From NCBI GenBank assembly GCA_002794785.1, contig NBBA01000001.1, positions 992,001-1,056,000 on the forward strand: a DNA stretch of 64,000 nucleotides, written 5' to 3'. The notes under the pieces were generated by a model that was not told the DNA's origin, ran no database searches, and saw nothing but the letters and a program-made list of their open reading frames with translations. The position numbers and the translations under genes were made by a program. Positions 1-64,000 of this stretch are shown here, one piece after another (positions within the stretch are counted from its first letter, which is position 1; every line of letters starts with the position of its first letter). Source of the stretch: Coniferiporia sulphurascens. Taxonomy: Eukaryota; Basidiomycota; Agaricomycetes; Hymenochaetales; Hymenochaetaceae.

Positions 1-3000
1 GACGGACGATATAACGTCCAGACAACAATTACAAAGGGCTTTAACGAGGCTGCCCTTTTTGATATCAGAGGTCATGTCAGCCATTTCGATGGAACGCTCG
101 ATAACCTCAGCAATAAATACGAGGAACTCATAGCCCAAGGGGTAAAAGTTTCAGAATCAACATATATATCGGCTATTACGAGGGCAACGCCCGAACAATA
201 CCAATACGTACTCACACAGAGTGAGTTATATATAAAAACGATTAACGAAACAAATCCAGACAAAGATGAAATTGAACTAACCCCTCAATTTTTACTAACG
301 GCACTGAGAAACGCCTTTGAGGGGTGGCGTAAAAATCATCAGAGGACAGGAGCGGCGGCTAATCACCTGCCCAAGGACGAGCGGAACCACCCCTATTTTA
401 GGGGCCGCGGACGCGGTAACAGCCGCGGTGTACAACCACGAGGTCGCGGCTATAGAGGCCGTGGAGGATACATGCGAGGACGAGGTCGAGGGGGATATTC
501 CCCTAACCAACAATCACACGTTATTAAGTGCTACAATTGTAACAAACTAGGGCACTTTAGTCGAGATTGCTGGGCGCCAAAGACGGAATGGACGAAGGCA
601 GCTCAGAAGAAGAAAGAGGACGCGAACGACGACAAAGGAAAAGGGAAGGAAACGGGTGCGTCAGCGGCACCGACAACGACTGGGGCAAGTGCGGCCCAGG
701 CTAAACATACCGCAGCAGCAGCAGCAACAAATGTCGCATCGAGCTCTCGAATTGAATTAAGCGCCGTAATCGGTCACGGAGAAATCGGCGCATTCATAAC
801 TGAAGTCGACGATAACGATTTCGACATGGGAGAATTCCCAATTTATTCTTATAACGACTTCCTCGACAAAATCGGAAATTACGACAGCGCCATGGAAGAC
901 GTGGATGACAACAATTTAAACGTAAGCATTAACGCTATAATAACTGAAAAATTTGCTAACAATATTTATTCCTCAATGGATATAATTGATACTGGTGCAA
1001 CGATACATCTAACACCATATCTAAATCGATTACGAAACACATACAAAACTGACGCAATAACGATAACGGCCGCCAATAAAACAACGTTTATGGCAAACAT
1101 AGTAGGGGATCTTAAGCTTTACATCCCCAACGGACACTCGGTAAGTGTCATAAAATTATCAAACGTATACTACAATCCTAAAATGAATATGACATTAGTC
1201 TCTCAAGGACTTCTATGTCAAGACGGTTACGAATTTATTTATAAACAAAATGAATGCATAATAAAGTATCCTAATGGATCTTTATGCGGAAAAATTAAAA
1301 ATACAAATGGATTGTATAGTATATTTAACAATGATGTACAAGCGGCTACAAAAAATGTAACATTATTTGAACTTCACAAAAAACTCGGGCATATAAGTTA
1401 TGCTTACATAAAACGATTATTACAAGAAGATCAAATTACAAATCAAAAAATATCAAATTACGACGAAACTCAATGCACAATATGCATAGAAGCAAATATT
1501 AAAAGAATGCAAATTCCAAAATTACGTATTTCAAAATTAGCCGAAAAATTCGGCGATCACATACATATGGACATATGGGGTCCAGCATCCACACATGCTA
1601 TAGGAGGATATAAATATCTTCTAACACTTGTAGACGACGCTACAAGATGGATAAAAATGATTTTATTAAAAACAAAAGATGAGGGCTTAAATGCATACAC
1701 GACATGGGCTACTATGCTCAATACACAATTCAATATAAAAATAAAAATATTACAAAGCGATAACGACACAGTGTTTTTAAGTAAACAATTCACTGAATAT
1801 TTTAAAAAAAACGGAACAATACGAAAGCTGACTGTTCACGATACGCCACAACAAAACGGAGTAGCAGAACGATCACATCAAACGATTTTAAACAATACAC
1901 GAGTAAATCTGCTACAAGCAAAATTACCACCCAGTTTATGGGGAGAAGCTGTAAAATACAGTACTTACGTTTACAATAGAACGCCAAAGAGCGCTATTGA
2001 ATTTAAAACACCATATTTTAAACGATATAACGAAAATTACAACATAGACGATTTAAAAGAATTCGGCCAATATTGCATAATAAAACAAGAAGACGTAAAC
2101 AAATTACAACCAAAAGGAATATATGCACAATGGTTAGGATTCGACGAAGAAAGTAAAGGTCATAGAACCTATCACAACAGAAAAATCACAGTCGAACGAA
2201 ATCTACAATTTTTAGATTCTCCACCATCTAAAATTGAAGGGGAGAATATAACTGAAAAACAAAACGAGCAAATAAAAGAATTAACAAATGAAAGACCAAT
2301 AAGAAATATTAAACCAACAAAACGATCATTAGGTCTAAACTTTGACGAACAAAATACAGTCGCTTATCTTACGGAATTCAATCAATTCAATACGGAATTA
2401 ATAGGCGATCCAAATTCATATCAACAAGCGATCAATAGAATTGACGCAAATCAGTGGATCTCGGCAATGAAAGAAGAAATAAAAACGTTAATCGAAAGAT
2501 CTACATGGAAAATCATTGATCCACCAAAAGAAGCAAACATAATCGGAACAAGATTTGTTTACAAAACAAAAAGATTAGCAAACGGAGAAATCGAACGATA
2601 CAAAGCGAGATTAGTAGTTCAAGGATTTGCCCAGAAAGAAGGCATAGACTACTACTCAAACGATACATTCGCTCCTGTAGCACGATTAGCTACAGTAAGA
2701 ACAATATTAAGTTGGAGCGCAACAAATAATTACGAAATTCACCAAATCGATATAAAATCAGCTTACTTATACGGTGAATTAGAAAAAGACGAAAACATAT
2801 ATATAAAACCACCACCAGGAAATCTAATTATAATAAAACCTGGTCAAGTTTTAAAACTAAACAAAGCCTTATACGGATTAAAACAAGCAGGCAGACGATG
2901 GTATAAAAAATTATCAGAAATATTAATCGGAATAGGACTAACAAGAGCAGTCCAAGATAACGCAGTATTCCTAAGAAAAGATAAAGGAAAAACAATTTTA

Positions 3001-3984
3001 ATACTTTTCATACATGTTGACGACATAACGATATGTGGCTTAAATCTAAAAATAATAAAAGCCTTTAAAGAAGAAATTGGAAAACATGTAAAATTCACTG
3101 ACGGAAACGATATACATTGGTTACTCGGTATTGAAATTGAAAGAAACCGAGATGAAAGAATCATAAAACTAAGACAAAAACATTATATTGATAATATAAT
3201 AGAAAAATATAAATTAAAAGACGCTGCAACGGTACGAACACCAATGACACCTGGTCAAGTGTTAAAATCACTCGAAAATCCAACCAATGAAGAATTAAAC
3301 TTCATGAACCAAATACCATATATGAACATGGTTGGAGCGTTACGATATGCAGCAGATTGTACGAGACCTGACATATCATTTGCAACAGGTCAATTTGCTA
3401 GGCATTTAAATAAACCTAGTATTGAACATTACAATGCAGTAAAACACTGTTTTAAATATTTAAAAGGAACGAACGATTATTGGTTAATACTCGGAGGAAA
3501 AGAACCAATCAAGTTAGTAGGATATACCGACGCTGACGGAATGACACAAGAAGGACATAAAGCTATATCAGGATATATATTCCAAATAGGAAACGCAACG
3601 ACATCCTGGTCAAGTAAAAAACAAGAATTAGTGTCATTATCAGTATGCGAAGCAGAATTACAAGCTTTAACTCATGGAGTAAAAGAAGCTATATGGCTAC
3701 GAAGACTGGTTGAAGAGGTACTGCAGACCTTGGATACACCTACAAAAATATTATGTGACAATCAAGCAGCCATAACAATAGTAAATTCAACAGAACAAAA
3801 ATATACGCAACGAACAAAACACATTGATATACGAAAAGACTTCTTACGAGATTATATTGAAAATGAAACAATATCAGTTTCATATATTCCAACTGGACAG
3901 CAAAAAGCTGATATTATGACGAAAGCGCTAACGATAGAATTAATCAAACGTTTTACAAGTCTACTCCGCCTAGTAAAAGTTTGA
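1..3984 (+). CDS. Ty1/copia retrotransposon Gag-Pol polyprotein (5' end outside window)
   Basis: One frame is open from the first base to the TGA at 3982-3984, so the reading frame enters from outside the window; the first visible Met at 472 is not the real start. Order seen: Gag tail rich in RG repeats (about 390-490); CCHC zinc knuckle CYNCNKLGHFSRDC (about 529-570); aspartic protease DTGA (988-999); GAG-pre-integrase with LHKKLGH and CTIC (about 1370-1490); integrase core with D in DIWGP (about 1570), D in SDND (about 1760) and E in VAERS (about 1865); reverse transcriptase with KARLVVQGF, IDIKSAYLYGEL and the HVDD box (about 2560-3030); RNase H with YTDADG, CEAEL and TKHIDIR (about 3520-3840). 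Integrase before RT marks the copia order. There is no internal stop, and the base composition is much more AT-rich than the host genes. It could be recently active; this cannot be judged without the 5' LTR. Confidence 0.95.
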   Translation, partial: DGRYNVQTTITKGFNEAALFDIRGHVSHFDGTLDNLSNKYEELIAQGVKVSESTYISAITRATPEQYQYVLTQSELYIKTINETNPDKDEIELTPQFLLTALRNAFEGWRKNHQRTGAAANHLPKDERNHPYFRGRGRGNSRGVQPRGRGYRGRGGYMRGRGRGGYSPNQQSHVIKCYNCNKLGHFSRDCWAPKTEWTKAAQKKKEDANDDKGKGKETGASAAPTTTGASAAQAKHTAAAAATNVASSSRIELSAVIGHGEIGAFITEVDDNDFDMGEFPIYSYNDFLDKIGNYDSAMEDVDDNNLNVSINAIITEKFANNIYSSMDIIDTGATIHLTPYLNRLRNTYKTDAITITAANKTTFMANIVGDLKLYIPNGHSVSVIKLSNVYYNPKMNMTLVSQGLLCQDGYEFIYKQNECIIKYPNGSLCGKIKNTNGLYSIFNNDVQAATKNVTLFELHKKLGHISYAYIKRLLQEDQITNQKISNYDETQCTICIEANIKRMQIPKLRISKLAEKFGDHIHMDIWGPASTHAIGGYKYLLTLVDDATRWIKMILLKTKDEGLNAYTTWATMLNTQFNIKIKILQSDNDTVFLSKQFTEYFKKNGTIRKLTVHDTPQQNGVAERSHQTILNNTRVNLLQAKLPPSLWGEAVKYSTYVYNRTPKSAIEFKTPYFKRYNENYNIDDLKEFGQYCIIKQEDVNKLQPKGIYAQWLGFDEESKGHRTYHNRKITVERNLQFLDSPPSKIEGENITEKQNEQIKELTNERPIRNIKPTKRSLGLNFDEQNTVAYLTEFNQFNTELIGDPNSYQQAINRIDANQWISAMKEEIKTLIERSTWKIIDPPKEANIIGTRFVYKTKRLANGEIERYKARLVVQGFAQKEGIDYYSNDTFAPVARLATVRTILSWSATNNYEIHQIDIKSAYLYGELEKDENIYIKPPPGNLIIIKPGQVLKLNKALYGLKQAGRRWYKKLSEILIGIGLTRAVQDNAVFLRKDKGKTILILFIHVDDITICGLNLKIIKAFKEEIGKHVKFTDGNDIHWLLGIEIERNRDERIIKLRQKHYIDNIIEKYKLKDAATVRTPMTPGQVLKSLENPTNEELNFMNQIPYMNMVGALRYAADCTRPDISFATGQFARHLNKPSIEHYNAVKHCFKYLKGTNDYWLILGGKEPIKLVGYTDADGMTQEGHKAISGYIFQIGNATTSWSSKKQELVSLSVCEAELQALTHGVKEAIWLRRLVEEVLQTLDTPTKILCDNQAAITIVNSTEQKYTQRTKHIDIRKDFLRDYIENETISVSYIPTGQQKADIMTKALTIELIKRFTSLLRLVKV

Positions 3985-4232
3985 AGGGGAGTATTAAATA
4001 AATAAATATAACGAACGATATAAATATAGTACATGGTCATATGAACAACCATCTTACTAAGTGAACGATAACGCAACGATAACGCCATACGATAGGAGCT
4101 AGTTAGTTATAGTAGTACTAGCCCACGGAACGTGTATATAAGGGGAGCTGGTCTCGCCCTAGAAATACATCGGTTTACGCTGATAACCCACCTTGCCTGA
4201 GTCTCACCACTGCACCTCATCGTCTACCACAA
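3985..4232 (+). repeat. Polypurine tract and probable 3' LTR of the copia element
   Basis: A purine run (GAAGGGGAG) overlaps the Gag-Pol stop, as expected for a plus-strand primer. It is followed by an AT-rich stretch with direct CGAACGATA-like motifs and then TATATAAGG near 4135, which would suit a U3 promoter. The outer LTR edge is not clear: no TG...CA pair is obvious and the 5' LTR lies outside the window, so the end given is an estimate. Confidence 0.45.
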
Positions 4233-4429
4233 CGTGCGTAGATTTTAAGAGTTTCTGCGGGGACATGTTTATTACAGTATATGCTAGGATACGTACAGGG
4301 GAGAGGACATAATGTCTGAAGAGTACTAACAAAATGCGATAGAACGCATCCTGCATTGCACTCCTTTTCAATCTCAGATAACAGGCCCCTTTTTCCCTTT
4401 TTAATTTACACTCACCTTCATAATCCAAT
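4233..4429. other. Spacer between copia LTR and SINE-like unit
   Basis: Nothing recognisable. Part of this stretch may still belong to the copia LTR. Confidence 0.4.
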
Positions 4430-4632
4430 TACCGCAGGTCATAGGATTGATCCTATACCGTCGCGCACAGTGGATCCGATCCGGGACCCCCTTCACGCAT
4501 TACCATATATATCCAGTATGCAGATCATATGACTGATTAATTATGTAAATAAAATAATTTAGACCCGGAATTGAACCCTGAGCCATAAAATTACCATAAT
4601 GGTACACATAAACCACTTAGCCACACAACCTT
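4430..4632 (-). repeat. tRNA-derived SINE-like unit, copy 1
   Basis: Read on the minus strand, the head starts with GGTTGTG, then TGGCTAAGTGG (4623-4613), which fits a pol III A box, and GGTTCAATTCC (4577-4567), which fits a B box. The 36-nt gap between them suits a tRNA with a long variable arm. The 3' flank does not pair with the first seven bases, so this is not a working tRNA gene. The body continues outward to the near-palindrome ATAGGATTGATCCTAT (about 4442-4457). The same sequence occurs as a plus-strand copy at 5000-5063 continued at 12656-12790. Confidence 0.75.
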
Positions 4633-4744
4633 TTTCATATTTATGTAATCTTGAGCACTATATAGATTTGCTTAGCAAATTAGTTACTAATTTTGCTAAT
4701 TCCATTACAATGCACCATACTTTTGTAGTAATATATTAGTAAAG

Positions 4745-4940
4745 TTGCTGTAATGTGATTAGAAATCGATGTATTGTAATTAGCAGAAGCACTATAATGC
4801 TACTGAAAAAGCGGTGCAATGCTATTACAAACTGTTGTAATGTTATTATAAAAGTGTTGTAATGTAATTGAAAAAGCGGTGTATTGCTAATAGAAAAGTG
4901 TTGTAATAGCATTAGAAAAGTGCTGTAATGGAATAAGCGG
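4745..4940. repeat. Degenerate 20-24 bp tandem repeat between the two SINE-like units
   Basis: About nine imperfect units follow the pattern GTTGTAATGNNATTANAAAAGT. The array lies centrally in the AT-rich spacer between the two inverted SINE-like heads, so SINE, spacer and SINE may be one fold-back element. Confidence 0.7.
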
Positions 4941-4999
4941 AATTGTTACTAAGTTTACAAGGTGAAATTATATAAATTCTACATTTACAAAAGTATGGA

Positions 5000-5063
5000 A
5001 AGATTGTGTGGCTAAGTGGTTAATGTGTACCAGTATGGTAATTTTATTGCTCTGGGTTCAATT
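5000..5063 (+). repeat. tRNA-derived SINE-like unit, copy 2, 5' part
   Basis: Plus-strand head with A box TGGCTAAGTGG (5009-5019) and the first nine bases of the B box (5055-5063). LINE copy A interrupts it here. The last 15 bases, GCTCTGGGTTCAATT (5049-5063), recur at 12641-12655 as the target-site duplication, after which the SINE body continues. Confidence 0.8.
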
Positions 5064-5121
5064 TTTTTATTTTAAATGCATTTCTATAGTGCATCATGAC
5101 TATCTAGTACAAAATATGCTC

Positions 5122-5141
5122 CAGGGGCCTTTAGGCCCCTG
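5122..5141 (-). other. LINE 3'-UTR stem-loop, copy A
   Basis: CAGGGGCC (5122-5129) and GGCCCCTG (5134-5141) form a perfect 8-bp stem with a TTTA loop, just upstream of the A-rich tail of the minus-strand element. Copy B keeps the stem exactly and changes one loop base. Known families of stringent-type LINEs use such a 3' hairpin for RT recognition; that role here is inferred. Confidence 0.8.
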
Positions 5142-5245
5142 TATTGTGTGAGATGGTAGATGGAATAGAGGGCAAACTAATAAGTTGATGCCAGAAGCAG
5201 AGATGGGAATGCAAATATGCATGTATGAGGAAGGACATCATCCAC

Positions 5246-8200
5246 CTAGTTGCCAATGGCAAAACCAGATGCGGATATGGAGATGATAGTGGGGCCACCC
5301 GGGTTGAAGACGAGGATGGGATCTGCCTCAAAGGCGGGAGAGGTAGCCAAGAATTTGGCTAAGATGGGGAGTCCATCTCTCAAGTACCATTGGTCTTCAG
5401 TGGAGGGGATAGGAGTGGTCCACGCGGCTTTTCGTGCTGCGAGGGTGGAAGGGCAGGACAGCAGGAGATGAGCCTGTGTCTCAGGGACTTTGCAGGATGG
5501 GCAAAGGGGGTCACATCCCGGAATGCGACCATAGTACGCGCCAAAGCCAGCATGTCCTAGGAGGGTCCAGAAAACTTTGCACTGAGTGTGGCGACTGAGT
5601 TTGGTATTCTGCATGAGGGCAGTCGGCTTAGTAGAGGGAGTCATAGTAACACCCATAGAATGGGCATCTGATGAACCTCGATGGAGGCGACAGGCAGTGG
5701 CCCAGTCGTTTTTCCATTTTAAAAGCACCAAAGAGGAGGCAGCTTCCCAAAGGAAGCGGATCGTAGGAGGGAACGGGGTGGTTCCCGGGGGGGATGGTCG
5801 GCAATACCGGTAGTGAGAATGTCGGCGAAGTCATTTCCTTCAATGTCTGAGTGACCTGGAACCCAATGTAGGAAGAAGTGCACATTGGGAAGGCGCTTAG
5901 TGGCGACTTTAAGATAATGTCGGATGAGGATGGCAACATTGACACTGGGTGCCGGGCAAGGGTCAGTGAGGAGGTTGAGGGTGACCTCGCAGTTGGTGAA
6001 TATCTCCACTTTGGTGACAGCAGTGGGGATGGGTTGAGAGTGAGCCAGAAGCCAGGCGGTGTCAGCTAGTGCAGTGAGTTCGCAGTCCGTAGCATGGACC
6101 TGGGAACCTAGGAAGGTTTCACATGTGAGGATGGATTCCCCACAATAGAACCAGACACCGGCAGCACTGCCGGAGTATGAGGCGGGAGATGAGCCTTTGC
6201 GAGACCCATCGGTGTAAATAAGAATGTGGGACGGGTCCGAGCACAGTCGGTCAATAAGACCTTTATGTGACTGGGTGAGGGCATCCCGGGCTTCTTGAGA
6301 GTGATCAATAGCCTGGTCAATGTAAACGCGCCGCAGAGGCGGGAGAGCGATCCAAGGAGGGCGAGTATATCGGGGAACTCGTTCACAACCCGGGGGGACC
6401 CTGGAAATGAAGGAGGAAGTAATAGTGCCCTTCCATGGGGTATGGAGGGGTGAGAGGGTGTGGGTGGTGGTGAGGTACCTTATGGCCGCCTGTGATTTGG
6501 TGCGCTCTAGTCGGAGGGGAATGGGGAGAATGGACACAAGGACTTCGGAGGGTCCGTGGGGTGATGTCCGCCAGGACCCAAGGATCCGGCAGCATGCCAC
6601 AGATTGCACGAGAGTCATTTTGTCACATTTACCCTTCTGGCGAATGCTGGTGTACCACAGGGGTGAACCCCAAGTGAGTATGGGCAGGACACACCCGATG
6701 TAGAGTCGACATAAGTGGAGCGGGGAGAGACTGTGTGGTGTATTGCCAAGGAGTTCCAAGGCGCGTAGGGAGGACATGGCTTTGAGGCACATGCGTTCTA
6801 TGTGGACCATAAACGAAAGCTGCGTGTCGAAAAAAATTCCGAGCCACCTGAAAGGGCATGACGGAACAATGCGAAGGGGAAGTTGTCCCAAGCATGGCAG
6901 ATGAATAGGGTGAAGAAGGGAGTCTTCGCAGAGGGCATGTTGACGGGTCCAGTGGATGAGTTCTGATTTGTCATCATCCAGTGAGAGCCCGAGTGTACGG
7001 CATGCCACGGAGAAGGAGGTGTAGGCCTGCTCGAGTCGCGCCACATTAGTGGCAATGGAAGGCGAGGAGGTGGTGAGGAGATGGTCATCGACGTATGCGC
7101 GCACGAAGACCAATGGGTCTGACACCTGGAGGGAGGTGAGGAGGCTTGTCGCAAAGAGTGCCAACAGAATGGGGGAGATGGGAGAGCCTTGGGGAACCCC
7201 AATATTGGGGATAGGAGCAAGTGCGTCGGTAAAGCCATCAAAAGACAGCACAACCCGGTGCTCTGATATGAAAGACAAAACCCAAGAGCAGAGGAGGGGG
7301 GGGAAGCCCAGTTCAGAGAGGACTGCAAGGAGATGAGGGTGCTGGATGGAGGGAAAGAAACCCGCTACATCCACTGCAAGCGCGGTGGTAATGTGGTGTT
7401 TCACCCATGCTGTCTCAATCTCATTGATGAGGTCAGTGGAGGCATCCAGGATGCCCGATTTTTGGCGGGTACCGTACTGGGAAGGAGGAAGTGCACCCAA
7501 TTTGTTGGCAATGAATTGTATGTGGTTGGCGATGATCTTCTCAAGTAATTTGCCCATAGTTTCCTCAAGTGTGATGGGATGGTATGCATTGAGTGTGGTA
7601 GGGTCTTTCTTGTTCAGCTTTCATAGCATCACCACCTTAGCATCCTTCCAGGGACGGGGGTGGTGGCCCGCTGCGAGACACTCGTTAAAGAGTTGTAACA
7701 GCGAGATGCTGTGCATAGCATGCAGGCTTTTGAGGGCCTGGTAACTGATGCCAGTGATGCCGGGGGTGCTGGAGTTCGAAGTGAGAGCAAGGGCGTGATC
7801 AAGTTCCTCCATGAGTATGGGGTGATCACGCATAGGGTGGGCGCTGACGAAAGAATAGGGCGGCGGGGGGGCGGCAGAGGGGGCAGTACCGAAGTACTTT
7901 GCATGAAAAGCCGAGGCTTTCTCTGGCGGGGAGTTTGCGGTGGACTGGCCTACCACGAGGGCCGGGATAGGAGCATGGTGGGTGCCCATGGCCCATTTCG
8001 CCATTGGCCAGATTTTGTCTGGTTTGACGGAAGAGGTGAAGGAATCAGCCCAGGCACATTTAGCGCAGCAAAAAACACCGGCCGACTGGCATCGGAGCAC
8101 GGGTCTCGTCACTGGGGAAGCCGAGTTCAGAGCAGTCATGTGTGCACGACACGAAGTGTCCCACCACTTGACCTTGTGCCCCCCTGCCTTCTGAGTGGCA

Positions 8201-9165
8201 GGGGGGTGTGAGGTGTCCATGGTGAAGACGAGGGCCACATGGACGGCTGCTGCTTTGAGATCAAGAAGGCAAGGTGTGGAGCTGGGAAGGGCGAAGGCGG
8301 CAGTAAGCGGACCATCAAGAGCTTCCAACCATTCAGTAGAGAGCGAGTCATCGTACCAGGGGCAGAGGAAGGGGTCGACGTATGGTGTAGAAGAGAGAGG
8401 AACAGACCAGGTGATAACCGCATGGTCGGAGCCAGAGGGGGAGTCCCACGATTGTGTCCATGAATCGCTCAAAGCAAGGTCTTCCAAAGAAGGGGAAGCC
8501 CAAGCAAGATCAATTACAGACAGAGTGAATTGGGTAGAAGGGCGTCGCCAGGTATCGAAGCCTGGTTGATTGATGAGGTGCATGGCATGTGAGGCAGCCC
8601 AGAGCTCCAGGGGGCGTGCTTTATGGGTGTCACTAGTGGAGTGGGTGCCGTGGTCCCAGTGTTTAGAGTGAAGATTAAAGTCCCCAGAAACTATCCAGTG
8701 TGCACTAGGAGGGAGCGTCAGAGATGAAAGGGAGGAGATGGTTTCTTTTTTATTCGCATCATGATTGTATACATTAGTGACAAAAAATGGCCCAAGGCCA
8801 GTGTCAAAAATTAGCGTGAGTATGTCGCAGGAGGGGGAGTGCAAGGCATCCAAAACCACCCGGGACAGAGGGATGGACTGGTGGACCAGTGTGACCACAC
8901 GTGGACATGTTAGTTCAGTGCTTCCCGAGGAGGGGGGCACAAAGACGTGGTAGTTGGGCATGGTGGGGAAGCCAAAGACGGGCATACCTGCAGCATCAAC
9001 CATAGAAGGGGAGGCACCAATTTGGTACCAAGGGGGTTCCTGGAAAAGAATAATGGAAGGGAGAGAGGGAGCACCAGGGGTAGACGAGAGGGAATGGACA
9101 AGTGCTTCGACGTGCACTCAGGATGTTGCAACATTGTGTTGCAGAAATGTCCAGGGACTACTCAT
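5246..9165 (-). pseudogene. LINE copy A ORF2: endonuclease, reverse transcriptase, RNase H (broken)
   Basis: The start is ATG at 9165, overlapping the ORF1 stop as in copy B. An in-frame TGA at 9120-9118 replaces a CGA found in copy B. The endonuclease frame then runs from 9117 to a second TGA at about 7623-7621 (CGC in copy B), reopens through RT (RQKSG, GVPQGSPISP, YVDDHL) and RNase H (YTDGSRKG, ATDCELTAL, HWVPGHSD), and shifts frame near 5730. The C-terminal zinc-finger-like part (CPSCKVPETQAH) follows to 5246. With two stops and a shift it cannot make a full protein. Confidence 0.93.
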
Positions 9166-9198
9166 CTACCGGGGGTGGGGCAAAAGAGGAACGGGCAC

Positions 9199-9759
9199 TG
9201 TTAAGCTCAACGGTTACGTGGTGATCGATGTTGGGGCTTCCTGATCATCGGGGCTGGTGGTGATGACAATGGGGCTTCCTAGATGTCATAAGTCGAAGGT
9301 GATTGTCGGTGGGGCTTCCTGATCAATGATGTGGACATGGTAGGCTTCTTAGCGGAGTTGGGTTACAACGAAGCGGCTGGTGACTCAGTAGACACACAGT
9401 AAACTGGTGGTAGCAGATAATGGGCTTGTATGAACAAAGAGCACAAGCTTAGGGCTTGTGCTACTGAAGTTACATGCTTATATGCTACTCTAAGTGTTTA
9501 CTACTGTAGTGGCCTGTGTAGGGTAGTTTACCAGACTATGGAAGGTCATGGAAACCCAAGGAATGCCTTGGTAATACAAGTAGGGCTATCAGTAAGCAGA
9601 GCACGTCATGGTGATGTGATATGGCATCATCATGGCATCTTATGGTGCAAGGCAAATAAGGATGAGTAAGGAAGGGGAATGGGGGAGTTGTGCTGACTGA
9701 TGATGATGAAGAGGAAGTGAGTCAGTGCAGTAAGGGGAAAGTAAAGGAAAATTGTAACA
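9199..9759 (+). repeat. Solo LTR, 560-bp family, copy 1 (inside LINE A)
   Basis: TGTTA...TAACA ends are flanked by GGCAC (9194-9198) and GGCAT (9760-9764). LINE B preserves the empty site, confirming a 5-bp duplication with one later C-to-T change. Inside are three GGGGCTTCCT motifs about 39 bp apart (9233, 9271, 9311) and a 9-bp stem hairpin AGCACAAGC/GCTTGTGCT (9440-9448, 9454-9462). No coding potential was recognised. Confidence 0.93.
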
Positions 9760-11638
9760 GGCATGGCCACACTGTTTGGGGCAGCTGGAAGAGTCAGTGC
9801 GGTGTTCGCCAGAGCAGTTTGAGCATTTGGGGGGGGTGATTGCAGGGGGAGGAGGCTGGGAGGGCATCCCGAATGCACCCAGGGCAACGCATGTGATGGT
9901 CATCAGTATGGTGATGACCGGCGCATATGAAGCATGCCCAGGGGCGGTTCCTGCAGTTCTGGACAAGGTGGCCCAAGGCGGCGCATTTCGAGCACTGCAT
10001 GAGGCGAGGGAGATCACGACAGGCCACCAGTTTAAGGTGGTGACTGAACATGTATACGATGCGGTTCCTCGGGGTGGAGAGGATACCCGCGGAACGGGAG
10101 CCCATAGGGTCTTCGAAGGAGAAGGCAATGGGGGTGGACATGACATCCTCACCAAGGAGTTCGTAGGCCCGGGTCCAATCGGGCTCAAGCGTCATTGGTA
10201 GTGAGAGGAGGTGAGGGTTGGCGGTGCGAAACTCCACTTGGAGGTCGGACGCAGTGAAGGCAGGGAGGCCAGGTGCAGGGCACATAGGGACTTCCGCAAT
10301 TTGGAGGCAGGCCCATGATATGAGTTGGGAGACTGTGGCAGGGTAAACGCTTTGCACGGCTGCCATCACAACTTCCTTCATGCTATTCATTGTTGGAACG
10401 TGAGTGTTGTGAGTGAACGTGACGAAGCAATTGCCACATTCATTCCAGTGGGCAGCACGTATGACCAATTTGGCCGCAGTGGGAAAGTGAGAGAGGGCGG
10501 TCCTGACATTGATGGTTGTCTGGGAGTCAGTGGGGCACGCCTCAGCAGGGGGTGGTGCCCCATGGAAGCGGATGGCGAGGGTTGGGTCCATAATGGTATG
10601 GATAACCGGGAGGACTGCATGCTTCGGCTCTTGTTTCACAGCACTAGCAGAAATGGGGGCTCCTGTCGACACTGGTGCTGCAATAGCAGCAGTCGTGGCA
10701 GGAGTAGCCCCACCCACGGCAAGACCTGGAGTGACAGGTGTCGGCAAGGTGGACCCGGCAGCGAGGTTAGAAGGGCCCAAAGGTCCTTGTGGTGGAGGAG
10801 GGGCAGTACTAGGGTTGGCTTTACCCTTCCCTTCCCTGTCTCTGGAAGGTGCAGACCTGACCCCCGAGGAACGTGGGGGGGGGTGTTCAAGGGCGTCCAT
10901 CTGCTGCATCATGAAGGACATCTGGTGCATCAGGTCAGACATGACCTGAACCATCTGCTGGGGCAGGGAGGGAGGGGAGGGGGGACCGGCCACAGTCTGG
11001 GGAGGCTGAGGAGGAGCAAGAGGGGGAGCTGGTGTGTTTGCCAGGCTAAAACGGGGGCCCACTGCCGCCAAAAAGGCCTGCGTAGTGGCAGAGTGTGCTA
11101 GAGGATCCTCCTGGACCAGAGCATTGTTGAGAGAATTAACCGCAAAGGCAATCTCCCCAAGGAGGGTAGCAGTCGCAGAGGCCGACACCGACATCGTCTT
11201 TCCGAGTGCGAGAAGTTCATGGGAGGTGCGCATGGCTGTGGTGGCGGCCAACTGAAGGTAGGGGACCCACAGTTCCTCTGCCCGTGGGGATAGAGGAGGG
11301 GGGGCGTTGGTGGATTTGCGCTTCTTCTGTGCAGAAGCTGAAGAGAGCTGAGCATCCTCCCCAGCGGCCTCCGACATTTCGGCATCGGAGTCAGAGGAGG
11401 CGATCGCAGCAGAGGATGGGCGGGACGGGCCCTGGGGGGTCTCGTCTACACGGGGGGCCGCACCCCCACCACCTGGGGGCGTAGTAGGGGGGGCAAGGGC
11501 AAGGATCGTGGAGGTTGTGGCAAGCAGAGCGGGTTCGGCCCACATAGAACCTAAGGTGGATTGGGGGTCCTGTGGGGCAGGGGCCCAGAGAGAGGTACAT
11601 CCCATTTGACCCCCAGCAAGTAGGGGTGCACCCGTGAG

Positions 11639-12197
11639 TGTTAAGCTCAACGGTTTACATGGTGATCGACATTGGGGCTTCCTGATCATCAGTGCTAATG
11701 GTTACGGCAACGGGGCTTCCTAGATGTCGTAAGTCGAAGGTGATCGGCGATGGGGCTTCCTGATCATTGATGTGGACACGGTATGCTTCTACAGTGAGTT
11801 GGGTTACGACGAAGCAACTAGTGGCGCACTGGCACACAGTAGACTGGTGGTAGCAGATAATGGGCTTGTATGAACAAAGAGCACAAGCTTAGGGCTTGTG
11901 CTACTGAAGTTACATGCTTATATGCTACTCTATGTGTTTGTTACTGTAGCGACTTGGTTAGGTATGTTTACCAGACTTTGGAAGGTCATGGAAACTCAAG
12001 GAAGGCCTTGGTAATACAAGTACGGTGATCAGTAAGCAAAGCACGTCATGATGGTGCAATAAGGCGTCATCATGGCATCTTATGGTGCAAGGCAAATAAG
12101 GATGAGTAAGACAGAGAAATGGGGGAGTTGCGCTGACTGATGATGATGAAGAGGAAGTGAGTCAGTGCAGTAAGGGGAGGTAAGGAAAATTGTAACA
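11639..12197 (+). repeat. Solo LTR, 560-bp family, copy 2 (inside LINE A)
   Basis: Same TG...CA ends and internal motifs as copy 1. It is flanked by an exact 5-bp duplication GTGAG (11634-11638 and 12198-12202) and interrupts LINE ORF1. Confidence 0.95.
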
Positions 12198-12655
12198 GTG
12201 AGAGGACCAATGAGAGTAAGACCCAGAGTACCAGGGCGAGAGATGTGAGCCTGAACCTGGCCAGTTCCTTGGTCGCTCACCACTGAGGTGGGGTGGGACA
12301 GGGGGTGGAAGGGTTGGCAAGAAGTGATCTCCGCTGCCAGTGGGGAAACTGTGGGGAGGATTTTGGGAGGCACCAGAGGTGCATGGGAGAAGCTCAAGAT
12401 CGACCCCAAGAACGAGGAAGAGCGAGCCGCCACCATTCCTGGAGGACTCAGTGGGTTAAGCCCACGTCCACGGACAGACCAAAAGCCGCCCCTTGTCGAA
12501 ACATCAGGGGCATGAAAGGTCTTGTCAATGGGATGGAGGGGTTATTGTTGTTGTTGTTGTTGTTGTTGTTGATCAGACATAGAGGGCAGAGTGCTCATAA
12601 AGACTACCTAGATGGTGGTGGTTAGAGGACAAGGAGGATGGCTCTGGGTTCAATT

Positions 12656-12790
12656 CCAGGTCTAAATTATTTTATTTACATAATTAATTAGTCATATGAT
12701 CTGCATACTGGATATATATGGTAATGCGTGAAGGGGGGTCCCGGATCGGATCCACTGTGGCCGACAGCATAGGATCGATCCTATGGCATC
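12656..12790 (+). repeat. tRNA-derived SINE-like unit, copy 2, 3' part
   Basis: Continuation of the split unit: the last two B-box bases, then a body that is the reverse complement of 4566-4440 with few differences, ending near a second ATAGGATCGATCCTAT palindrome (about 12768-12783). Confidence 0.8.
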
Positions 12791-13157
12791 CCATGCCTGC
12801 ATAATCGCTCACTCGTCGAGTATCGAAATCATCGTGACGGGCCATATTGTAAAGAGGGGGGAGGAGGGGGCACTTTCCTTACAAGAGTTCCACTGGCAGT
12901 CCATAGACACATGCCCAAAAACCTGAACGAGGTATAAAATGCACACATCCTTTAACATAACACGTCCGAAGAGGAAATATATATTTGAGCACTGTACCGT
13001 GGAAACAAAATACAAAAAGTTTGTAATAGGAATCATGCGATAGTATTGGACCTATTGGTATACCCTTCCTTTAAAAATACACGAAATCGGAATACACGCC
13101 GGGTAAAGAAAAGAAAAAGAGACATGAGCGATTAGTGGATAGTACTAGTGCCAGTGG
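12791..13157. other. Intergenic, 3' flank of the oxygenase gene
   Basis: No gene or repeat recognised. It probably holds the 3' UTR and terminator of the minus-strand gene that follows. Confidence 0.5.
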
Positions 13158-14594
13158 TCAGGCAGTGACGGGTTCCTGTTCATTTCGGAACAGTGTTTTC
13201 AGCTTTGATAGCGTTGACTGCCTGTTTAGCGCGTTTTCGTTGGGGTCGACGTCTGGCGATGGTGATGGTGGTGGTGAGGTACCGCTGACTCGGGCGTTTG
13301 GGACGCTTGGGATTGCTTCTTGACGCGTGTCTTGTCCCTGCTCCTGTTCCTGTCCCACAGCCTCCGAAACTGCACCCACGTCCGTACCCGCACCCGCACT
13401 CTCAGCCCGCTTCAGCAGCATCAGCCGCTGGCGCTCCCGCTCAGCGACCGAGATGTTCACATTCCAGTGCGCCTCGCTGATCGCGCGGTATATCTCGAGC
13501 ACGGACGCGTCGACGAACTGCACGGGAGGGGCGTATTTGCCGGTGACGGAGGTCTCGAAGTCGGTGTGGAAGACGCGGAGGGGGAGGTATGCGCGGAGAG
13601 CGTGGACGAGGGAGAAGCGGTGGGAGGGGGAGGAGAGGGGGCTGGGTGGGGGAGAGGAATTGGCGTTTGGGTCTGTTGGGGCTGTGGAGTCTGGGGAGTT
13701 TGGAGTTAGGGAGGGGGAGGTACATGGGTTCACGAAGACACGGTGTCGCCCGGCGGTGTAGCGCCAGTTGGTGAACTTGGCGAGGGTCTGACCAACAAGG
13801 AGCGTCGCGCGTAGACCTTCGCAATCACGGTCATCGTCGGTCTCTTCACACGAGACCCATCGCGCGCCGGCTGCGTCCCAGCACTCTAAACCGGGCGAGT
13901 GGCCGACGACGATTGTCAGGAGGCCTAGATCTTTATGCGAGTCCGCGACGACGCGAGAGGTCGCGTCCGGTCCCGCGGACGGGCGGTCGTACCGGAACGA
14001 GCGCATGAGCGAGACGGCGCAGCCTGCACCCTCGGGCGGCAACGCGAGCTGTGCCTCCGTCGTGCGCATCAGCGTACCCTTCTCCATAGCAAGTGTCTCC
14101 TCCGCCGCTTCGAGCACCGCGCTCATAACGTCCGCGCTCGCGCGCCACGCCGCGTCCGCCTTCTCGCGCAGCCCAAAATGCACGGGGGTCGTATCGGCGC
14201 GGCGGAGCGTGAGCATACGTTTCTCGCCAGGGATATGCTGGTACCCTTCCTCCGACGCTTGCGCGCCGCTGCGCCGGGCTGCGACGACGTGTTTCGCGCA
14301 TTCGGAGTCGGGGAGAGAGAAGAACTGCGCGGAGGCGGAGAAGAGGGCGGCGTAGGCTGTGTGGAGGGGGTCGGAGGGCGAGTCGGCGATGGGGAGCGAG
14401 AGCCAGCCTTGGCTTGCGAGAAGCTCGAAGTCGATGGGGTAGGGCGTGGATGAGGTGGGTGTTAAGAGCGCTGCTCGGGGAGGCGGGTACGCTGGAGGTG
14501 CGTATCGGGATTTGCTGGTGCTGAGCGCGGCAGTTGTAGGCTGGGGAGGTGGGTATGCTGGGGGTGCATATTGCGTGCTGCTCGTGATGGACAT
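13158..14594 (-). CDS. 2-oxoglutarate/Fe(II)-dependent dioxygenase, isopenicillin-N-synthase-like
   Basis: A single open frame of 478 residues. The core matches the double-stranded beta-helix fold of 2OG-Fe(II) oxygenases. The iron ligands are visible as H220-x-D222 in SHKDLGLLTI and H284 in AGRHRVF, and the 2-oxoglutarate contact as R326-x-S328 in RFSLVHAL. Residues 140-200 are the usual helical lead-in. Odd points: the N terminus carries a near-perfect duplication of YAPPAYPPP (residues 9-17 and 31-39), and Pro/Ser-rich inserts lie around 295-325 and in the tail. The family hydroxylates, desaturates or cyclises small molecules; the substrate cannot be read from the sequence. No biosynthetic cluster surrounds it. 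The start is the first ATG of the frame. Confidence 0.85.
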   Translation of the reverse strand: MSITSSTQYAPPAYPPPQPTTAALSTSKSRYAPPAYPPPRAALLTPTSSTPYPIDFELLASQGWLSLPIADSPSDPLHTAYAALFSASAQFFSLPDSECAKHVVAARRSGAQASEEGYQHIPGEKRMLTLRRADTTPVHFGLREKADAAWRASADVMSAVLEAAEETLAMEKGTLMRTTEAQLALPPEGAGCAVSLMRSFRYDRPSAGPDATSRVVADSHKDLGLLTIVVGHSPGLECWDAAGARWVSCEETDDDRDCEGLRATLLVGQTLAKFTNWRYTAGRHRVFVNPCTSPSLTPNSPDSTAPTDPNANSSPPPSPLSSPSHRFSLVHALRAYLPLRVFHTDFETSVTGKYAPPVQFVDASVLEIYRAISEAHWNVNISVAERERQRLMLLKRAESAGAGTDVGAVSEAVGQEQEQGQDTRQEAIPSVPNARVSGTSPPPSPSPDVDPNENALNRQSTLSKLKTLFRNEQEPVTA

Positions 14595-15007
14595 CGTGGT
14601 TGCTGGTTGAGTTGTTCAGCGCCGACTGCGGCGCCGTTGGGCGCTGCTGACGAGCGCTGTGCTCGGGCTGTGCGTCTGCATCACTTCGAGTTCCGACGAA
14701 GCCCGGAATCAGCATCCGTCGGTGAGCAGTCACATGACCTCATTGCATAGTCACATGATATTAGCGCACGAACTTACGTACCGGGATGCACACAGCGGAA
14801 CCGAGATTAGAAGTAGAGCTCACCGCAGCCATAGATAGTGAGATGAACCATGGCCCAACACGTACATGTGATAACAAAGATACACGATGCTGGAAACTCA
14901 GATTACCCGTATGCAAAATCAGACAGGGAACGCAGGTGAAGATGACACCGATAGCAAATAGCAATACATTTTGCAAGGAAACATCTGCACAGTCAACCAC
15001 CTGCTCA
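14595..15007. other. Intergenic between oxygenase and BCP1
   Basis: It holds the oxygenase promoter and the BCP1 3' end. No further gene is supported. Confidence 0.5.
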
Positions 15008-16122
15008 CTAACCTACAGCATACGCGGCGACCATCTCGTCGATCATAGGCTGGAAGCTCTCCGCAGAGATAAGCATCATGCGTCCGCCCATGTCTAGTCC
15101 GAATGATTCCTCATCGCGGGGTACCTGCGTCGTCAACGGGTAGTCGAGAGTGTACGTAGCGTACTGGATTATCGCCGCGCGCGCGATTAGCTTGGAATTT
15201 GGAAATGGAGAGGGCGGTAAAAGTACCTTTTGGATGTACTCATCTTCCTGGTGGAATGAGTACGTGGAAGAACTACCGCCTGGTGCCAGTGCTGCCGAAG
15301 GCGGTGGTCGGTTCTTGTGCCGCTTCGAGGGGCGCTGGGCGCTATTCTCGAGTTCGGCGGCTTGGGCGGACGTAAGACGGTACGTCCGCGTTAGGACGAG
15401 ATAATGTGTGAATGTATAGGGCTCTTTCTGCGAGACGGGTTAAATGAAGCTTCTTCCTGAGCAAAGAGCATGAGAAGACGCACATCGTCGTTCGCCCACT
15501 TGATCTCGTCTGCCAGCATGCGGTACATGGGCGGTACGACCTGCACGGGCATGTTGATCAGGCGCTCACTGAACACGAAGCCGACGTGGTTCTGCGTCTG
15601 CAGGCCCGCGGGGCCCAGCAGAGTCTGCAGGGTGGCGTGGAGGGCGGGAAGCGCAGCGGACTTGGCGAGGACGTATGCCGTGAGGGCCTTTATCGACGTG
15701 TGAGTCTGGGAAGTGTGTTATTGAATGAACGGATGGAAATAGTCGCGTAAGGTTGACAGCGGATAGGAAAACGTACCTGGTGCGCGTGCATGTTGAGCAC
15801 GCTGAGATATGCATATGGATCGCTCTCGATACCGTCTATCTTGACGGTGGTGCCGAGGAGGGGCTGGGAGAGGACGAGATCGGCAAGGTCGTGCGGGGCG
15901 AAGAGCTCTGCATCCGATTGGAAGAGCTGAGTGAGGAGGCGCTTGAGGGCGAGGTAGTCGACGGCGGGGTTGGGGTCGAAAAACTCGAAATCAAGGTCTA
16001 TAAGGCTCTACTGGTTGTTCGATGAGATGCGAGGATTGTGCACGGGAGAAAAGAGCACTCACGACGTCGCTGCCGCTGCCCTCGTCGTCGTCGACATCCC
16101 TGGCCTGCTTTCGCTTCGACAT
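15008..16122 (-). CDS. bcp1: Protein BCP1 (BCCIP family)
   Basis: Four exons: 16122-16063, 16007-15777, 15705-15484 and 15427-15008, giving 310 residues. The N terminus MSKRKQARDVDDDEGSGSDV is basic then acidic and leads into SLIDLDFEFFDPNP, the hallmark of the BCP1/BCCIP family, followed by VDYLALKRLLTQLF and later EPYTFTHYLVLTRTY. In yeast the family acts in nuclear export and as a chaperone for ribosomal protein Rpl23. The third intron (15483-15428, 56 nt) is called with donor GTGCGT and a TTAAC branch site; reading through it would give a frameshift and lose the conserved EPYTFTHY block. The gene is divergent from PRODH, with 227 bp between start codons. Confidence 0.92.
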
Positions 16123-16349
16123 ACTATCGACGGGTACTAGAGCTGAAAATCTGCGACGGGCCGGTGGCGCTAATGGACGGTGAATTGAAGCTCCGCGACA
16201 AAAGAGAAGGGGCGGCAGCGCGAACACACGTGCTACGGACTGGTTAATCGTGGATAATTGATATTCGGAACCTGGCGAGTCTCTCCCGGTTACATGTATG
16301 TACTCGCACAGCAGATGTCCCCAATCTCGCCCCTTGTCCTCGAACCACC
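16123..16349. promoter_or_regulatory. Shared divergent promoter of BCP1 and PRODH
   Basis: The 227 bp between the two ATG codons must hold both promoters. No TATA box or named operator was recognised. Confidence 0.6.
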
Positions 16350-18634
16350 ATGTTCCCCATCGCCCGTCGCAGAGCAGCAGCGACGGCGACCGCCGTTCCG
16401 CACCGTCTCTTCGTAAGAGCTACCCCGCGATCTCGCCCATCGTATACCACCTCCGCACCCCGCAATGCGTCCGCCGCAAGCTCCGGGCGCGCCCGCATAG
16501 GTGCACTGGCCCTCGTGGGTCTGCTGGGCGGCTCGGCCTATCTCTACCTCCAAGAACCGGTGCGCGCAGACGCGGCGGACGACGCTGACACACAGACGTC
16601 TCGCAGGAGCCGCCAGCCACCGCTGTCCACGCTGCTCCGCTCGTACGTCGTGTACTCCATGTGCTCCGTCCCCGCGCTCGTGGATTGGTCCCCGACAATC
16701 CTCTCTACGTTGTCGTCCGTTCCCGGTCTCAAGCAGCTGACAGAAGCATTTGTCCGAGTGACGTTCTTCTCCCAGGTGCGTCCACTTTCAGCTACCCACG
16801 TGAGTCTGTCTGAATGCGAGGATGGCGCTATAGTTCGTCGGTGGCGACACTGCGCTCGACACTGTCCCCCTTCTCGAGGAGTTCCGCGCGGAAAACAAAG
16901 GCGCGCTCTTCGCGTACAGCGTCGAGGTCGATGAACACGAGGCCGCGGGCAAGTCCAAGGCCTCCGGGTCCGGGAAGGCCATACAGCCTGCGTACAAGCG
17001 AATTGTTGACGAAATGATCCGCTCTATCGACGTTGCGGCGGATTTCGAGGACAAGCGACGGACTGGAAGGGACCGAACAGCGGGGAGAAGGACCTGGGTC
17101 GCTATTAAGATGGTACTTTCGTCCCAACCTCTTCCTCGATCGCATATATTGACAATTTATAGACCGCTCTCCTTCCAGATGCTCAAGCCTTGATTAACCT
17201 GTCCTCTCATCTGGTCAAATCCCGATCACCTCTCGCACACCCCATCTGTTTTCCCGGCTCTCCTCGTCCATCCGATTTCAATGTACTAGATATTCAAGAT
17301 CCGTCGAGGTTACCGGAGACCAGTCCGTTAACCGTTGAAGACATGGCCGCTCTCAAAGAACTCAAAGATGATTTGTTCAGGATCTGCCAGAGAGCAAAGG
17401 AGAGAGGTGTAAAGATCATTGTTGACGCGGAATACAGGTGTGTCCATTTTCTTAATCATGACATCTTCATACGTCTCATCAAATATTTGAGTTAGCTGGT
17501 ATCAGGTGTGCTTTTAACGTTCGACGCGGGCAGTGCAATAGCTAATAGACTCCGAAAGCCTGCTATAGATGCATATCAACTCGCCCTGATGCGCGAATTC
17601 AACCGTTTGCCTTCTTATCCTTCATCATTGACACGCGTGGTGGGCGCGATTACGGGATCGTCGTTACCAAACGGACAGGACGGTGGTCCGGTGCAGCCGC
17701 TTATCTACGGCACATTCCAGGCTTACTTACGAAGGTAAGTAGCCTTGCTGTTTCGTTCAGGGTCTTCTATCTCCTTGGTCCGCTTATCGATCCGATCCGT
17801 GTCGATGCAGGACGCCCGATTATCTCGCGCAAGCCTTCCGCGACGCGGAGGCAGGAAACTTCGCACTCGGCGTCAAGCTCGTGCGCGGCGCGTACCACAC
17901 GCTCGAGGTCGCTGCACACAAAGAGGGACTGCGCGAGGCGGGCTCGGGACAGGTTCCCAAGTCCCTTTCTATCTCACCCGGCGCGCTCCCGCCTGTCTGG
18001 CTCAGCAAAGCAGAGACGGACGCGTGCTATAATGCATGCGCGCGTGCGCTTGTTGGGCGTGTGCGGGATGAGCTCCGTGGGAAAGGCGCAGGAGGCAGTG
18101 AGCGCGTGCCGGGGGTTGGGATTTTGTTCGGCACGCATAACTGGGAAAGCTGCGGGGTTATTTTGGACGAGCTTGTTGGTGCGGGTCTTGCAGCGCGTGA
18201 GCGTGAGGGGACGAGCGAAGTGGTGAGGATTGGCGACGAGGTTGCGGAGCGTGTGACGTTTGGTCAGCTTTATGGTACGCCTCGTTCTCTTTTTCTCCGC
18301 TACTGCGTTTTGCTTGGTGGGGACACTGATTTCGTGCGTAGGCATGAGCGACGCTCTGACTGACTCGCTGGTCAACCGGACACGGTCAACTGATCCTTTC
18401 GTCATCAAGTAGGCTCTTCTAAGCGTCTTGAATGCACTCCTTGTTTGAGACTAAACTGCATTTCTCTCTAGATATGTACCGTACGGCGCTCTGTCGGAGG
18501 TCATGCCGTACCTCGGGCGCAGAGCCATCGAGAACAAGTCCGTACTTGGCGGCGGGGCGGCCATCGAGGAGAGGAAACGCGCCGGCACGGAGATCGCGAA
18601 GCGTTTCTATAGTTTCTTTGGGTGGTCTTCTTAG
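16350..18634 (+). CDS. put1: Proline dehydrogenase, mitochondrial (PRODH/PUT1)
   Basis: Eight exons: 16350-16775, 16834-17112, 17163-17437, 17496-17505, 17559-17734, 17811-18274, 18342-18408, 18472-18634; 619 residues. The N terminus is Arg/Ala-rich (MFPIARRRAAATATAVPHRL), a clear mitochondrial presequence, followed by a hydrophobic stretch (ALALVGLLGGSAYLYL). PRODH signatures are TWVAIKM-TALLPDA, VDAEYSWYQPAIDAYQLALMREFN, LIYGTFQAYLRR, KLVRGAYH and FGQLYGMSDALT, with FAD and proline-binding residues in the Y-x-x-R-R region. The enzyme oxidises proline to pyrroline-5-carboxylate at the inner membrane and passes electrons to FAD. Exon 4 is only 10 nt, encoding the end of SWYQ; without it the conserved block is broken. 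All introns are GT-AG and 50-76 nt. It converges with CAND1 downstream. Confidence 0.95.
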
Positions 18635-18929
18635 ATGTACTCGGACTTTTTGCATGTATGTATTTTATTAGCGGGTGGACGGATCACTATCAATTGGGAT
18701 GTGTTCTTTCCTTTCTTCGTATACAACAATATAAATTGCATTCTTTTTGTCGAATTGTTGGGTCGGCGGTGGAGGGTCGGAGATGCGAATGTGTTATGCA
18801 TGACATTGTATGCGTGTTTGTATTTGTGCTACAGGGTGGGATAGGTAAATTGAAATGTTGCATGTAACTCTCAAATCGCTCAGGCTTATTTCCACAGATC
18901 ATATTTTCCACTTCTCTGCACGCGCGACC
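18635..18929. terminator. Convergent 3' region of PRODH and CAND1
   Basis: An AT-rich 295-bp gap between two converging genes, so it holds both polyadenylation regions. No consensus site could be assigned with confidence. Confidence 0.4.
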
Positions 18930-21900
18930 TCACGGCCCGCTATTAAGCTCCTTGAACTCCGCGCCCCACTGTCCACGCTGGATATCATCGACAAACGCAT
19001 CAAAGCGGGCCGACGCGCCCTGCGCCGTGCTCTTATGCAGCGCAGCGACCGCGCGGAGCGTGCTGCGCTGCAACTCGGCCGCGCGCTCGAGGTCCTGCTT
19101 CACCGTGTCCTTCGTCACCGCCGGCCCCTTCATCGTCTTTTCGAGCTGGGGCGTGATTTCGTCGAGGCGCTGCGCGAGCGCGGTTGGGGCGACGCCGGAG
19201 AGCCGGAAGAGCATCATGTGTGCGAGGACTTTGATCTCGTCGGAGTCGTCGGAGAGCCCGCTGACGACGCGGCCGAGGAATTCGTGTAGGTCGAGCTTGG
19301 AGAGGCAGGTGTCCAGCTGGGAAAAGGGGGGGATCAGCTGGTTGGTGAGGAGAGTGGGTGGGCGGAGTGGGGGCGGTTACGCACGAGGGTGTACATCGTC
19401 TCGTAGGCCGTTTTACGAGCCTCGAGGCCGTCGTCGACCTTGTGTGTCCAGGGCCCCATCTGCACCGTCCGCACCAGCTCGGGCTTCACGTACGTTTCCT
19501 TGTACAGGTTAGGAAGCAGCACGGCGAGGTGGTCGCGGATCAGATGAGGCCTGTTCCGCGCTGCTGTGTTGAGCGCGGACATGGCGAGTCTTCGTACGGT
19601 CTTATAAAAGTAAAGTGGCTTGTTAGATGCTGGTTGTTATCGCTGACTGTGGGGTTTTTTTTTTGAGAGGTTTCGATGTAGATGTATACGTACCAAGTCT
19701 TCGTCGACCATGGCTGATAGGAAATCTGGGATGAGCGCGACGAGCAGCTCGTCGTATGAATGTTGCGAGTCTGCGAAGGTGTATCGGATAGCGGCGATAA
19801 CGGTCGCTCTTGCGGCTGCGTTCTCGTCGCGGATGCGGGCCTGAAGAAAAGTCCAGCCTCTGGAGTCTTTCTATATAATATAAAATCCAAAAATATACGT
19901 ACTTGCAGTTGGGGCAGATACCGAGAAGGATTCGTGGTGGTGAGCTTACCAAGACAGGCAGCGGCGACGTTCCTTGTCACTTCTTCCGAGTTCGCAGAGT
20001 CCTGGAATAATGGGACCCAGATTGTCTCCGCGACACTTTCCAACTGTCCCGAAGGACAGTTACTCGCCACCTGTGTATCAGGCAAGTTTAGGGTAAATAT
20101 TCAGTACACAAGGAAGGACGTCTCTGACCTCCTTGAGAGCGTGAAGGGCCAAAAGACGCTTTTCCTTGTCTGTTTGGACCAGCTTTACGATGGCGGGCAG
20201 GAAGAGGTGCAAATTTCCAATGGCAATGTTACCTAGGGAAAGGAGGGGGAATCAATAGCATTCGGACTTCTTCCCTCGTAACTCCTACCGGTTGCGAAAG
20301 AAGCGGCGCTTCTGATTTCCTCGTCGGCGGAGCCGAGGAGCTCAATGGCAGAATGGAAAAGATCCTTCTGGGGCGCGAAGTCGCTAGATATAATAAAGAT
20401 TTAGCATCCACTAGATGTAGGAGGTGTGTATTCCGTACATAGCGCGACCAATTTCTCCTAGCACGAGTAGGTTCAGTACGACATTGCTCGTCACCTTGGA
20501 TCCGTTCTGCCGTAGGTTGTCAGATCTTTAGAGCTCAGACCCTTTCGATGTAAAATATTGGGTTTACCTTTAAGGCCTTTGAGAACTCTGCAATCGTCCC
20601 TGCTGCCAATGACTGGTGGCAGCGAATGATCACGCCTATGCACTTTGCGACATTCGCGTACGATGCATCGGACTTCTTTTCATGTTGTAACGGGAGCGTA
20701 AGATTCGGGATGACGTGCGTGGCGATCTCGGTGTCTGCCCGAACCAAAGATGCAAAGAAGGCGAGGAGTGCGTCGAGAGATGAGCCAGATAGGAGAGGAG
20801 AGTGAGCGATGATACAGATATCTTTAAGATACTCTGATTCGACGACGGGATATGCTAGTGGAGGCGCAAGCTGCAAGAGGAGGGTGAGGATTATGAGTGC
20901 TTGCGAGAGGAGCGAAATGTCGTTTGTGGAAATATATGGCTTCATTTGCTCTACGACGTTCGGAACGAGGTCTTCGGGGATGCCATTTTTATAACTATCC
21001 AGAGGAGTTAGGATTTGGACTAAGGACGGAAAAAGGGACCCACCCTCGAAGCAAGACGTCGAGACAGGTAAATGCGTCGACCTTTCCTGCTTTTCCCACT
21101 TTTCTTAGTACACCAAGCAGCCACTCGACCGAACCATTGATCCATACATCCCCAACGTCAACCTCGCGTGCGACGCGCGTCACAACCTTAACAGCGCCGT
21201 CCATACGACCCGTCGTCCGGCACATCGCGTCCCATTCGCGGCCATCCTTTGCGCGCACCGCATCCGTAGCACAAACCCACAAGTCACCCATACACGTCTC
21301 TGCACGTGCACGTACTTCTGCGTCGGTATCTGCGCTGCGAAGACGTTGGACTGAGCCATCATACACGCGCTCAACCCAATCGCTGTCGTGTACTGGTCGA
21401 AGTGCATTCAGCAGGGCAGAAAATGCGCGGAATGATTCCGCGACAACGCGTGGATGACGCTCGTTGAGCGACTTCAGGAGTGATGGGGTGAGCTCCGGAA
21501 GCTCGTTGCTGAACGTTGACGGAGAATGCGTCGCGAAAAAGACGGAGAGGAAGGCAAGGCAAGAAGTATGTAATGTAACACTCGAGGTTGTGGGGCTCTG
21601 CGCAAGAACGGCTTGGGCCGTCGACGCGATTGGTGCAACATGCGCGGAGAGGCTTCCGGGTAGAACATCTATGAGTTGGTTGAGAAGTTTAAAACCGGCC
21701 TGGAGGACTTGCGGAGGTGTCTTCGGACTACGGAGCTGACTGAACAAAGCCTTCGCAAGGGATGGGACTTGTGTCTTAAGTAAGGCCGCGGGGATTCAGG
21801 AACTTCGACGTCCATCCCATCCGTACCGCTGAGAGTGCGTTTCCGCTTTCCCCCAACACCAGGAGAGTCAACAGAACTAGTATGTTGCGGGATACCGCCG

Positions 21901-23391
21901 TAGACCTTTGTCTGACTGAGCAGCGCGCCGTATGTTGCCCACACTTCGAGACGCACAGTCCCCTCGCGATCCCCGAAACGCTGGATTAGTACAGGGGACA
22001 CGTCCTTGTATAGTGACGTGAGCATTTCCGGTCGCGTCTCGATGAGTGCGCCAAGAAGCTTTGTTGCAGAACGACGGATCTTGTAGGACGTATCCTCGTC
22101 ATCCGAGTAATCTAGATCATCGTCATCGTCCTCTTCATCCGCGTCTGCGTCGGCCATATCCTCATCCTCCTCGTCGTCGCCAGCGTAGTTGGGGTCGTGT
22201 TTGATCAGCTTGGTACCCATCTGTACGATCTGACCCAAGAACGGAGAAATCTCACCCGGGCAGCGGAGCACGAATACTTCGAGTGCCTGAAGAGCGTATT
22301 CGCGCAGCTCGTCATCCTCACATGCAGCAGCCTTGAGCACTCTAGGAATGATCGTATCAAGAACGACGGCTATACGACCGGGTGAATGACGGGTGATAGC
22401 GGCGACAAGCTGTACGGTTGTGCGCTGTTGCTCAATTGCTGCGTTTACGCTGGCCTCGTTACGCAGACCTGGGAGCACAGTGGACTTAATGAGCTCATCA
22501 AAGAGTGATTGCTGAGCAGCAGGCAGAAATTGAGCGAGCGTCAATATTGCGCGCTTGCGAACGGCGGGGCGACTATGTGCAAGGATAGGAGTAAGTGCAG
22601 GCACTGGTTGTGGAGAAAGATCAGGGCTGGAAAGTTGTGCTGGAAAGCGTGTTATGAGAATTGAGAGGATTGAAAGCGTTTCGATAAGGGTCTCCGGCGG
22701 CGTCGCAGGCTGCAGATATTGTAAGTGTATGTATGCGCAGAACACAATGCTACGGCGTACGTTCTTAATCTGGTTGAGAAGTTTAGGCGTCAAGTTGGCG
22801 CAAGCTTTCGGCGCGAGGTTGCTGTTCTGGGGTAACTCAGCTGTGATAGTCTTGAGAGCTTTTTGGATATTTAGTAGGACATGAGTAAACCTGCCGAATG
22901 GCACGGACCAAGACCAGCGATATCTCGCAACTCCTCGTCCTTGCTGCCCGAGAAGTCAATGAGCTTCCCGATAATGAGCTCCATTTGGGTTTCGCGAACA
23001 ATCTTGATAAGTACGCCCAAACTTCATAAAAGTTAAACATTGGAATTAGAATAACGATATCTGGCGTACCATTTGACTGCCTGATTCTTGACTTCGGAAA
23101 TCTTGTCCTCAACGAGCTTCAGGACGCGCTGCAGGACTTTGTGCTCCATGGTTTCATCTCCATAGAAGTTATTTGGATCCTGCTTTATTTCCGACATTAG
23201 ATCGGTCAAACCCATATATCTAAACGGTTGTGAGGAAATCGCTTTGTATGCATAGAGTGAGCACGCGGCACCTATGATCCTGGTCGGGAGACTGCATCTG
23301 CAGCGACATCGGTGTTACTCGAATGCTAGGGGCTGCGATAAAATAAACGTGCCTTTTCGATGAGATTGTTCATTAAGTATGTCTTCGTCAT
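18930..23391 (-). CDS. cand1: CAND1/TIP120, cullin-associated NEDD8-dissociated protein
   Basis: Thirteen exons were traced: 23391-23353, 23297-23272, 23219-23070, 23021-22909, 22858-21044, 20994-20568, 20506-20439, 20383-20289, 20232-20129, 20070-19903, 19840-19694, 19600-19385, 19316-18930. The product is a HEAT-repeat solenoid of about 1,250 residues, close to the animal protein. Recognisable blocks: TDLMSEI and EHKVLQRVLKLVEDK (N term), RPAVRKRAILTLAQFL, ELREYALQALEVFVLRCP, the acidic loop DDEEDEDMADAD then SYKIRRSATKLLGALI, and the C-terminal TIP120 domain with MGPWTHKVDDGLEARK. CAND1 exchanges substrate receptors on cullin-RING ligases. Two oddities: intron 1 is GC-AG, and exon 5 needs one extra base in the C run at 21793-21790 to stay in frame. 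With that base the total is an exact multiple of three. Confidence 0.93.
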
Positions 23392-23546
23392 TTTTGTAGA
23401 ATGTATTTGAGGAGAAATATGCAGCGAGATGGGTTCGAGATGGCGGCCAGGCGGGACGCGCGCAGGCAGCTATTGAAGCTCATTTGGGACGTCACGGTTC
23501 CACGCGATTCAATGCGATCACAGTCACACACCGTGACTGTGGGGAC
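23392..23546 (-). promoter_or_regulatory. Residual CAND1 upstream region left of LINE B
   Basis: Only about 155 bp remain between the CAND1 ATG and the A tail of LINE B. The rest of the original upstream sequence now lies beyond 30007, 6.4 kb away. Confidence 0.65.
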
Positions 23547-23608
23547 TTTTTTTTTTTTTTAAATGCATTTCTATAGCGTGTCATGACTATCTAGTACAAA
23601 ATACGCTC

Positions 23609-23628
23609 CAGGGGCCTTCAGGCCCCTG
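23609..23628 (-). other. LINE 3'-UTR stem-loop, copy B
   Basis: CAGGGGCC and GGCCCCTG form the same 8-bp stem as in copy A, with loop TTCA instead of TTTA, about 50 bp from the A tail. Confidence 0.8.
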
Positions 23629-23740
23629 TATTGAGTGAGATGGTGATTGTTATAAAGAGCTTAAATCGTGATGGGGCGCCATAGGCGGAGATGGAAGCTG
23701 GTATGAAGCCAGTTGGAAAGGAACATGTGTGGTATCGTAC

Positions 23741-26700
23741 TTAGTTGCCAAAGGCAAAACCTGAGTCCGATATATGTACCACTGTGGGGCCACCCGGGTC
23801 AAAGACGAGGATGGGTTCCGCCTCGAAGGCGGGGTGAGAGTCTAGGAAAGATGCCAGAATCGGGAGGCCATCTTTAGAGAACCATTGGGCCTCCGTGGAT
23901 GGTAGGGGTGTTTTCCACACTGCTCGTCGAGCAGGGAGGGTATTAGGGCAGGAGAGCAGGAGGTGGGCTCGGGTCTCCGGGACGTGGCAGAACGGGCACA
24001 TGGGGTCGCGTCCCGGTATACGTCCAAAGTACGCGCCAAAACCGGCGTGACCTAGGAGTGTCCGGAAAACTTTGCACTTAGTGCGTCGGCCTAGTGTGAG
24101 GTTCTGCATAAGGGCGGACGGCTTAGTCGAAGGATTCATAGTAACACCCATTGAGTGGGCGTCTGAGGTCCCTCGGGACTTCCGGCAGGCAAGGGCCCAG
24201 TCGGATTTCCATTGAGAGAGTGCCGTTGAGGAGGCAGCTTCCCTGAGGAAGCGGATGGTAGGCGGGAACGGGAGAGCGCCCGGGGGGGGGTTGTCCGCAA
24301 TGCCGCAGGCGAGGACATCGGCAAATTCATTGCCTTCTACATCGGAGTGACCCGGGACCCAGTGTAAATGGATAAAGACACTAGGGAATCGCTTGGTAGC
24401 GATTTTGAGGCACTTCCGGATGAAGAGGGCGACGTTGACGCCTGGGGCCGGACGAGGGTCTGCGAGGAGCGTGAGAGCAACTTCGCAATCAGTGTAAATT
24501 TCCACCTGGGTAACGTCCGGGTGTAAATCATAAGAGTGCGCCAGAAGCCATGCGGCGTCGGCTAGAGCGGCTAGTTCGCAATCCGTAGCGTGGACTGAGG
24601 AACCGAGATATGTTTCGCGAGTGAGGACAGCCTCCCCGCGATAGAACCAGACGCCGGCGGCGCCGCCGGCGTAGGAGGAGGGGGATGTTCCCTTGCGGGA
24701 ACCATCAGTGTAGATAAGAAGGCGAGTGGGGACGTCTTTCAATCGGTCGATAAGACCGTGGTGTGACTGAATGAGTGCCTCTCGTGCTTCTTGGGAGTGG
24801 TCAATCGCCTGGTCAATGCTTACGTGTCGTAGAGAGGGCAGCGTAATCCATGGAGGGCGAGTGTATCGGGGAACTCGTTCGCAGCCAGGGGGACCCGGGT
24901 GACGAATGAAGTGGTGATGGCTCCTTTACGGGTAGTCCGTAATGGTAGAAGGGTGTGCGTGGTAGTAAGATACCTGATGGCGGCACGGGATTTGGTGCGT
25001 TCTAGGCGAAGGGGTATTGGCAGAATGGAGGCGAGGACTTCAGAAGGGCCGCGTGGTGACGTGCGCCATGATCCGAGGATACGGCGGCACGCCGCGGATT
25101 GGACGAGAGTCATTTTGTCGCATTTGCCTTTTTGCCGTTTGCCAGTAAACCAGAGAGGCGAACCCCAAAGTAGTACGGGCAGAATGCACCCAATATAGAG
25201 ACGACGTAGGTGTAGCGGGTCTAACCCGCGGAGGGTGTTGCCGAGGAGTTCCAGGGCACGAAGGGATGACATGGCTTTAAAGCACATGCGTTGAACGTGT
25301 ACCGTAAACAGCAGTTGCGCGTCGAAAAAGATACCCAACCAGCGAAGGGGCCGGGAGGGAACGATGCGAAGGGGCGGAAGGCCCTGGCGTGGCAAGTGGA
25401 TAGGGTGAATGAGGGAGTCCTCGCGGAGGTCATGCCGTCGGGTCCAGTGGATAAGCTCAGATTTGTCATCATCCAGGGAGAGGCCGAGAGCACGACATGC
25501 GGCGGAGAACGAGAGGTAGGCCTTCTCGAGGCGGGCAACGTTGGTTGCTATGGAGCTCGAAGAGGTGGTAAGGAGGTGATCGTCCACATAGGCGCGGACA
25601 AGCACAAGAGGGTCAGTGACCTGAAGAGAGGAGAGGAGGCTGGTCGCAAATAATGCAGACAGTATCGGGGAAATGGGTGAGCCTTGGGGAACCCCCATAT
25701 TAGGTATGGGGGTCAGAGTGTCGGTGAAGCCATCAAAAGAGAGGGCGACCCGGCGGTCTGAAACAAAGGACATAACCCAAGCAATAAGGAGAGGGGGAAA
25801 CCCAAGTTCGAGGAGGACGGAGTGTAGACGGGGGTGTTGGACAGAAGGGAAAAAACCCGCCACGTCAACTGCAAGTGCTGTAGTGACGTGATGACGGGCC
25901 CAAGCTGTCTCAATTTCGTTTACCAGGTCCGAAGCAGCATCCAGTACGCCCGACTTTTGTCGGGTACCGTATTGGGAGGAGGGGAGTGCGCCGAGTTCGT
26001 TGGCGATGAACTGGATGCGGTTAGCGATGATCTTCTCGAGTAATTTGCCCATCGTTTCCTCGAGAGTGATAGGGCGGTACGCGTTAAGCGCGGTAGGGTC
26101 TTTCTTATTGAGTTTGCGAAGCATCACCACCTTAGCGTCCTTCCAGGGACGCGGGTGGTGTCCAGCCTCCAAGCATTCATTATAGAGCGCGAGGAGTGGA
26201 ACACTATGGGCGGCGTGCAGGCTTTTCAGGGCCTGGTAGCCAACACCGGTAATGCCCGGGGCACTCGAATTAGAAGTAAGATTGAGGGCGTGATCCAGCT
26301 CTTCCATAAGGATGGGGTGGTTACGCATAGGGCGGGCGCCGACGAAAGAGTATGTCGAAGGGATGGCAGCGGATGGTTGGGTACCGAAATACTTGGACCG
26401 GAAGGCAGATGCCTTCTCCGCAGGTGAGTTCGCAGTGGATTGTCCAGACACTAACGCTGGGATAGGAGCACGTCGCGTGCCCATTGCCCATTTCGCCATT
26501 GGCCAGATTTTATCCGGCTTGACAGAAGCAGTGAATGAATCAGCCCAGTTGCGTTTGGCACGGCGAAAAATACCAGCCGACTGACGTCGGAGCGTGGTAC
26601 GAGTCTCCGGGGAAGCTCCGCGCAAGGCGGCCATGTGAGCACGGCAGGAAGCGTCCCACCACTTGACCTTGTGGCCCCCTGCCTTCGAAGAAGACGGGGG

Positions 26701-27660
26701 GTGAGAGGAATCGGTGGCGAGGACCAACGCAGCGTGGACGGCGGCGACCTTGACGTCAAGGAGTTGGGGCGTGGCGCCTGAGAGGGCGAAGGCGGCAGAG
26801 AGGGGGGCATCGAGCGCTTCCAACCATTCAGTAGAGAGAGAATCATCGTACCGTGGGCGGAGGAAGGGGTCAGTGAACGGCTCAGAAGAGGTGGGGATAG
26901 ACCATGTGATGACCGCATGGTCGGATCCGGATGGAGTGTCCCAGGACCGTGTCCAGGAATCGCCCAAAGCGAGATCCTCCAGAGAAGGAGAAGCCCAGGC
27001 TAGGTCGATGACTGATTCGGTGAATTGGGTAGAAGGGCGTCGCCGGGTATCGAAGCCCGGCTGGTTTAGGAGGTGCATGGCGTTTGCGGCGGCCCAGTGT
27101 TCGAGGGGGCGCGCTTTTTGCGCGTCGCTTGTCGAATGGGTGCCGTGATCCCAGTGAATAGAGTGGAGGTTGAAATCTCCAGCCACTAGCCAGTGTGCAC
27201 GTATGGGGAGCTCGAGTAGAGTAAGAGAGGAGATGGTATCCTTTTTATTCGCATCATGATTGTATACATTTGTGACGAAAAGAGGCCCAAGGCCAGTGTC
27301 AAAAATTAGCGTGAGTATGTCTCGGGATGGGGAGCGCGAAGCATCTAGCACCACCCGAGACAGAGGGATATCCTGGTTGACCAGTGTGGCCACACGCGGA
27401 CGTGTTAGTTCGGTGGCCCCCGCAGAGGGGGGCACAAAGACGTGGTAGTTGGGCATGGCGGGGAAGCCGAAGACGGGCGTACCTGCTGCATCCAACATAG
27501 AGGGGGAGGTACCGATAGGGTACCAAGGGGGTTCCTGGAGTAAAATAACCGCAGGTGGAGAGGGGGCACCGGGGGCAGACGAGAAGGAGTGGACAAGTGC
27601 TTCGACGTGCACTCGGGACGTTGCAACATTGTGTTGCATAAACGTCCAGGGACTACTCAT
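23741..27660 (-). pseudogene. LINE copy B ORF2: endonuclease, reverse transcriptase, RNase H (one frameshift)
   Basis: The ATG at 27660 overlaps the ORF1 stop (ATGAGTAG). Domains in order: apurinic-type endonuclease (FMQHNVATSR, ILLQEPPW, VAGDFNLHS, SGSDHAVITW), RT (SSQYGTRQKSG, VDVAGFFPSVQ, GVPQGSPISP, YVDDHLLT), RNase H (IYTDGSRKG, ATDCELAAL, YTDCEVAL, HWVPGHSDVEGNEFAD) and a C-terminal CxxC-H-type finger (CPFCHVPETRAH). A single missing G in the run near 24888-24892, relative to copy A, shifts the frame between RT and RNase H. The corrected length would be about 1,306 residues. Whether the shift is real or an assembly error in a homopolymer is open. Confidence 0.93.
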
Positions 27661-29934
27661 CAGCCGGGGGTGGGGCGAAAGAGGAACGGGCACGGCCACG
27701 CTGTTTGGGGCAGCTGGAAGAGTCGGCGCGGTGTTCGCCAGAGCAGTTCGAGCATTTAGGGGGGTGTGTGCAGGGGGAGCTTGCCGGTAGGGCATCTCTA
27801 ACACACCCCGGGCAGCGCATGCGGTGGTCGTCAGTACGGTGACGGCCAGCGCAGATAAGGCATGACCAAGGGCGGTTCCTGCAATTCTGAACCAGGTGGC
27901 CTAGTGCAGCGCATTTGGTACACTGCATGAGGCGAGGGAGATCACGGCGGGCCACTAATTTGAGTCGGCGGCCAAACATGTACACGACGCGGTTCCTCGG
28001 GGTAGAGAGGATGTTCGCAGAACGGGAGCCCGTAGGGTCTTCGAAGGAGAAGGCGATAGGGGCAGACATGACGTCCTCGCTCAGGAGCTCATAGGCCCGG
28101 GTCCAGTCGGGCTCTAGAGTCATGGGCAGTGAGAGGAGGTGAGGGTTGGCGGCGCGGAACTCCGCTTGGAGATCCGCCGCCGTGAAGGCAGGGAGGCCCG
28201 GCGCAGGGCGCGTAGGGACTTCGGCAATTTGTAGGCAGGCCCAAGATACGAGTTGGGAGACTGTGGCAGGGTAGACGCTTTGGACGGCTGCCATCACAAC
28301 TTCCTTCACGCTGTTCATAGTAGGAACGTGAGTGTTGTGAGCGAACGTAACGAAGCAGTTGCCTCGATCGTTCCAATGGGCGGCATGTACGACCAGTTTG
28401 GCCGCAGTGGGAAAGCGTGAGAGGGCGGTCCTGACGTTAATAGTCGTCTGGGAGTCGGTGGGGCGCGCTTCAGCAGGGGGCGGAGCTCCATGGAAGCGGA
28501 TGGCGAGGGTCGGGTCCGTAATGGTACGGATAACCGGGAGGACTGCACGCTTCGGCTCTTGTTTCACAGCGCTAGCAGTAGTGGGGGCCCCCGTCGGCAC
28601 TGGCGCTGCAGTAGCAGGGGCAGTGGCGGGGGTAGCCCCACCCGCGGCAAGACCTGGAGTGACAGGTGTCGGCAAGGTGGACCCGGCGGTGATGTTAGAA
28701 GGGCCCGAAGGTCCTTGTGATGGAGGAGGGGCAGTACTTGGGTTGGCTTTACCCTTCCCTTTCCTGTCTCCGGAGGGGGCGGACCCGGCCCCCGAGGAAT
28801 GTGGGGGGGGTCGTTCGAGGGCGTCCATCCGCTGCATCATGAATGCCATTTGGCGTGTAAGGTCCGACATGACCTGCACCATCTGCTGTGGCAGGGAGGG
28901 AAGAGAGGGGGGGCCTACCACAGTCTGGGAGGACTGGGGGGGGGCGGGGGGGGGGCATGGCCAGAGGCTATGCCGAAATGGGGGCCTGCCGCCGCCCGAA
29001 AGGCCTGCGACGTGGCGGATTGTGCGAGCGGATCCTCCTGGACCAGAGCACTGTTGAGAGAATTAACCGCGAAGGCAATCTCTCCAAGGAGGGAGGCAGT
29101 AGAGGCAGCCGACATAGAGGTCGTCTTCCCTAGTGCGAGGAGTTCGTGGGAGGCTCGCATAGCTGTCGTGGCGGCCAACCGGAGGTGGGGGACCTGCAGT
29201 GTCACCGCCCTGGGGGACAGTGGGACTGGGGCGCTGGTGGATTTGCGCTTTTTCCGCGCAGAAGCCGTAGAGGCCTGGTCATCTTGGGCGGCGGCCTCCG
29301 ACATTTCTGAGTCGGAGTCCATCGACGATATGGCGGCAGACATCGGGCGGGACGGCCCACGAGGGGTTTCGTCTACACGGGGAGCCCGGCCTCCACCCCC
29401 GGGGGGGGTGGTAGGGAGGGCAGGTTCATCGAGAGAGGAATCCGCGCCTGTGGGGAGGTAGCTCGCCCACATGGAGGAGGAGGTGGATTGGGGGGCCTGC
29501 GGAGCAGGGGCCAAAAGAGAGGAGGGGCTGGCTTGACCCCCAGAAAAGAGGGTTCCGCCGGAAATAGCCCCTGAGGAGGGAAGGCCCGGGTTAGCCGGGT
29601 TGGGGACTTGAGCCATGACCTGGTCAGTTCCTCGGTCACTCGCGACGGAGGCGGCGCGGGACGGTGGGTGAAAGGGCTGGCGAGATGTGATCTCCGCCGC
29701 CAGTGGGGAAACTGTGGGGAGAATTTTAGGCGGTACCTGAGGCGCACGGGCGGCGCTCGAGATCGACCCCGAGAACGAGGAGGAGCGAGCAGCGACCGTT
29801 CCCCGAGGAGGCATTACGTCGGTCCCTCGACCACGAAGAGAACGCATACCGCCTCGTGTAGAAACAGAGGGGGCGTGAAAGGTCTCGTCGATGGGACGGG
29901 GGGGTTGTTGTTCTTGTTGCTGTTGATCAGACAT
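27653..29934 (-). pseudogene. LINE copy B ORF1, Gag-like zinc-knuckle protein (one frameshift)
   Basis: The start is ATG at 29934 (MSDQQQQEQQPPRPIDET); the stop TAG at 27655-27653 lies inside the ORF2 start. The N-terminal half is Pro/Ser/Ala-rich. The C-terminal half carries three Cys-His knuckles (CTKCAALGHLVQNC, a CLIC...H...C unit and CSNCSGEHRADSSSC), typical of LINE nucleic-acid-binding ORF1 proteins. The frame shifts in a G-rich run near 28930-28955, where copy A reads through. Otherwise it is well preserved. Confidence 0.9.
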
Positions 29935-30007
29935 AGAGAGTAGAGTGCTCGAAAGACTACCTAGATGGTGGTGGTTAGAGGACAAGGAGGATGGTGACTG
30001 TGGGGAC

Positions 30008-31173
30008 AAATCCGATTATTTCTCGCACTTCCACCATGGCCGGTTATACCGTTACAGTGCTGAGCCTCTCTGTGTCCTGTGCTTAGCAAAAGACCTGGGA
30101 TACGGGAAAAGAATCATTCCCAACCTGAAACTTCTGCGGACTTTGAGCTGTGTTATTACACTGACAATCCTGCCGGTGATGGACTCGGTCTGTCAGTTGT
30201 GCTCTAGCGCTGCGAAAGGGCACCGCTCTCCTCCTGGACCTTAACTCTTTTGCTTTACTTGCTTCTGGTTGTATGCTTCAGTGCCGTTATTCGGGAAGAA
30301 ACACAACTTACCAGTGGGCGGTGATCAAATCTACTACCAAGAAAACAAAAATTCTCAAATTATGTCCTGCCCTCTGGAGACTAAGTCAGAGCACCGTTTA
30401 CTTTCTTATCCCATCTGTCTCCATCATTTAAGAAACGGAGGGAGTGGCACCCTTTCACCATTCAAAGTATGCACCGTAAAGGAACCGCGGTATCGAAGGT
30501 GTCGAGCGCATGCAAAGAGGTCCGGACAACCTTCAGTTACGAGGTTAATTATCTTCGTGAGCAGCGGGACCTATCATGGCCTGTATGAACTCTTCGCTCG
30601 TGGACTCAGCGTTCCGAGCACCGGTATTCTAATGCATAACTGGGTGCCATACGGATTATGGACATTGGCCGCACCTAACTGTAGCAGGGGATAGGATTAT
30701 GCCATCAGCAACATAACACTACCCACCCGGTGCTATTCCAACTATTCCAATGTGCCTCGGCTAGCAATTGCGCACGGATTTCCTTTTCCGTTGGACGCAA
30801 AGACGCAGGAAGTCTATGTTGAGGGGAATTTAAAAACCAGAGACATTACTGCTCAAGTAGCATGTCGGAGGCAACTCCCCCTTATAACAGGAGGTCCGCA
30901 GACGCATCGAATCTTCTGTGCTATAAGTACGATTAGTATACGCCCTAGTAATTACGTCGTAGCTACTCGGTTCTTCGAGCATCAGTTTGTGACTCGCTAA
31001 GATGGCCAATACTACCGTCATTGGTAATTTATTGCATAATACAAACTTCCTTATGAGGTTGTCTATCGTCAGAGGTGGTCGCGGCGCAGCGCGACAGTCC
31101 GTCTTACGCATCGACGACAACGACGAACACCTGCTGCCAAATAAGTCTTGAATAATCGACTGGAACAGCCAAA
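30008..31173. other. Intergenic: displaced CAND1 upstream region and VPS27 promoter
   Basis: No gene with supporting homology or splice structure was found. Before the LINE landed, this was continuous with the CAND1 5' flank. Confidence 0.5.
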
Positions 31174-33543
31174 ATGTCGCTGAGCTCTTGGTTATGGGGG
31201 GCGACGCAGGTTGATGAAGCAATTGGTATGTTCGTAAGCGTTCATGAGTGTACTGCATACTTACACCTGCGCAGACAAGGCGACGTCCGAACTCATGCCA
31301 ACTGGAACGGAAGATATTGCCTTGAACTTAGAGATATCCGACCAGATTCGCTCTAAGTCTGTGCCTCCTAAAGATGCCATGCGCGCACTGAAGAGGCGTC
31401 TAAACCACAAGAACCCGAACGTGCAGCTTCTCACTCTGAGTGTGCGTCATGTTTGCCAACACATCTTGCACGTCTGTCCTGACCGTATGTTCTCAGCTAA
31501 CAGATACATGTATAAAGAATGGCGGGGACCACTTTCTGGTTGAGGCCGCCTCACGCGAGTTCATGGACAACCTCGTTTCCATCCTCAAGATACCCGTGCT
31601 TAATCTTGACGTGAAGAACAAGATATTGCGTCTTGTACAGAACTGGGCTATTACATTTGAGGGAAAACCGAGTTTGGCGTACGTAGGTCAGGTTTATAAG
31701 ACACTCGCGAGTGAAGGTGAGCAAGCATGAGTTGATCGTAACCTTGTTGACGTATGCTGATCAACGCTACAGGGTACAACTTTCCACCCAAAGATCTGGC
31801 CGCTGCAAGCTCAGCAATGGTAGACACCCAGACGGCACCGGAATGGATTGATTCAGATGTGTGTTTACGCTGCCGGACACCGTTCACGTTCACAAATCGT
31901 AAACACCACTGTCGGAACTGCGGCCAGGTGTTCGACCAACAATGTTCCTCCAAGATGCTTCCTCTCCCACACGTCGGCATCCAACAGGAAGTCCGCGTAT
32001 GCGACGGATGTCACATTAAGCTGACAAAGACCAAAGGCGTAAAGGATGACGGCAGGAAACATCATCGCCGCATTTCGTCCCAGCGCCATCGCTCAGGACG
32101 CGAGCTCGCAGATGAGGAGCTTCAGCGTGCTATACAACTGTCTCTGGAGGAAGTGGGTGCTGCTAGTGTCAATGGACGTCATAGTCGTCCGGGATACACG
32201 CCATCGCAACCAGAGCCCTCACATTACACTAAGTGGCAAACGTCGGAGCCTCCGCTCGTTGACCGTGCGACGCGCCCTCAAGGCGCCGCGGCTGTAGATG
32301 ACGAAGAGAACGACCCGGAGCTCCGCGCTGCGATCGAAGCGTCTCTGCGTGAGGCAAATGCACCGCGCGCAAGTGCACCTGTCCCAGTTGAAACTCCACG
32401 TTCAGAAACACAGAGCTTTTTGCACATGCAAGCACACTCATATCCGACCCCGTCGACTATCACCGCGCCTGTACTACCTAATTACGACTTACAACCTCTT
32501 GAAGGTGACGCGATCTTAACCTTCAGCCAGACTGTACAGGAGATTGAGGCGCGGGGTGGGCGAGATATCACACGATACCCCGCGGTCAACGAATTATACG
32601 ACAAGGCGAATGGACTTCGACCAAAGTTGGCGCTGTCCCTCGATGATGCAGATCGGAAAGAGAGTGGGTATCCGTTACTAAATCCTGTTGGAGCTGAAGC
32701 TGACTACGTTTTGCAGAGACGTTAGCCGACATGCATGACAAGCTTTCGCAGGCTGTTAAGTTATACGATAAGCTTCTCACAGAGCAGCTGTCACGGCCGT
32801 CTTGGCATTCGACTCCTCAGCAGGCTGTCGGACGGTATAACACTGTGGACGGTTCTTATGGTCAATGGGCGTCTGTACAACCGGGTCAGGCTGCAACGTC
32901 GACGTATGATCCGAGATCATACGGGCTGCCTCAGGTACCTCAGTCCCCTCCACCTGTCAGCGCTCCGTATGCACCCATTCGACAGTCATCTTACGGTATG
33001 GAGTCGCAGTCACAGCAGTATGCGCCCGCTCCCGTTCGGCAGTATCAACAGTATTCGTCTCCTCCGCCTACAACTATTCCATTCCCTCAACAGACTCCTG
33101 TCCAAACCCCTGGGGCACTCCAGTATTCGTCGTACGGCCAACCTGCTCCCCAAGCCTCGTCTTCGGCTCCTTTACCACAATCTCCACCCGCCTCTGTCGC
33201 TGCATACTCCCTTCCTCCACCTGCATCTGTCCCTCCTCCACAGTCCCCGCCTCAATCTCAGCCACAGCATGCCCGGCCACATCCCTCGCGTCAGAACACT
33301 ATTGCATATGCACCACAATCGCATCCGCCGTACGCACAGACTCAGCCTCAAATACAACCGCAATATTACCAGCCGCCACCCGCACCAGCGCAGTCCCAGC
33401 CACAGTCTCAGGCAGCGACGCAGCTTCCGCAGTTCCCCGTGGCCCCCACTTCCAACCCGCAATCCTTCCCATTGTACGCATCTGGACCTGGTCCGGGGTT
33501 GGAGCAAACGGAGCGGAAGGAGGCGCTGTTAATAGATCTGTAG
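31174..33543 (+). CDS. vps27: ESCRT-0 subunit VPS27 (HRS homologue)
   Basis: Five exons: 31174-31225, 31275-31441, 31497-31716, 31773-32663, 32717-33543; 718 residues. VHS domain at about 1-145 ([31 protein letters not shown]). FYVE finger at about 171-228, with WIDSD, RKHHCR and RVC motifs that bind PtdIns3P. Two ubiquitin-interacting motifs ([12 protein letters not shown] and [13 protein letters not shown]). A helical GAT-like part ([17 protein letters not shown]), then a long Pro/Gln tail. The last five residues, LLIDL, fit a clathrin box, which yeast Vps27 also carries at its C terminus. The protein gathers ubiquitinated cargo on endosomes and recruits ESCRT-I. No damage seen. Confidence 0.96.
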
Positions 33544-33967
33544 TACTTAATTGTTGGTAACCTTTCCATTATATTACTTTGATATGCTGTATCGTTGGAA
33601 CGAGAGCTTGAACCGCTCAGCAAAAAGAGACCGGGATGAGTAATACTTTCCGTTCTGTGTTTATACATTGATTTTTATGTAGCTCTTGATAAAATCTTTG
33701 TGTCTGGTCCCTTGCAAGTTATCATAATGCTGACCGAGTCTTTCTTGTATGCGACTGAGCAAAGACCAAAGCTTAGATAAGCGGACGAGGGACCGAGAGC
33801 TTTTTTTTTTTTTTTTTTTAAAAATTCTGCATTTATATACTGCTACATTACAAAGTAAAAGACGTGGATATGAGACCATATGAAGTATCATGCAAGAGGA
33901 GATTAACAAGGTATAAAGTGTCTGGGTTTAAGGCTATGGATGTGTGAGGTTTTGTGGTTGGAAGTGT
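33544..33967. other. Intergenic with a 17-bp T run
   Basis: The VPS27 3' flank with a long T homopolymer near 33804-33820. No gene seen. Confidence 0.5.
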
Positions 33968-34591
33968 CTAAATAATTTTGTCAGGTGGGATATGAATTGG
34001 AATAACAAATTGTGTAGGAGGGGGTGGCAGTTTTATGGATTCTATGATGGCTAATACTGATTGTGTAAGGTGGGAGAAACTACTTGATTTTTTATGATGT
34101 GCGGGTGGGTGTGGTTTGAATTGTTTAATGTCCGAAATTTGTGACTCTGAGAGGGGTGACGTGACAGCACTTGGAGCGGCATGTGTGCATGAGGCTAGGG
34201 GCAGGTTGCCATGAGGTGTGAAGTTGACTGCGAATTGTAGGAGGACTGATGTTAAGTCCAAGCATGGGCCATAAAGGCTAAGGTGTTCTTGGTAGAGGAG
34301 GATGTGCCATGAATTATATGGTTGTTCAACAACGCTGATGACCTGGAGTTTGTACTGGCGCCTGGCCCAGTCTAGTATGTGCTGATTTTCATCAATGAGG
34401 TTGAAGGGTTCATATGTGGTCACAGTTTTGAAGTTTGGCACCGGGAGGTGAAGGAATAAAAGGGGGCATGGGGGAATGGGGGAAGGGGGGGGGGAATGGT
34501 GAAAAAAGAGGCGACTGCATGAAAAGAGAGAGACCAGAGTGGTGCACTTTGTGAGAGGTTGTTGGGTGAGATGGTGGTGGTCAGAGTGCAA
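33968..34591 (-). CDS. Hypothetical protein, 207 codons
   Basis: An uninterrupted frame without a recognised domain. The middle (about residues 55-120) has a plausible globular composition (ILDWARRQYKLQVISVVEQP), while both ends are low complexity (Pro, His, Ser). It is divergent from the F-box-like gene by about 90 bp. It may be a gene, a gene fragment or chance; there is no splice or family support. Confidence 0.3.
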   Translation of the reverse strand: MHSDHHHLTQQPLTKCTTLVSLFSCSRLFFHHSPPPSPIPPCPLLFLHLPVPNFKTVTTYEPFNLIDENQHILDWARRQYKLQVISVVEQPYNSWHILLYQEHLSLYGPCLDLTSVLLQFAVNFTPHGNLPLASCTHAAPSAVTSPLSESQISDIKQFKPHPPAHHKKSSSFSHLTQSVLAIIESIKLPPPPTQFVIPIHIPPDKII

Positions 34592-34683
34592 GAAGCGGCC
34601 GGGGACTGAGAGTTAGGCCTGGTCTTGATCGCACAGTGCCTTCGCAGTTGCTTGGAGATTGTAACACGTTGCGCTTGTCCACC

Positions 34684-35334
34684 ATGACACACAACACCTT
34701 TTCGCCCATTTACAAATGCTCTGCAGAAATTACTGCCATCATCGTCGAGCACGCATGCACCAGCGACCCCGGGATAACTGCACGTAGACTGGGTCTGGTG
34801 TCCAAATACTTCCACGTGTTCACAGAGCCGTTCGAGTATTGTGTGCTTGTTATAGGAGGCTTGGAGCAGCTCAAGGCGATATTTGCTAAGCTGGAGGGAG
34901 TGAAAGTAGCCTGCCATTCAGCCGAGCACGGGATTGAAATCGACGTTCGGCACATATTCATACACGAGTTGAAGCTCCGACACGCACTGTTGGTGGAATC
35001 GTATGGCGAAGGCTCAAATGGCACATTTTGGAGTACAACTGAAGGGATAAGAGCCTCTTCGTACTACTATGGTCACTCTGACGAGCTCTGGCATCTCGTC
35101 GTGCGCTTTTTGAGCAGCGTGAGCACGACGCTCGTGACCCTCACTGTTTTCCAGTATTCATCATGGGGAATAAGGCCGAGTGTTTCTACAAACAGAAGGC
35201 CGTTGAGAGCTCTATCAGGGATTAACTTTCCACACCTTGAGTCTCTCACTCTAGAAGACGGCTTCGTGCCGATACCTCCAATTACCGGAAGTGTTTGGAT
35301 CGATCCTACGTCATGGGCGACGACGCACCTTTAA
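34684..35334 (+). CDS. F-box-like protein, apparently short
   Basis: The frame gives 216 residues from MTHNTFSPIYKC. Residues 12-45 (ITAIIVEHAC...ARRLGLVSKYFHVFTEPFEY) resemble the F-box-like helices that open the very large F-box/LRR families of mushroom genomes. A later segment (FPHLESLTLEDGF) resembles the start of their leucine-rich part. Family members are usually 350-500 residues, so this one looks truncated at the C terminus. The upstream in-frame Met at 34636 is possible, but the context favours 34684. The predicted role, substrate choice in SCF ligases, is by family only. Confidence 0.55.
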   Translation: MTHNTFSPIYKCSAEITAIIVEHACTSDPGITARRLGLVSKYFHVFTEPFEYCVLVIGGLEQLKAIFAKLEGVKVACHSAEHGIEIDVRHIFIHELKLRHALLVESYGEGSNGTFWSTTEGIRASSYYYGHSDELWHLVVRFLSSVSTTLVTLTVFQYSSWGIRPSVSTNRRPLRALSGINFPHLESLTLEDGFVPIPPITGSVWIDPTSWATTHL

Positions 35335-35339
35335 TTTAA

Positions 35340-35560
35340 ACTCCGACTCCCACACTCAAACATCCCCATGTGTGCGCAGCTTACTGCATTTCAAACTCCG
35401 TCTCCCACGCTAAATCATCCCTTTGTGTGCACAGCTTAATGCATTTCAAAGTCCAGTTTCCACACACCCCAGGACTGGATTCTGCCCATAACAAGGATCG
35501 GTCATTTAAAGTCCGCCTCCCACGGTGCATTATATTCATTTATATTCCTTCAAGCTCCAA
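35340..35560 (+). repeat. Imperfect repeats in the 3' flank of the F-box-like gene
   Basis: Four diverged units share TTYAAARTCCGNCTCCCAC. A related minus-strand array sits at 57290-56990, next to a long T run. Confidence 0.55.
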
Positions 35561-36852
35561 TTCCCCTGCGACTAAATTACATTAATATTGTGATCGTCAC
35601 TACCTTACCACTATTACTACAAGTAGTAACTACTTCCAATCTAGTTGAGCCTTGTATTACTAATCCCAAATATATTTTACTACAAATCTATGGGTTCTCC
35701 TCCTTTTATGAGATATGTGAGGAGAGCAGGCTTCTTTTTATCCCGACTCAGACGAACATGGTCCTCGACACCATCAGCGTCGGGGGGGTCGGGGACTAAT
35801 TTTTGAGCCTTGCGTGCACACTTCTTGGGCTGGTCAATGGTTGCGCCCTCGTTGGGGTCCTCGGATGTAGAGGCTTTCCCAGCCTTGCATGGACGTGCTT
35901 GTTTCTTGGACTGATCAACATTTGTCTCGAGTGGGGGCGAGTCCTCCATGTCTGTCATTGGTGTGGTAGTCACCATGTCTGTTGCCGCTGGACTTGAGAT
36001 TGCTGTGGTCGTCACCGCCGGCTCCATAGTTGTCATGCTCGACAACGGCATGCTTGTTGTCACCAGGATTGTTGACATTGCGCGCATATATGTGCCGCTT
36101 CCTGGATCTTCGTGTGTCCCGTTACTGTTCGTCATTGCAGCCACATCTGCTGCCGGGTCCGTAGTCGTCGCGCCCGACATCGCTGTCACGTTCGCAGTCA
36201 TTGTGCTCATCATTGCATTTGCCGCCCCCAGGGTACCTGTGGTAGTGTTGGTTGCTGCAGCATTCGGCAGGTACATGGGTGCCATGCCTGACGAAGCCGA
36301 CACATAAGGCGGATGTGTCATCGCCATGTTTGTCTGCACATAAGGCAGATACGTCATTGCCATGTTTGTCCGTGCATATGGCACGTACGTATAAGGCGGA
36401 TACATTGTTGCCACCATACTTTTGTAGGTCATCGCTGTGTTGGTCGACGCCGCAATCGAAGCCGAGTAACCCGGGTAAATTGCCATGTTGTAAGGAGGAT
36501 ACAACGGAGGCATGTTCGATGAGGCCGAGTTCGTTGACACCATATATGCTAGCGACGGATGCATCGATGGCGCTGCCGCCCTTGGCCCAGCCACGATTGC
36601 GGGCGGGGATGTGGATGCTACTGGCGCTGGCTCAGGTACGGTGGCAGGTGGGGATACGGACGCTACTGGCGCCGGTGAATATGTAGATGACACCACCATC
36701 CCTGGCTCGGTTTCAATCGCAGGCAGGGATATAGTGCATACCGCCCTTGTTAGGAATTGATGAATAAGCTTGCTTACAAGCTTAGACAACGATACCAGTG
36801 ACTACCAATACAGGAAGGGACTCCCACAGAGACTATCCAGCGATCATTCAAC

Positions 36853-37518
36853 ATGGGGACAGAACTAACTAGAAAACCAGGACTTCTTGGGAACATCAGG
36901 CCAATCACAATGCTCAAGCGACCACTAAAGACTCTTGACCCGTCAATACTCTGCCACCGATGCCGGACCGCATACAATCAATCATGGGAAGCATTTAACA
37001 CAGTAATAACCAAATGCTTTTACATGGCAGGGTACACAAACTGCCAGGTAACTACAGATCACGCTGTAGACCCTATAGGTGATGGCATGGAGGTCAGGGT
37101 AATGCACACGATACAAATGTACATCTTCAATGTACAGGAGTTTTTGCACAATGTCCATGTCCAGACAATAGTGAACCCGCACATACATGACAAGGAATGT
37201 GACCTACAAGTGGTCTCAGGATCCTTCCCATACAGGACGTTGCAGGATAACACATTCCTAGCTAATGCTCACCGATTATGTGCAAAGGTAATCACCCTCT
37301 TCGAGAATCTATCAGCAAAGGGATCGATGACTGCCGATCAACAGATTGGCAATGTTAATCTTTATGTGATAACACTATGGTTATCAAATGGATCACCCCC
37401 GGCACCACCTCCAGGATACACGCAACGTATCACTAGGATAAACCACATTAACGAACCACCAGACAATGTGATTGACGACAGGACACCAACCAAAAGGTAC
37501 CCACCTATGGACCTTTAG
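36853..37518 (+). CDS. LTR-encoded ORF, 221 codons, family I copy 1
   Basis: The frame starts MGTELTRKPGLLGNIRPI about 105 bp inside the LTR and ends DDRTPTKRYPPMDL. Notable are a Cys cluster (LCHRC then KCFYMAGYTNCQVTTDH), possibly metal-binding, and a C-terminal block GYTQRITRIN...DDRTP. The same order recurs in the other LTR family (62938-63585), although the DNA there is very different. The inverted copy at 48770-49435 differs by at least one residue (R to W in the Cys cluster). No known family was recognised; it is not a Gag, protease, RT or integrase. An overlapping 98-codon basic frame (37472-37768) is also open in both copies and may be a frameshifted extension. Confidence 0.75.
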   Translation: MGTELTRKPGLLGNIRPITMLKRPLKTLDPSILCHRCRTAYNQSWEAFNTVITKCFYMAGYTNCQVTTDHAVDPIGDGMEVRVMHTIQMYIFNVQEFLHNVHVQTIVNPHIHDKECDLQVVSGSFPYRTLQDNTFLANAHRLCAKVITLFENLSAKGSMTADQQIGNVNLYVITLWLSNGSPPAPPPGYTQRITRINHINEPPDNVIDDRTPTKRYPPMDL

Positions 37519-37814
37519 CCGATATCGCATTATGCAATTAAGCCACACTCGGCAGGAACCAAAGCGCTTACCAAAGCCAGCCACAAACTCTAAATGGCAA
37601 AGTGTCCAATATGACAAGACAACATGGAGGAACCAGTACAGGAGGCCAACAAGACAAGTTAATGACTTACCAATCATCAAGCCGTTAGGCAGCATCTCAA
37701 CATCAAGCCACTGGCACATAAGACTACAGGGTAGCATGCAGAACAGTGGGGCGATGCACACAGCCTAGGCATCATGGTGAAGTCATTATGATACCATATG
37801 ATGTCCCTATGAGC

Positions 37815-38050
37815 TCAGTGGAGCCTAGTGGAGCATAGTGGAGTGCATGATGTGCAGTGGAGCTCAGTGGAGCACCAACGGCCAATTGTAGATAGTTATT
37901 TCTCATATGATCCTCTAATGAGGTCATTTGCACTGGTATGCAGCTCCAAGTCAGTGGAGCTTATGACGACACTGTGAGGCGTCATAGCTCCAACTGCAGA
38001 GCCTTGTGGAGCATCCGCTTTCAAGTGGAGCTTCTTCTTCATGTATATAA
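37815..38050 (+). promoter_or_regulatory. GTGGAGC motif cluster and TATA box of LTR family I
   Basis: At least seven exact GTGGAGC motifs, one variant and two inverted GCTCCA copies lie in about 220 bp, ending 20-30 bp before TATATAA. This looks like repeated activator sites of an LTR promoter; the binding factor is unknown. Confidence 0.6.
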
Positions 38051-38525
38051 GGAGGGCCTAGACCAGCCTAGACCCCCAGTTTAATTCACCTTCTCAATTC
38101 TCTCAGACTTCTCCTGAGCGAAGTACCAACATCTACCGACTTATTCTTGACTCAATCACACGCCTCAACTCTATCTCGACTACTTGTTCCATCGGCTAAC
38201 CACGGTTACCCTTGGTCCTAACAGCCCTCGACTCAGCAGTAGACATAGGGTTCGTCTTAGGTACTTTTGGCTTACAGGGCCGCTTTGTCCGCTTCTTTGG
38301 AGCAGTCTTCTCCACCGCCATCGACTTCGGATCCGTCACCATCTCTCCTATACGACTGCAACAATGGTACAAAATTCAGATGGTAATAAGTGTTAACTGT
38401 CAGAATTCCTTACAGTTCTGCACTGTCATTCGTAGATCCCCTGGTGTTCGGTGTTACATGGAGGCCAATCGGCCCATTTCCAACTCTAGTAGAGTCACAG
38501 TAGTCAGTTGCAATAAATAGTTCAT

Positions 38526-39860
38526 TCAAGGGTGTACTGACCTGCTCATGTCGCTGACATGGCCTGCGTGCGGCGCAGGCGCCATGGATGAGACCCTCGG
38601 ATTACTTGAACCAACCACCGTGGTCAGATTCCTTCTTTGTGGGACATCACTGGGAAGCAACGCAGGGTCCATGACTCTATAATCGATGTCCGCCTCATGA
38701 CCTTCAGCAGGAGGAAGGACGTCCAATTCAACACCCGGGTAGTTGTCATAACCTGACAACAGATGGTCATGTAGCGCACCATTCATAATGACAGGAGGTA
38801 TCCCTGGCGATTCAACAGACGAAGTCTCTTTGATATTGAGGTCTAAGCACATCAGATTAAATTATGAGTCACAAACGAAAGGATAAATACTCACGATTAG
38901 CCAACGACCTGGCCGACCAATCCTGCCACTGCTTGTCTGGCACAGGAGTATATTTTTGCTTAGAGGACCCAACATGGATGCTTACATACTTTCCGATTAG
39001 AACTTGTTTTATAAATGGCACTGTTCGGTCACTTGCCTCTTCATAATAAATCCTGCTTCCCCCCGGTACGTGTATTGGCAATAAAACTCTGCATCCCCCA
39101 CTTTCATCCGTCCCTGGCCGAGTAAAACACCAAAATAATGAGTGAGTGTACTATCCAACTTCCGCTGGTTCCTTCGGAAATCAATTAGTAAACTATCAAG
39201 ACAAAAATGTCTTAACTCACTTGTAAAGCACGGCGTCTTTGACGGGTTGGTTTGCGAGTGCCTCGTTCTCCTTCGTGAGTCGCAAGGCCTCTGTCGCGTA
39301 CCACTGCACCTTCTCATCGGAGAGTAAGTCAAACTCCCTACTCGCAACAGGGCGTAAAATTCCGATTCGCAGCGTTTTTCCGCCCCCTCGAAGTGCAAGC
39401 TCTTCATCCGTCATCCTGGATATGCGTTTGCCCTCATGGTGAAAAAACATGCTGAATGCGGTATTCTTTGTTGGAGTAGTATGAAAACCCAACTGCATTC
39501 CCATCGAAGCCAAGTCGTCATCAGAGATATCATCATCTGAAAGATATTTTGGGCCTTTGTAGGAGCGAATATGGTTTTGAAACCATCGTCTAAACCTCTA
39601 AATTAACTGACATCAGACTTGACATAATGTCCCAAAGTAATGTGAGCACTCACTGCAAGGAGGATGTTATAATTGGCCTCTGGGGAGTCCGAATGAAACT
39701 TCGTGGCATACTCCTTGAATTGCATTCTGATCCACATCCTCCTCTCATCGTTCATCCTCGTCGAGTCCAGAGCTGCATACGTGGGTAACAACTCCCGACA
39801 GTACATCTCTTCAGGGGATGGGAGGTCCTCGGTTTTGTCTTTCTTTCCCATGTCGAACAC
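38526..39860 (-). CDS. Unknown multi-exon gene or gene fragment
   Basis: The first piece, MFDMGKKDKTEDLPSPEEMY (from 39852), has a donor after the codons of NYNILLA (GTGAGT) and resumes near 39603 as RFRRWFQNHIRSYKG, then ISDDDLASMGMQLGFHTTP. Further open pieces (VPGGSRIYYEEASDRTVPF near 39085-38990 and DLNIKETSSVESPG near 38845) could be later exons. The composition is protein-like with GT-AG joins, but no family was recognised and the 3' end is uncertain. It lies just downstream of the SPT5-like pseudogene on the same strand and could be part of the same unit. Confidence 0.4.
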
Positions 39861-40255
39861 GGTATTAGATGCGCTCAGACGCAGTCAATGAGGGGGCAAA
39901 AAGAAAGGGCTGAGAGTACTGGGTCTGACAGGAGAACACGGGAGACTGAACTGACCAGGTACAACATATCTAACCTTATTGAGTAATGTGAAGAAACCAT
40001 TGCTGATACATGTGACGATATTCCTTGGGAACGGTCCTGTGCAAATAAGATCAGAAAAGTCCGAGAGATACTTACCCAATTAAGGCACTTCGTCTTTGGT
40101 GATCAACACCGATGGGCGGGTAATTAGAAGTTGTGTTGATCGTGTTGATCGAATTGTACATTTTCTGATGTAAAGGGTTTAATCTTGATAAAGAAGAAAT
40201 GTGTACGTTACATTGTCCTGATATGGAGAAAAATATCAAATTAAAAATAAAGTTC
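39861..40255. other. Spacer between unknown gene and SPT5-like pseudogene
   Basis: AT-rich; no gene supported. Confidence 0.4.
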
Positions 40256-42701
40256 CTACCGGCTCCCAGCCAGGTTATCCACAACAGTTAAATTTACGAG
40301 AGGCTCGGACCACTTTGAGCGTCTGTCCTCCAGCCTGCATACTATTGCCGTTTTTTCGACCCCCCCCTTCGGTAGACCCAGTACAAGCAAGACTTTCCTG
40401 ACAGCATCTTTTTCTGTGCCGCCAATAACCATTACACTGAGGTTTTTTTTATCTGGATGTCGAGGGCCTAGTTCTAGAACAGGTACGGTGGCCGGGGACG
40501 TCTTATATCCATTGCTGAGGTGGATAGTCATATGGCATCGGTCATGCGCGTGCACACATTTATCATGGTCACCTGCGACCCACTCAGGCGCCGTGTACCC
40601 GATGCGACGGCCAAGATGCCTCACATGTATCCTGTACACGGCAGACTGTGCCAGTACTGCTGGCGAAAAAAGCCACATGCCACTTGGGGAAAAATCTGAA
40701 AATTTCGATTCATCAGTAGCTTTTCTAGAAGCCTGTAGCCCTGTTATCCATACCGGTAACAGGCGGTAGGGAAGAAGGGCCATCCCGTTCGACCCTGTCG
40801 CTTTGGCCGACATGCCACGCATCATCGGCAGAAGTGTCAGGTTCGATGGGAGGGGGTGTGGCTTGCCACTCTCGCGTCTTGCCCTTTTCAATCAGGCCTA
40901 ACTCCCGGAACGTCGCAGCATAGGTCATCCTTTCTTCTACAGAAAGAGGTGTCACATTGTCTAAACACGTAATGGAGCATCTGGAAATAATTACAAGTAA
41001 ATTGATCCATAAGACTTCACAAGACGTCGAAACTTACACTGAAATTAGATGTGTGAGCTCAATGTTATCGACCGTGTTGGAACCATTTATGGCAACTTGT
41101 GTGGTCTTTTTGATCGGATGACTGTCCAACACATATCCATAAAATCCTTTCGCATGCTTGTTTGACCGTATCAGCACGAAGAGACCTGCAAATGGGTCTC
41201 ACCATGTAAAGGACTCCACCGTTTTTGACCCAATCTTAGTATCTGATTTAGACACTTTTTCCACAGGATCTGCACGTTGTTGCTTGAACATCTCCAGCCA
41301 CTTAGTTAGGACTCGAACCTTGTCCTGCATTCGTAACCATTATTCACTCTAGCATTTCATATTGACTCACCTGTTTTGAGTGGGAACCTTCTGTGACATG
41401 AACGACTGTAGTATCCTCCTCGATGCTTATGACCATTCCAACTGTATCCATGTGGGGGCCCATACATATTACCACGTTGTCACCAGGTCCCAGTACGCGA
41501 CTAACCTCCTCGCAAGATATTTCCAGTATTTTGCTTCCATCACTTTCGGGCATTCCGATCAAGTCACCAATCCAAATGACGTTGTCATCCATGGACTTGA
41601 TGATGCCCATGACAGATACAAATGTGCCTGCTACGACATTTACTCTGTCACCGCGATGCAAGAATGGGTTTCCTCGCTCAAGACAGCCTAAGCCATAACC
41701 GCTACGAAGAAATAATGATATTTCGCTGAGGTCAGGCTTCGCTGCCTTTACGTGATGTAACCCGGTAACTGTCTTCACCCATAGACCATGCACGTACAGG
41801 TGACGGCGAAATACATATGCGTTGCTGCCTGTGTCCTGCACATCTTCGTCATCACATGTCAACGCTACCTCCTTGGTGTCGAAGAGTTTTGCTGTCGGCC
41901 TTACATTGGGATTGGAGCCTTTCAGGGCGATTCGAGGGACAACAACTACCACAAGCACATCACCGATGAGAACATCTATGACCATGGCGTAGTCTCCTCG
42001 GAAAAGGCCTTGACGAAATGCGACCCAGTCGCCATCCTTAAGGTGCTGATAGTCTTCACAGTTCCTATCTCATAGTCCCAACACTGTAGACTGCTCTTCA
42101 CTAGGGACGAAACGGATCCTCGCTCTCTTGAGATATTGCAAGGACAAACAGGCCTGACAAACAACTTCAGTGCTTGGCGCTTGAATGTAGAACCTGCCAG
42201 GAAGAGCTTTTACAGCAAACGCCGAGCAGCTTTCAGGTAGTCGAGCATTCATGCGTGCAGCATTGGCTTCTTCCTTTTGCGGCTAAAGTACAAGTAGGCT
42301 TAAAAATCCACGTATACTCAAGACAGAGGACATCGCTCACTGGTGAATAGATCATCCAGAGGATTATCGGGTCTTCCCCACTCGTGTCACCAAGTTCCTG
42401 TCTACTTCTCTTCCTATACCTGGCAGCTAAAGCCATAAGGTCCTCCTGACTGGTCAAATTTTCCTGGTGCGGCGTCCGCATGGAAGTCGTTGTTGCGTGT
42501 TCATCGAAGGCGACTCCATCATTGATGAAATGTCCTGCATATCAAACTGTATCAGTATTCCCTATTTTTCGTCTGAGAACATCGCACATACTGTCTTCCT
42601 CCTCCAGAAGGTTGTCGTCATCGTTGTCATCGTTCATCTGCGCGGCCTCCATGTCCAAGAATTCGAGTATGTCCATGTCTCGTGGGCGTTTTGTCGGCAT
42701 A
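40256..42701 (-). pseudogene. SPT5-like protein (acidic N terminus, NGN and KOW domains), decayed
   Basis: The start MPTKRPRDMDILEFLDMEAA is followed by an acidic stretch (DDNDDDNLLEEED), as in SPT5. Then comes an NGN-like part (AFAVKALPGRFYIQAP...CLSLQYLKRARIRFVPSEE) and KOW-like parts (GDWVAFRQGLFRGDYAMVIDV...PRIAL; LHRGDRVNVVAGTFVSVMGII; LGPGDNVVICMGPHMDTVGMV). SPT5 couples these to RNA polymerase II elongation. In-frame TGA codons at 42072-42070 and 41201-41199 cut the frame, with homology continuing in the same frame beyond both. The NGN block is shorter and more diverged than expected for the essential SPT5, so this is probably a divergent paralogue in the TE-rich zone rather than the housekeeping copy. 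Confidence 0.65.
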
Positions 42702-44102
42702 CTGTTGACAATGTGAGCAACGTGCAGCTCCTTCCCTTGTCACGACATACCTTGTTCAGTCAGGGATTTACTCCTAGAAACTTAGATTAATCTAGCCTGG
42801 TTCACTTATTTTATTACTGGGTTACTTATTGTAATGTCATGCTTTTTATATTGCAATTGGACGGTACTAATAAGTATGATGTAAGGCTATTATATGGCCA
42901 ATACAGGCTGTGACTGGCCCGATAACAGAAGAGGGCACAGCACCTTCTGTACGTGGTGGTAGGAAAGAGAAGTAGGAGCCGGAACCAAATTCGGTATGTG
43001 ACTTCTTGTTGTGCCATGGTCTGTGAGAACCGGTTACAAATTGTGGCTTCTACTGTTCTAGGCACAGTCTCCCGACTTTGCCAAGTACATTGCCACAGTC
43101 CCTGGCTGTCTTATGACTAGTTAGCTTCTATAATAGTTAGTTCAAAGTATATTTAGATATATGCATATGTCCTTCTGGTTCGGACACGTTTCACTCTAAC
43201 CATGTGAAAATATAGAACATGCGGAACTAAACATGCGGCCCGATCAATCGATCGAGCTTAGGTTGGCATTCTCGCAGACAATGGAGCGCCATCGTAAAGG
43301 TTCGATTCCGAGTGCATTCGGCTTCAACACATGTAAGTCATCTTGCACCATGAACAGGGGCAAGCACACCCGCATACAAAGGTGGCTATGTTGCGTGGTC
43401 TTCCTCATATTAGGTTTGATAACTACTTATGAGTTCGAGTCGTACATCTGACTATTATATGCTATTAGAATGGGCCGGAAAGTCTTAAGTCACCCCCTTT
43501 TACATGAAACTGAAGTTAAAAAAATAGAATGTACCTATGAGCCTGAACAACCCCAAAGTCTCTGTATGACTTCCTCCCCTGCTGCTGAATTATAATTGGA
43601 GTCTGATGTGTTACCCAGGTGAGGTTCAGCACATATAGAAAGCTTACTGAAATGCTCACCTTGTCAACTGTACCCTCGACTGGCCAAAGAAGTAGAGCAT
43701 ACTATTGACACCCTTCGAAACTAAGTCTACGAAAGAGCCTACTGTGTCTACATCCTCTACTGCAGTTCTCACTACTGGCCCAGGTTCGAGTATTCAGTGG
43801 TTTCAAATCCAGATAACGACTTCAGTTGTGGTGAGACACAAACAGCGAGTACTTGCAGGAAGCCTAACGCAGCTCAGGAAGGAGGACAGGAACGCCCTTT
43901 CGATATCTCCGTGCAAAGTGTTGAAGCACATAACATCGACGCGTCTAATCCTACGTCCAAGGTCTGTTGCAATTCTACTGTGGGCTTTTCTTGCGCACTC
44001 TCATCCTTTCTTCGACCACACTCCCTTTTCCAGACTGTCCCTTCTCCTACCACCACCACTGCCCTCTTCTACCACCACCACCACCACCACCTATCACCTC
44101 CC
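42702..44102. other. Intergenic, TE-rich region
   Basis: Only short frames without support. A T-run/CT-rich stretch from about 43970 to 44100 fits the promoter of the next small gene. Confidence 0.4.
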
Positions 44103-44507
44103 ATGGCCATGAACCCGCCCACTGTCTGGTACAACGAAAACGTGTACAAGACACACAGAGTCTTCAAGTACCGCTGTGAAGAGGCGGCTTGGGCAGCCGG
44201 GTGGTACCTGCACGGGTACGCACTCGTGCAGGCGAAGATTCAGTGAGTTTTTCTTTTCATTTTTCTCTTTATTTGCTTACCTGGTCACAGTGCCTGCATG
44301 CACAAGTCGAAGGACCGTCAGCGACACCTGACGGTCGAGTACCTTAAGTGGTGCAATGGTGTCATTGTCTTGACGAAGACGATCCACATCCCATATTATG
44401 GAGATGTAAGTTCGTCTATATTCCTTGCTTGTTCACAGTTACTAATGCAGTTTCAGTATGAATATGGCTTCTTCGACATGAACAGTATCCTGCAGTATAT
44501 ACATTAG
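44103..44507 (+). CDS. Small tandem-family protein, copy 1 (101 residues)
   Basis: Three exons: 44103-44242, 44291-44405, 44457-44507. The product begins MAMNPPTVWYNENVYKTHRV and ends FFDMNSILQYIH. Shared with copies 2 and 3: WYN near the start, AAWAAGxYLHGxxLVQAKI, HLTVExLKW, VxLTxTIHI and a C-terminal LLQYIH. Intron positions and phases (2 and 0) are identical among copies. No signal peptide, membrane segment or known domain was seen. Regular hydrophobic alternation suggests a small folded beta-rich protein. Function unknown. Confidence 0.7.
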
Positions 44508-44846
44508 AGAATTGTCTAGCCCTTTCTAGTTATCCTTCTGACTATTATACCTACATCTTCCTATATCTTAATGCTCCGTTGTACACTTGCTTTCATGTTG
44601 TTCTTACACCCTTTTGCTGTTGCGCTTGGTCTCGGTCTCGGTTCCACTCCCTATCATTTTCTTTTTCTTTTTCATTCTCATTCTCACGGTTCAGTCACAC
44701 ACCCTTTTTAGCTCTTGCCCACACTCGTTCCTCGCTCCCTCTGTCTCTCTCTCTCTCTTTCATTCACTCACTCACTCTTGTTCGCCCATCCGTGCTCTCC
44801 ACCCTCCTTTGCCTCCCCTTCCCTTTCCAACCACCCACCACTTAAA

Positions 44847-45259
44847 ATGGCCACCTTCCCCCCTGTCGTCTGGTACAACGACATGGCGTACTCGACCCGG
44901 ATCGACTTCAAGACCCTGTGTGAGCAGACGGCATGGGCTGCCGGTCTGTACCTGCATGGGTTTTCACTTGTGCAGGCGAAAATTCGGTAAGTTGTCTTTT
45001 TTCATACCTTGTTTCTGTACTGAGCTTGTCCCAGCTGCGGCATGCATAGGTCAGAGTTCGACGGTCACCAGCACCTGACCGTCGAATTTTTAAAGTGGCA
45101 GGACGGGTTCGTTGTCCTGACACGGACAATACACATCGTCTACCATGGGAATGTAAGTCCTGTATCACTTTCTCATCTGGTCTGCATTACTTATATTTGC
45201 TCCTTAAGTATGAACATGGGGTCTTTGATATGAGCTGCCTTCTCCAGTACATCCATTAG
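44847..45259 (+). CDS. Small tandem-family protein, copy 2 (102 residues)
   Basis: Three exons: 44847-44986, 45035-45152, 45209-45259, with the same intron phases as copy 1. The product begins MATFPPVVWYNDMAYSTRID and ends VFDMSCLLQYIH. A CT-rich promoter stretch (about 44640-44830) precedes it. The frame and splice sites are intact, so this and copy 1 are the candidates for function. The 3' flank at about 45540-45670 is shared with copy 3, showing that the duplication unit reaches well beyond the gene. Confidence 0.72.
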
Positions 45260-46007
45260 ATAACTTTCTGGTTACCTGCCTCCTCTTCCATTTCATAATC
45301 TCAATTAATTTAGCATTGTATATTGCTTTCGTCATCACTACTAGTATTGTACATTCTACTTGCTTATATGCCTTGCTAGGTTATTACCTCATCATGGTCT
45401 TTTGTAGCCTTATTATCATTTACGTTGTATCCTCCCACTCCTTGTTGTAGTGTTGTTATAATAGCCTGTATTGTCAAGCCCTTTTTATTTATGATTTTCC
45501 CTGTGCATTTAGGTCTGCCCCAACTGCATATAATGTTCATGAGGCTCATGTCAATCAAAACCCAGAAAGCTTATTTTGGCCCTGAATGGATGCAGCAGTT
45601 CTTGTCATGAGATGTTGCTTAAAGTTCAATTCTCATGCAGCGTGGTCACTTAAATCCGTGCGTCCCGAGAACCAACTTGAAGGTCATTCTCAACATAGTC
45701 TATATTGGCCCATTCAGCGTATCCACACACCGCTCTTTGATAGTTGTCCATTACAATTCACTTACCCCAACATATTGATATCCGAGAATCAATGTTTCCC
45801 ATTTGGCTATCTAGTTCACTAATGCTACTTATTTTCTGGTATATCCGGTTGTAAATGTCTAGATCATCCCCTTACAATTAGAAAGTCTTATGCCTCCCAA
45901 TGCGATGCCATGCTCTGTCCATCGACCTGCTTTGTGCCCCGCAGAGACTAAAATGCTAATCAGAGAGAAAAAGGGAGGACAAGGGCATCCAATAAATCAG
46001 CGTTTTG

Positions 46008-46812
46008 CTAAAGTAGGTACTGCTCACCCCAGAAAGCAGGGAAAATGCGGCTGCCCACATTGAATCCGAGAAGGATGGCCTGGGAGGCGAAGAAGACAGT
46101 CGCGAGTGACTTGGGTCGCCTGTACACAGCTTCGAGGTAGACTTTCTCGCCGCCTGAATGCGGGAACATCGTACCTAGTTCCAACGATATGAAGAGCCCT
46201 GCGAAGGAGAGCGTGAAGCCCAGCACCCACATGAGAGAGGCGCCGACAGACTGGACCGAAATGAGGATGGAGGAAGGCATGGAAAACATACCTGTATCGA
46301 TGATGTGACCGATCCAGCTTCGATGTAGATTTTCTCGCCCCCCGAATGCGGGAACATCGAACCTAGTTCCAATGATAACAAGAGCCCTGTGAAGGAGAGC
46401 ATGAAGCCCAGCACCCACAGCATTAGAGACATGTTGACGGACTGGAACGAAATGAGGATGGAGGAACATGTGGAGAACATACCTGTACCGATGATGCGAC
46501 CAACGCTAAACTCGAGTTCAGATTAGTCTTGACCTGTATCACTGATAAGCAAACGTCTATGTACATGGGAGCGTGCAACTGAATACACAGAGATGGCGGC
46601 CCATGCCGCCGGCTGCATCTGCTCGCTTTGCTCAGTAATTCGAAAGTACACTGTAGGAAAGGTAAGATTCGCTCACCAGCACCTGGATGCAAAGATGGGT
46701 CTACAGCCATCATCTGCTCAGTGTGATCTGTAGTGAAGGTTCGGATGTCCAGCGCCGTCTCCCGACCTTTTTCCTCCTTCTTCTCGTTTTCGACTGAGGC
46801 AGCATGATCCAA
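46008..46812 (-). pseudogene. LAT/Mup1-type amino acid permease fragment, internally duplicated
   Basis: Two nearly parallel segments encode the same first transmembrane region: GMFSTCSSILISFQSV...MFPHSGGEKIYIEA (about 46480-46320) and GMFSMPSSILISVQSV...MFPHSGGEKVYLEAVYRRPK (about 46300-46110). The GxGxF-x-P/S-SSI and FPxSGGEK motifs belong to methionine/LAT-type permeases of the APC superfamily. Only about two of the usual twelve membrane segments are present, so it is a relic. It is wedged between copies 2 and 3 of the small tandem family. Confidence 0.75.
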
Positions 46813-46992
46813 AGTGGAATTCGTCGTCCTACTAAAGCAACTGATCGAGGGGGGACATGGTGCGGCTGATCGAGGCGCACAGCCGAGCCGTCAGGGGATG
46901 TACAAAGCGGAGACACACTTGTTGCCCGCCCTTCTTTCTCTTCTACCACCACCACCCTCCACCTCCACCACTCCATCCACCTCTCCTTTCCA

Positions 46993-47404
46993 ATGGCCGC
47001 CTTCCCATCTGTTGTCTGGTACAATGCAAATGTGTACTTGACATGAGAGGCCTTCAAGTCCTCTGTGAAGATGCGGCCTTGGCAGCTGGCAGGTACCTGC
47101 ATGGGTACGCACTCGTGCAGGCAAAAATCCGGTCAGTTTCTGCCTTTTTCAAGAACATTCTTTCTCTTACCTGGGTTTCAGGGCCTGCATGCACAGGTCC
47201 GAAGGAGACAATTGACTGCATCTGATGGTCGAGTTCTTAAAGTGGCAGGGCGGGTTCATCGTCCTGACGTGGACGATACACATCGTCTACTGCGGGAATG
47301 TAAGTCCTGTGTCAATTTCTTGTCTCTCCTCCATTACTTATGTACCCTGAAATAGTATGAATATGGGTTCTTTGATCTGAGCTGCCTCCTTCAGTACATA
47401 CATT
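46993..47404 (+). pseudogene. Small tandem-family, copy 3, broken
   Basis: It starts MAAFPSVVWYNANVYLT, then hits an in-frame TGA at 47044-47046 and loses the frame of the AAWAAG block. The later exons are recognisable (VEFLKWQGGFIVL; YEYGFFDLSCLLQYIH) with the same intron positions. The 3' flank matches that of copy 2. Confidence 0.75.
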
Positions 47405-48064
47405 AGATGATTTCCTGGATCCCCTTCTTTTTCTTTCCATACTATGACCATCTTAATTTCACTTAGTTTACCGCTGTATCTTGCTTTTGCTGTTGCTTCA
47501 GGTATTGTACAATCTAGTCATCGTTTTTATGTCGTTGTGTTCTTTTGTATCCTTAGTATTGTTAATGTTGTATTATCCCACTTCATGTTGTACCATTGTT
47601 ATAATACCCTGTACTGTCAAGCCTTTTTCCTCTATGAGATTCCCTGTGCATTTAGGCCCGCTGCAACTGCATATAAGGTTCACGAGGATCGTATGTCGAT
47701 CAAAACCCAGAATGCTTATTTTGGCCCTGAATCGGTGTGGCACTTCATGTCACGAGATGTCGCTTAAGGTTCAATTCTCACGCAGCATGGTCAGTTAAAT
47801 CTGCGTGTCCCAAATGCGGACAAGCCAACTCTCTTGACCAGTGACTACCACATAGGTCGCTCAAAGTCAAATTAATTTCCTGCACGAGGGTTATGTTTGC
47901 CACTCGCTCTGCCATGCTCGTATAATTAAATATTCTTATGGTCTGCATTGGCAATGTCCTTGCTGTTTTGTGAATGATCTAGATATGTTGTCTGATGCAT
48001 AGTCGATCAATCTCATGTACCTAGATATTCGCTTAAATTCAAAATGCTCGGCTGAATTGTTCAG
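47405..48064. other. 3' flank of copy 3 and spacer
   Basis: It contains the duplicated flank shared with about 45540-45670 (around 47690-47820). No gene seen. Confidence 0.5.
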
Positions 48065-49540
48065 TGTTAGGACCAAGGGTAACTGTGGTTAGCCGATGGA
48101 ACAAGTAGTCGAGATAGAGTTGAGGCGTGTGATTGAGTCAAGAATAAGTCGGTAGATGTTGGTACTTCGCTCAGGAGAAGTCTGAGAGAATTGAGAAGGT
48201 GAATTAAACTGGGGGTCTAGGCTGGTCTAGGCCCTCCTTATATACATGAAGAAGAAGCTCCACTTGAAAGCGGATGCTCCACAAGGCTCTGCAGTTGGAG
48301 CTATGATGCCTCACAGTGTCGTCATAAGCTCCACTGACTTGGAGCTGCGTACCAGTGCAAATGACCTCATTAGAGGATCATATGAGAAATAACTATCTAC
48401 AATTGGCCGTTGGTGCTCCACTGAGCTCCACTGCGCATCATGCACTCCACTATGCTCCACTAGGCTCCACTGAGCTCATAGGGACATCATATGGTATCAT
48501 AATGACTTCACCATGATGCCTAGGCTGTGTGCATCGCCCCACTGTTCTGCATGCTACCCTGTAGTCTTATGTGCCAGTGGCTTGATGTTGAGATGCTGCC
48601 TAACGGCTTGATGATTGGTAAGTCATTAACTTGTCTTGTTGGCCTCCTGTACTGGTTCCTCCATGTTGTCTTGTCATATTGGACACTTTGCCATTTAGAG
48701 TTTGTGGCTGGCTTTGGTAAGCGCTTTGGTTCCTGCCGAGTGTGGCTTAATTGCATAATGCGATATCGGCTAAAGGTCCATAGGTGGGTACCTTTTGGTT
48801 GGTGTCCTGTCGTCAATCACATTGTCTGGTGGTTCGTTAATGTGGTTTATCCTAGTGATACGTTGCGTGTATCCTGGAGGTGGTGCCGGGGGTGATCCAT
48901 TTGATAACCATAGTGTTATCACATAAAGATTAACATTGCCAATCTGTTGATCGGCAGTCATCGATCCCTTTGCTGATAGATTCTCGAAGAGGGTGATTAC
49001 CTTTGCACATAATCGGTGAGCATTAGCTAGGAATGTGTTATCCTGCAACGTCCTGTATGGGAAGGATCCTGAGACCACTTGTAGGTCACATTCCTTGTCA
49101 TGTATGTGCGGGTTCACTATTGTCTGGACATGGACATTGTGCAAAAACTCCTGTACATTGAAGATGTACATTTGTATCGTGTGCATTACCCTGACCTCCA
49201 TGCCATCACCTATAGGGTCTACAGCGTGATCTGTAGTTACCTGGCAGTTTGTGTACCCTGCCATGTAAAAGCATTTGGTTATTACTGTGTTAAATGCTTC
49301 CCATGATTGATTGTATGCGGTCCAGCATCGGTGGCAGAGTATTGACGGGTCAAGAGTCTTTAGTGGTCGCTTGAGCATTGTGATTGGCCTGATGTTCCCA
49401 AGAAGTCCTGGTTTTCTAGTTAGTTCTGTCCCCATGTTGAATGATCGCTGGATAGTCTCTGTGGGAGTCCCTTCCTGTATTGGTAGTCACTGGTATCGTT
49501 GTCTAAGCTTGTAAGCAAGCTTATTCATCAATTCCTAACA
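48065..49540 (-). repeat. Solo LTR, 1,476-bp ORF-bearing family, copy 2
   Basis: The same length as copy 1 in opposite orientation, with its own exact duplication TTCAG (48060-48064, 49541-49545). It is nearly identical to copy 1 throughout, including the GTGGAGC cluster and TATA box, so both insertions are young. Confidence 0.94.
48770..49435 (-). CDS. LTR-encoded ORF, 221 codons, family I copy 2
   Basis: Intact frame, equal in length to copy 1. One visible residue change (R to W in LCHRC-R-TAY) comes from a C-to-T change at a CpG. See copy 1 for motifs. Confidence 0.75.
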   Translation of the reverse strand: MGTELTRKPGLLGNIRPITMLKRPLKTLDPSILCHRCWTAYNQSWEAFNTVITKCFYMAGYTNCQVTTDHAVDPIGDGMEVRVMHTIQMYIFNVQEFLHNVHVQTIVNPHIHDKECDLQVVSGSFPYRTLQDNTFLANAHRLCAKVITLFENLSAKGSMTADQQIGNVNLYVITLWLSNGSPPAPPPGYTQRITRINHINEPPDNVIDDRTPTKRYPPMDL

Positions 49541-49545
49541 TTCAG

Positions 49546-50019
49546 GAGTTGTTCAGGGACGCTGGCGACACTTGTCACTGTTGTCGCCTCCATGGAACCT
49601 CCACATGGAGGCTATGCTTTGGGGGCTATCGCATAGTGGGTAATTATCTTATGAGGGAGAGTGCTCGCTTTTTAACTGATGAGTCGGACCTTGCTGGCCG
49701 ACCTAATATCTATCTATCTATGACTTGGGACACATGCATTGGCGACATCATCGAGAAGTATGTCTCGAGATATGAGTGAGACATTACAAAGGCGCTCCTG
49801 AAGTCTAGGGAGTCTTGCAAAATAACAAGCGCGAATCATTCTCTACGTCCGAGCTATGGACAATCAAACGCGCTCAATGTAGGAAAGCTGTTCTACAGGG
49901 TACGTGCTTGTACGCAGATATCCTATGCTGCAGCTGACAAGGGCGCCATCTAGTGTGATGGCCTACCCACTTGCACGTATGGGAAGGTTGGACTGCTGCC
50001 ATTTCAATTCCCTGTCACT
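49546..50019. other. Spacer with a 76-codon fragment frame
   Basis: The frame from 49549 (CHCCRLHG, DESDLAGRPNIYLSM) begins at the LTR edge, so the LTR may have split an older coding stretch. No family recognised. Confidence 0.3.
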
Positions 50020-51207
50020 ATGATGGCCGAGCTCCTTAAAGAAGTCTGGGCTCTCGAAGATGCTGTTGACCTTGAGCACAGTGCACAGGAAGCGAAGGTC
50101 CTTCATTTGGAGGCTGCTCTGGACGATGCAAAGGAGCTTGTGAAGGACATGGAGAGGCAATTGAAGTGTGCGCAGGACGATGTCAAGGTCGAGTCAATGA
50201 AGTTGCTTGCGGCGCATTCTGTCCCCCTCAGAACACAGTACAAGTACTCCTTGACGAAGAAGAATGAAGAGACCGTCTTACTGAAAACCCATCTCAGTGA
50301 ATTGAAGACAGATAAAGTAAAGGCAAAGGAGGACTTGGCGAAGGCAAAATGGGCAGAAAAACGGTCTTGTAGGAAAGCAACATCTGATACATCAAAGCAG
50401 GGTAAATTTGCGAGCACTCGAAAATGGAGCCTCTCATTGCCTGTCGCTCAGCATAGTAAGTGGGGTGCAGTGACTGCGTCGAGTGTTCCTTCTTCACCGG
50501 CGCCATACAGATACTCACCCTTGCCGCTGTTGAGTGATGATGAGTCCCTCCCTAACACTCTAACCGACTTGTTTGCAAAGTATCCAGTTCCTTCGAATAT
50601 GAAGAGTTTCTCTTCCTTGGACACATCGAGCGAGGACTACGTGGATGACAATGAGTCTGACATGGTCTTCGCAAGGGACTTGGCTAAGGCAATGTATTTA
50701 TCAAAGGAAGCGAGCTGCACAGTAAGTTTATCTTTTGCATTTTTTTTTTTCATTTTGTGGCTAACATGCATACAGGGAGACGTCTGTATGGGCGTGGCAT
50801 CCTTGGAATCGGTAATATGTGGTACAATTCTTTCCGATCCTGATAGCTGACATGATTCAGTTTACGGGTAATTCGATCAAAGCCAGTTTGCCTGCAGTCT
50901 TTATCAAGACCGAGCCGTCTTCGTCTACGACAGTGAGCATCATGTTAGAACCTGATAAAACCGGAGCGATGACTGACTATAACACAGCCTGTGAGGTTTA
51001 GGAACGGGGCGGGTTCCTCTATGGAGGAACCCATCGATGTGGATTCCGAATCCAAAATCCCCTTCTATGACTTATCTGACAGTGACAAGGACATCTCGCT
51101 GGCAGAGGTCACGGAGGTGCACGGTGTGGCGAAGGGAAAGGGGAAGGCCAAGCGACTGCTTAGCCCCACGTTCAATGCAGTGGCTTCGAAGAAATCGAGA
51201 ATGTGAT
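50020..51207 (+). CDS. Hypothetical coiled-coil protein next to the KDZ transposase
   Basis: The first exon starts MMAELLKEVWALEDAVDLEH and predicts a long coiled coil over about residues 1-125 (heptads rich in L, E, K), then a Ser/Pro region. GT-AG joins near 50730-50775 and 50816-50861 link to FTGNSIKASLPAVFIKTEP; a further part (MEEPIDVDSESKIPFYDLSD) ends at 51207, with the joint near 50997 uncertain. IKTE fits a sumoylation site and IDVDSE a SUMO-interaction motif, both weak. It is co-directional with the KDZ gene and about 430 bp upstream, so it may be an accessory gene of that element. Confidence 0.5.
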
Positions 51208-54005
51208 GTAGGTGACGGCTGCAAAAGGGGTACGGTTGTAAAGGGTTGTCAACGGGGTCGCAGTTGCAAAGGGTTGTTGGTGGGCTTCAAGTCCCTGAAG
51301 GGAGCCAGGAACTCAGGTATGAAAATTCCATATCTTAGAACATTTGTGAAGAGCAGTATGTACCTGTGAAGAGTGATGTACCCAAAAATAAGATTGAGTT
51401 TATCAATCGGAGCGAAACCCGGTCCGCCAGACTTGACGACTGATGGAAAAGAATGTCCGACAATGGTGGGAGGTCGTCGGCACCTTTGGGAGTGTACCTC
51501 GAGGACAAACTCTGAATTCGTGGGGGGATTGCACAGGCTTTGACGTTTCTTGCAAGGTGAGTCCGATCTGTATACCAAATGTTGTAATGTAATTGTGACT
51601 GAAATTGGATATAGACAAGGAGATTATACACTCACGTTAATGGCTTATCGTGACACTAACGAGTTGTTAGACTCATTCAGAGGGGGGCCTTCCAGCAGTC
51701 GATTGGGGAGGAGGTGCTTCAAAAAGTTGCCAATTATACCAGAAGTCACTTTGTGCGAAATGAGAATAGTCCGAGTTCAGTCTCACGTTTCAGTCAGGGT
51801 CACAGAAGATGGGTCTCTAAATGTCCTTGGGACAAATGACTTTGTTGACTTGCAGCAGACAAAGAGACTCAAAGTGGGCAGTGTAAGTCCATCCTGTTGC
51901 ATTTCGTCATGCAGTTTATAATTCATGCCCTCAATCCTCACATATAAGGAGAATGACCAGGTCGGGGGTGAATCGAATGCGATCCTCCCCAATGTCGATG
52001 GACCTCCCTCAGAAAATATGGATGAGAACAAGGAGACCAAGGTACAAGTAAGTTTTCTTGGGGTCATGATATGCGCCATTCTAACATCCTTCAATGAAGG
52101 ACACCATGGATAACGAGGACGATCCTGTACGGGGCCAGGTGAGATGCGATTAACTTTCTACGGAACCATGCAATAATTCGGCTTTCCATAACAGAAGGCA
52201 GCCGATTTCTTGGGCGCATACCTACCCAAACTGGCAGAGATTCAGAACGCCATGTTTGCGCACGAGGCATGTGCAGGTGTGGAAGATCCATGCTCATGCC
52301 TCAGCAGCGAAAAGCACCTGTACAGGTGCTCCGATTGCGATGTTAGCGAGGTGGTATGCGGGGAATGTCTCATGAAGTCTCATGCACGAATCTACTTCCA
52401 TTGGGCAGAGAAGTGGAATGGTCGATATTTCGAACAGAAGAGCATGTCGGACGATGACCTGGGACTCCAAATATACCTAGGCCATGGCAGCGCTTGCTGC
52501 CCAAATGCGACTGCATCGGAAACAGCTTCGTTGAGCGTGACTGACTGGAACGGGTTCCATGATTCGTGCAAGGTCGTTTACTGCTCGTGTCTCTTTCGAG
52601 AAGAAGAATACCTGCAGCTCATCTGACACAGTCTCTTTCCCAGGTCGGTGAAGGCGCCTGTATCAGCTGTAACATTCCGCTGCCTTAAGGACTTCCATAT
52701 CCACACACATGCCAGTCGAAAATCGGTGTTCGACTACGTGAAAGGCATACAGCGGAAGACAGATGACAACAATCCGTCCTCTGTGCCAGTAAGCTCAATT
52801 TGTTTTCGCTTGATTCTGAAACTAATGAATTTTAAGCCCCGTGATAAATACTTCACATGCATTGCACATATATGGCAATACGTGATTGCTGAGCACGAGA
52901 GTGGTCAATTGCATGACATTGATCGCCATATCACCTTCAGACCCAAGGGGTCTTTTGCGGAGGTGTGCATGGCATGTCCCATCCCAAGGGTTAATATGCC
53001 CTCCAAATCGATGTCAGACACCGAAGACAGTCCTTCGGAAAGCAAGCTGTTCGTCACCTTGGCTATCTTTGTAGCTCACTAATGACCAGTTTGCTATTTC
53101 AGGCATCTCGACACGTTGTACATGTGTATGGATGGCAATTTTAAGCTTATCAATCTCAAGAAAAAGAATAATGTGCTGGACCCAGCGCTGTGGAATGGGT
53201 GGGGTTATATGCATGCAAAGGGACCTGTTGACGAGCATATCAAGAAATTTGCTAATATTAAGATTGAGGTTAGTCTACTTGCTTTACAGATGCGAGCGTG
53301 AGCGATCTGACTATGGTGCAGAAAGGCCATTGCCACGAGTTCGAGGCAATACTAAATTGGAACTCCCTGAAATATGACAAGCAGAGTGTATCTGGCGTTA
53401 TTATGATATTATGTCAACATGGCCTCATCCACCCGGATTGTGCCGTTAACCTTAACGCTGGCGAAAGGCGAGTGGCAACAATACATAAGATACAAATGCT
53501 GACAGCAATCGTCCTGATAGGTTCGTTATGGGCGACAAAGCGCTTGAAGGCGTGCTACAGCTCACGGAAGATATTCCACAGAAGGTCCTCGCATACGATA
53601 TTGGATGCCAGTACTGCATCAATCTGCAGTACAGGTTTAGTATCCAGTTCCCTCATGTACATGTCGATGACATTGCCATTGCAGTTGGAAAAATGCATTT
53701 GCAGAATCACATCAAAGATTGCCAGTGGCGATTCTCGCTGAATTATTTTGAAGCAGTGGGTCGCCTAGACGGAGAGGAAGCAGAGCGATGGTGGTCGGAA
53801 GCAAACCAAATCGCAGGGAGTATGAAGCAGATGAATCCGGGGCATAGAGACGACATGTTGGACGACAGTATAGGTGATTGGAACAGACGCAAAATGCAAA
53901 ATCAAGGTATTTATTGCACTTCTGTTGGTTTCAATGTGCTAATAGAACTCCAGCGGAAGTCATCAGGTGCAAATTACCGAAGACCAGAATTCTTGCTGCT
54001 GATAA

Positions 54006-55355
54006 TGTTAGATTCGCTCCCTGAGTAAGGGATTGGAACAAGTGATAACAGATTCACACAGTAATACTAGTTAGTTTAGGGTAGGCTTGTTACCCTTCAC
54101 TCACTAGAGTGTTAGAGCTGATGATGGTGGTAAGAGACAAGAGATGAATTAAACTGCTTTTTACTGCAATTTTACATTGGGCTTTTATACCCTACATGTT
54201 GTAGACTATTTACTATGTTCTGGTAGATACTACAACATACTACTCTTGATTTATAAGTCATAGGAATATTCTGGTACAATCCTGTACATGCTATTTACTA
54301 TTCTTAGCTTCCTATGAGTCAGTCATATATTCCGGTACATTCTACAGCCTACTGTGCTATCTTTATCTTATGCCAGAACCTTCCCTGAGTTTCCATCGAG
54401 TCATACAGTACAATACCTAAGTTAACCATTCTTGGATACTACTATACCTATGATGCTTCTCCTTATTTCCTAATTGGTTCTGCTATACAATGTGCTATAC
54501 TTGGCTCCCATCAATTGTGTCTTCTAATTGATTGCCATGCTCCCATTGGCTAATCTTAGCCAAACACTTAGATATACTTGTATGGCTCAGCGATTATGCT
54601 AGCCTTCTTAATCTTATCTTATTGTGGCTTGTTACTTATTACTGTAGACTAAGATTGAGTCATTCCTTCCATGATATTGTTAAAAGGGGTTCGTTCTGGT
54701 GTTCTATCGTCTATTGGCATAAAGAGCGCTTCGGGTCCTATAGCGTTTATATTTGTTATTCTGCTATACCCTGGTGTGACTCTATATGACAGTTTGTCAT
54801 TGAACCATCATATTATAATCTCTTTATCTATTGGTACTAACTCCTGTCTTAGATTTGGTTCCTTTTGATCTACTGTTGTGTGTCCTTTGGCTATGAAGTT
54901 GGCTTTGTATGTGAATAGTTGTTCTCGTAATTGTTTATTGATAGTATGTACTATTTGGTGTGCCGCTTCTGCACAGTCAGTTGATGTAATAACCGCCCTT
55001 TGATAACATAATTCATTATGTGGCTGATTATAAATCTTGGTTCTTGTGTAAGCGCTGATTACATATCTATTCAGTTGATATGAGAACATAGTTGCTCTAT
55101 GTTCTATTATTACTTCTAGCCTTTCCGCCACTTGTTGTTCCCTTGTAGTATGATCAAATGTAATTTGACAGTTATCATATCCTGCATTCTGTCCTACTGT
55201 TGCACATGCAATATTAAACGCTTTCCATGCTACTTGATCTGCATCTTTACAGCGTTGACATAGGTTCCTGGTATCGATTAAAATTACGGGTCTTGCCATG
55301 TCGATCTTGATAATCTGTCAATCCGGCGATCACAATTTTCATCAATTTACTGACA
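54006..55355 (-). repeat. Solo LTR, ~1,350-bp ORF-bearing family, copy 1 (inside KDZ transposase)
   Basis: It is flanked by an exact GATAA duplication (54001-54005, 55356-55360). On its own strand it reads TGTCAGTAAATT...GCGAATCTAACA, with a TATAAAAG box near 54189-54182 and an ORF in the first half. No internal region is attached. Confidence 0.93.
54640..55299 (-). pseudogene. LTR-encoded ORF, family II copy 1, truncated by TGA
   Basis: It starts MARPVILIDTRNLCQRCKDA and reads 163 codons to a TGA (54810-54808) where copy 2 has CGA. The frame then continues with WFND...YRVTPGYSRI-like sequence. Confidence 0.75.
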
Positions 55356-56681
55356 GATAAAGCTGAGGAATTTACCAATATGGATCACTCATGCTGCATG
55401 AGGTATGGGAATGATATTGTGGAAGGATGGTGCAACCTGAGCCATGAGCCATACAAGAATGAGACGGGGCATTGGGACAGTGTGTACCGGTCGAAGTTAT
55501 CCTGTACATGGCGATTCACATGTTACTTCCTAAGCCTAACATCCTTTTAGATTCATCCTTGTTAGATGCGCTCCAAACTTTCACTCGGGTGGTAAGCCCC
55601 AATGGAGCTATGTCATACGAGGGCGAATTGGCGCATGTAATCAACATGGGATTGGCGATCCAGCATGCTCAGTTTAGTATTGGCGACCTCGTTCTGAATA
55701 GGTGCTTATTTTGCATCTCTAGGCGAAGGATTCACGTGGACTTCACAGACGGTGTCAGTATTTTATTGTCTTTGTGAGGAGACATTACCCGATGGCATGA
55801 AGGGCAATGGAAGGTCTTTCCTGGTCTATACACAGTGCTTGACAGAGTCGTCAAAGCAGATAATCCTAGAGATGAGCGTATCTTACTCCCCTCTGAATTT
55901 ACTATCGAGTACCGTTACATTTACAGCCTTCAGGACGGCACAGCTTGCGAACTGGAGCTCAGGAAGGGTCAGGCACTTGATGCCATCAATGCGTTGAAAA
56001 GTGCAATTCGGGAGGTGATGGTCTATGAGCATGAAGTAAAGATACATACTTGTACCCCTGCAATGTGGACTCGGTCGGGAAATGCACTCATCGCTGTGCA
56101 TAAACAAAAGGCCTTTTGGATGGTGGAATATCGGTCAATACAGGTCGCTTTGATTTCTCTGGGTATGCGGGAAGACGACCCGGCTTTCAAGCCCCTTACT
56201 GATGCAGATACATATTGGACTTCAATGTTTGATCCACATGAGTTTGGATCTGGCGTGAAGCCGATGGGGTGGCTGTGGACTGCAGAAACTGGTCCCCTTC
56301 GCAAGAGCATACAGTCTGCATTAGACACGCTGGAATGGGAAAAGGAAGGTGAGGTCTGCGACTATATGCGGTTCTATGATCCACTTACAGCGTGCAGATG
56401 ACAGGGTGTTGTGGTTTCGCCAGCGTGCTGCAAGAGACTGATGGAGGGAAGAGGCTGACTTGCAAGAGGAGGAATTGCATCACCTCATCCACAGTTATTC
56501 TTCCCTCGCCGTGGCCTGGTGGAACACGGCGAAACTCGCCTCAAGCAGTGGTCGTGCAGCCTTTTCTTTACGGAAGGGGGACATGTGTCAGTCCATGGCG
56601 AACAGAGCTAGGTATATTGCAAACGACCTATTGGGTGGGTTTCCTTTCCATGTAGTGACTTCAGTAACTGAAACTGACTGA

Positions 56682-56888
56682 CCCAAAGTTGGCGGCATTT
56701 TCGAGGTCACATGGGGACATAGAGGATGGGTGGCGGCGAAGAGGACAGGGATAAGGATAGCAGCGGCAAAGACGGTGATGACGAGGCAGGGGCGGCAATG
56801 GTGATGACGATGAGGCGGTGGCAATGGCGGTGACAAGGAGGTGGTGGTGGAAGTAGCGGCAGTGATGAGGAGGCGGTGTAGCCCCGGG
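56682..56888. other. Low-complexity GGTGATGAC/GGCGGC-rich stretch
   Basis: Purine-rich simple sequence between the KDZ 3' end and a long T run. No gene. Confidence 0.5.
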
Positions 56889-56894
56889 GTATTT

Positions 56895-56927
<33 letters not shown>

Positions 56928-57300
56928 CCCTTTATTGGTATCTATTACACTTCTATTACACTACATAGTTAATACCTACCTTACCCAATTCGAATTATTC
57001 ATGTAGTAAGCGGACTTTGAAATAAGATACGCTTCGGGTTGTTTACAACCGTGGGCGGCAGACTTTAAAATGTCTATCTTGTACTGCAGGCAACGTGTGG
57101 GAATCGGAGTTTGAATGCACAAGTCCTTGAGGATGGCTTACAGAGTGTGTGAATAAATGTAAATGCATGGGATACCGGACTTTCAAATGGGTGTGTAGAA
57201 AGGCGCACATGGGGATGTTTGAGTGTGGGAGTCGGTGTTTGAATTAAAGACATGTCGTCACCCATGATGTAGGATCGATCCAAGGAGTTCCTATGCCTGA
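56889..57300 (-). repeat. Possible retroposed 3' end with poly(A) tail
   Basis: On the minus strand this ends in AATAAAGGG followed by about 38 A (T run 56889-56927). Upstream lie units of TTCAAANTCCGNNTCCCAC, and at 57290-57250 a stretch matching the end of the F-box-like gene at 35295-35335 (GGATCGATCCTAC-TCATGGG). This suggests a 5'-truncated copy of a related transcript. No target duplication was identified. Confidence 0.5.
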
Positions 57301-57374
57301 TACCTCGGAGACAAGAGCTTCCTTACGATCTTCCGACAGCGCCTTCGCTGCAAAGACTTGATCTTATTACACCA

Positions 57375-57827
57375 TTGCATACAACACATGAATATTTTGG
57401 CTGGGAAAAGCCTATGTACATCTTACACCCACTTCTCACAAACATGCACTTAAAATTTGGTGCACTAACACACATATCCATCTGTGTATCTCGTGAACCC
57501 ACCCTCGATGAACTCATGAGCCTGCTTTCTGGCTCTCCCGCACATGGTGTCACAGAGCACACCTCTGCATGCACTCTGGGCCGTCAACTACCTGGAGGCT
57601 TGCTTTCTGCTGTATTGCAGTTTATGGCGCCCGATGTGGACCAGGTGTCTAGCTTTGCGGACTGGTGTGATCGAGTGGAACACATAAACAGTTCTGTTGA
57701 TAGAGTGAGGGGGTTTTCCATCCCTGGACTGGAGGTACGACCCATGACAAATAGATTTCGTAGATATGGAAATGGGGGCTATGGGGATTTAATATCTGAA
57801 TGGGAAGAGCAAGCCTTCAGGCGGTAA
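57375..57827 (+). CDS. Hypothetical protein, 150 codons
   Basis: An open frame with a balanced composition (MHTTHEYFGWEKPMYILHPL ... YGDLISEWEEQAFRR). No domain recognised; it may be an exon of a decayed gene. Confidence 0.35.
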   Translation: MHTTHEYFGWEKPMYILHPLLTNMHLKFGALTHISICVSREPTLDELMSLLSGSPAHGVTEHTSACTLGRQLPGGLLSAVLQFMAPDVDQVSSFADWCDRVEHINSSVDRVRGFSIPGLEVRPMTNRFRRYGNGGYGDLISEWEEQAFRR

Positions 57828-58783
57828 TCACGGACACTGCAGTTATTCAACAGGTGGCTCTGGGCCCATACATTCAAGATGTAGGCAAATTGTCAACTTA
57901 TAACGGTCCCTATTCTTTTTTTTCTTGACCGTTCACCATTCTAGTTCCACGCACGGCTGACTTCATTTGCCTTTCTACTGTGGAGAATTCATGAAATTAA
58001 GCATGGTAAAATATTTAAAACGGCCAATTACTAGAAGGAGCTACGGACAGATACTCCACGATTCACTATTCTCGTGGCTAAGTGCAAGTGTATTGAGATG
58101 CAGGGATATAAACGAAACCGCTAATATGACTAATAAATGCTGCACCGGAATCTATGCAAACTGTATCATGTGCCACTGATACTTTCGACTCTGTTGTCCA
58201 TCCTCCCGTCGACAGCCCTTTCGGCTGCCTCGTTTAGGTGAACCAATAACTGACAACCAATTATACAGGGAAAAGTAGTGGATATAATCATCTGCTCCAC
58301 GATACTAACCACTGCGTTGGGGGAGCCTTGTTGGTCCAGCCATTTACAGAACAAAATAGAAAGCCTGGTCTTGGATGAGCACCCTGACGAGGCCTTCAAT
58401 TCCCGCCGATTCTTTTCAAAGGGTGAGGGCTTTGTACAGAGTCAGGGGCATCAAAAGGAGTTCCAATGAAAGTGCAGTTGTCCTGTCATGACGTGAATAG
58501 GACGGTTCTCAGTCTCAAGTAAAGGAGAAACCCCATTATCGTGGCCACAGAATTCAAACCCTGCCGCCCCTCCAGTCACAACGGACACTATTCCACCATT
58601 GGTGGGTCATTGACTAAAGTGATGGACTTCCTGCTAACTTTTCTGACATTATTAAGGCAATCGCTATTCCAAGCATGGCAGCTAGTTCTAGCACGAACAA
58701 AGTTTTGAGAAATATGGCTAGTTTCTTTGCTATTAATCACTCAGCCGGTGCTTTGCTGGAGAAATCAGAGCAACGGCACGTAC
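57828..58783. other. Spacer with short unexplained frames
   Basis: A frame reading DIIKAIAIPSMAASSS...LLEKSEQRH runs into the solo LTR and continues for about 20 codons after its target site (RTFRPHCKNSHQKNI), hinting at an older coding stretch. Confidence 0.3.
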
Positions 58784-59344
58784 TGTTAAGCTCAACGGTT
58801 ACGCGGTGATTGACGTCGGGGCTTCCTGATTGTCAGAACTGATGGTACGGCAATGGGGCTTCCTAGATGTCGTAAGTCGAGGGATGATCGTCGGTGGGGC
58901 TTCCTGATCGACGATGTGGACGCGGTAGGCTTCTGAGAGCGAGTCGGGTTACGACGAAGTGGTTAGTGGCACACTGGCGCACAGTAGACTGGTGGTAGCA
59001 GATAATGGGCTTGTATGAACAAAGAGCACAAGCTTAGGGCTTGTGCTACTGAAGTTACATGCTTATATGCTACTCTATGTGTTTTGCCACTGTAGTGACT
59101 TGGTTAGGTATGTTTACCAGACTATGGACTGTTGTGGAAACTCAAGGAAGGCCTTGGTAATACAAGTATGGTGATCAGTAAGCAAAGCACGTCATGATGG
59201 TGCAATACGGCGTCATCATGGTGTCTTATGGCATAAGGGGAATAAGGATGAGTAAGGCAGAGAAATGGGGGAGTTGCGCTGACTGATGGTGATGAAGAGG
59301 AAGTGAGTCAGCGCAATAGGGAAAGTGAAGGGAAAATTGTAACA
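58784..59344 (+). repeat. Solo LTR, 560-bp family, copy 3
   Basis: TGTTA...TAACA ends with an exact CGTAC duplication (58779-58783, 59345-59349). Same GGGGCTTCCT motifs and hairpin as the other copies. Confidence 0.94.
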
Positions 59345-59837
59345 CGTACCTTCAGACCACACTGCAAGAACTCTCATCAAAAGAATATCTGCGATGACGG
59401 TTTGTGAGAAGTATGAGAGACTTGAGAGAACGATTCGTACAGTCTATCAGAACTATGGTCATCCAGTCTGGATTCGGGATAATTATTAACCTGTCTCCCT
59501 TTACTAAAAGTGAGGGATGGTTACCTCCTATGTCATTGGCCCACACAGAAAATTTTCCTGTAATCAGAATTAGCTCGCATTCTCGAGAAACGGCCGGGGT
59601 TCCACTCAAACCCAGAATGTCGCAAAATTCCTGAGTTAATAATAATACAATGTGGTGTCAAAGGTGCGACAAACCCACAGTTCTATATTCGTGTGGAAGG
59701 AGCCTGCTGAACTAATCTCAGTAATTCTTGTCGCTCTGTAAATCAGTCAAACATGAGAGCGCAGCTGTGATAATCGCTAACACAGTGAAAATCCCTAAGT
59801 ATTGATTCTTTAATGAAGATACTTAACCTGTCCTGTC
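59345..59837. other. 493-bp spacer between head-to-head solo LTRs
   Basis: An 85-codon minus-strand frame (59609-59352) is open but unrecognised. Confidence 0.3.
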
Positions 59838-60395
59838 TGTTACAATTTTCCTTTACTTTCCTCTACTGCGCTGACTCACTTCTTCTTCGTCATCATCAGT
59901 CAGCGCAACTCCCCCATTTCTCTGCCTTACTCATCCTTATTCGCCTTGCGCCATACAACACCATGATGACGCCTTATTGCACCATCATGACGTGCTTTGC
60001 TTACTGATCACCGTACTTGTATTACCAAGGTATTCCTTGAGTTTCCATGACCTTCCATAGTCTGGTAAACACACCTAACCAAGTCGCTACAGTGGCAAAC
60101 ACATAGAGTAGCATATAAGCATGTAACTTCAGTAGCACAAGCCCTAAGCTTGTGCTCTTTGTTCATACAAGCCCATTATCTGCCACCACCAGTCTACCAT
60201 GTGCCACTGTGCCTATAGTCGCTTCGTCGTAACCCGACTCCGCTAAGAAGCCTACCGCGTCCACATCGTCAATCAGGAAGCCCCACTGACGATCATCTTC
60301 GACTTACGACATCTAGGAAGCCCTGTTGCTGTACCATCGGTTCCGATGATCAGGAAGCCCTGACGTCGATCACTGCATAACCATTGAGCTTAACA
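59838..60395 (-). repeat. Solo LTR, 560-bp family, copy 4
   Basis: Inverted relative to copy 3. It is flanked by CTGTC (59833-59837) and CCGTC (60396-60400), a 5-bp duplication with one T/C difference. Confidence 0.9.
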
Positions 60396-61582
60396 CCGTC
60401 AAGCCAACAAAAATGATTATTAGGGAGGCTACTAGTGCTATGGTAGTGTGCATACCTCTTTATCAAATGTGGGGACTATGAAAATCCTAACTGATCGGTT
60501 TGTAGTAATGGTTTATTTGTAGACTCAACTAGTAGCCCGTCTCAATTACATGGCAAGGAGCGATGGAAAGTATGGCAGACATTCTTACTGGTAGTTTGGG
60601 TTGATATTGGGAAAGGAGATTGGAACCAGCAGCTTGGCAGTTTCTTTTTTGAGCAAAAATTCCTGCCATCCCCAACCACGACTCGAGAGTCGTGGTTAGA
60701 TGGTGGAAAGCATCGGAGTTTCAATATTACGGCTTAGTTTGTACATAAATCAAATACACCTTGTGCATGGCCCCTGTCGATCTTCAATTTCTTTTTTGGA
60801 TGATTACTTGTGCATTGCATGTAGTCCACATTATGTAGCTTTCTTAGTCTAAGAAACATGCATTAGCATAGAAATCTCATACAGTGATGTCTAGCTCATT
60901 TTATCTGATTTTTATGGTATTTTTTGGTCTGTTGTAGGCAGAATTCCTTATTATAGAGTTGATTACATAACACGTAAAATTTTACATCGGCCATCTCCAC
61001 AGAGAGGCTACTTTTGAGCCTGTAAACACCGTCTCAATTATACTATCATATGACCACTGTTACAAAGTCACCCCTTGTTACAAAATCTTGATTCCAAGCT
61101 TCCACACATCGAAATAATCATTGCAAAAGTGTATATAGATAGGAAAATAGTTGATTAAAATGACTGCAGCATTTTTTTCACAAAAAAATGTGCCGCCATG
61201 AAGCCACCATTAAAATACTTGGTTTGCAACTGTGTAGAGCATCTTGGGAGTTGCTGGCTTGTGTGGAAAGTGCCCCTGTCAGTCTACTTTTCACAGAATA
61301 ATGTTAGCTACATACCAAGGGGTATATCTTTGGTATTCCAAGAAAAATAAATAATAATTTTTCATGGAGCAAGAGCAAAACACCCAAAGGGTGACAAAAG
61401 GTGACAGAATGCACTTGGCATGCAGGTTTCAATTCAAGCTCCGATAAAATTATTGGGCATTTACTTTTTGGGAAACACAATCGTGTCACCCCAATTGCGC
61501 TTCACTCAGCATCCAAACTAGGCCTCAGCTTGCATCTCTTTGGTTTCATGGCTCTCTGTTTCTTGATTTTCTCTCTTTTGGA
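60396..61582. other. AT-rich spacer 5' of the pogo-like gene
   Basis: No gene. It holds a perfect 10-bp stem hairpin at 60674-60697 and probably the 5' end of the pogo-like element, whose inverted repeat could not be placed. Confidence 0.4.
60674..60697. other. Perfect hairpin, 10-bp stem
   Basis: AACCACGACT and AGTCGTGGTT pair around a CGAG loop. CCATC and GATGG outside extend the pairing after small bulges. Role unknown. Confidence 0.6.
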
Positions 61583-62294
61583 ATGCCACACCAATATAAT
61601 CTATCTATTTGTCAAGCTGGTGTGGAGCATGAGGCTAGACTAGCCACTGCCTTAGAAGCTCTTAATGCTGGCCATTGCAAAAGTATTAAGCAGGCTTCCT
61701 GTGAATTTAATGTTAAATATGATCCTCTCTATAATCGGTACAAAGGGATTCATAATAATAAATATGCTGCTAGGGAGGGACAACAACTCCTAAGCAATGC
61801 ATGGGAGAAAGTTCTTGTTGACTGGTTAGTTTTCCTAGGATATTTGGGACATGCAGTCAGCCAAAAGACCATTTATCCCATGGTTAAGGACTTATGTGGC
61901 AGAAAGCCATCGAGGAAATGGCTCTGTGCCTTTAGGGACTGGCATCCTGAACTCAAGCTTGCATGGTCGACAGGTCTTGACCCAAAGCGAGCCCAAGCTT
62001 TTAATCAGACAACCATAATGAACTACTTTGATATTCTTGAAAAGACTCTTTCAGACCACAATATACCCTGGGAGAATGTCTATAATATGGATGAGAAGGG
62101 CATTCAAATGGGTGGAGGTCGAAAAAGACAGCGGCAGAAGTTCTTTTTTAGCAAAAACCAGAGGGTACGAACTAAAATGCAGTCAGCAGACCTTCAGTTG
62201 GCAACTGTCATAGAATGTGTCTGTGCAGACGGCACCACAGTCGATCCAGGATTCATACTTGAAAGCCAAGCTGGCTATTGTCCAGAATGGTTTG

Positions 62295-63641
62295 TGTTAG
62301 ATTCGCTCCCTGATTAAGGGTTAGAAACAAGTGATAACAGATTCACACAATAATACTAGTTAGTTTAGGGTAGGCTTGGTACCCTTCACTCACTAAAGTG
62401 TTAGAGCTGATGATGGTGGTAAGAGACAAGAGATGAATTAAACTGCTTTTTACTGCAATTTTACATTGGGCTTTTATACCCTACATGTTGTATGCTATTT
62501 ACTATGTTCTGGTAGATACTACAACATACTACTCTCGCTTTATAAGTCATAGGAATATTCTGGTACAATCCTGTACATGCTATTTACTATTCTTAGCTTC
62601 CTATGAGTCAGTCATATATTCCGGTACATTCTACAGCCTACTGTGCTATCTTTATCTTATGCCAGAACCTTCCCTGAGTTTCCATCGAGTCATACAGTAC
62701 AATACCTAAGTTAACCATTCTTGGATACTACTATACCTATGATGCTTCTCCTTATTTCCTAATTGGTTCTGCTGTGTGATGTGCTATACTTGGCTCTCAT
62801 CAATTGCGTCTTCTAATTGATCGCCCTGCTTCCATCAGCTATTCTTAGCCGAATGCTTAGATATAGTTGTGTGGCTCAGTGATTATGCTAGCCTTCTTAA
62901 TCTTATCTTGTTGTGGCTTGTTACTTATTACTGTAGACTAATATTGAGTCATTTCCATTGTTTTGTTGAAAGGGGTTCTTTCTGGTGTTCTATCATCTAC
63001 TGGCATAAAGAGCTCCTCAGGCCCTATAGCATTTATATTTGTTATCCTGCTATACCCGGGTGTGACTCTATATGACGGTTCATCATTGAACCATCGTATT
63101 ATGATTTCCTTATCTATTGGTACTAACTCCTGTCTTTGGTTTGGTTCCTTTTGATCTACTGTTGTGTGTCCTTTGGCTATGAAGTTGGCTTTGTATGCGA
63201 ATAGTTGTTCTCGTAGTTGTTTATTGATAGTGTGAACTATTTGGTGTGCCGCTTCTGCATAATTGGTTGATGTAATAACTGCCCTTTGATAACATAATTC
63301 ATTATGTGGCTGATTATAAATCTTGGTTCTTGTGTAAGTGCTGATTACATATCTATTCAATTGGTATGAGAACATAGTTGCTCTATGTTCAATTATTACT
63401 TCTAGCCTTTCTGCCACTTGTTGTTCCCTTGTAGTATGATTGAATGTAATTTGACAGTTGTTGTATCCTGCATTCTGTCCTACTGTTGCACATGCAATGT
63501 TGAATGCTTTCCATGCTACTTGGTCTGCATCTTTACAGCATTGGCATAAGTTCCCGGTATCAATTAGAGTTACAGGTCTTGCCATGTCGATCTTGCTAAT
63601 CCGTCGATCCGGTGATCACGATTTTCATCAATTTACTAACA
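62295..63641 (-). repeat. Solo LTR, ~1,350-bp ORF-bearing family, copy 2 (inside pogo-like transposase)
   Basis: It is flanked by an exact GTTTG duplication (62290-62294, 63642-63646). On its own strand it reads TGTTAGTAAATT...GCGAATCTAACA; TATAAAAG lies near 62477-62470. Close to the copy at 54006-55355 along its full length. Confidence 0.94.
62938..63585 (-). CDS. LTR-encoded ORF, 215 codons, family II copy 2 (intact)
   Basis: It starts MARPVTLIDTGNLCQCCKDA about 56 bp inside the LTR. Features: LCQCC...NAGYNNCQITFNH (Cys cluster), a helical middle, and GYSRITNINAIGPEELFMPVDDRTP near the end. Order and motifs match the family I ORF at 36853-37518, where the equivalents are LCHRC, AGYTNCQVTTDH and RITRINHI...DDRTP. 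It is not similar to standard retrotransposon proteins as far as can be judged by eye. Confidence 0.75.
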   Translation of the reverse strand: MARPVTLIDTGNLCQCCKDADQVAWKAFNIACATVGQNAGYNNCQITFNHTTREQQVAERLEVIIEHRATMFSYQLNRYVISTYTRTKIYNQPHNELCYQRAVITSTNYAEAAHQIVHTINKQLREQLFAYKANFIAKGHTTVDQKEPNQRQELVPIDKEIIIRWFNDEPSYRVTPGYSRITNINAIGPEELFMPVDDRTPERTPFNKTMEMTQY

Positions 63642-64000
63642 GTTTGAGGGTCTGGATGAATACAATTATCTGTCAGTATGTTTCACCAAGATTGTTATAC
63701 GGCTGGTAACCTAACTTTCATCTGCATAGTGTCTCCATCATGGAAAATGGCTGGACCAACAATTTTGTCTGCACAGAATGGTTCGAAAAAATATTCATAC
63801 CATTCATCAGGGCCAATTGTAATGTGCCCAGTAAGCCTAGTCTTCTGCTTCTGGATGGGCATGGTTCGCACTTGACAGACTGAATGCGCAAGCTTGCAAT
63901 ATCCAATGAAGTTCATTTAGTTTGCTTACCACCGCATACTACACACTGACTCCAACCTCTTGATGTCAGTGTTTTCACACATGTACAGTGGGCCTGGGAG

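Follow-up and report, generated by a model that had tools for sequence, protein, structure and literature searches.

A conserved reading frame under purifying selection lies within two families of probable solo LTRs in the fungus Coniferiporia sulphurascens

The assembled genome of the basidiomycete Coniferiporia sulphurascens comprises 39.3 Mb in 31 contigs. The window analyzed here is a stretch of 64,000 nucleotides from contig NBBA01000001.1 (C1:992001-1056000), and it contains four insertions with the features of solo long terminal repeats (LTRs), two from each of two families that we call A and B (Table 1). The 5' ends of the four read TGTTAG (TGTCAG in one family B copy) and the 3' ends read CTAACA. 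The initial annotation of this DNA had described four solo LTRs, each containing an open reading frame (ORF) of 215-221 codons. Its coordinates, ends and protein motifs held on reexamination, and each of the four copies was found to have its own 5-bp target site duplication (TSD). The ORF is intact in three of the four (221, 221, and 215 codons), but the fourth LTR (54006-55355) departs from the description in that its frame is broken by a TGA at 54808. The window also contains a KDZ transposase, whose frame ends at one of the family B LTRs, together with its CxC2 cluster, a combination indicative of a mushroom-forming basidiomycete.

Table 1. Window positions of the four putative LTRs, their ORFs, and the putative promoter features of the first family A copy
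Feature	Position	Strand	Remarks
Family A LTR, solo, 1476 bp, TGTTAG...CTAACA	36748..38223	+	TSD GCCCT at 36743-36747 and 38224-38228
Family A LTR ORF, 221 aa, intact	36853..37518	+	Selection measured in family A
TATA-like box TATATAAGG of the A LTR, LTR position 1297, directed out of the 3' edge	38044..38052	+	Sequence
Motif CAGTTTAATTCACCT, 33 bp past the TATA box; 14 of 15 bases common to family B	38077..38091	+	A-B DNA comparison
Family A LTR, second copy, inverted, solo, TSD CTGAA; 99.66% identity to first copy	48065..49540	-	
Family A LTR ORF of second copy, 221 aa, intact	48770..49435	-	
Family B LTR, solo, 1350 bp, TSD TTATC; at end of KDZ transposase frame	54006..55355	-	
Family B LTR ORF, broken at 54808-54810 by a TGA (163 aa up to it; the frame continues to 54649)	54649..55299	-	
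Family B LTR, solo, 1347 bp, TSD CAAAC	62295..63641	-	
Family B LTR ORF, 215 aa, intact	62938..63585	-	Selection measured in family B

Units of both families have TGTTAG...CTAACA ends, as expected of LTRs, with single-base variants in a few copies. Among 51 whole-length copies, 22 are flanked by a perfect 5-bp TSD of their own, and the number rises to 25 when one mismatch is allowed; the other 26 lack a match within one mismatch, six of them being explained by an exchange of TSDs between neighboring copies (loci L042, L046, and L048, discussed below). A TATA box is located at position 1297 of 1476 in family A and at position 1162 of 1347 in family B, directed outward through a tail of about 180 bp, and CAGTTTAATTCAYCT is found in both families 33 bp past it. 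This arrangement is consistent with a promoter in U3 followed by a short R-U5 tail, which is the layout of an LTR. Above the level of shuffled sequences, the DNA shared by the two families is limited to 18 bp at the start of the 5' edge and to the 15-bp motif past the TATA box; each of these scores was reached by 2 of 500 shuffles, and both segments are expected of LTRs. Measured from the 5' LTR edge, the ORF starts 105 bp (family A) or 56 bp (family B) inward, and 460-530 bp separate its end from the TATA box downstream. As judged from these signals, the whole ORF would lie inside U3, on the sense strand and upstream of the LTR promoter, a layout like that of the sag gene of mouse mammary tumor virus (MMTV).

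Copies of both families are found throughout the genome. Searches with edge patterns that allow up to two mismatches located 80 family A LTR 5' edges and, with a second pattern, 176 B-type 5' edges, B3 included, compared to 0 in the controls. Both counts are complete at this tolerance, with positions recorded for the first 100 of the B-type edges. Sequence searches covered the best 150 of 315-323 candidates in each protein search and the best 40 of 98 and of 231 candidates in the DNA searches. The subfamilies seen among the protein matches listed are A, B, B' (84% identical), and B3 (at least 22 copies, about 60% identical to B). By hand counts among these matches, the frame is free of stops in 13 of 62 near-full-length copies of family A, in 27 of 150 for B (two of which are partial), and in 1 of 22 for B3. 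Nearly every stop in the decayed copies is TGA, the product expected when CGA decays at methylated CpG. The ORF is carried, intact or decayed, by many solo LTRs of this genome. Copies of A and B contain nested insertions of two further LTR-like families (about 560 and 426 bp); no stop-free stretch longer than 100 codons was found in 24 copies of these shorter families. They also occur as solo insertions with 5-bp TSDs, suggesting that solo insertions are common in this genome.

The proteins of families A and B are 26-31% identical over ~195 residues (about residues 20-214), with E values of 4e-20 to 9e-17, whereas an alignment of the ORF DNA is no better than that of shuffled DNA (its score was reached by 55 of 500 shuffles). 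This agrees with the claim in the initial annotation that two families with strongly different DNA encode proteins of the same layout. That annotation had also proposed selection on the protein, a proposal that a dN/dS ratio near 1 or the loss of the frame in other copies would speak against. Both points were examined, and the ratios are far below 1 within the families and between B subfamilies. Within families, once twins with >99% identity had been removed and CpG-affected sites left out, 18 nonsynonymous (N) and 27 synonymous (S) variants remained in 16 copies of family A, and 49 N, 62 S, and one stop in 26 copies of family B. The neutral expectation for N/S, with transitions weighted threefold, is 2.9 for A and 3.0 for B (2.6-3.7 for weights of 1 to 4), giving observed/neutral ratios in the ORF frame of 0.23 and 0.27, respectively, compared to 1.4-2.2 in shifted frames and 0.9-1.3 in the noncoding LTR downstream. 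Third codon positions account for 26 of the 44 variable non-CpG ORF sites in family A (14.1 expected) and 58 of the 100 in family B (32.6 expected), an enrichment equalled in 1 and 0, respectively, of 20,000 permutations. At CpG-affected sites, N/S among shared variants is near 1.1 in both families.

Comparisons between B subfamilies gave dN/dS values of 0.26 for B-B3 (0.26/1.02), 0.22 for B-B4 (0.29/1.33), and 0.19 for B-B' (0.08/0.42), and comparisons between copies of one subfamily gave 0.32 for B3-B4 and 0.25 for two B' copies. The true values are probably lower because B3, B4, and B' are decayed copies. Synonymous sites are saturated in the A-B and A-B3 comparisons. The frame recurs in A, in B, in further subfamilies and in two sequences from outside this genome, yet most single copies contain at least one stop. 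The outside sequences, P0001 (199 aa) and P0002 (124 aa), are public proteins from tiny contigs and clear relatives with open frames; B3 copies of this genome reach 86% identity to P0001. The frame and its protein are conserved, under purifying selection, in two families that have diverged until their ORF DNA can no longer be aligned. The prevalence of interrupted copies, with stops that are nearly all TGA, could instead point to a chance or fossil frame that seems conserved because the copies are young. However, TGA stops fit the decay of CGA at CpG sites, and a frame of this kind would not be expected to show a frame-specific depletion of amino acid changes in two families relative to shifted-frame and noncoding controls, protein homology where the ORF DNA has none, or dN/dS values of 0.19-0.26 between subfamilies. 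We consider this explanation extremely improbable, as it is refuted by the observed/neutral N:S test with its controls.

In an alignment of 21 proteins, residues C14, C17, C44, H50, H67, H94, and C98 (B numbering) are invariant, a pattern compatible with metal binding. The invariant CxxC, C, H, H, HxxxC series hints at a metal-stabilized protein, and our guess is that it may be nuclear and act on element RNA or DNA in export, transcription, or silencing. The proteins of families A and B had no Pfam match over the cut-off, and no sequence match in the PDB was better than E 0.77. The predicted outline, of low confidence, is a helix, four strands, and a helix. The structure models have mean pLDDT values of 43 and 48 and gave no confident fold, with no PDB match at a Foldseek E value of 0.001 or below; a low-confidence model weakly matched the annealing domain of RAD52 in Foldseek, with E values from 0.035 and a TM of about 0.2.

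One interpretation of a protein that matches no known retroelement protein is that a host gene was captured once by an LTR, carried along, and kept for a function of the host and not of the element, and LTR elements are known to capture host genes (noted in PMC7264820). However, by their identities the best 150 of 315-323 candidates in each protein search belong to A, B, B', or B3, without a separate host gene being apparent among them (the DNA context was checked for part of these matches). In addition, the LTRs of both families have the gene at the same position, as would fit a long-standing component of the element. Capture of a host gene appears very improbable.

The initial annotation had also advised a search for complete elements with gag-pol between two such LTRs. 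In this genome we found no two direct copies flanking a PBS, gag-pol, and a PPT. Among the 51 copies, no sequence abutting the LTR at either edge is common to two copies, and the sole match between downstream flanks, which starts 45 and 7 bp from the edge, pairs one A copy with one B copy. Only two direct family A pairs lie within 15 kb of each other among the 80 A 5' edges, and in each of them one LTR bears its own perfect TSD (L036 and L038). The lack of such an element is expected if the copies are solo, and it weakens the assignment to LTRs of a retrotransposon without refuting it. No fixed offset to A or B was observed for gypsy integrase among 79 matches (81 of 81 candidates scored), for gypsy-type RT among 36 short matches compared (drawn from the best 150 of 1034 RVT_1 candidates), or for copia RT among the best 150 of 191 candidates. 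Eight integrases have a same-strand LTR copy 3.4-5.1 kb downstream, compared to six with a copy on the opposite strand. The pol regions of two of these eight loci do not match each other, and the LTR at a third (L043) has its own perfect TSD. Because no complete element was found, the assignment to LTRs is based on ends, TSDs, and promoter layout, and we infer the link to gag-pol.

The same observations, namely that no internal region is common to the flanks of any of the 51 copies, that no retroelement partner lies at a fixed distance, and that the protein is under selection, could be accounted for by a stand-alone transposon of 1.35-1.5 kb with TGTTAG/CTAACA ends and 5-bp TSDs, which would not be an LTR and whose protein of 215-221 aa would be its own transposase or mobility factor. 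We regard this as unlikely. The outward TATA box and the shared motif follow the ORF, at a distance of 150-185 bp from the 3' edge, where they would be without evident use to such a transposon. Moreover, the matching inverted ends are only about 6 bp long, no transposase family was matched in Pfam, and the two shorter LTR-like families are likewise solo with 5-bp TSDs.

Recombination between LTRs would explain why only solo LTRs were found. Of ten inverted pairs of same-family neighbors, nine are 99.1-100% identical and the tenth (L038) is 95.0% identical, although nine of ten is not an unbiased proportion, since most pairs were picked for alike scores (the window A pair and L038 were not). 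For comparison, the family medians are 94.0 and 93.3%, and five direct pairs are 89.8-93.7% identical. The TSDs of the inverted copies are exchanged in L042, L046, and L048 (one base differs in L048), which is the trace left by a crossover between inverted LTRs. The window A pair, L043, and L044 are separate insertions as judged by their own TSDs (with one mismatch in one L044 copy), and L047, which has shared 5' flanks, may be part of a longer inverted repeat. Among the protein matches listed, same-family neighbors within 15 kb are inverted in 31 cases and direct in 16, compared to 26 and 26 for neighbors of different families; the whole census of family A has seven inverted and two direct pairs within 15 kb, too few to prove a bias. 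Given that inverted pairs are often nearly identical and that three have exchanged TSDs, LTR-LTR recombination has been active in this genome. Frequent recombination and gene conversion between nearby LTRs would be the simplest account. Direct pairs, including the two LTRs of one element, would collapse to a solo LTR, and inverted pairs would be homogenized or flipped. Complete elements would then be missing because nearby LTR copies recombine efficiently.

We think it likely that these insertions are the solo LTRs left by a lineage of fungal LTR retroelements in which U3 holds an accessory gene of 215-221 codons. The accessory protein is placed like MMTV Sag, and its expression is probably from the 3' LTR. 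A complete element would have the 3' LTR copy of the ORF begin 56-105 nt past the polypurine tract, as the last gene of the genomic RNA; this RNA would start at the promoter of the 5' LTR and end in the R region of the 3' LTR, with the ORF ending well before R. New insertions would bring in two copies of the gene, of which one would remain after collapse to a solo LTR. Because the LTR promoter lies 460-530 bp past the end of the ORF, a solo LTR has no evident promoter for it. Formation of solo LTRs is one of the usual routes by which genomes disarm LTR elements, as all genes are removed. Here the gene sits in the part that survives, and thus a young solo LTR is a potential gene copy.

Alternatively, the gene may turn the solo LTR into a lasting selfish unit, with copies that are transcribed from the promoters of upstream or nested LTRs and affect LTRs in trans. 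This idea is quite improbable in our estimation. Recombination events in which gag-pol is lost leave the accessory gene in place, so solo LTRs would persist as a pool of protein-coding copies. In trans, these copies could keep LTRs from being silenced, assist the movement of related elements, or promote the LTR-LTR recombination by which inverted pairs are homogenized. The weak RAD52-domain matches of the structure model are compatible with a recombination-promoting role but do not support it.

The gene inside an LTR that is best known comes from a mouse retrovirus, MMTV, in which sag is a superantigen ORF in the U3 of the LTR. The likeness of the fungal accessory gene to sag is one of layout, as both ORFs lie in U3 upstream of the LTR promoter, hence in both LTRs, and are positioned for expression from the 3' LTR. 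In contrast, the fungal gene belongs to another host kingdom and to a lineage known here from solo LTRs alone, and Sag is a type II membrane glycoprotein, whereas the fungal protein has conserved cysteines and histidines. The lentiviral nef and foamy-virus bel genes run partly into the U3 of the 3' LTR. These are likewise accessory genes at the 3' end of the element that use U3 sequence, but they overlap U3 only in part, whereas the fungal gene lies wholly inside the LTR.

Extra ORFs have also been described in LTR retrotransposons. Those of plant elements and of Botrytis Boty, termed aORFs, resemble the fungal ORF in being conserved, of unknown function, and usually located towards the 3' end of the element; unlike it, they belong to the internal region according to the available portion of the source, in either sense or antisense orientation and for the most part between pol and the 3' LTR (PMC7264820). 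Bdelloid rotifer elements have an ORF3 apart from gag and pol, with enzyme-like domains (DEDDy and GDSL), which is similarly a family-specific third ORF added to gag-pol; none is placed in an LTR in the text available (PMC5408684). The crapaud LTR family of Podospora resembles A and B in being fungal, in having many solo LTRs, and in comprising subfamilies with divergent U3. However, the legend of its diagram names only gag and pol ORFs, the divergent U3 is <200 bp, and no LTR ORF is mentioned in the text available (PMC10787394). Descriptions of fungal LTR elements mention gag and pol only in the portions available of two sources (PMC3248453, PMC10787394). The initial annotation was aware of no described fungal example of this protein family, and we found no report of an LTR-coded fungal protein in the full-text literature searched, mostly by title and abstract opening, with most subscription papers outside its scope.

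A conserved LTR-coded protein outside the vertebrate retroviruses, in fungi, would imply either repeated origins of this layout or a greater age than has been assumed. The fungal protein is easily cloned, which could make it useful for testing accessory-gene roles in export, silencing, or transcription. For genome annotation, many small reading frames of this genome are element genes and not host orphans.

Among close inverted pairs of solo LTRs, nine of the ten compared, a partly selected set, are 99.1-100% identical. Judged by their 5-bp target duplications (TSDs), both copies of the family A pair in the window (36748-49540) were separate insertions, as were those at two other genomic loci, L043 and L044. 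At three inverted-pair loci (L042, L046 and L048) the target duplications are swapped, which is the mark of inversion through LTR-LTR crossover. Family A copies also lie head-to-head at L041 (contig C2, 526437-526715) and L052 (contig C8, 1866270-1866514), with about 210 and 175 bp, respectively, between their 5' edges.

Genome-wide, almost every in-frame stop in copies of families A and B is TGA, and many amino-acid substitutions belong to the Arg/Gln/His/Trp, Thr/Met or Pro/Leu groups, a pattern which indicates that old copies have decayed strongly at CpG sites.

Copies of both families host nested insertions of two other, mutually related LTR-like families, one of about 560 bp with ends TGTTAAGCTC...AATTGTAACA and one of 426 bp. 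At many loci they are present as solo copies flanked by 5-bp TSDs; 24 copies contained no stop-free stretch longer than 100 codons. A KDZ transposase reading frame enters the family B LTR at 54006. The frame around the copia-type reverse transcriptase (RT) match is stop-free for at least 1327 codons in the window and 1625 in the genome.

Other features in the window
Feature	Position	Remark
Copia-type RT match	2500-3249	within long open frame of 1-3984
LTR-like insertions (~560 bp)	9199-9759, 11639-12197, 58784-59344, 59838-60395	
KDZ transposase fragments and CxC2 cluster	52210-54028
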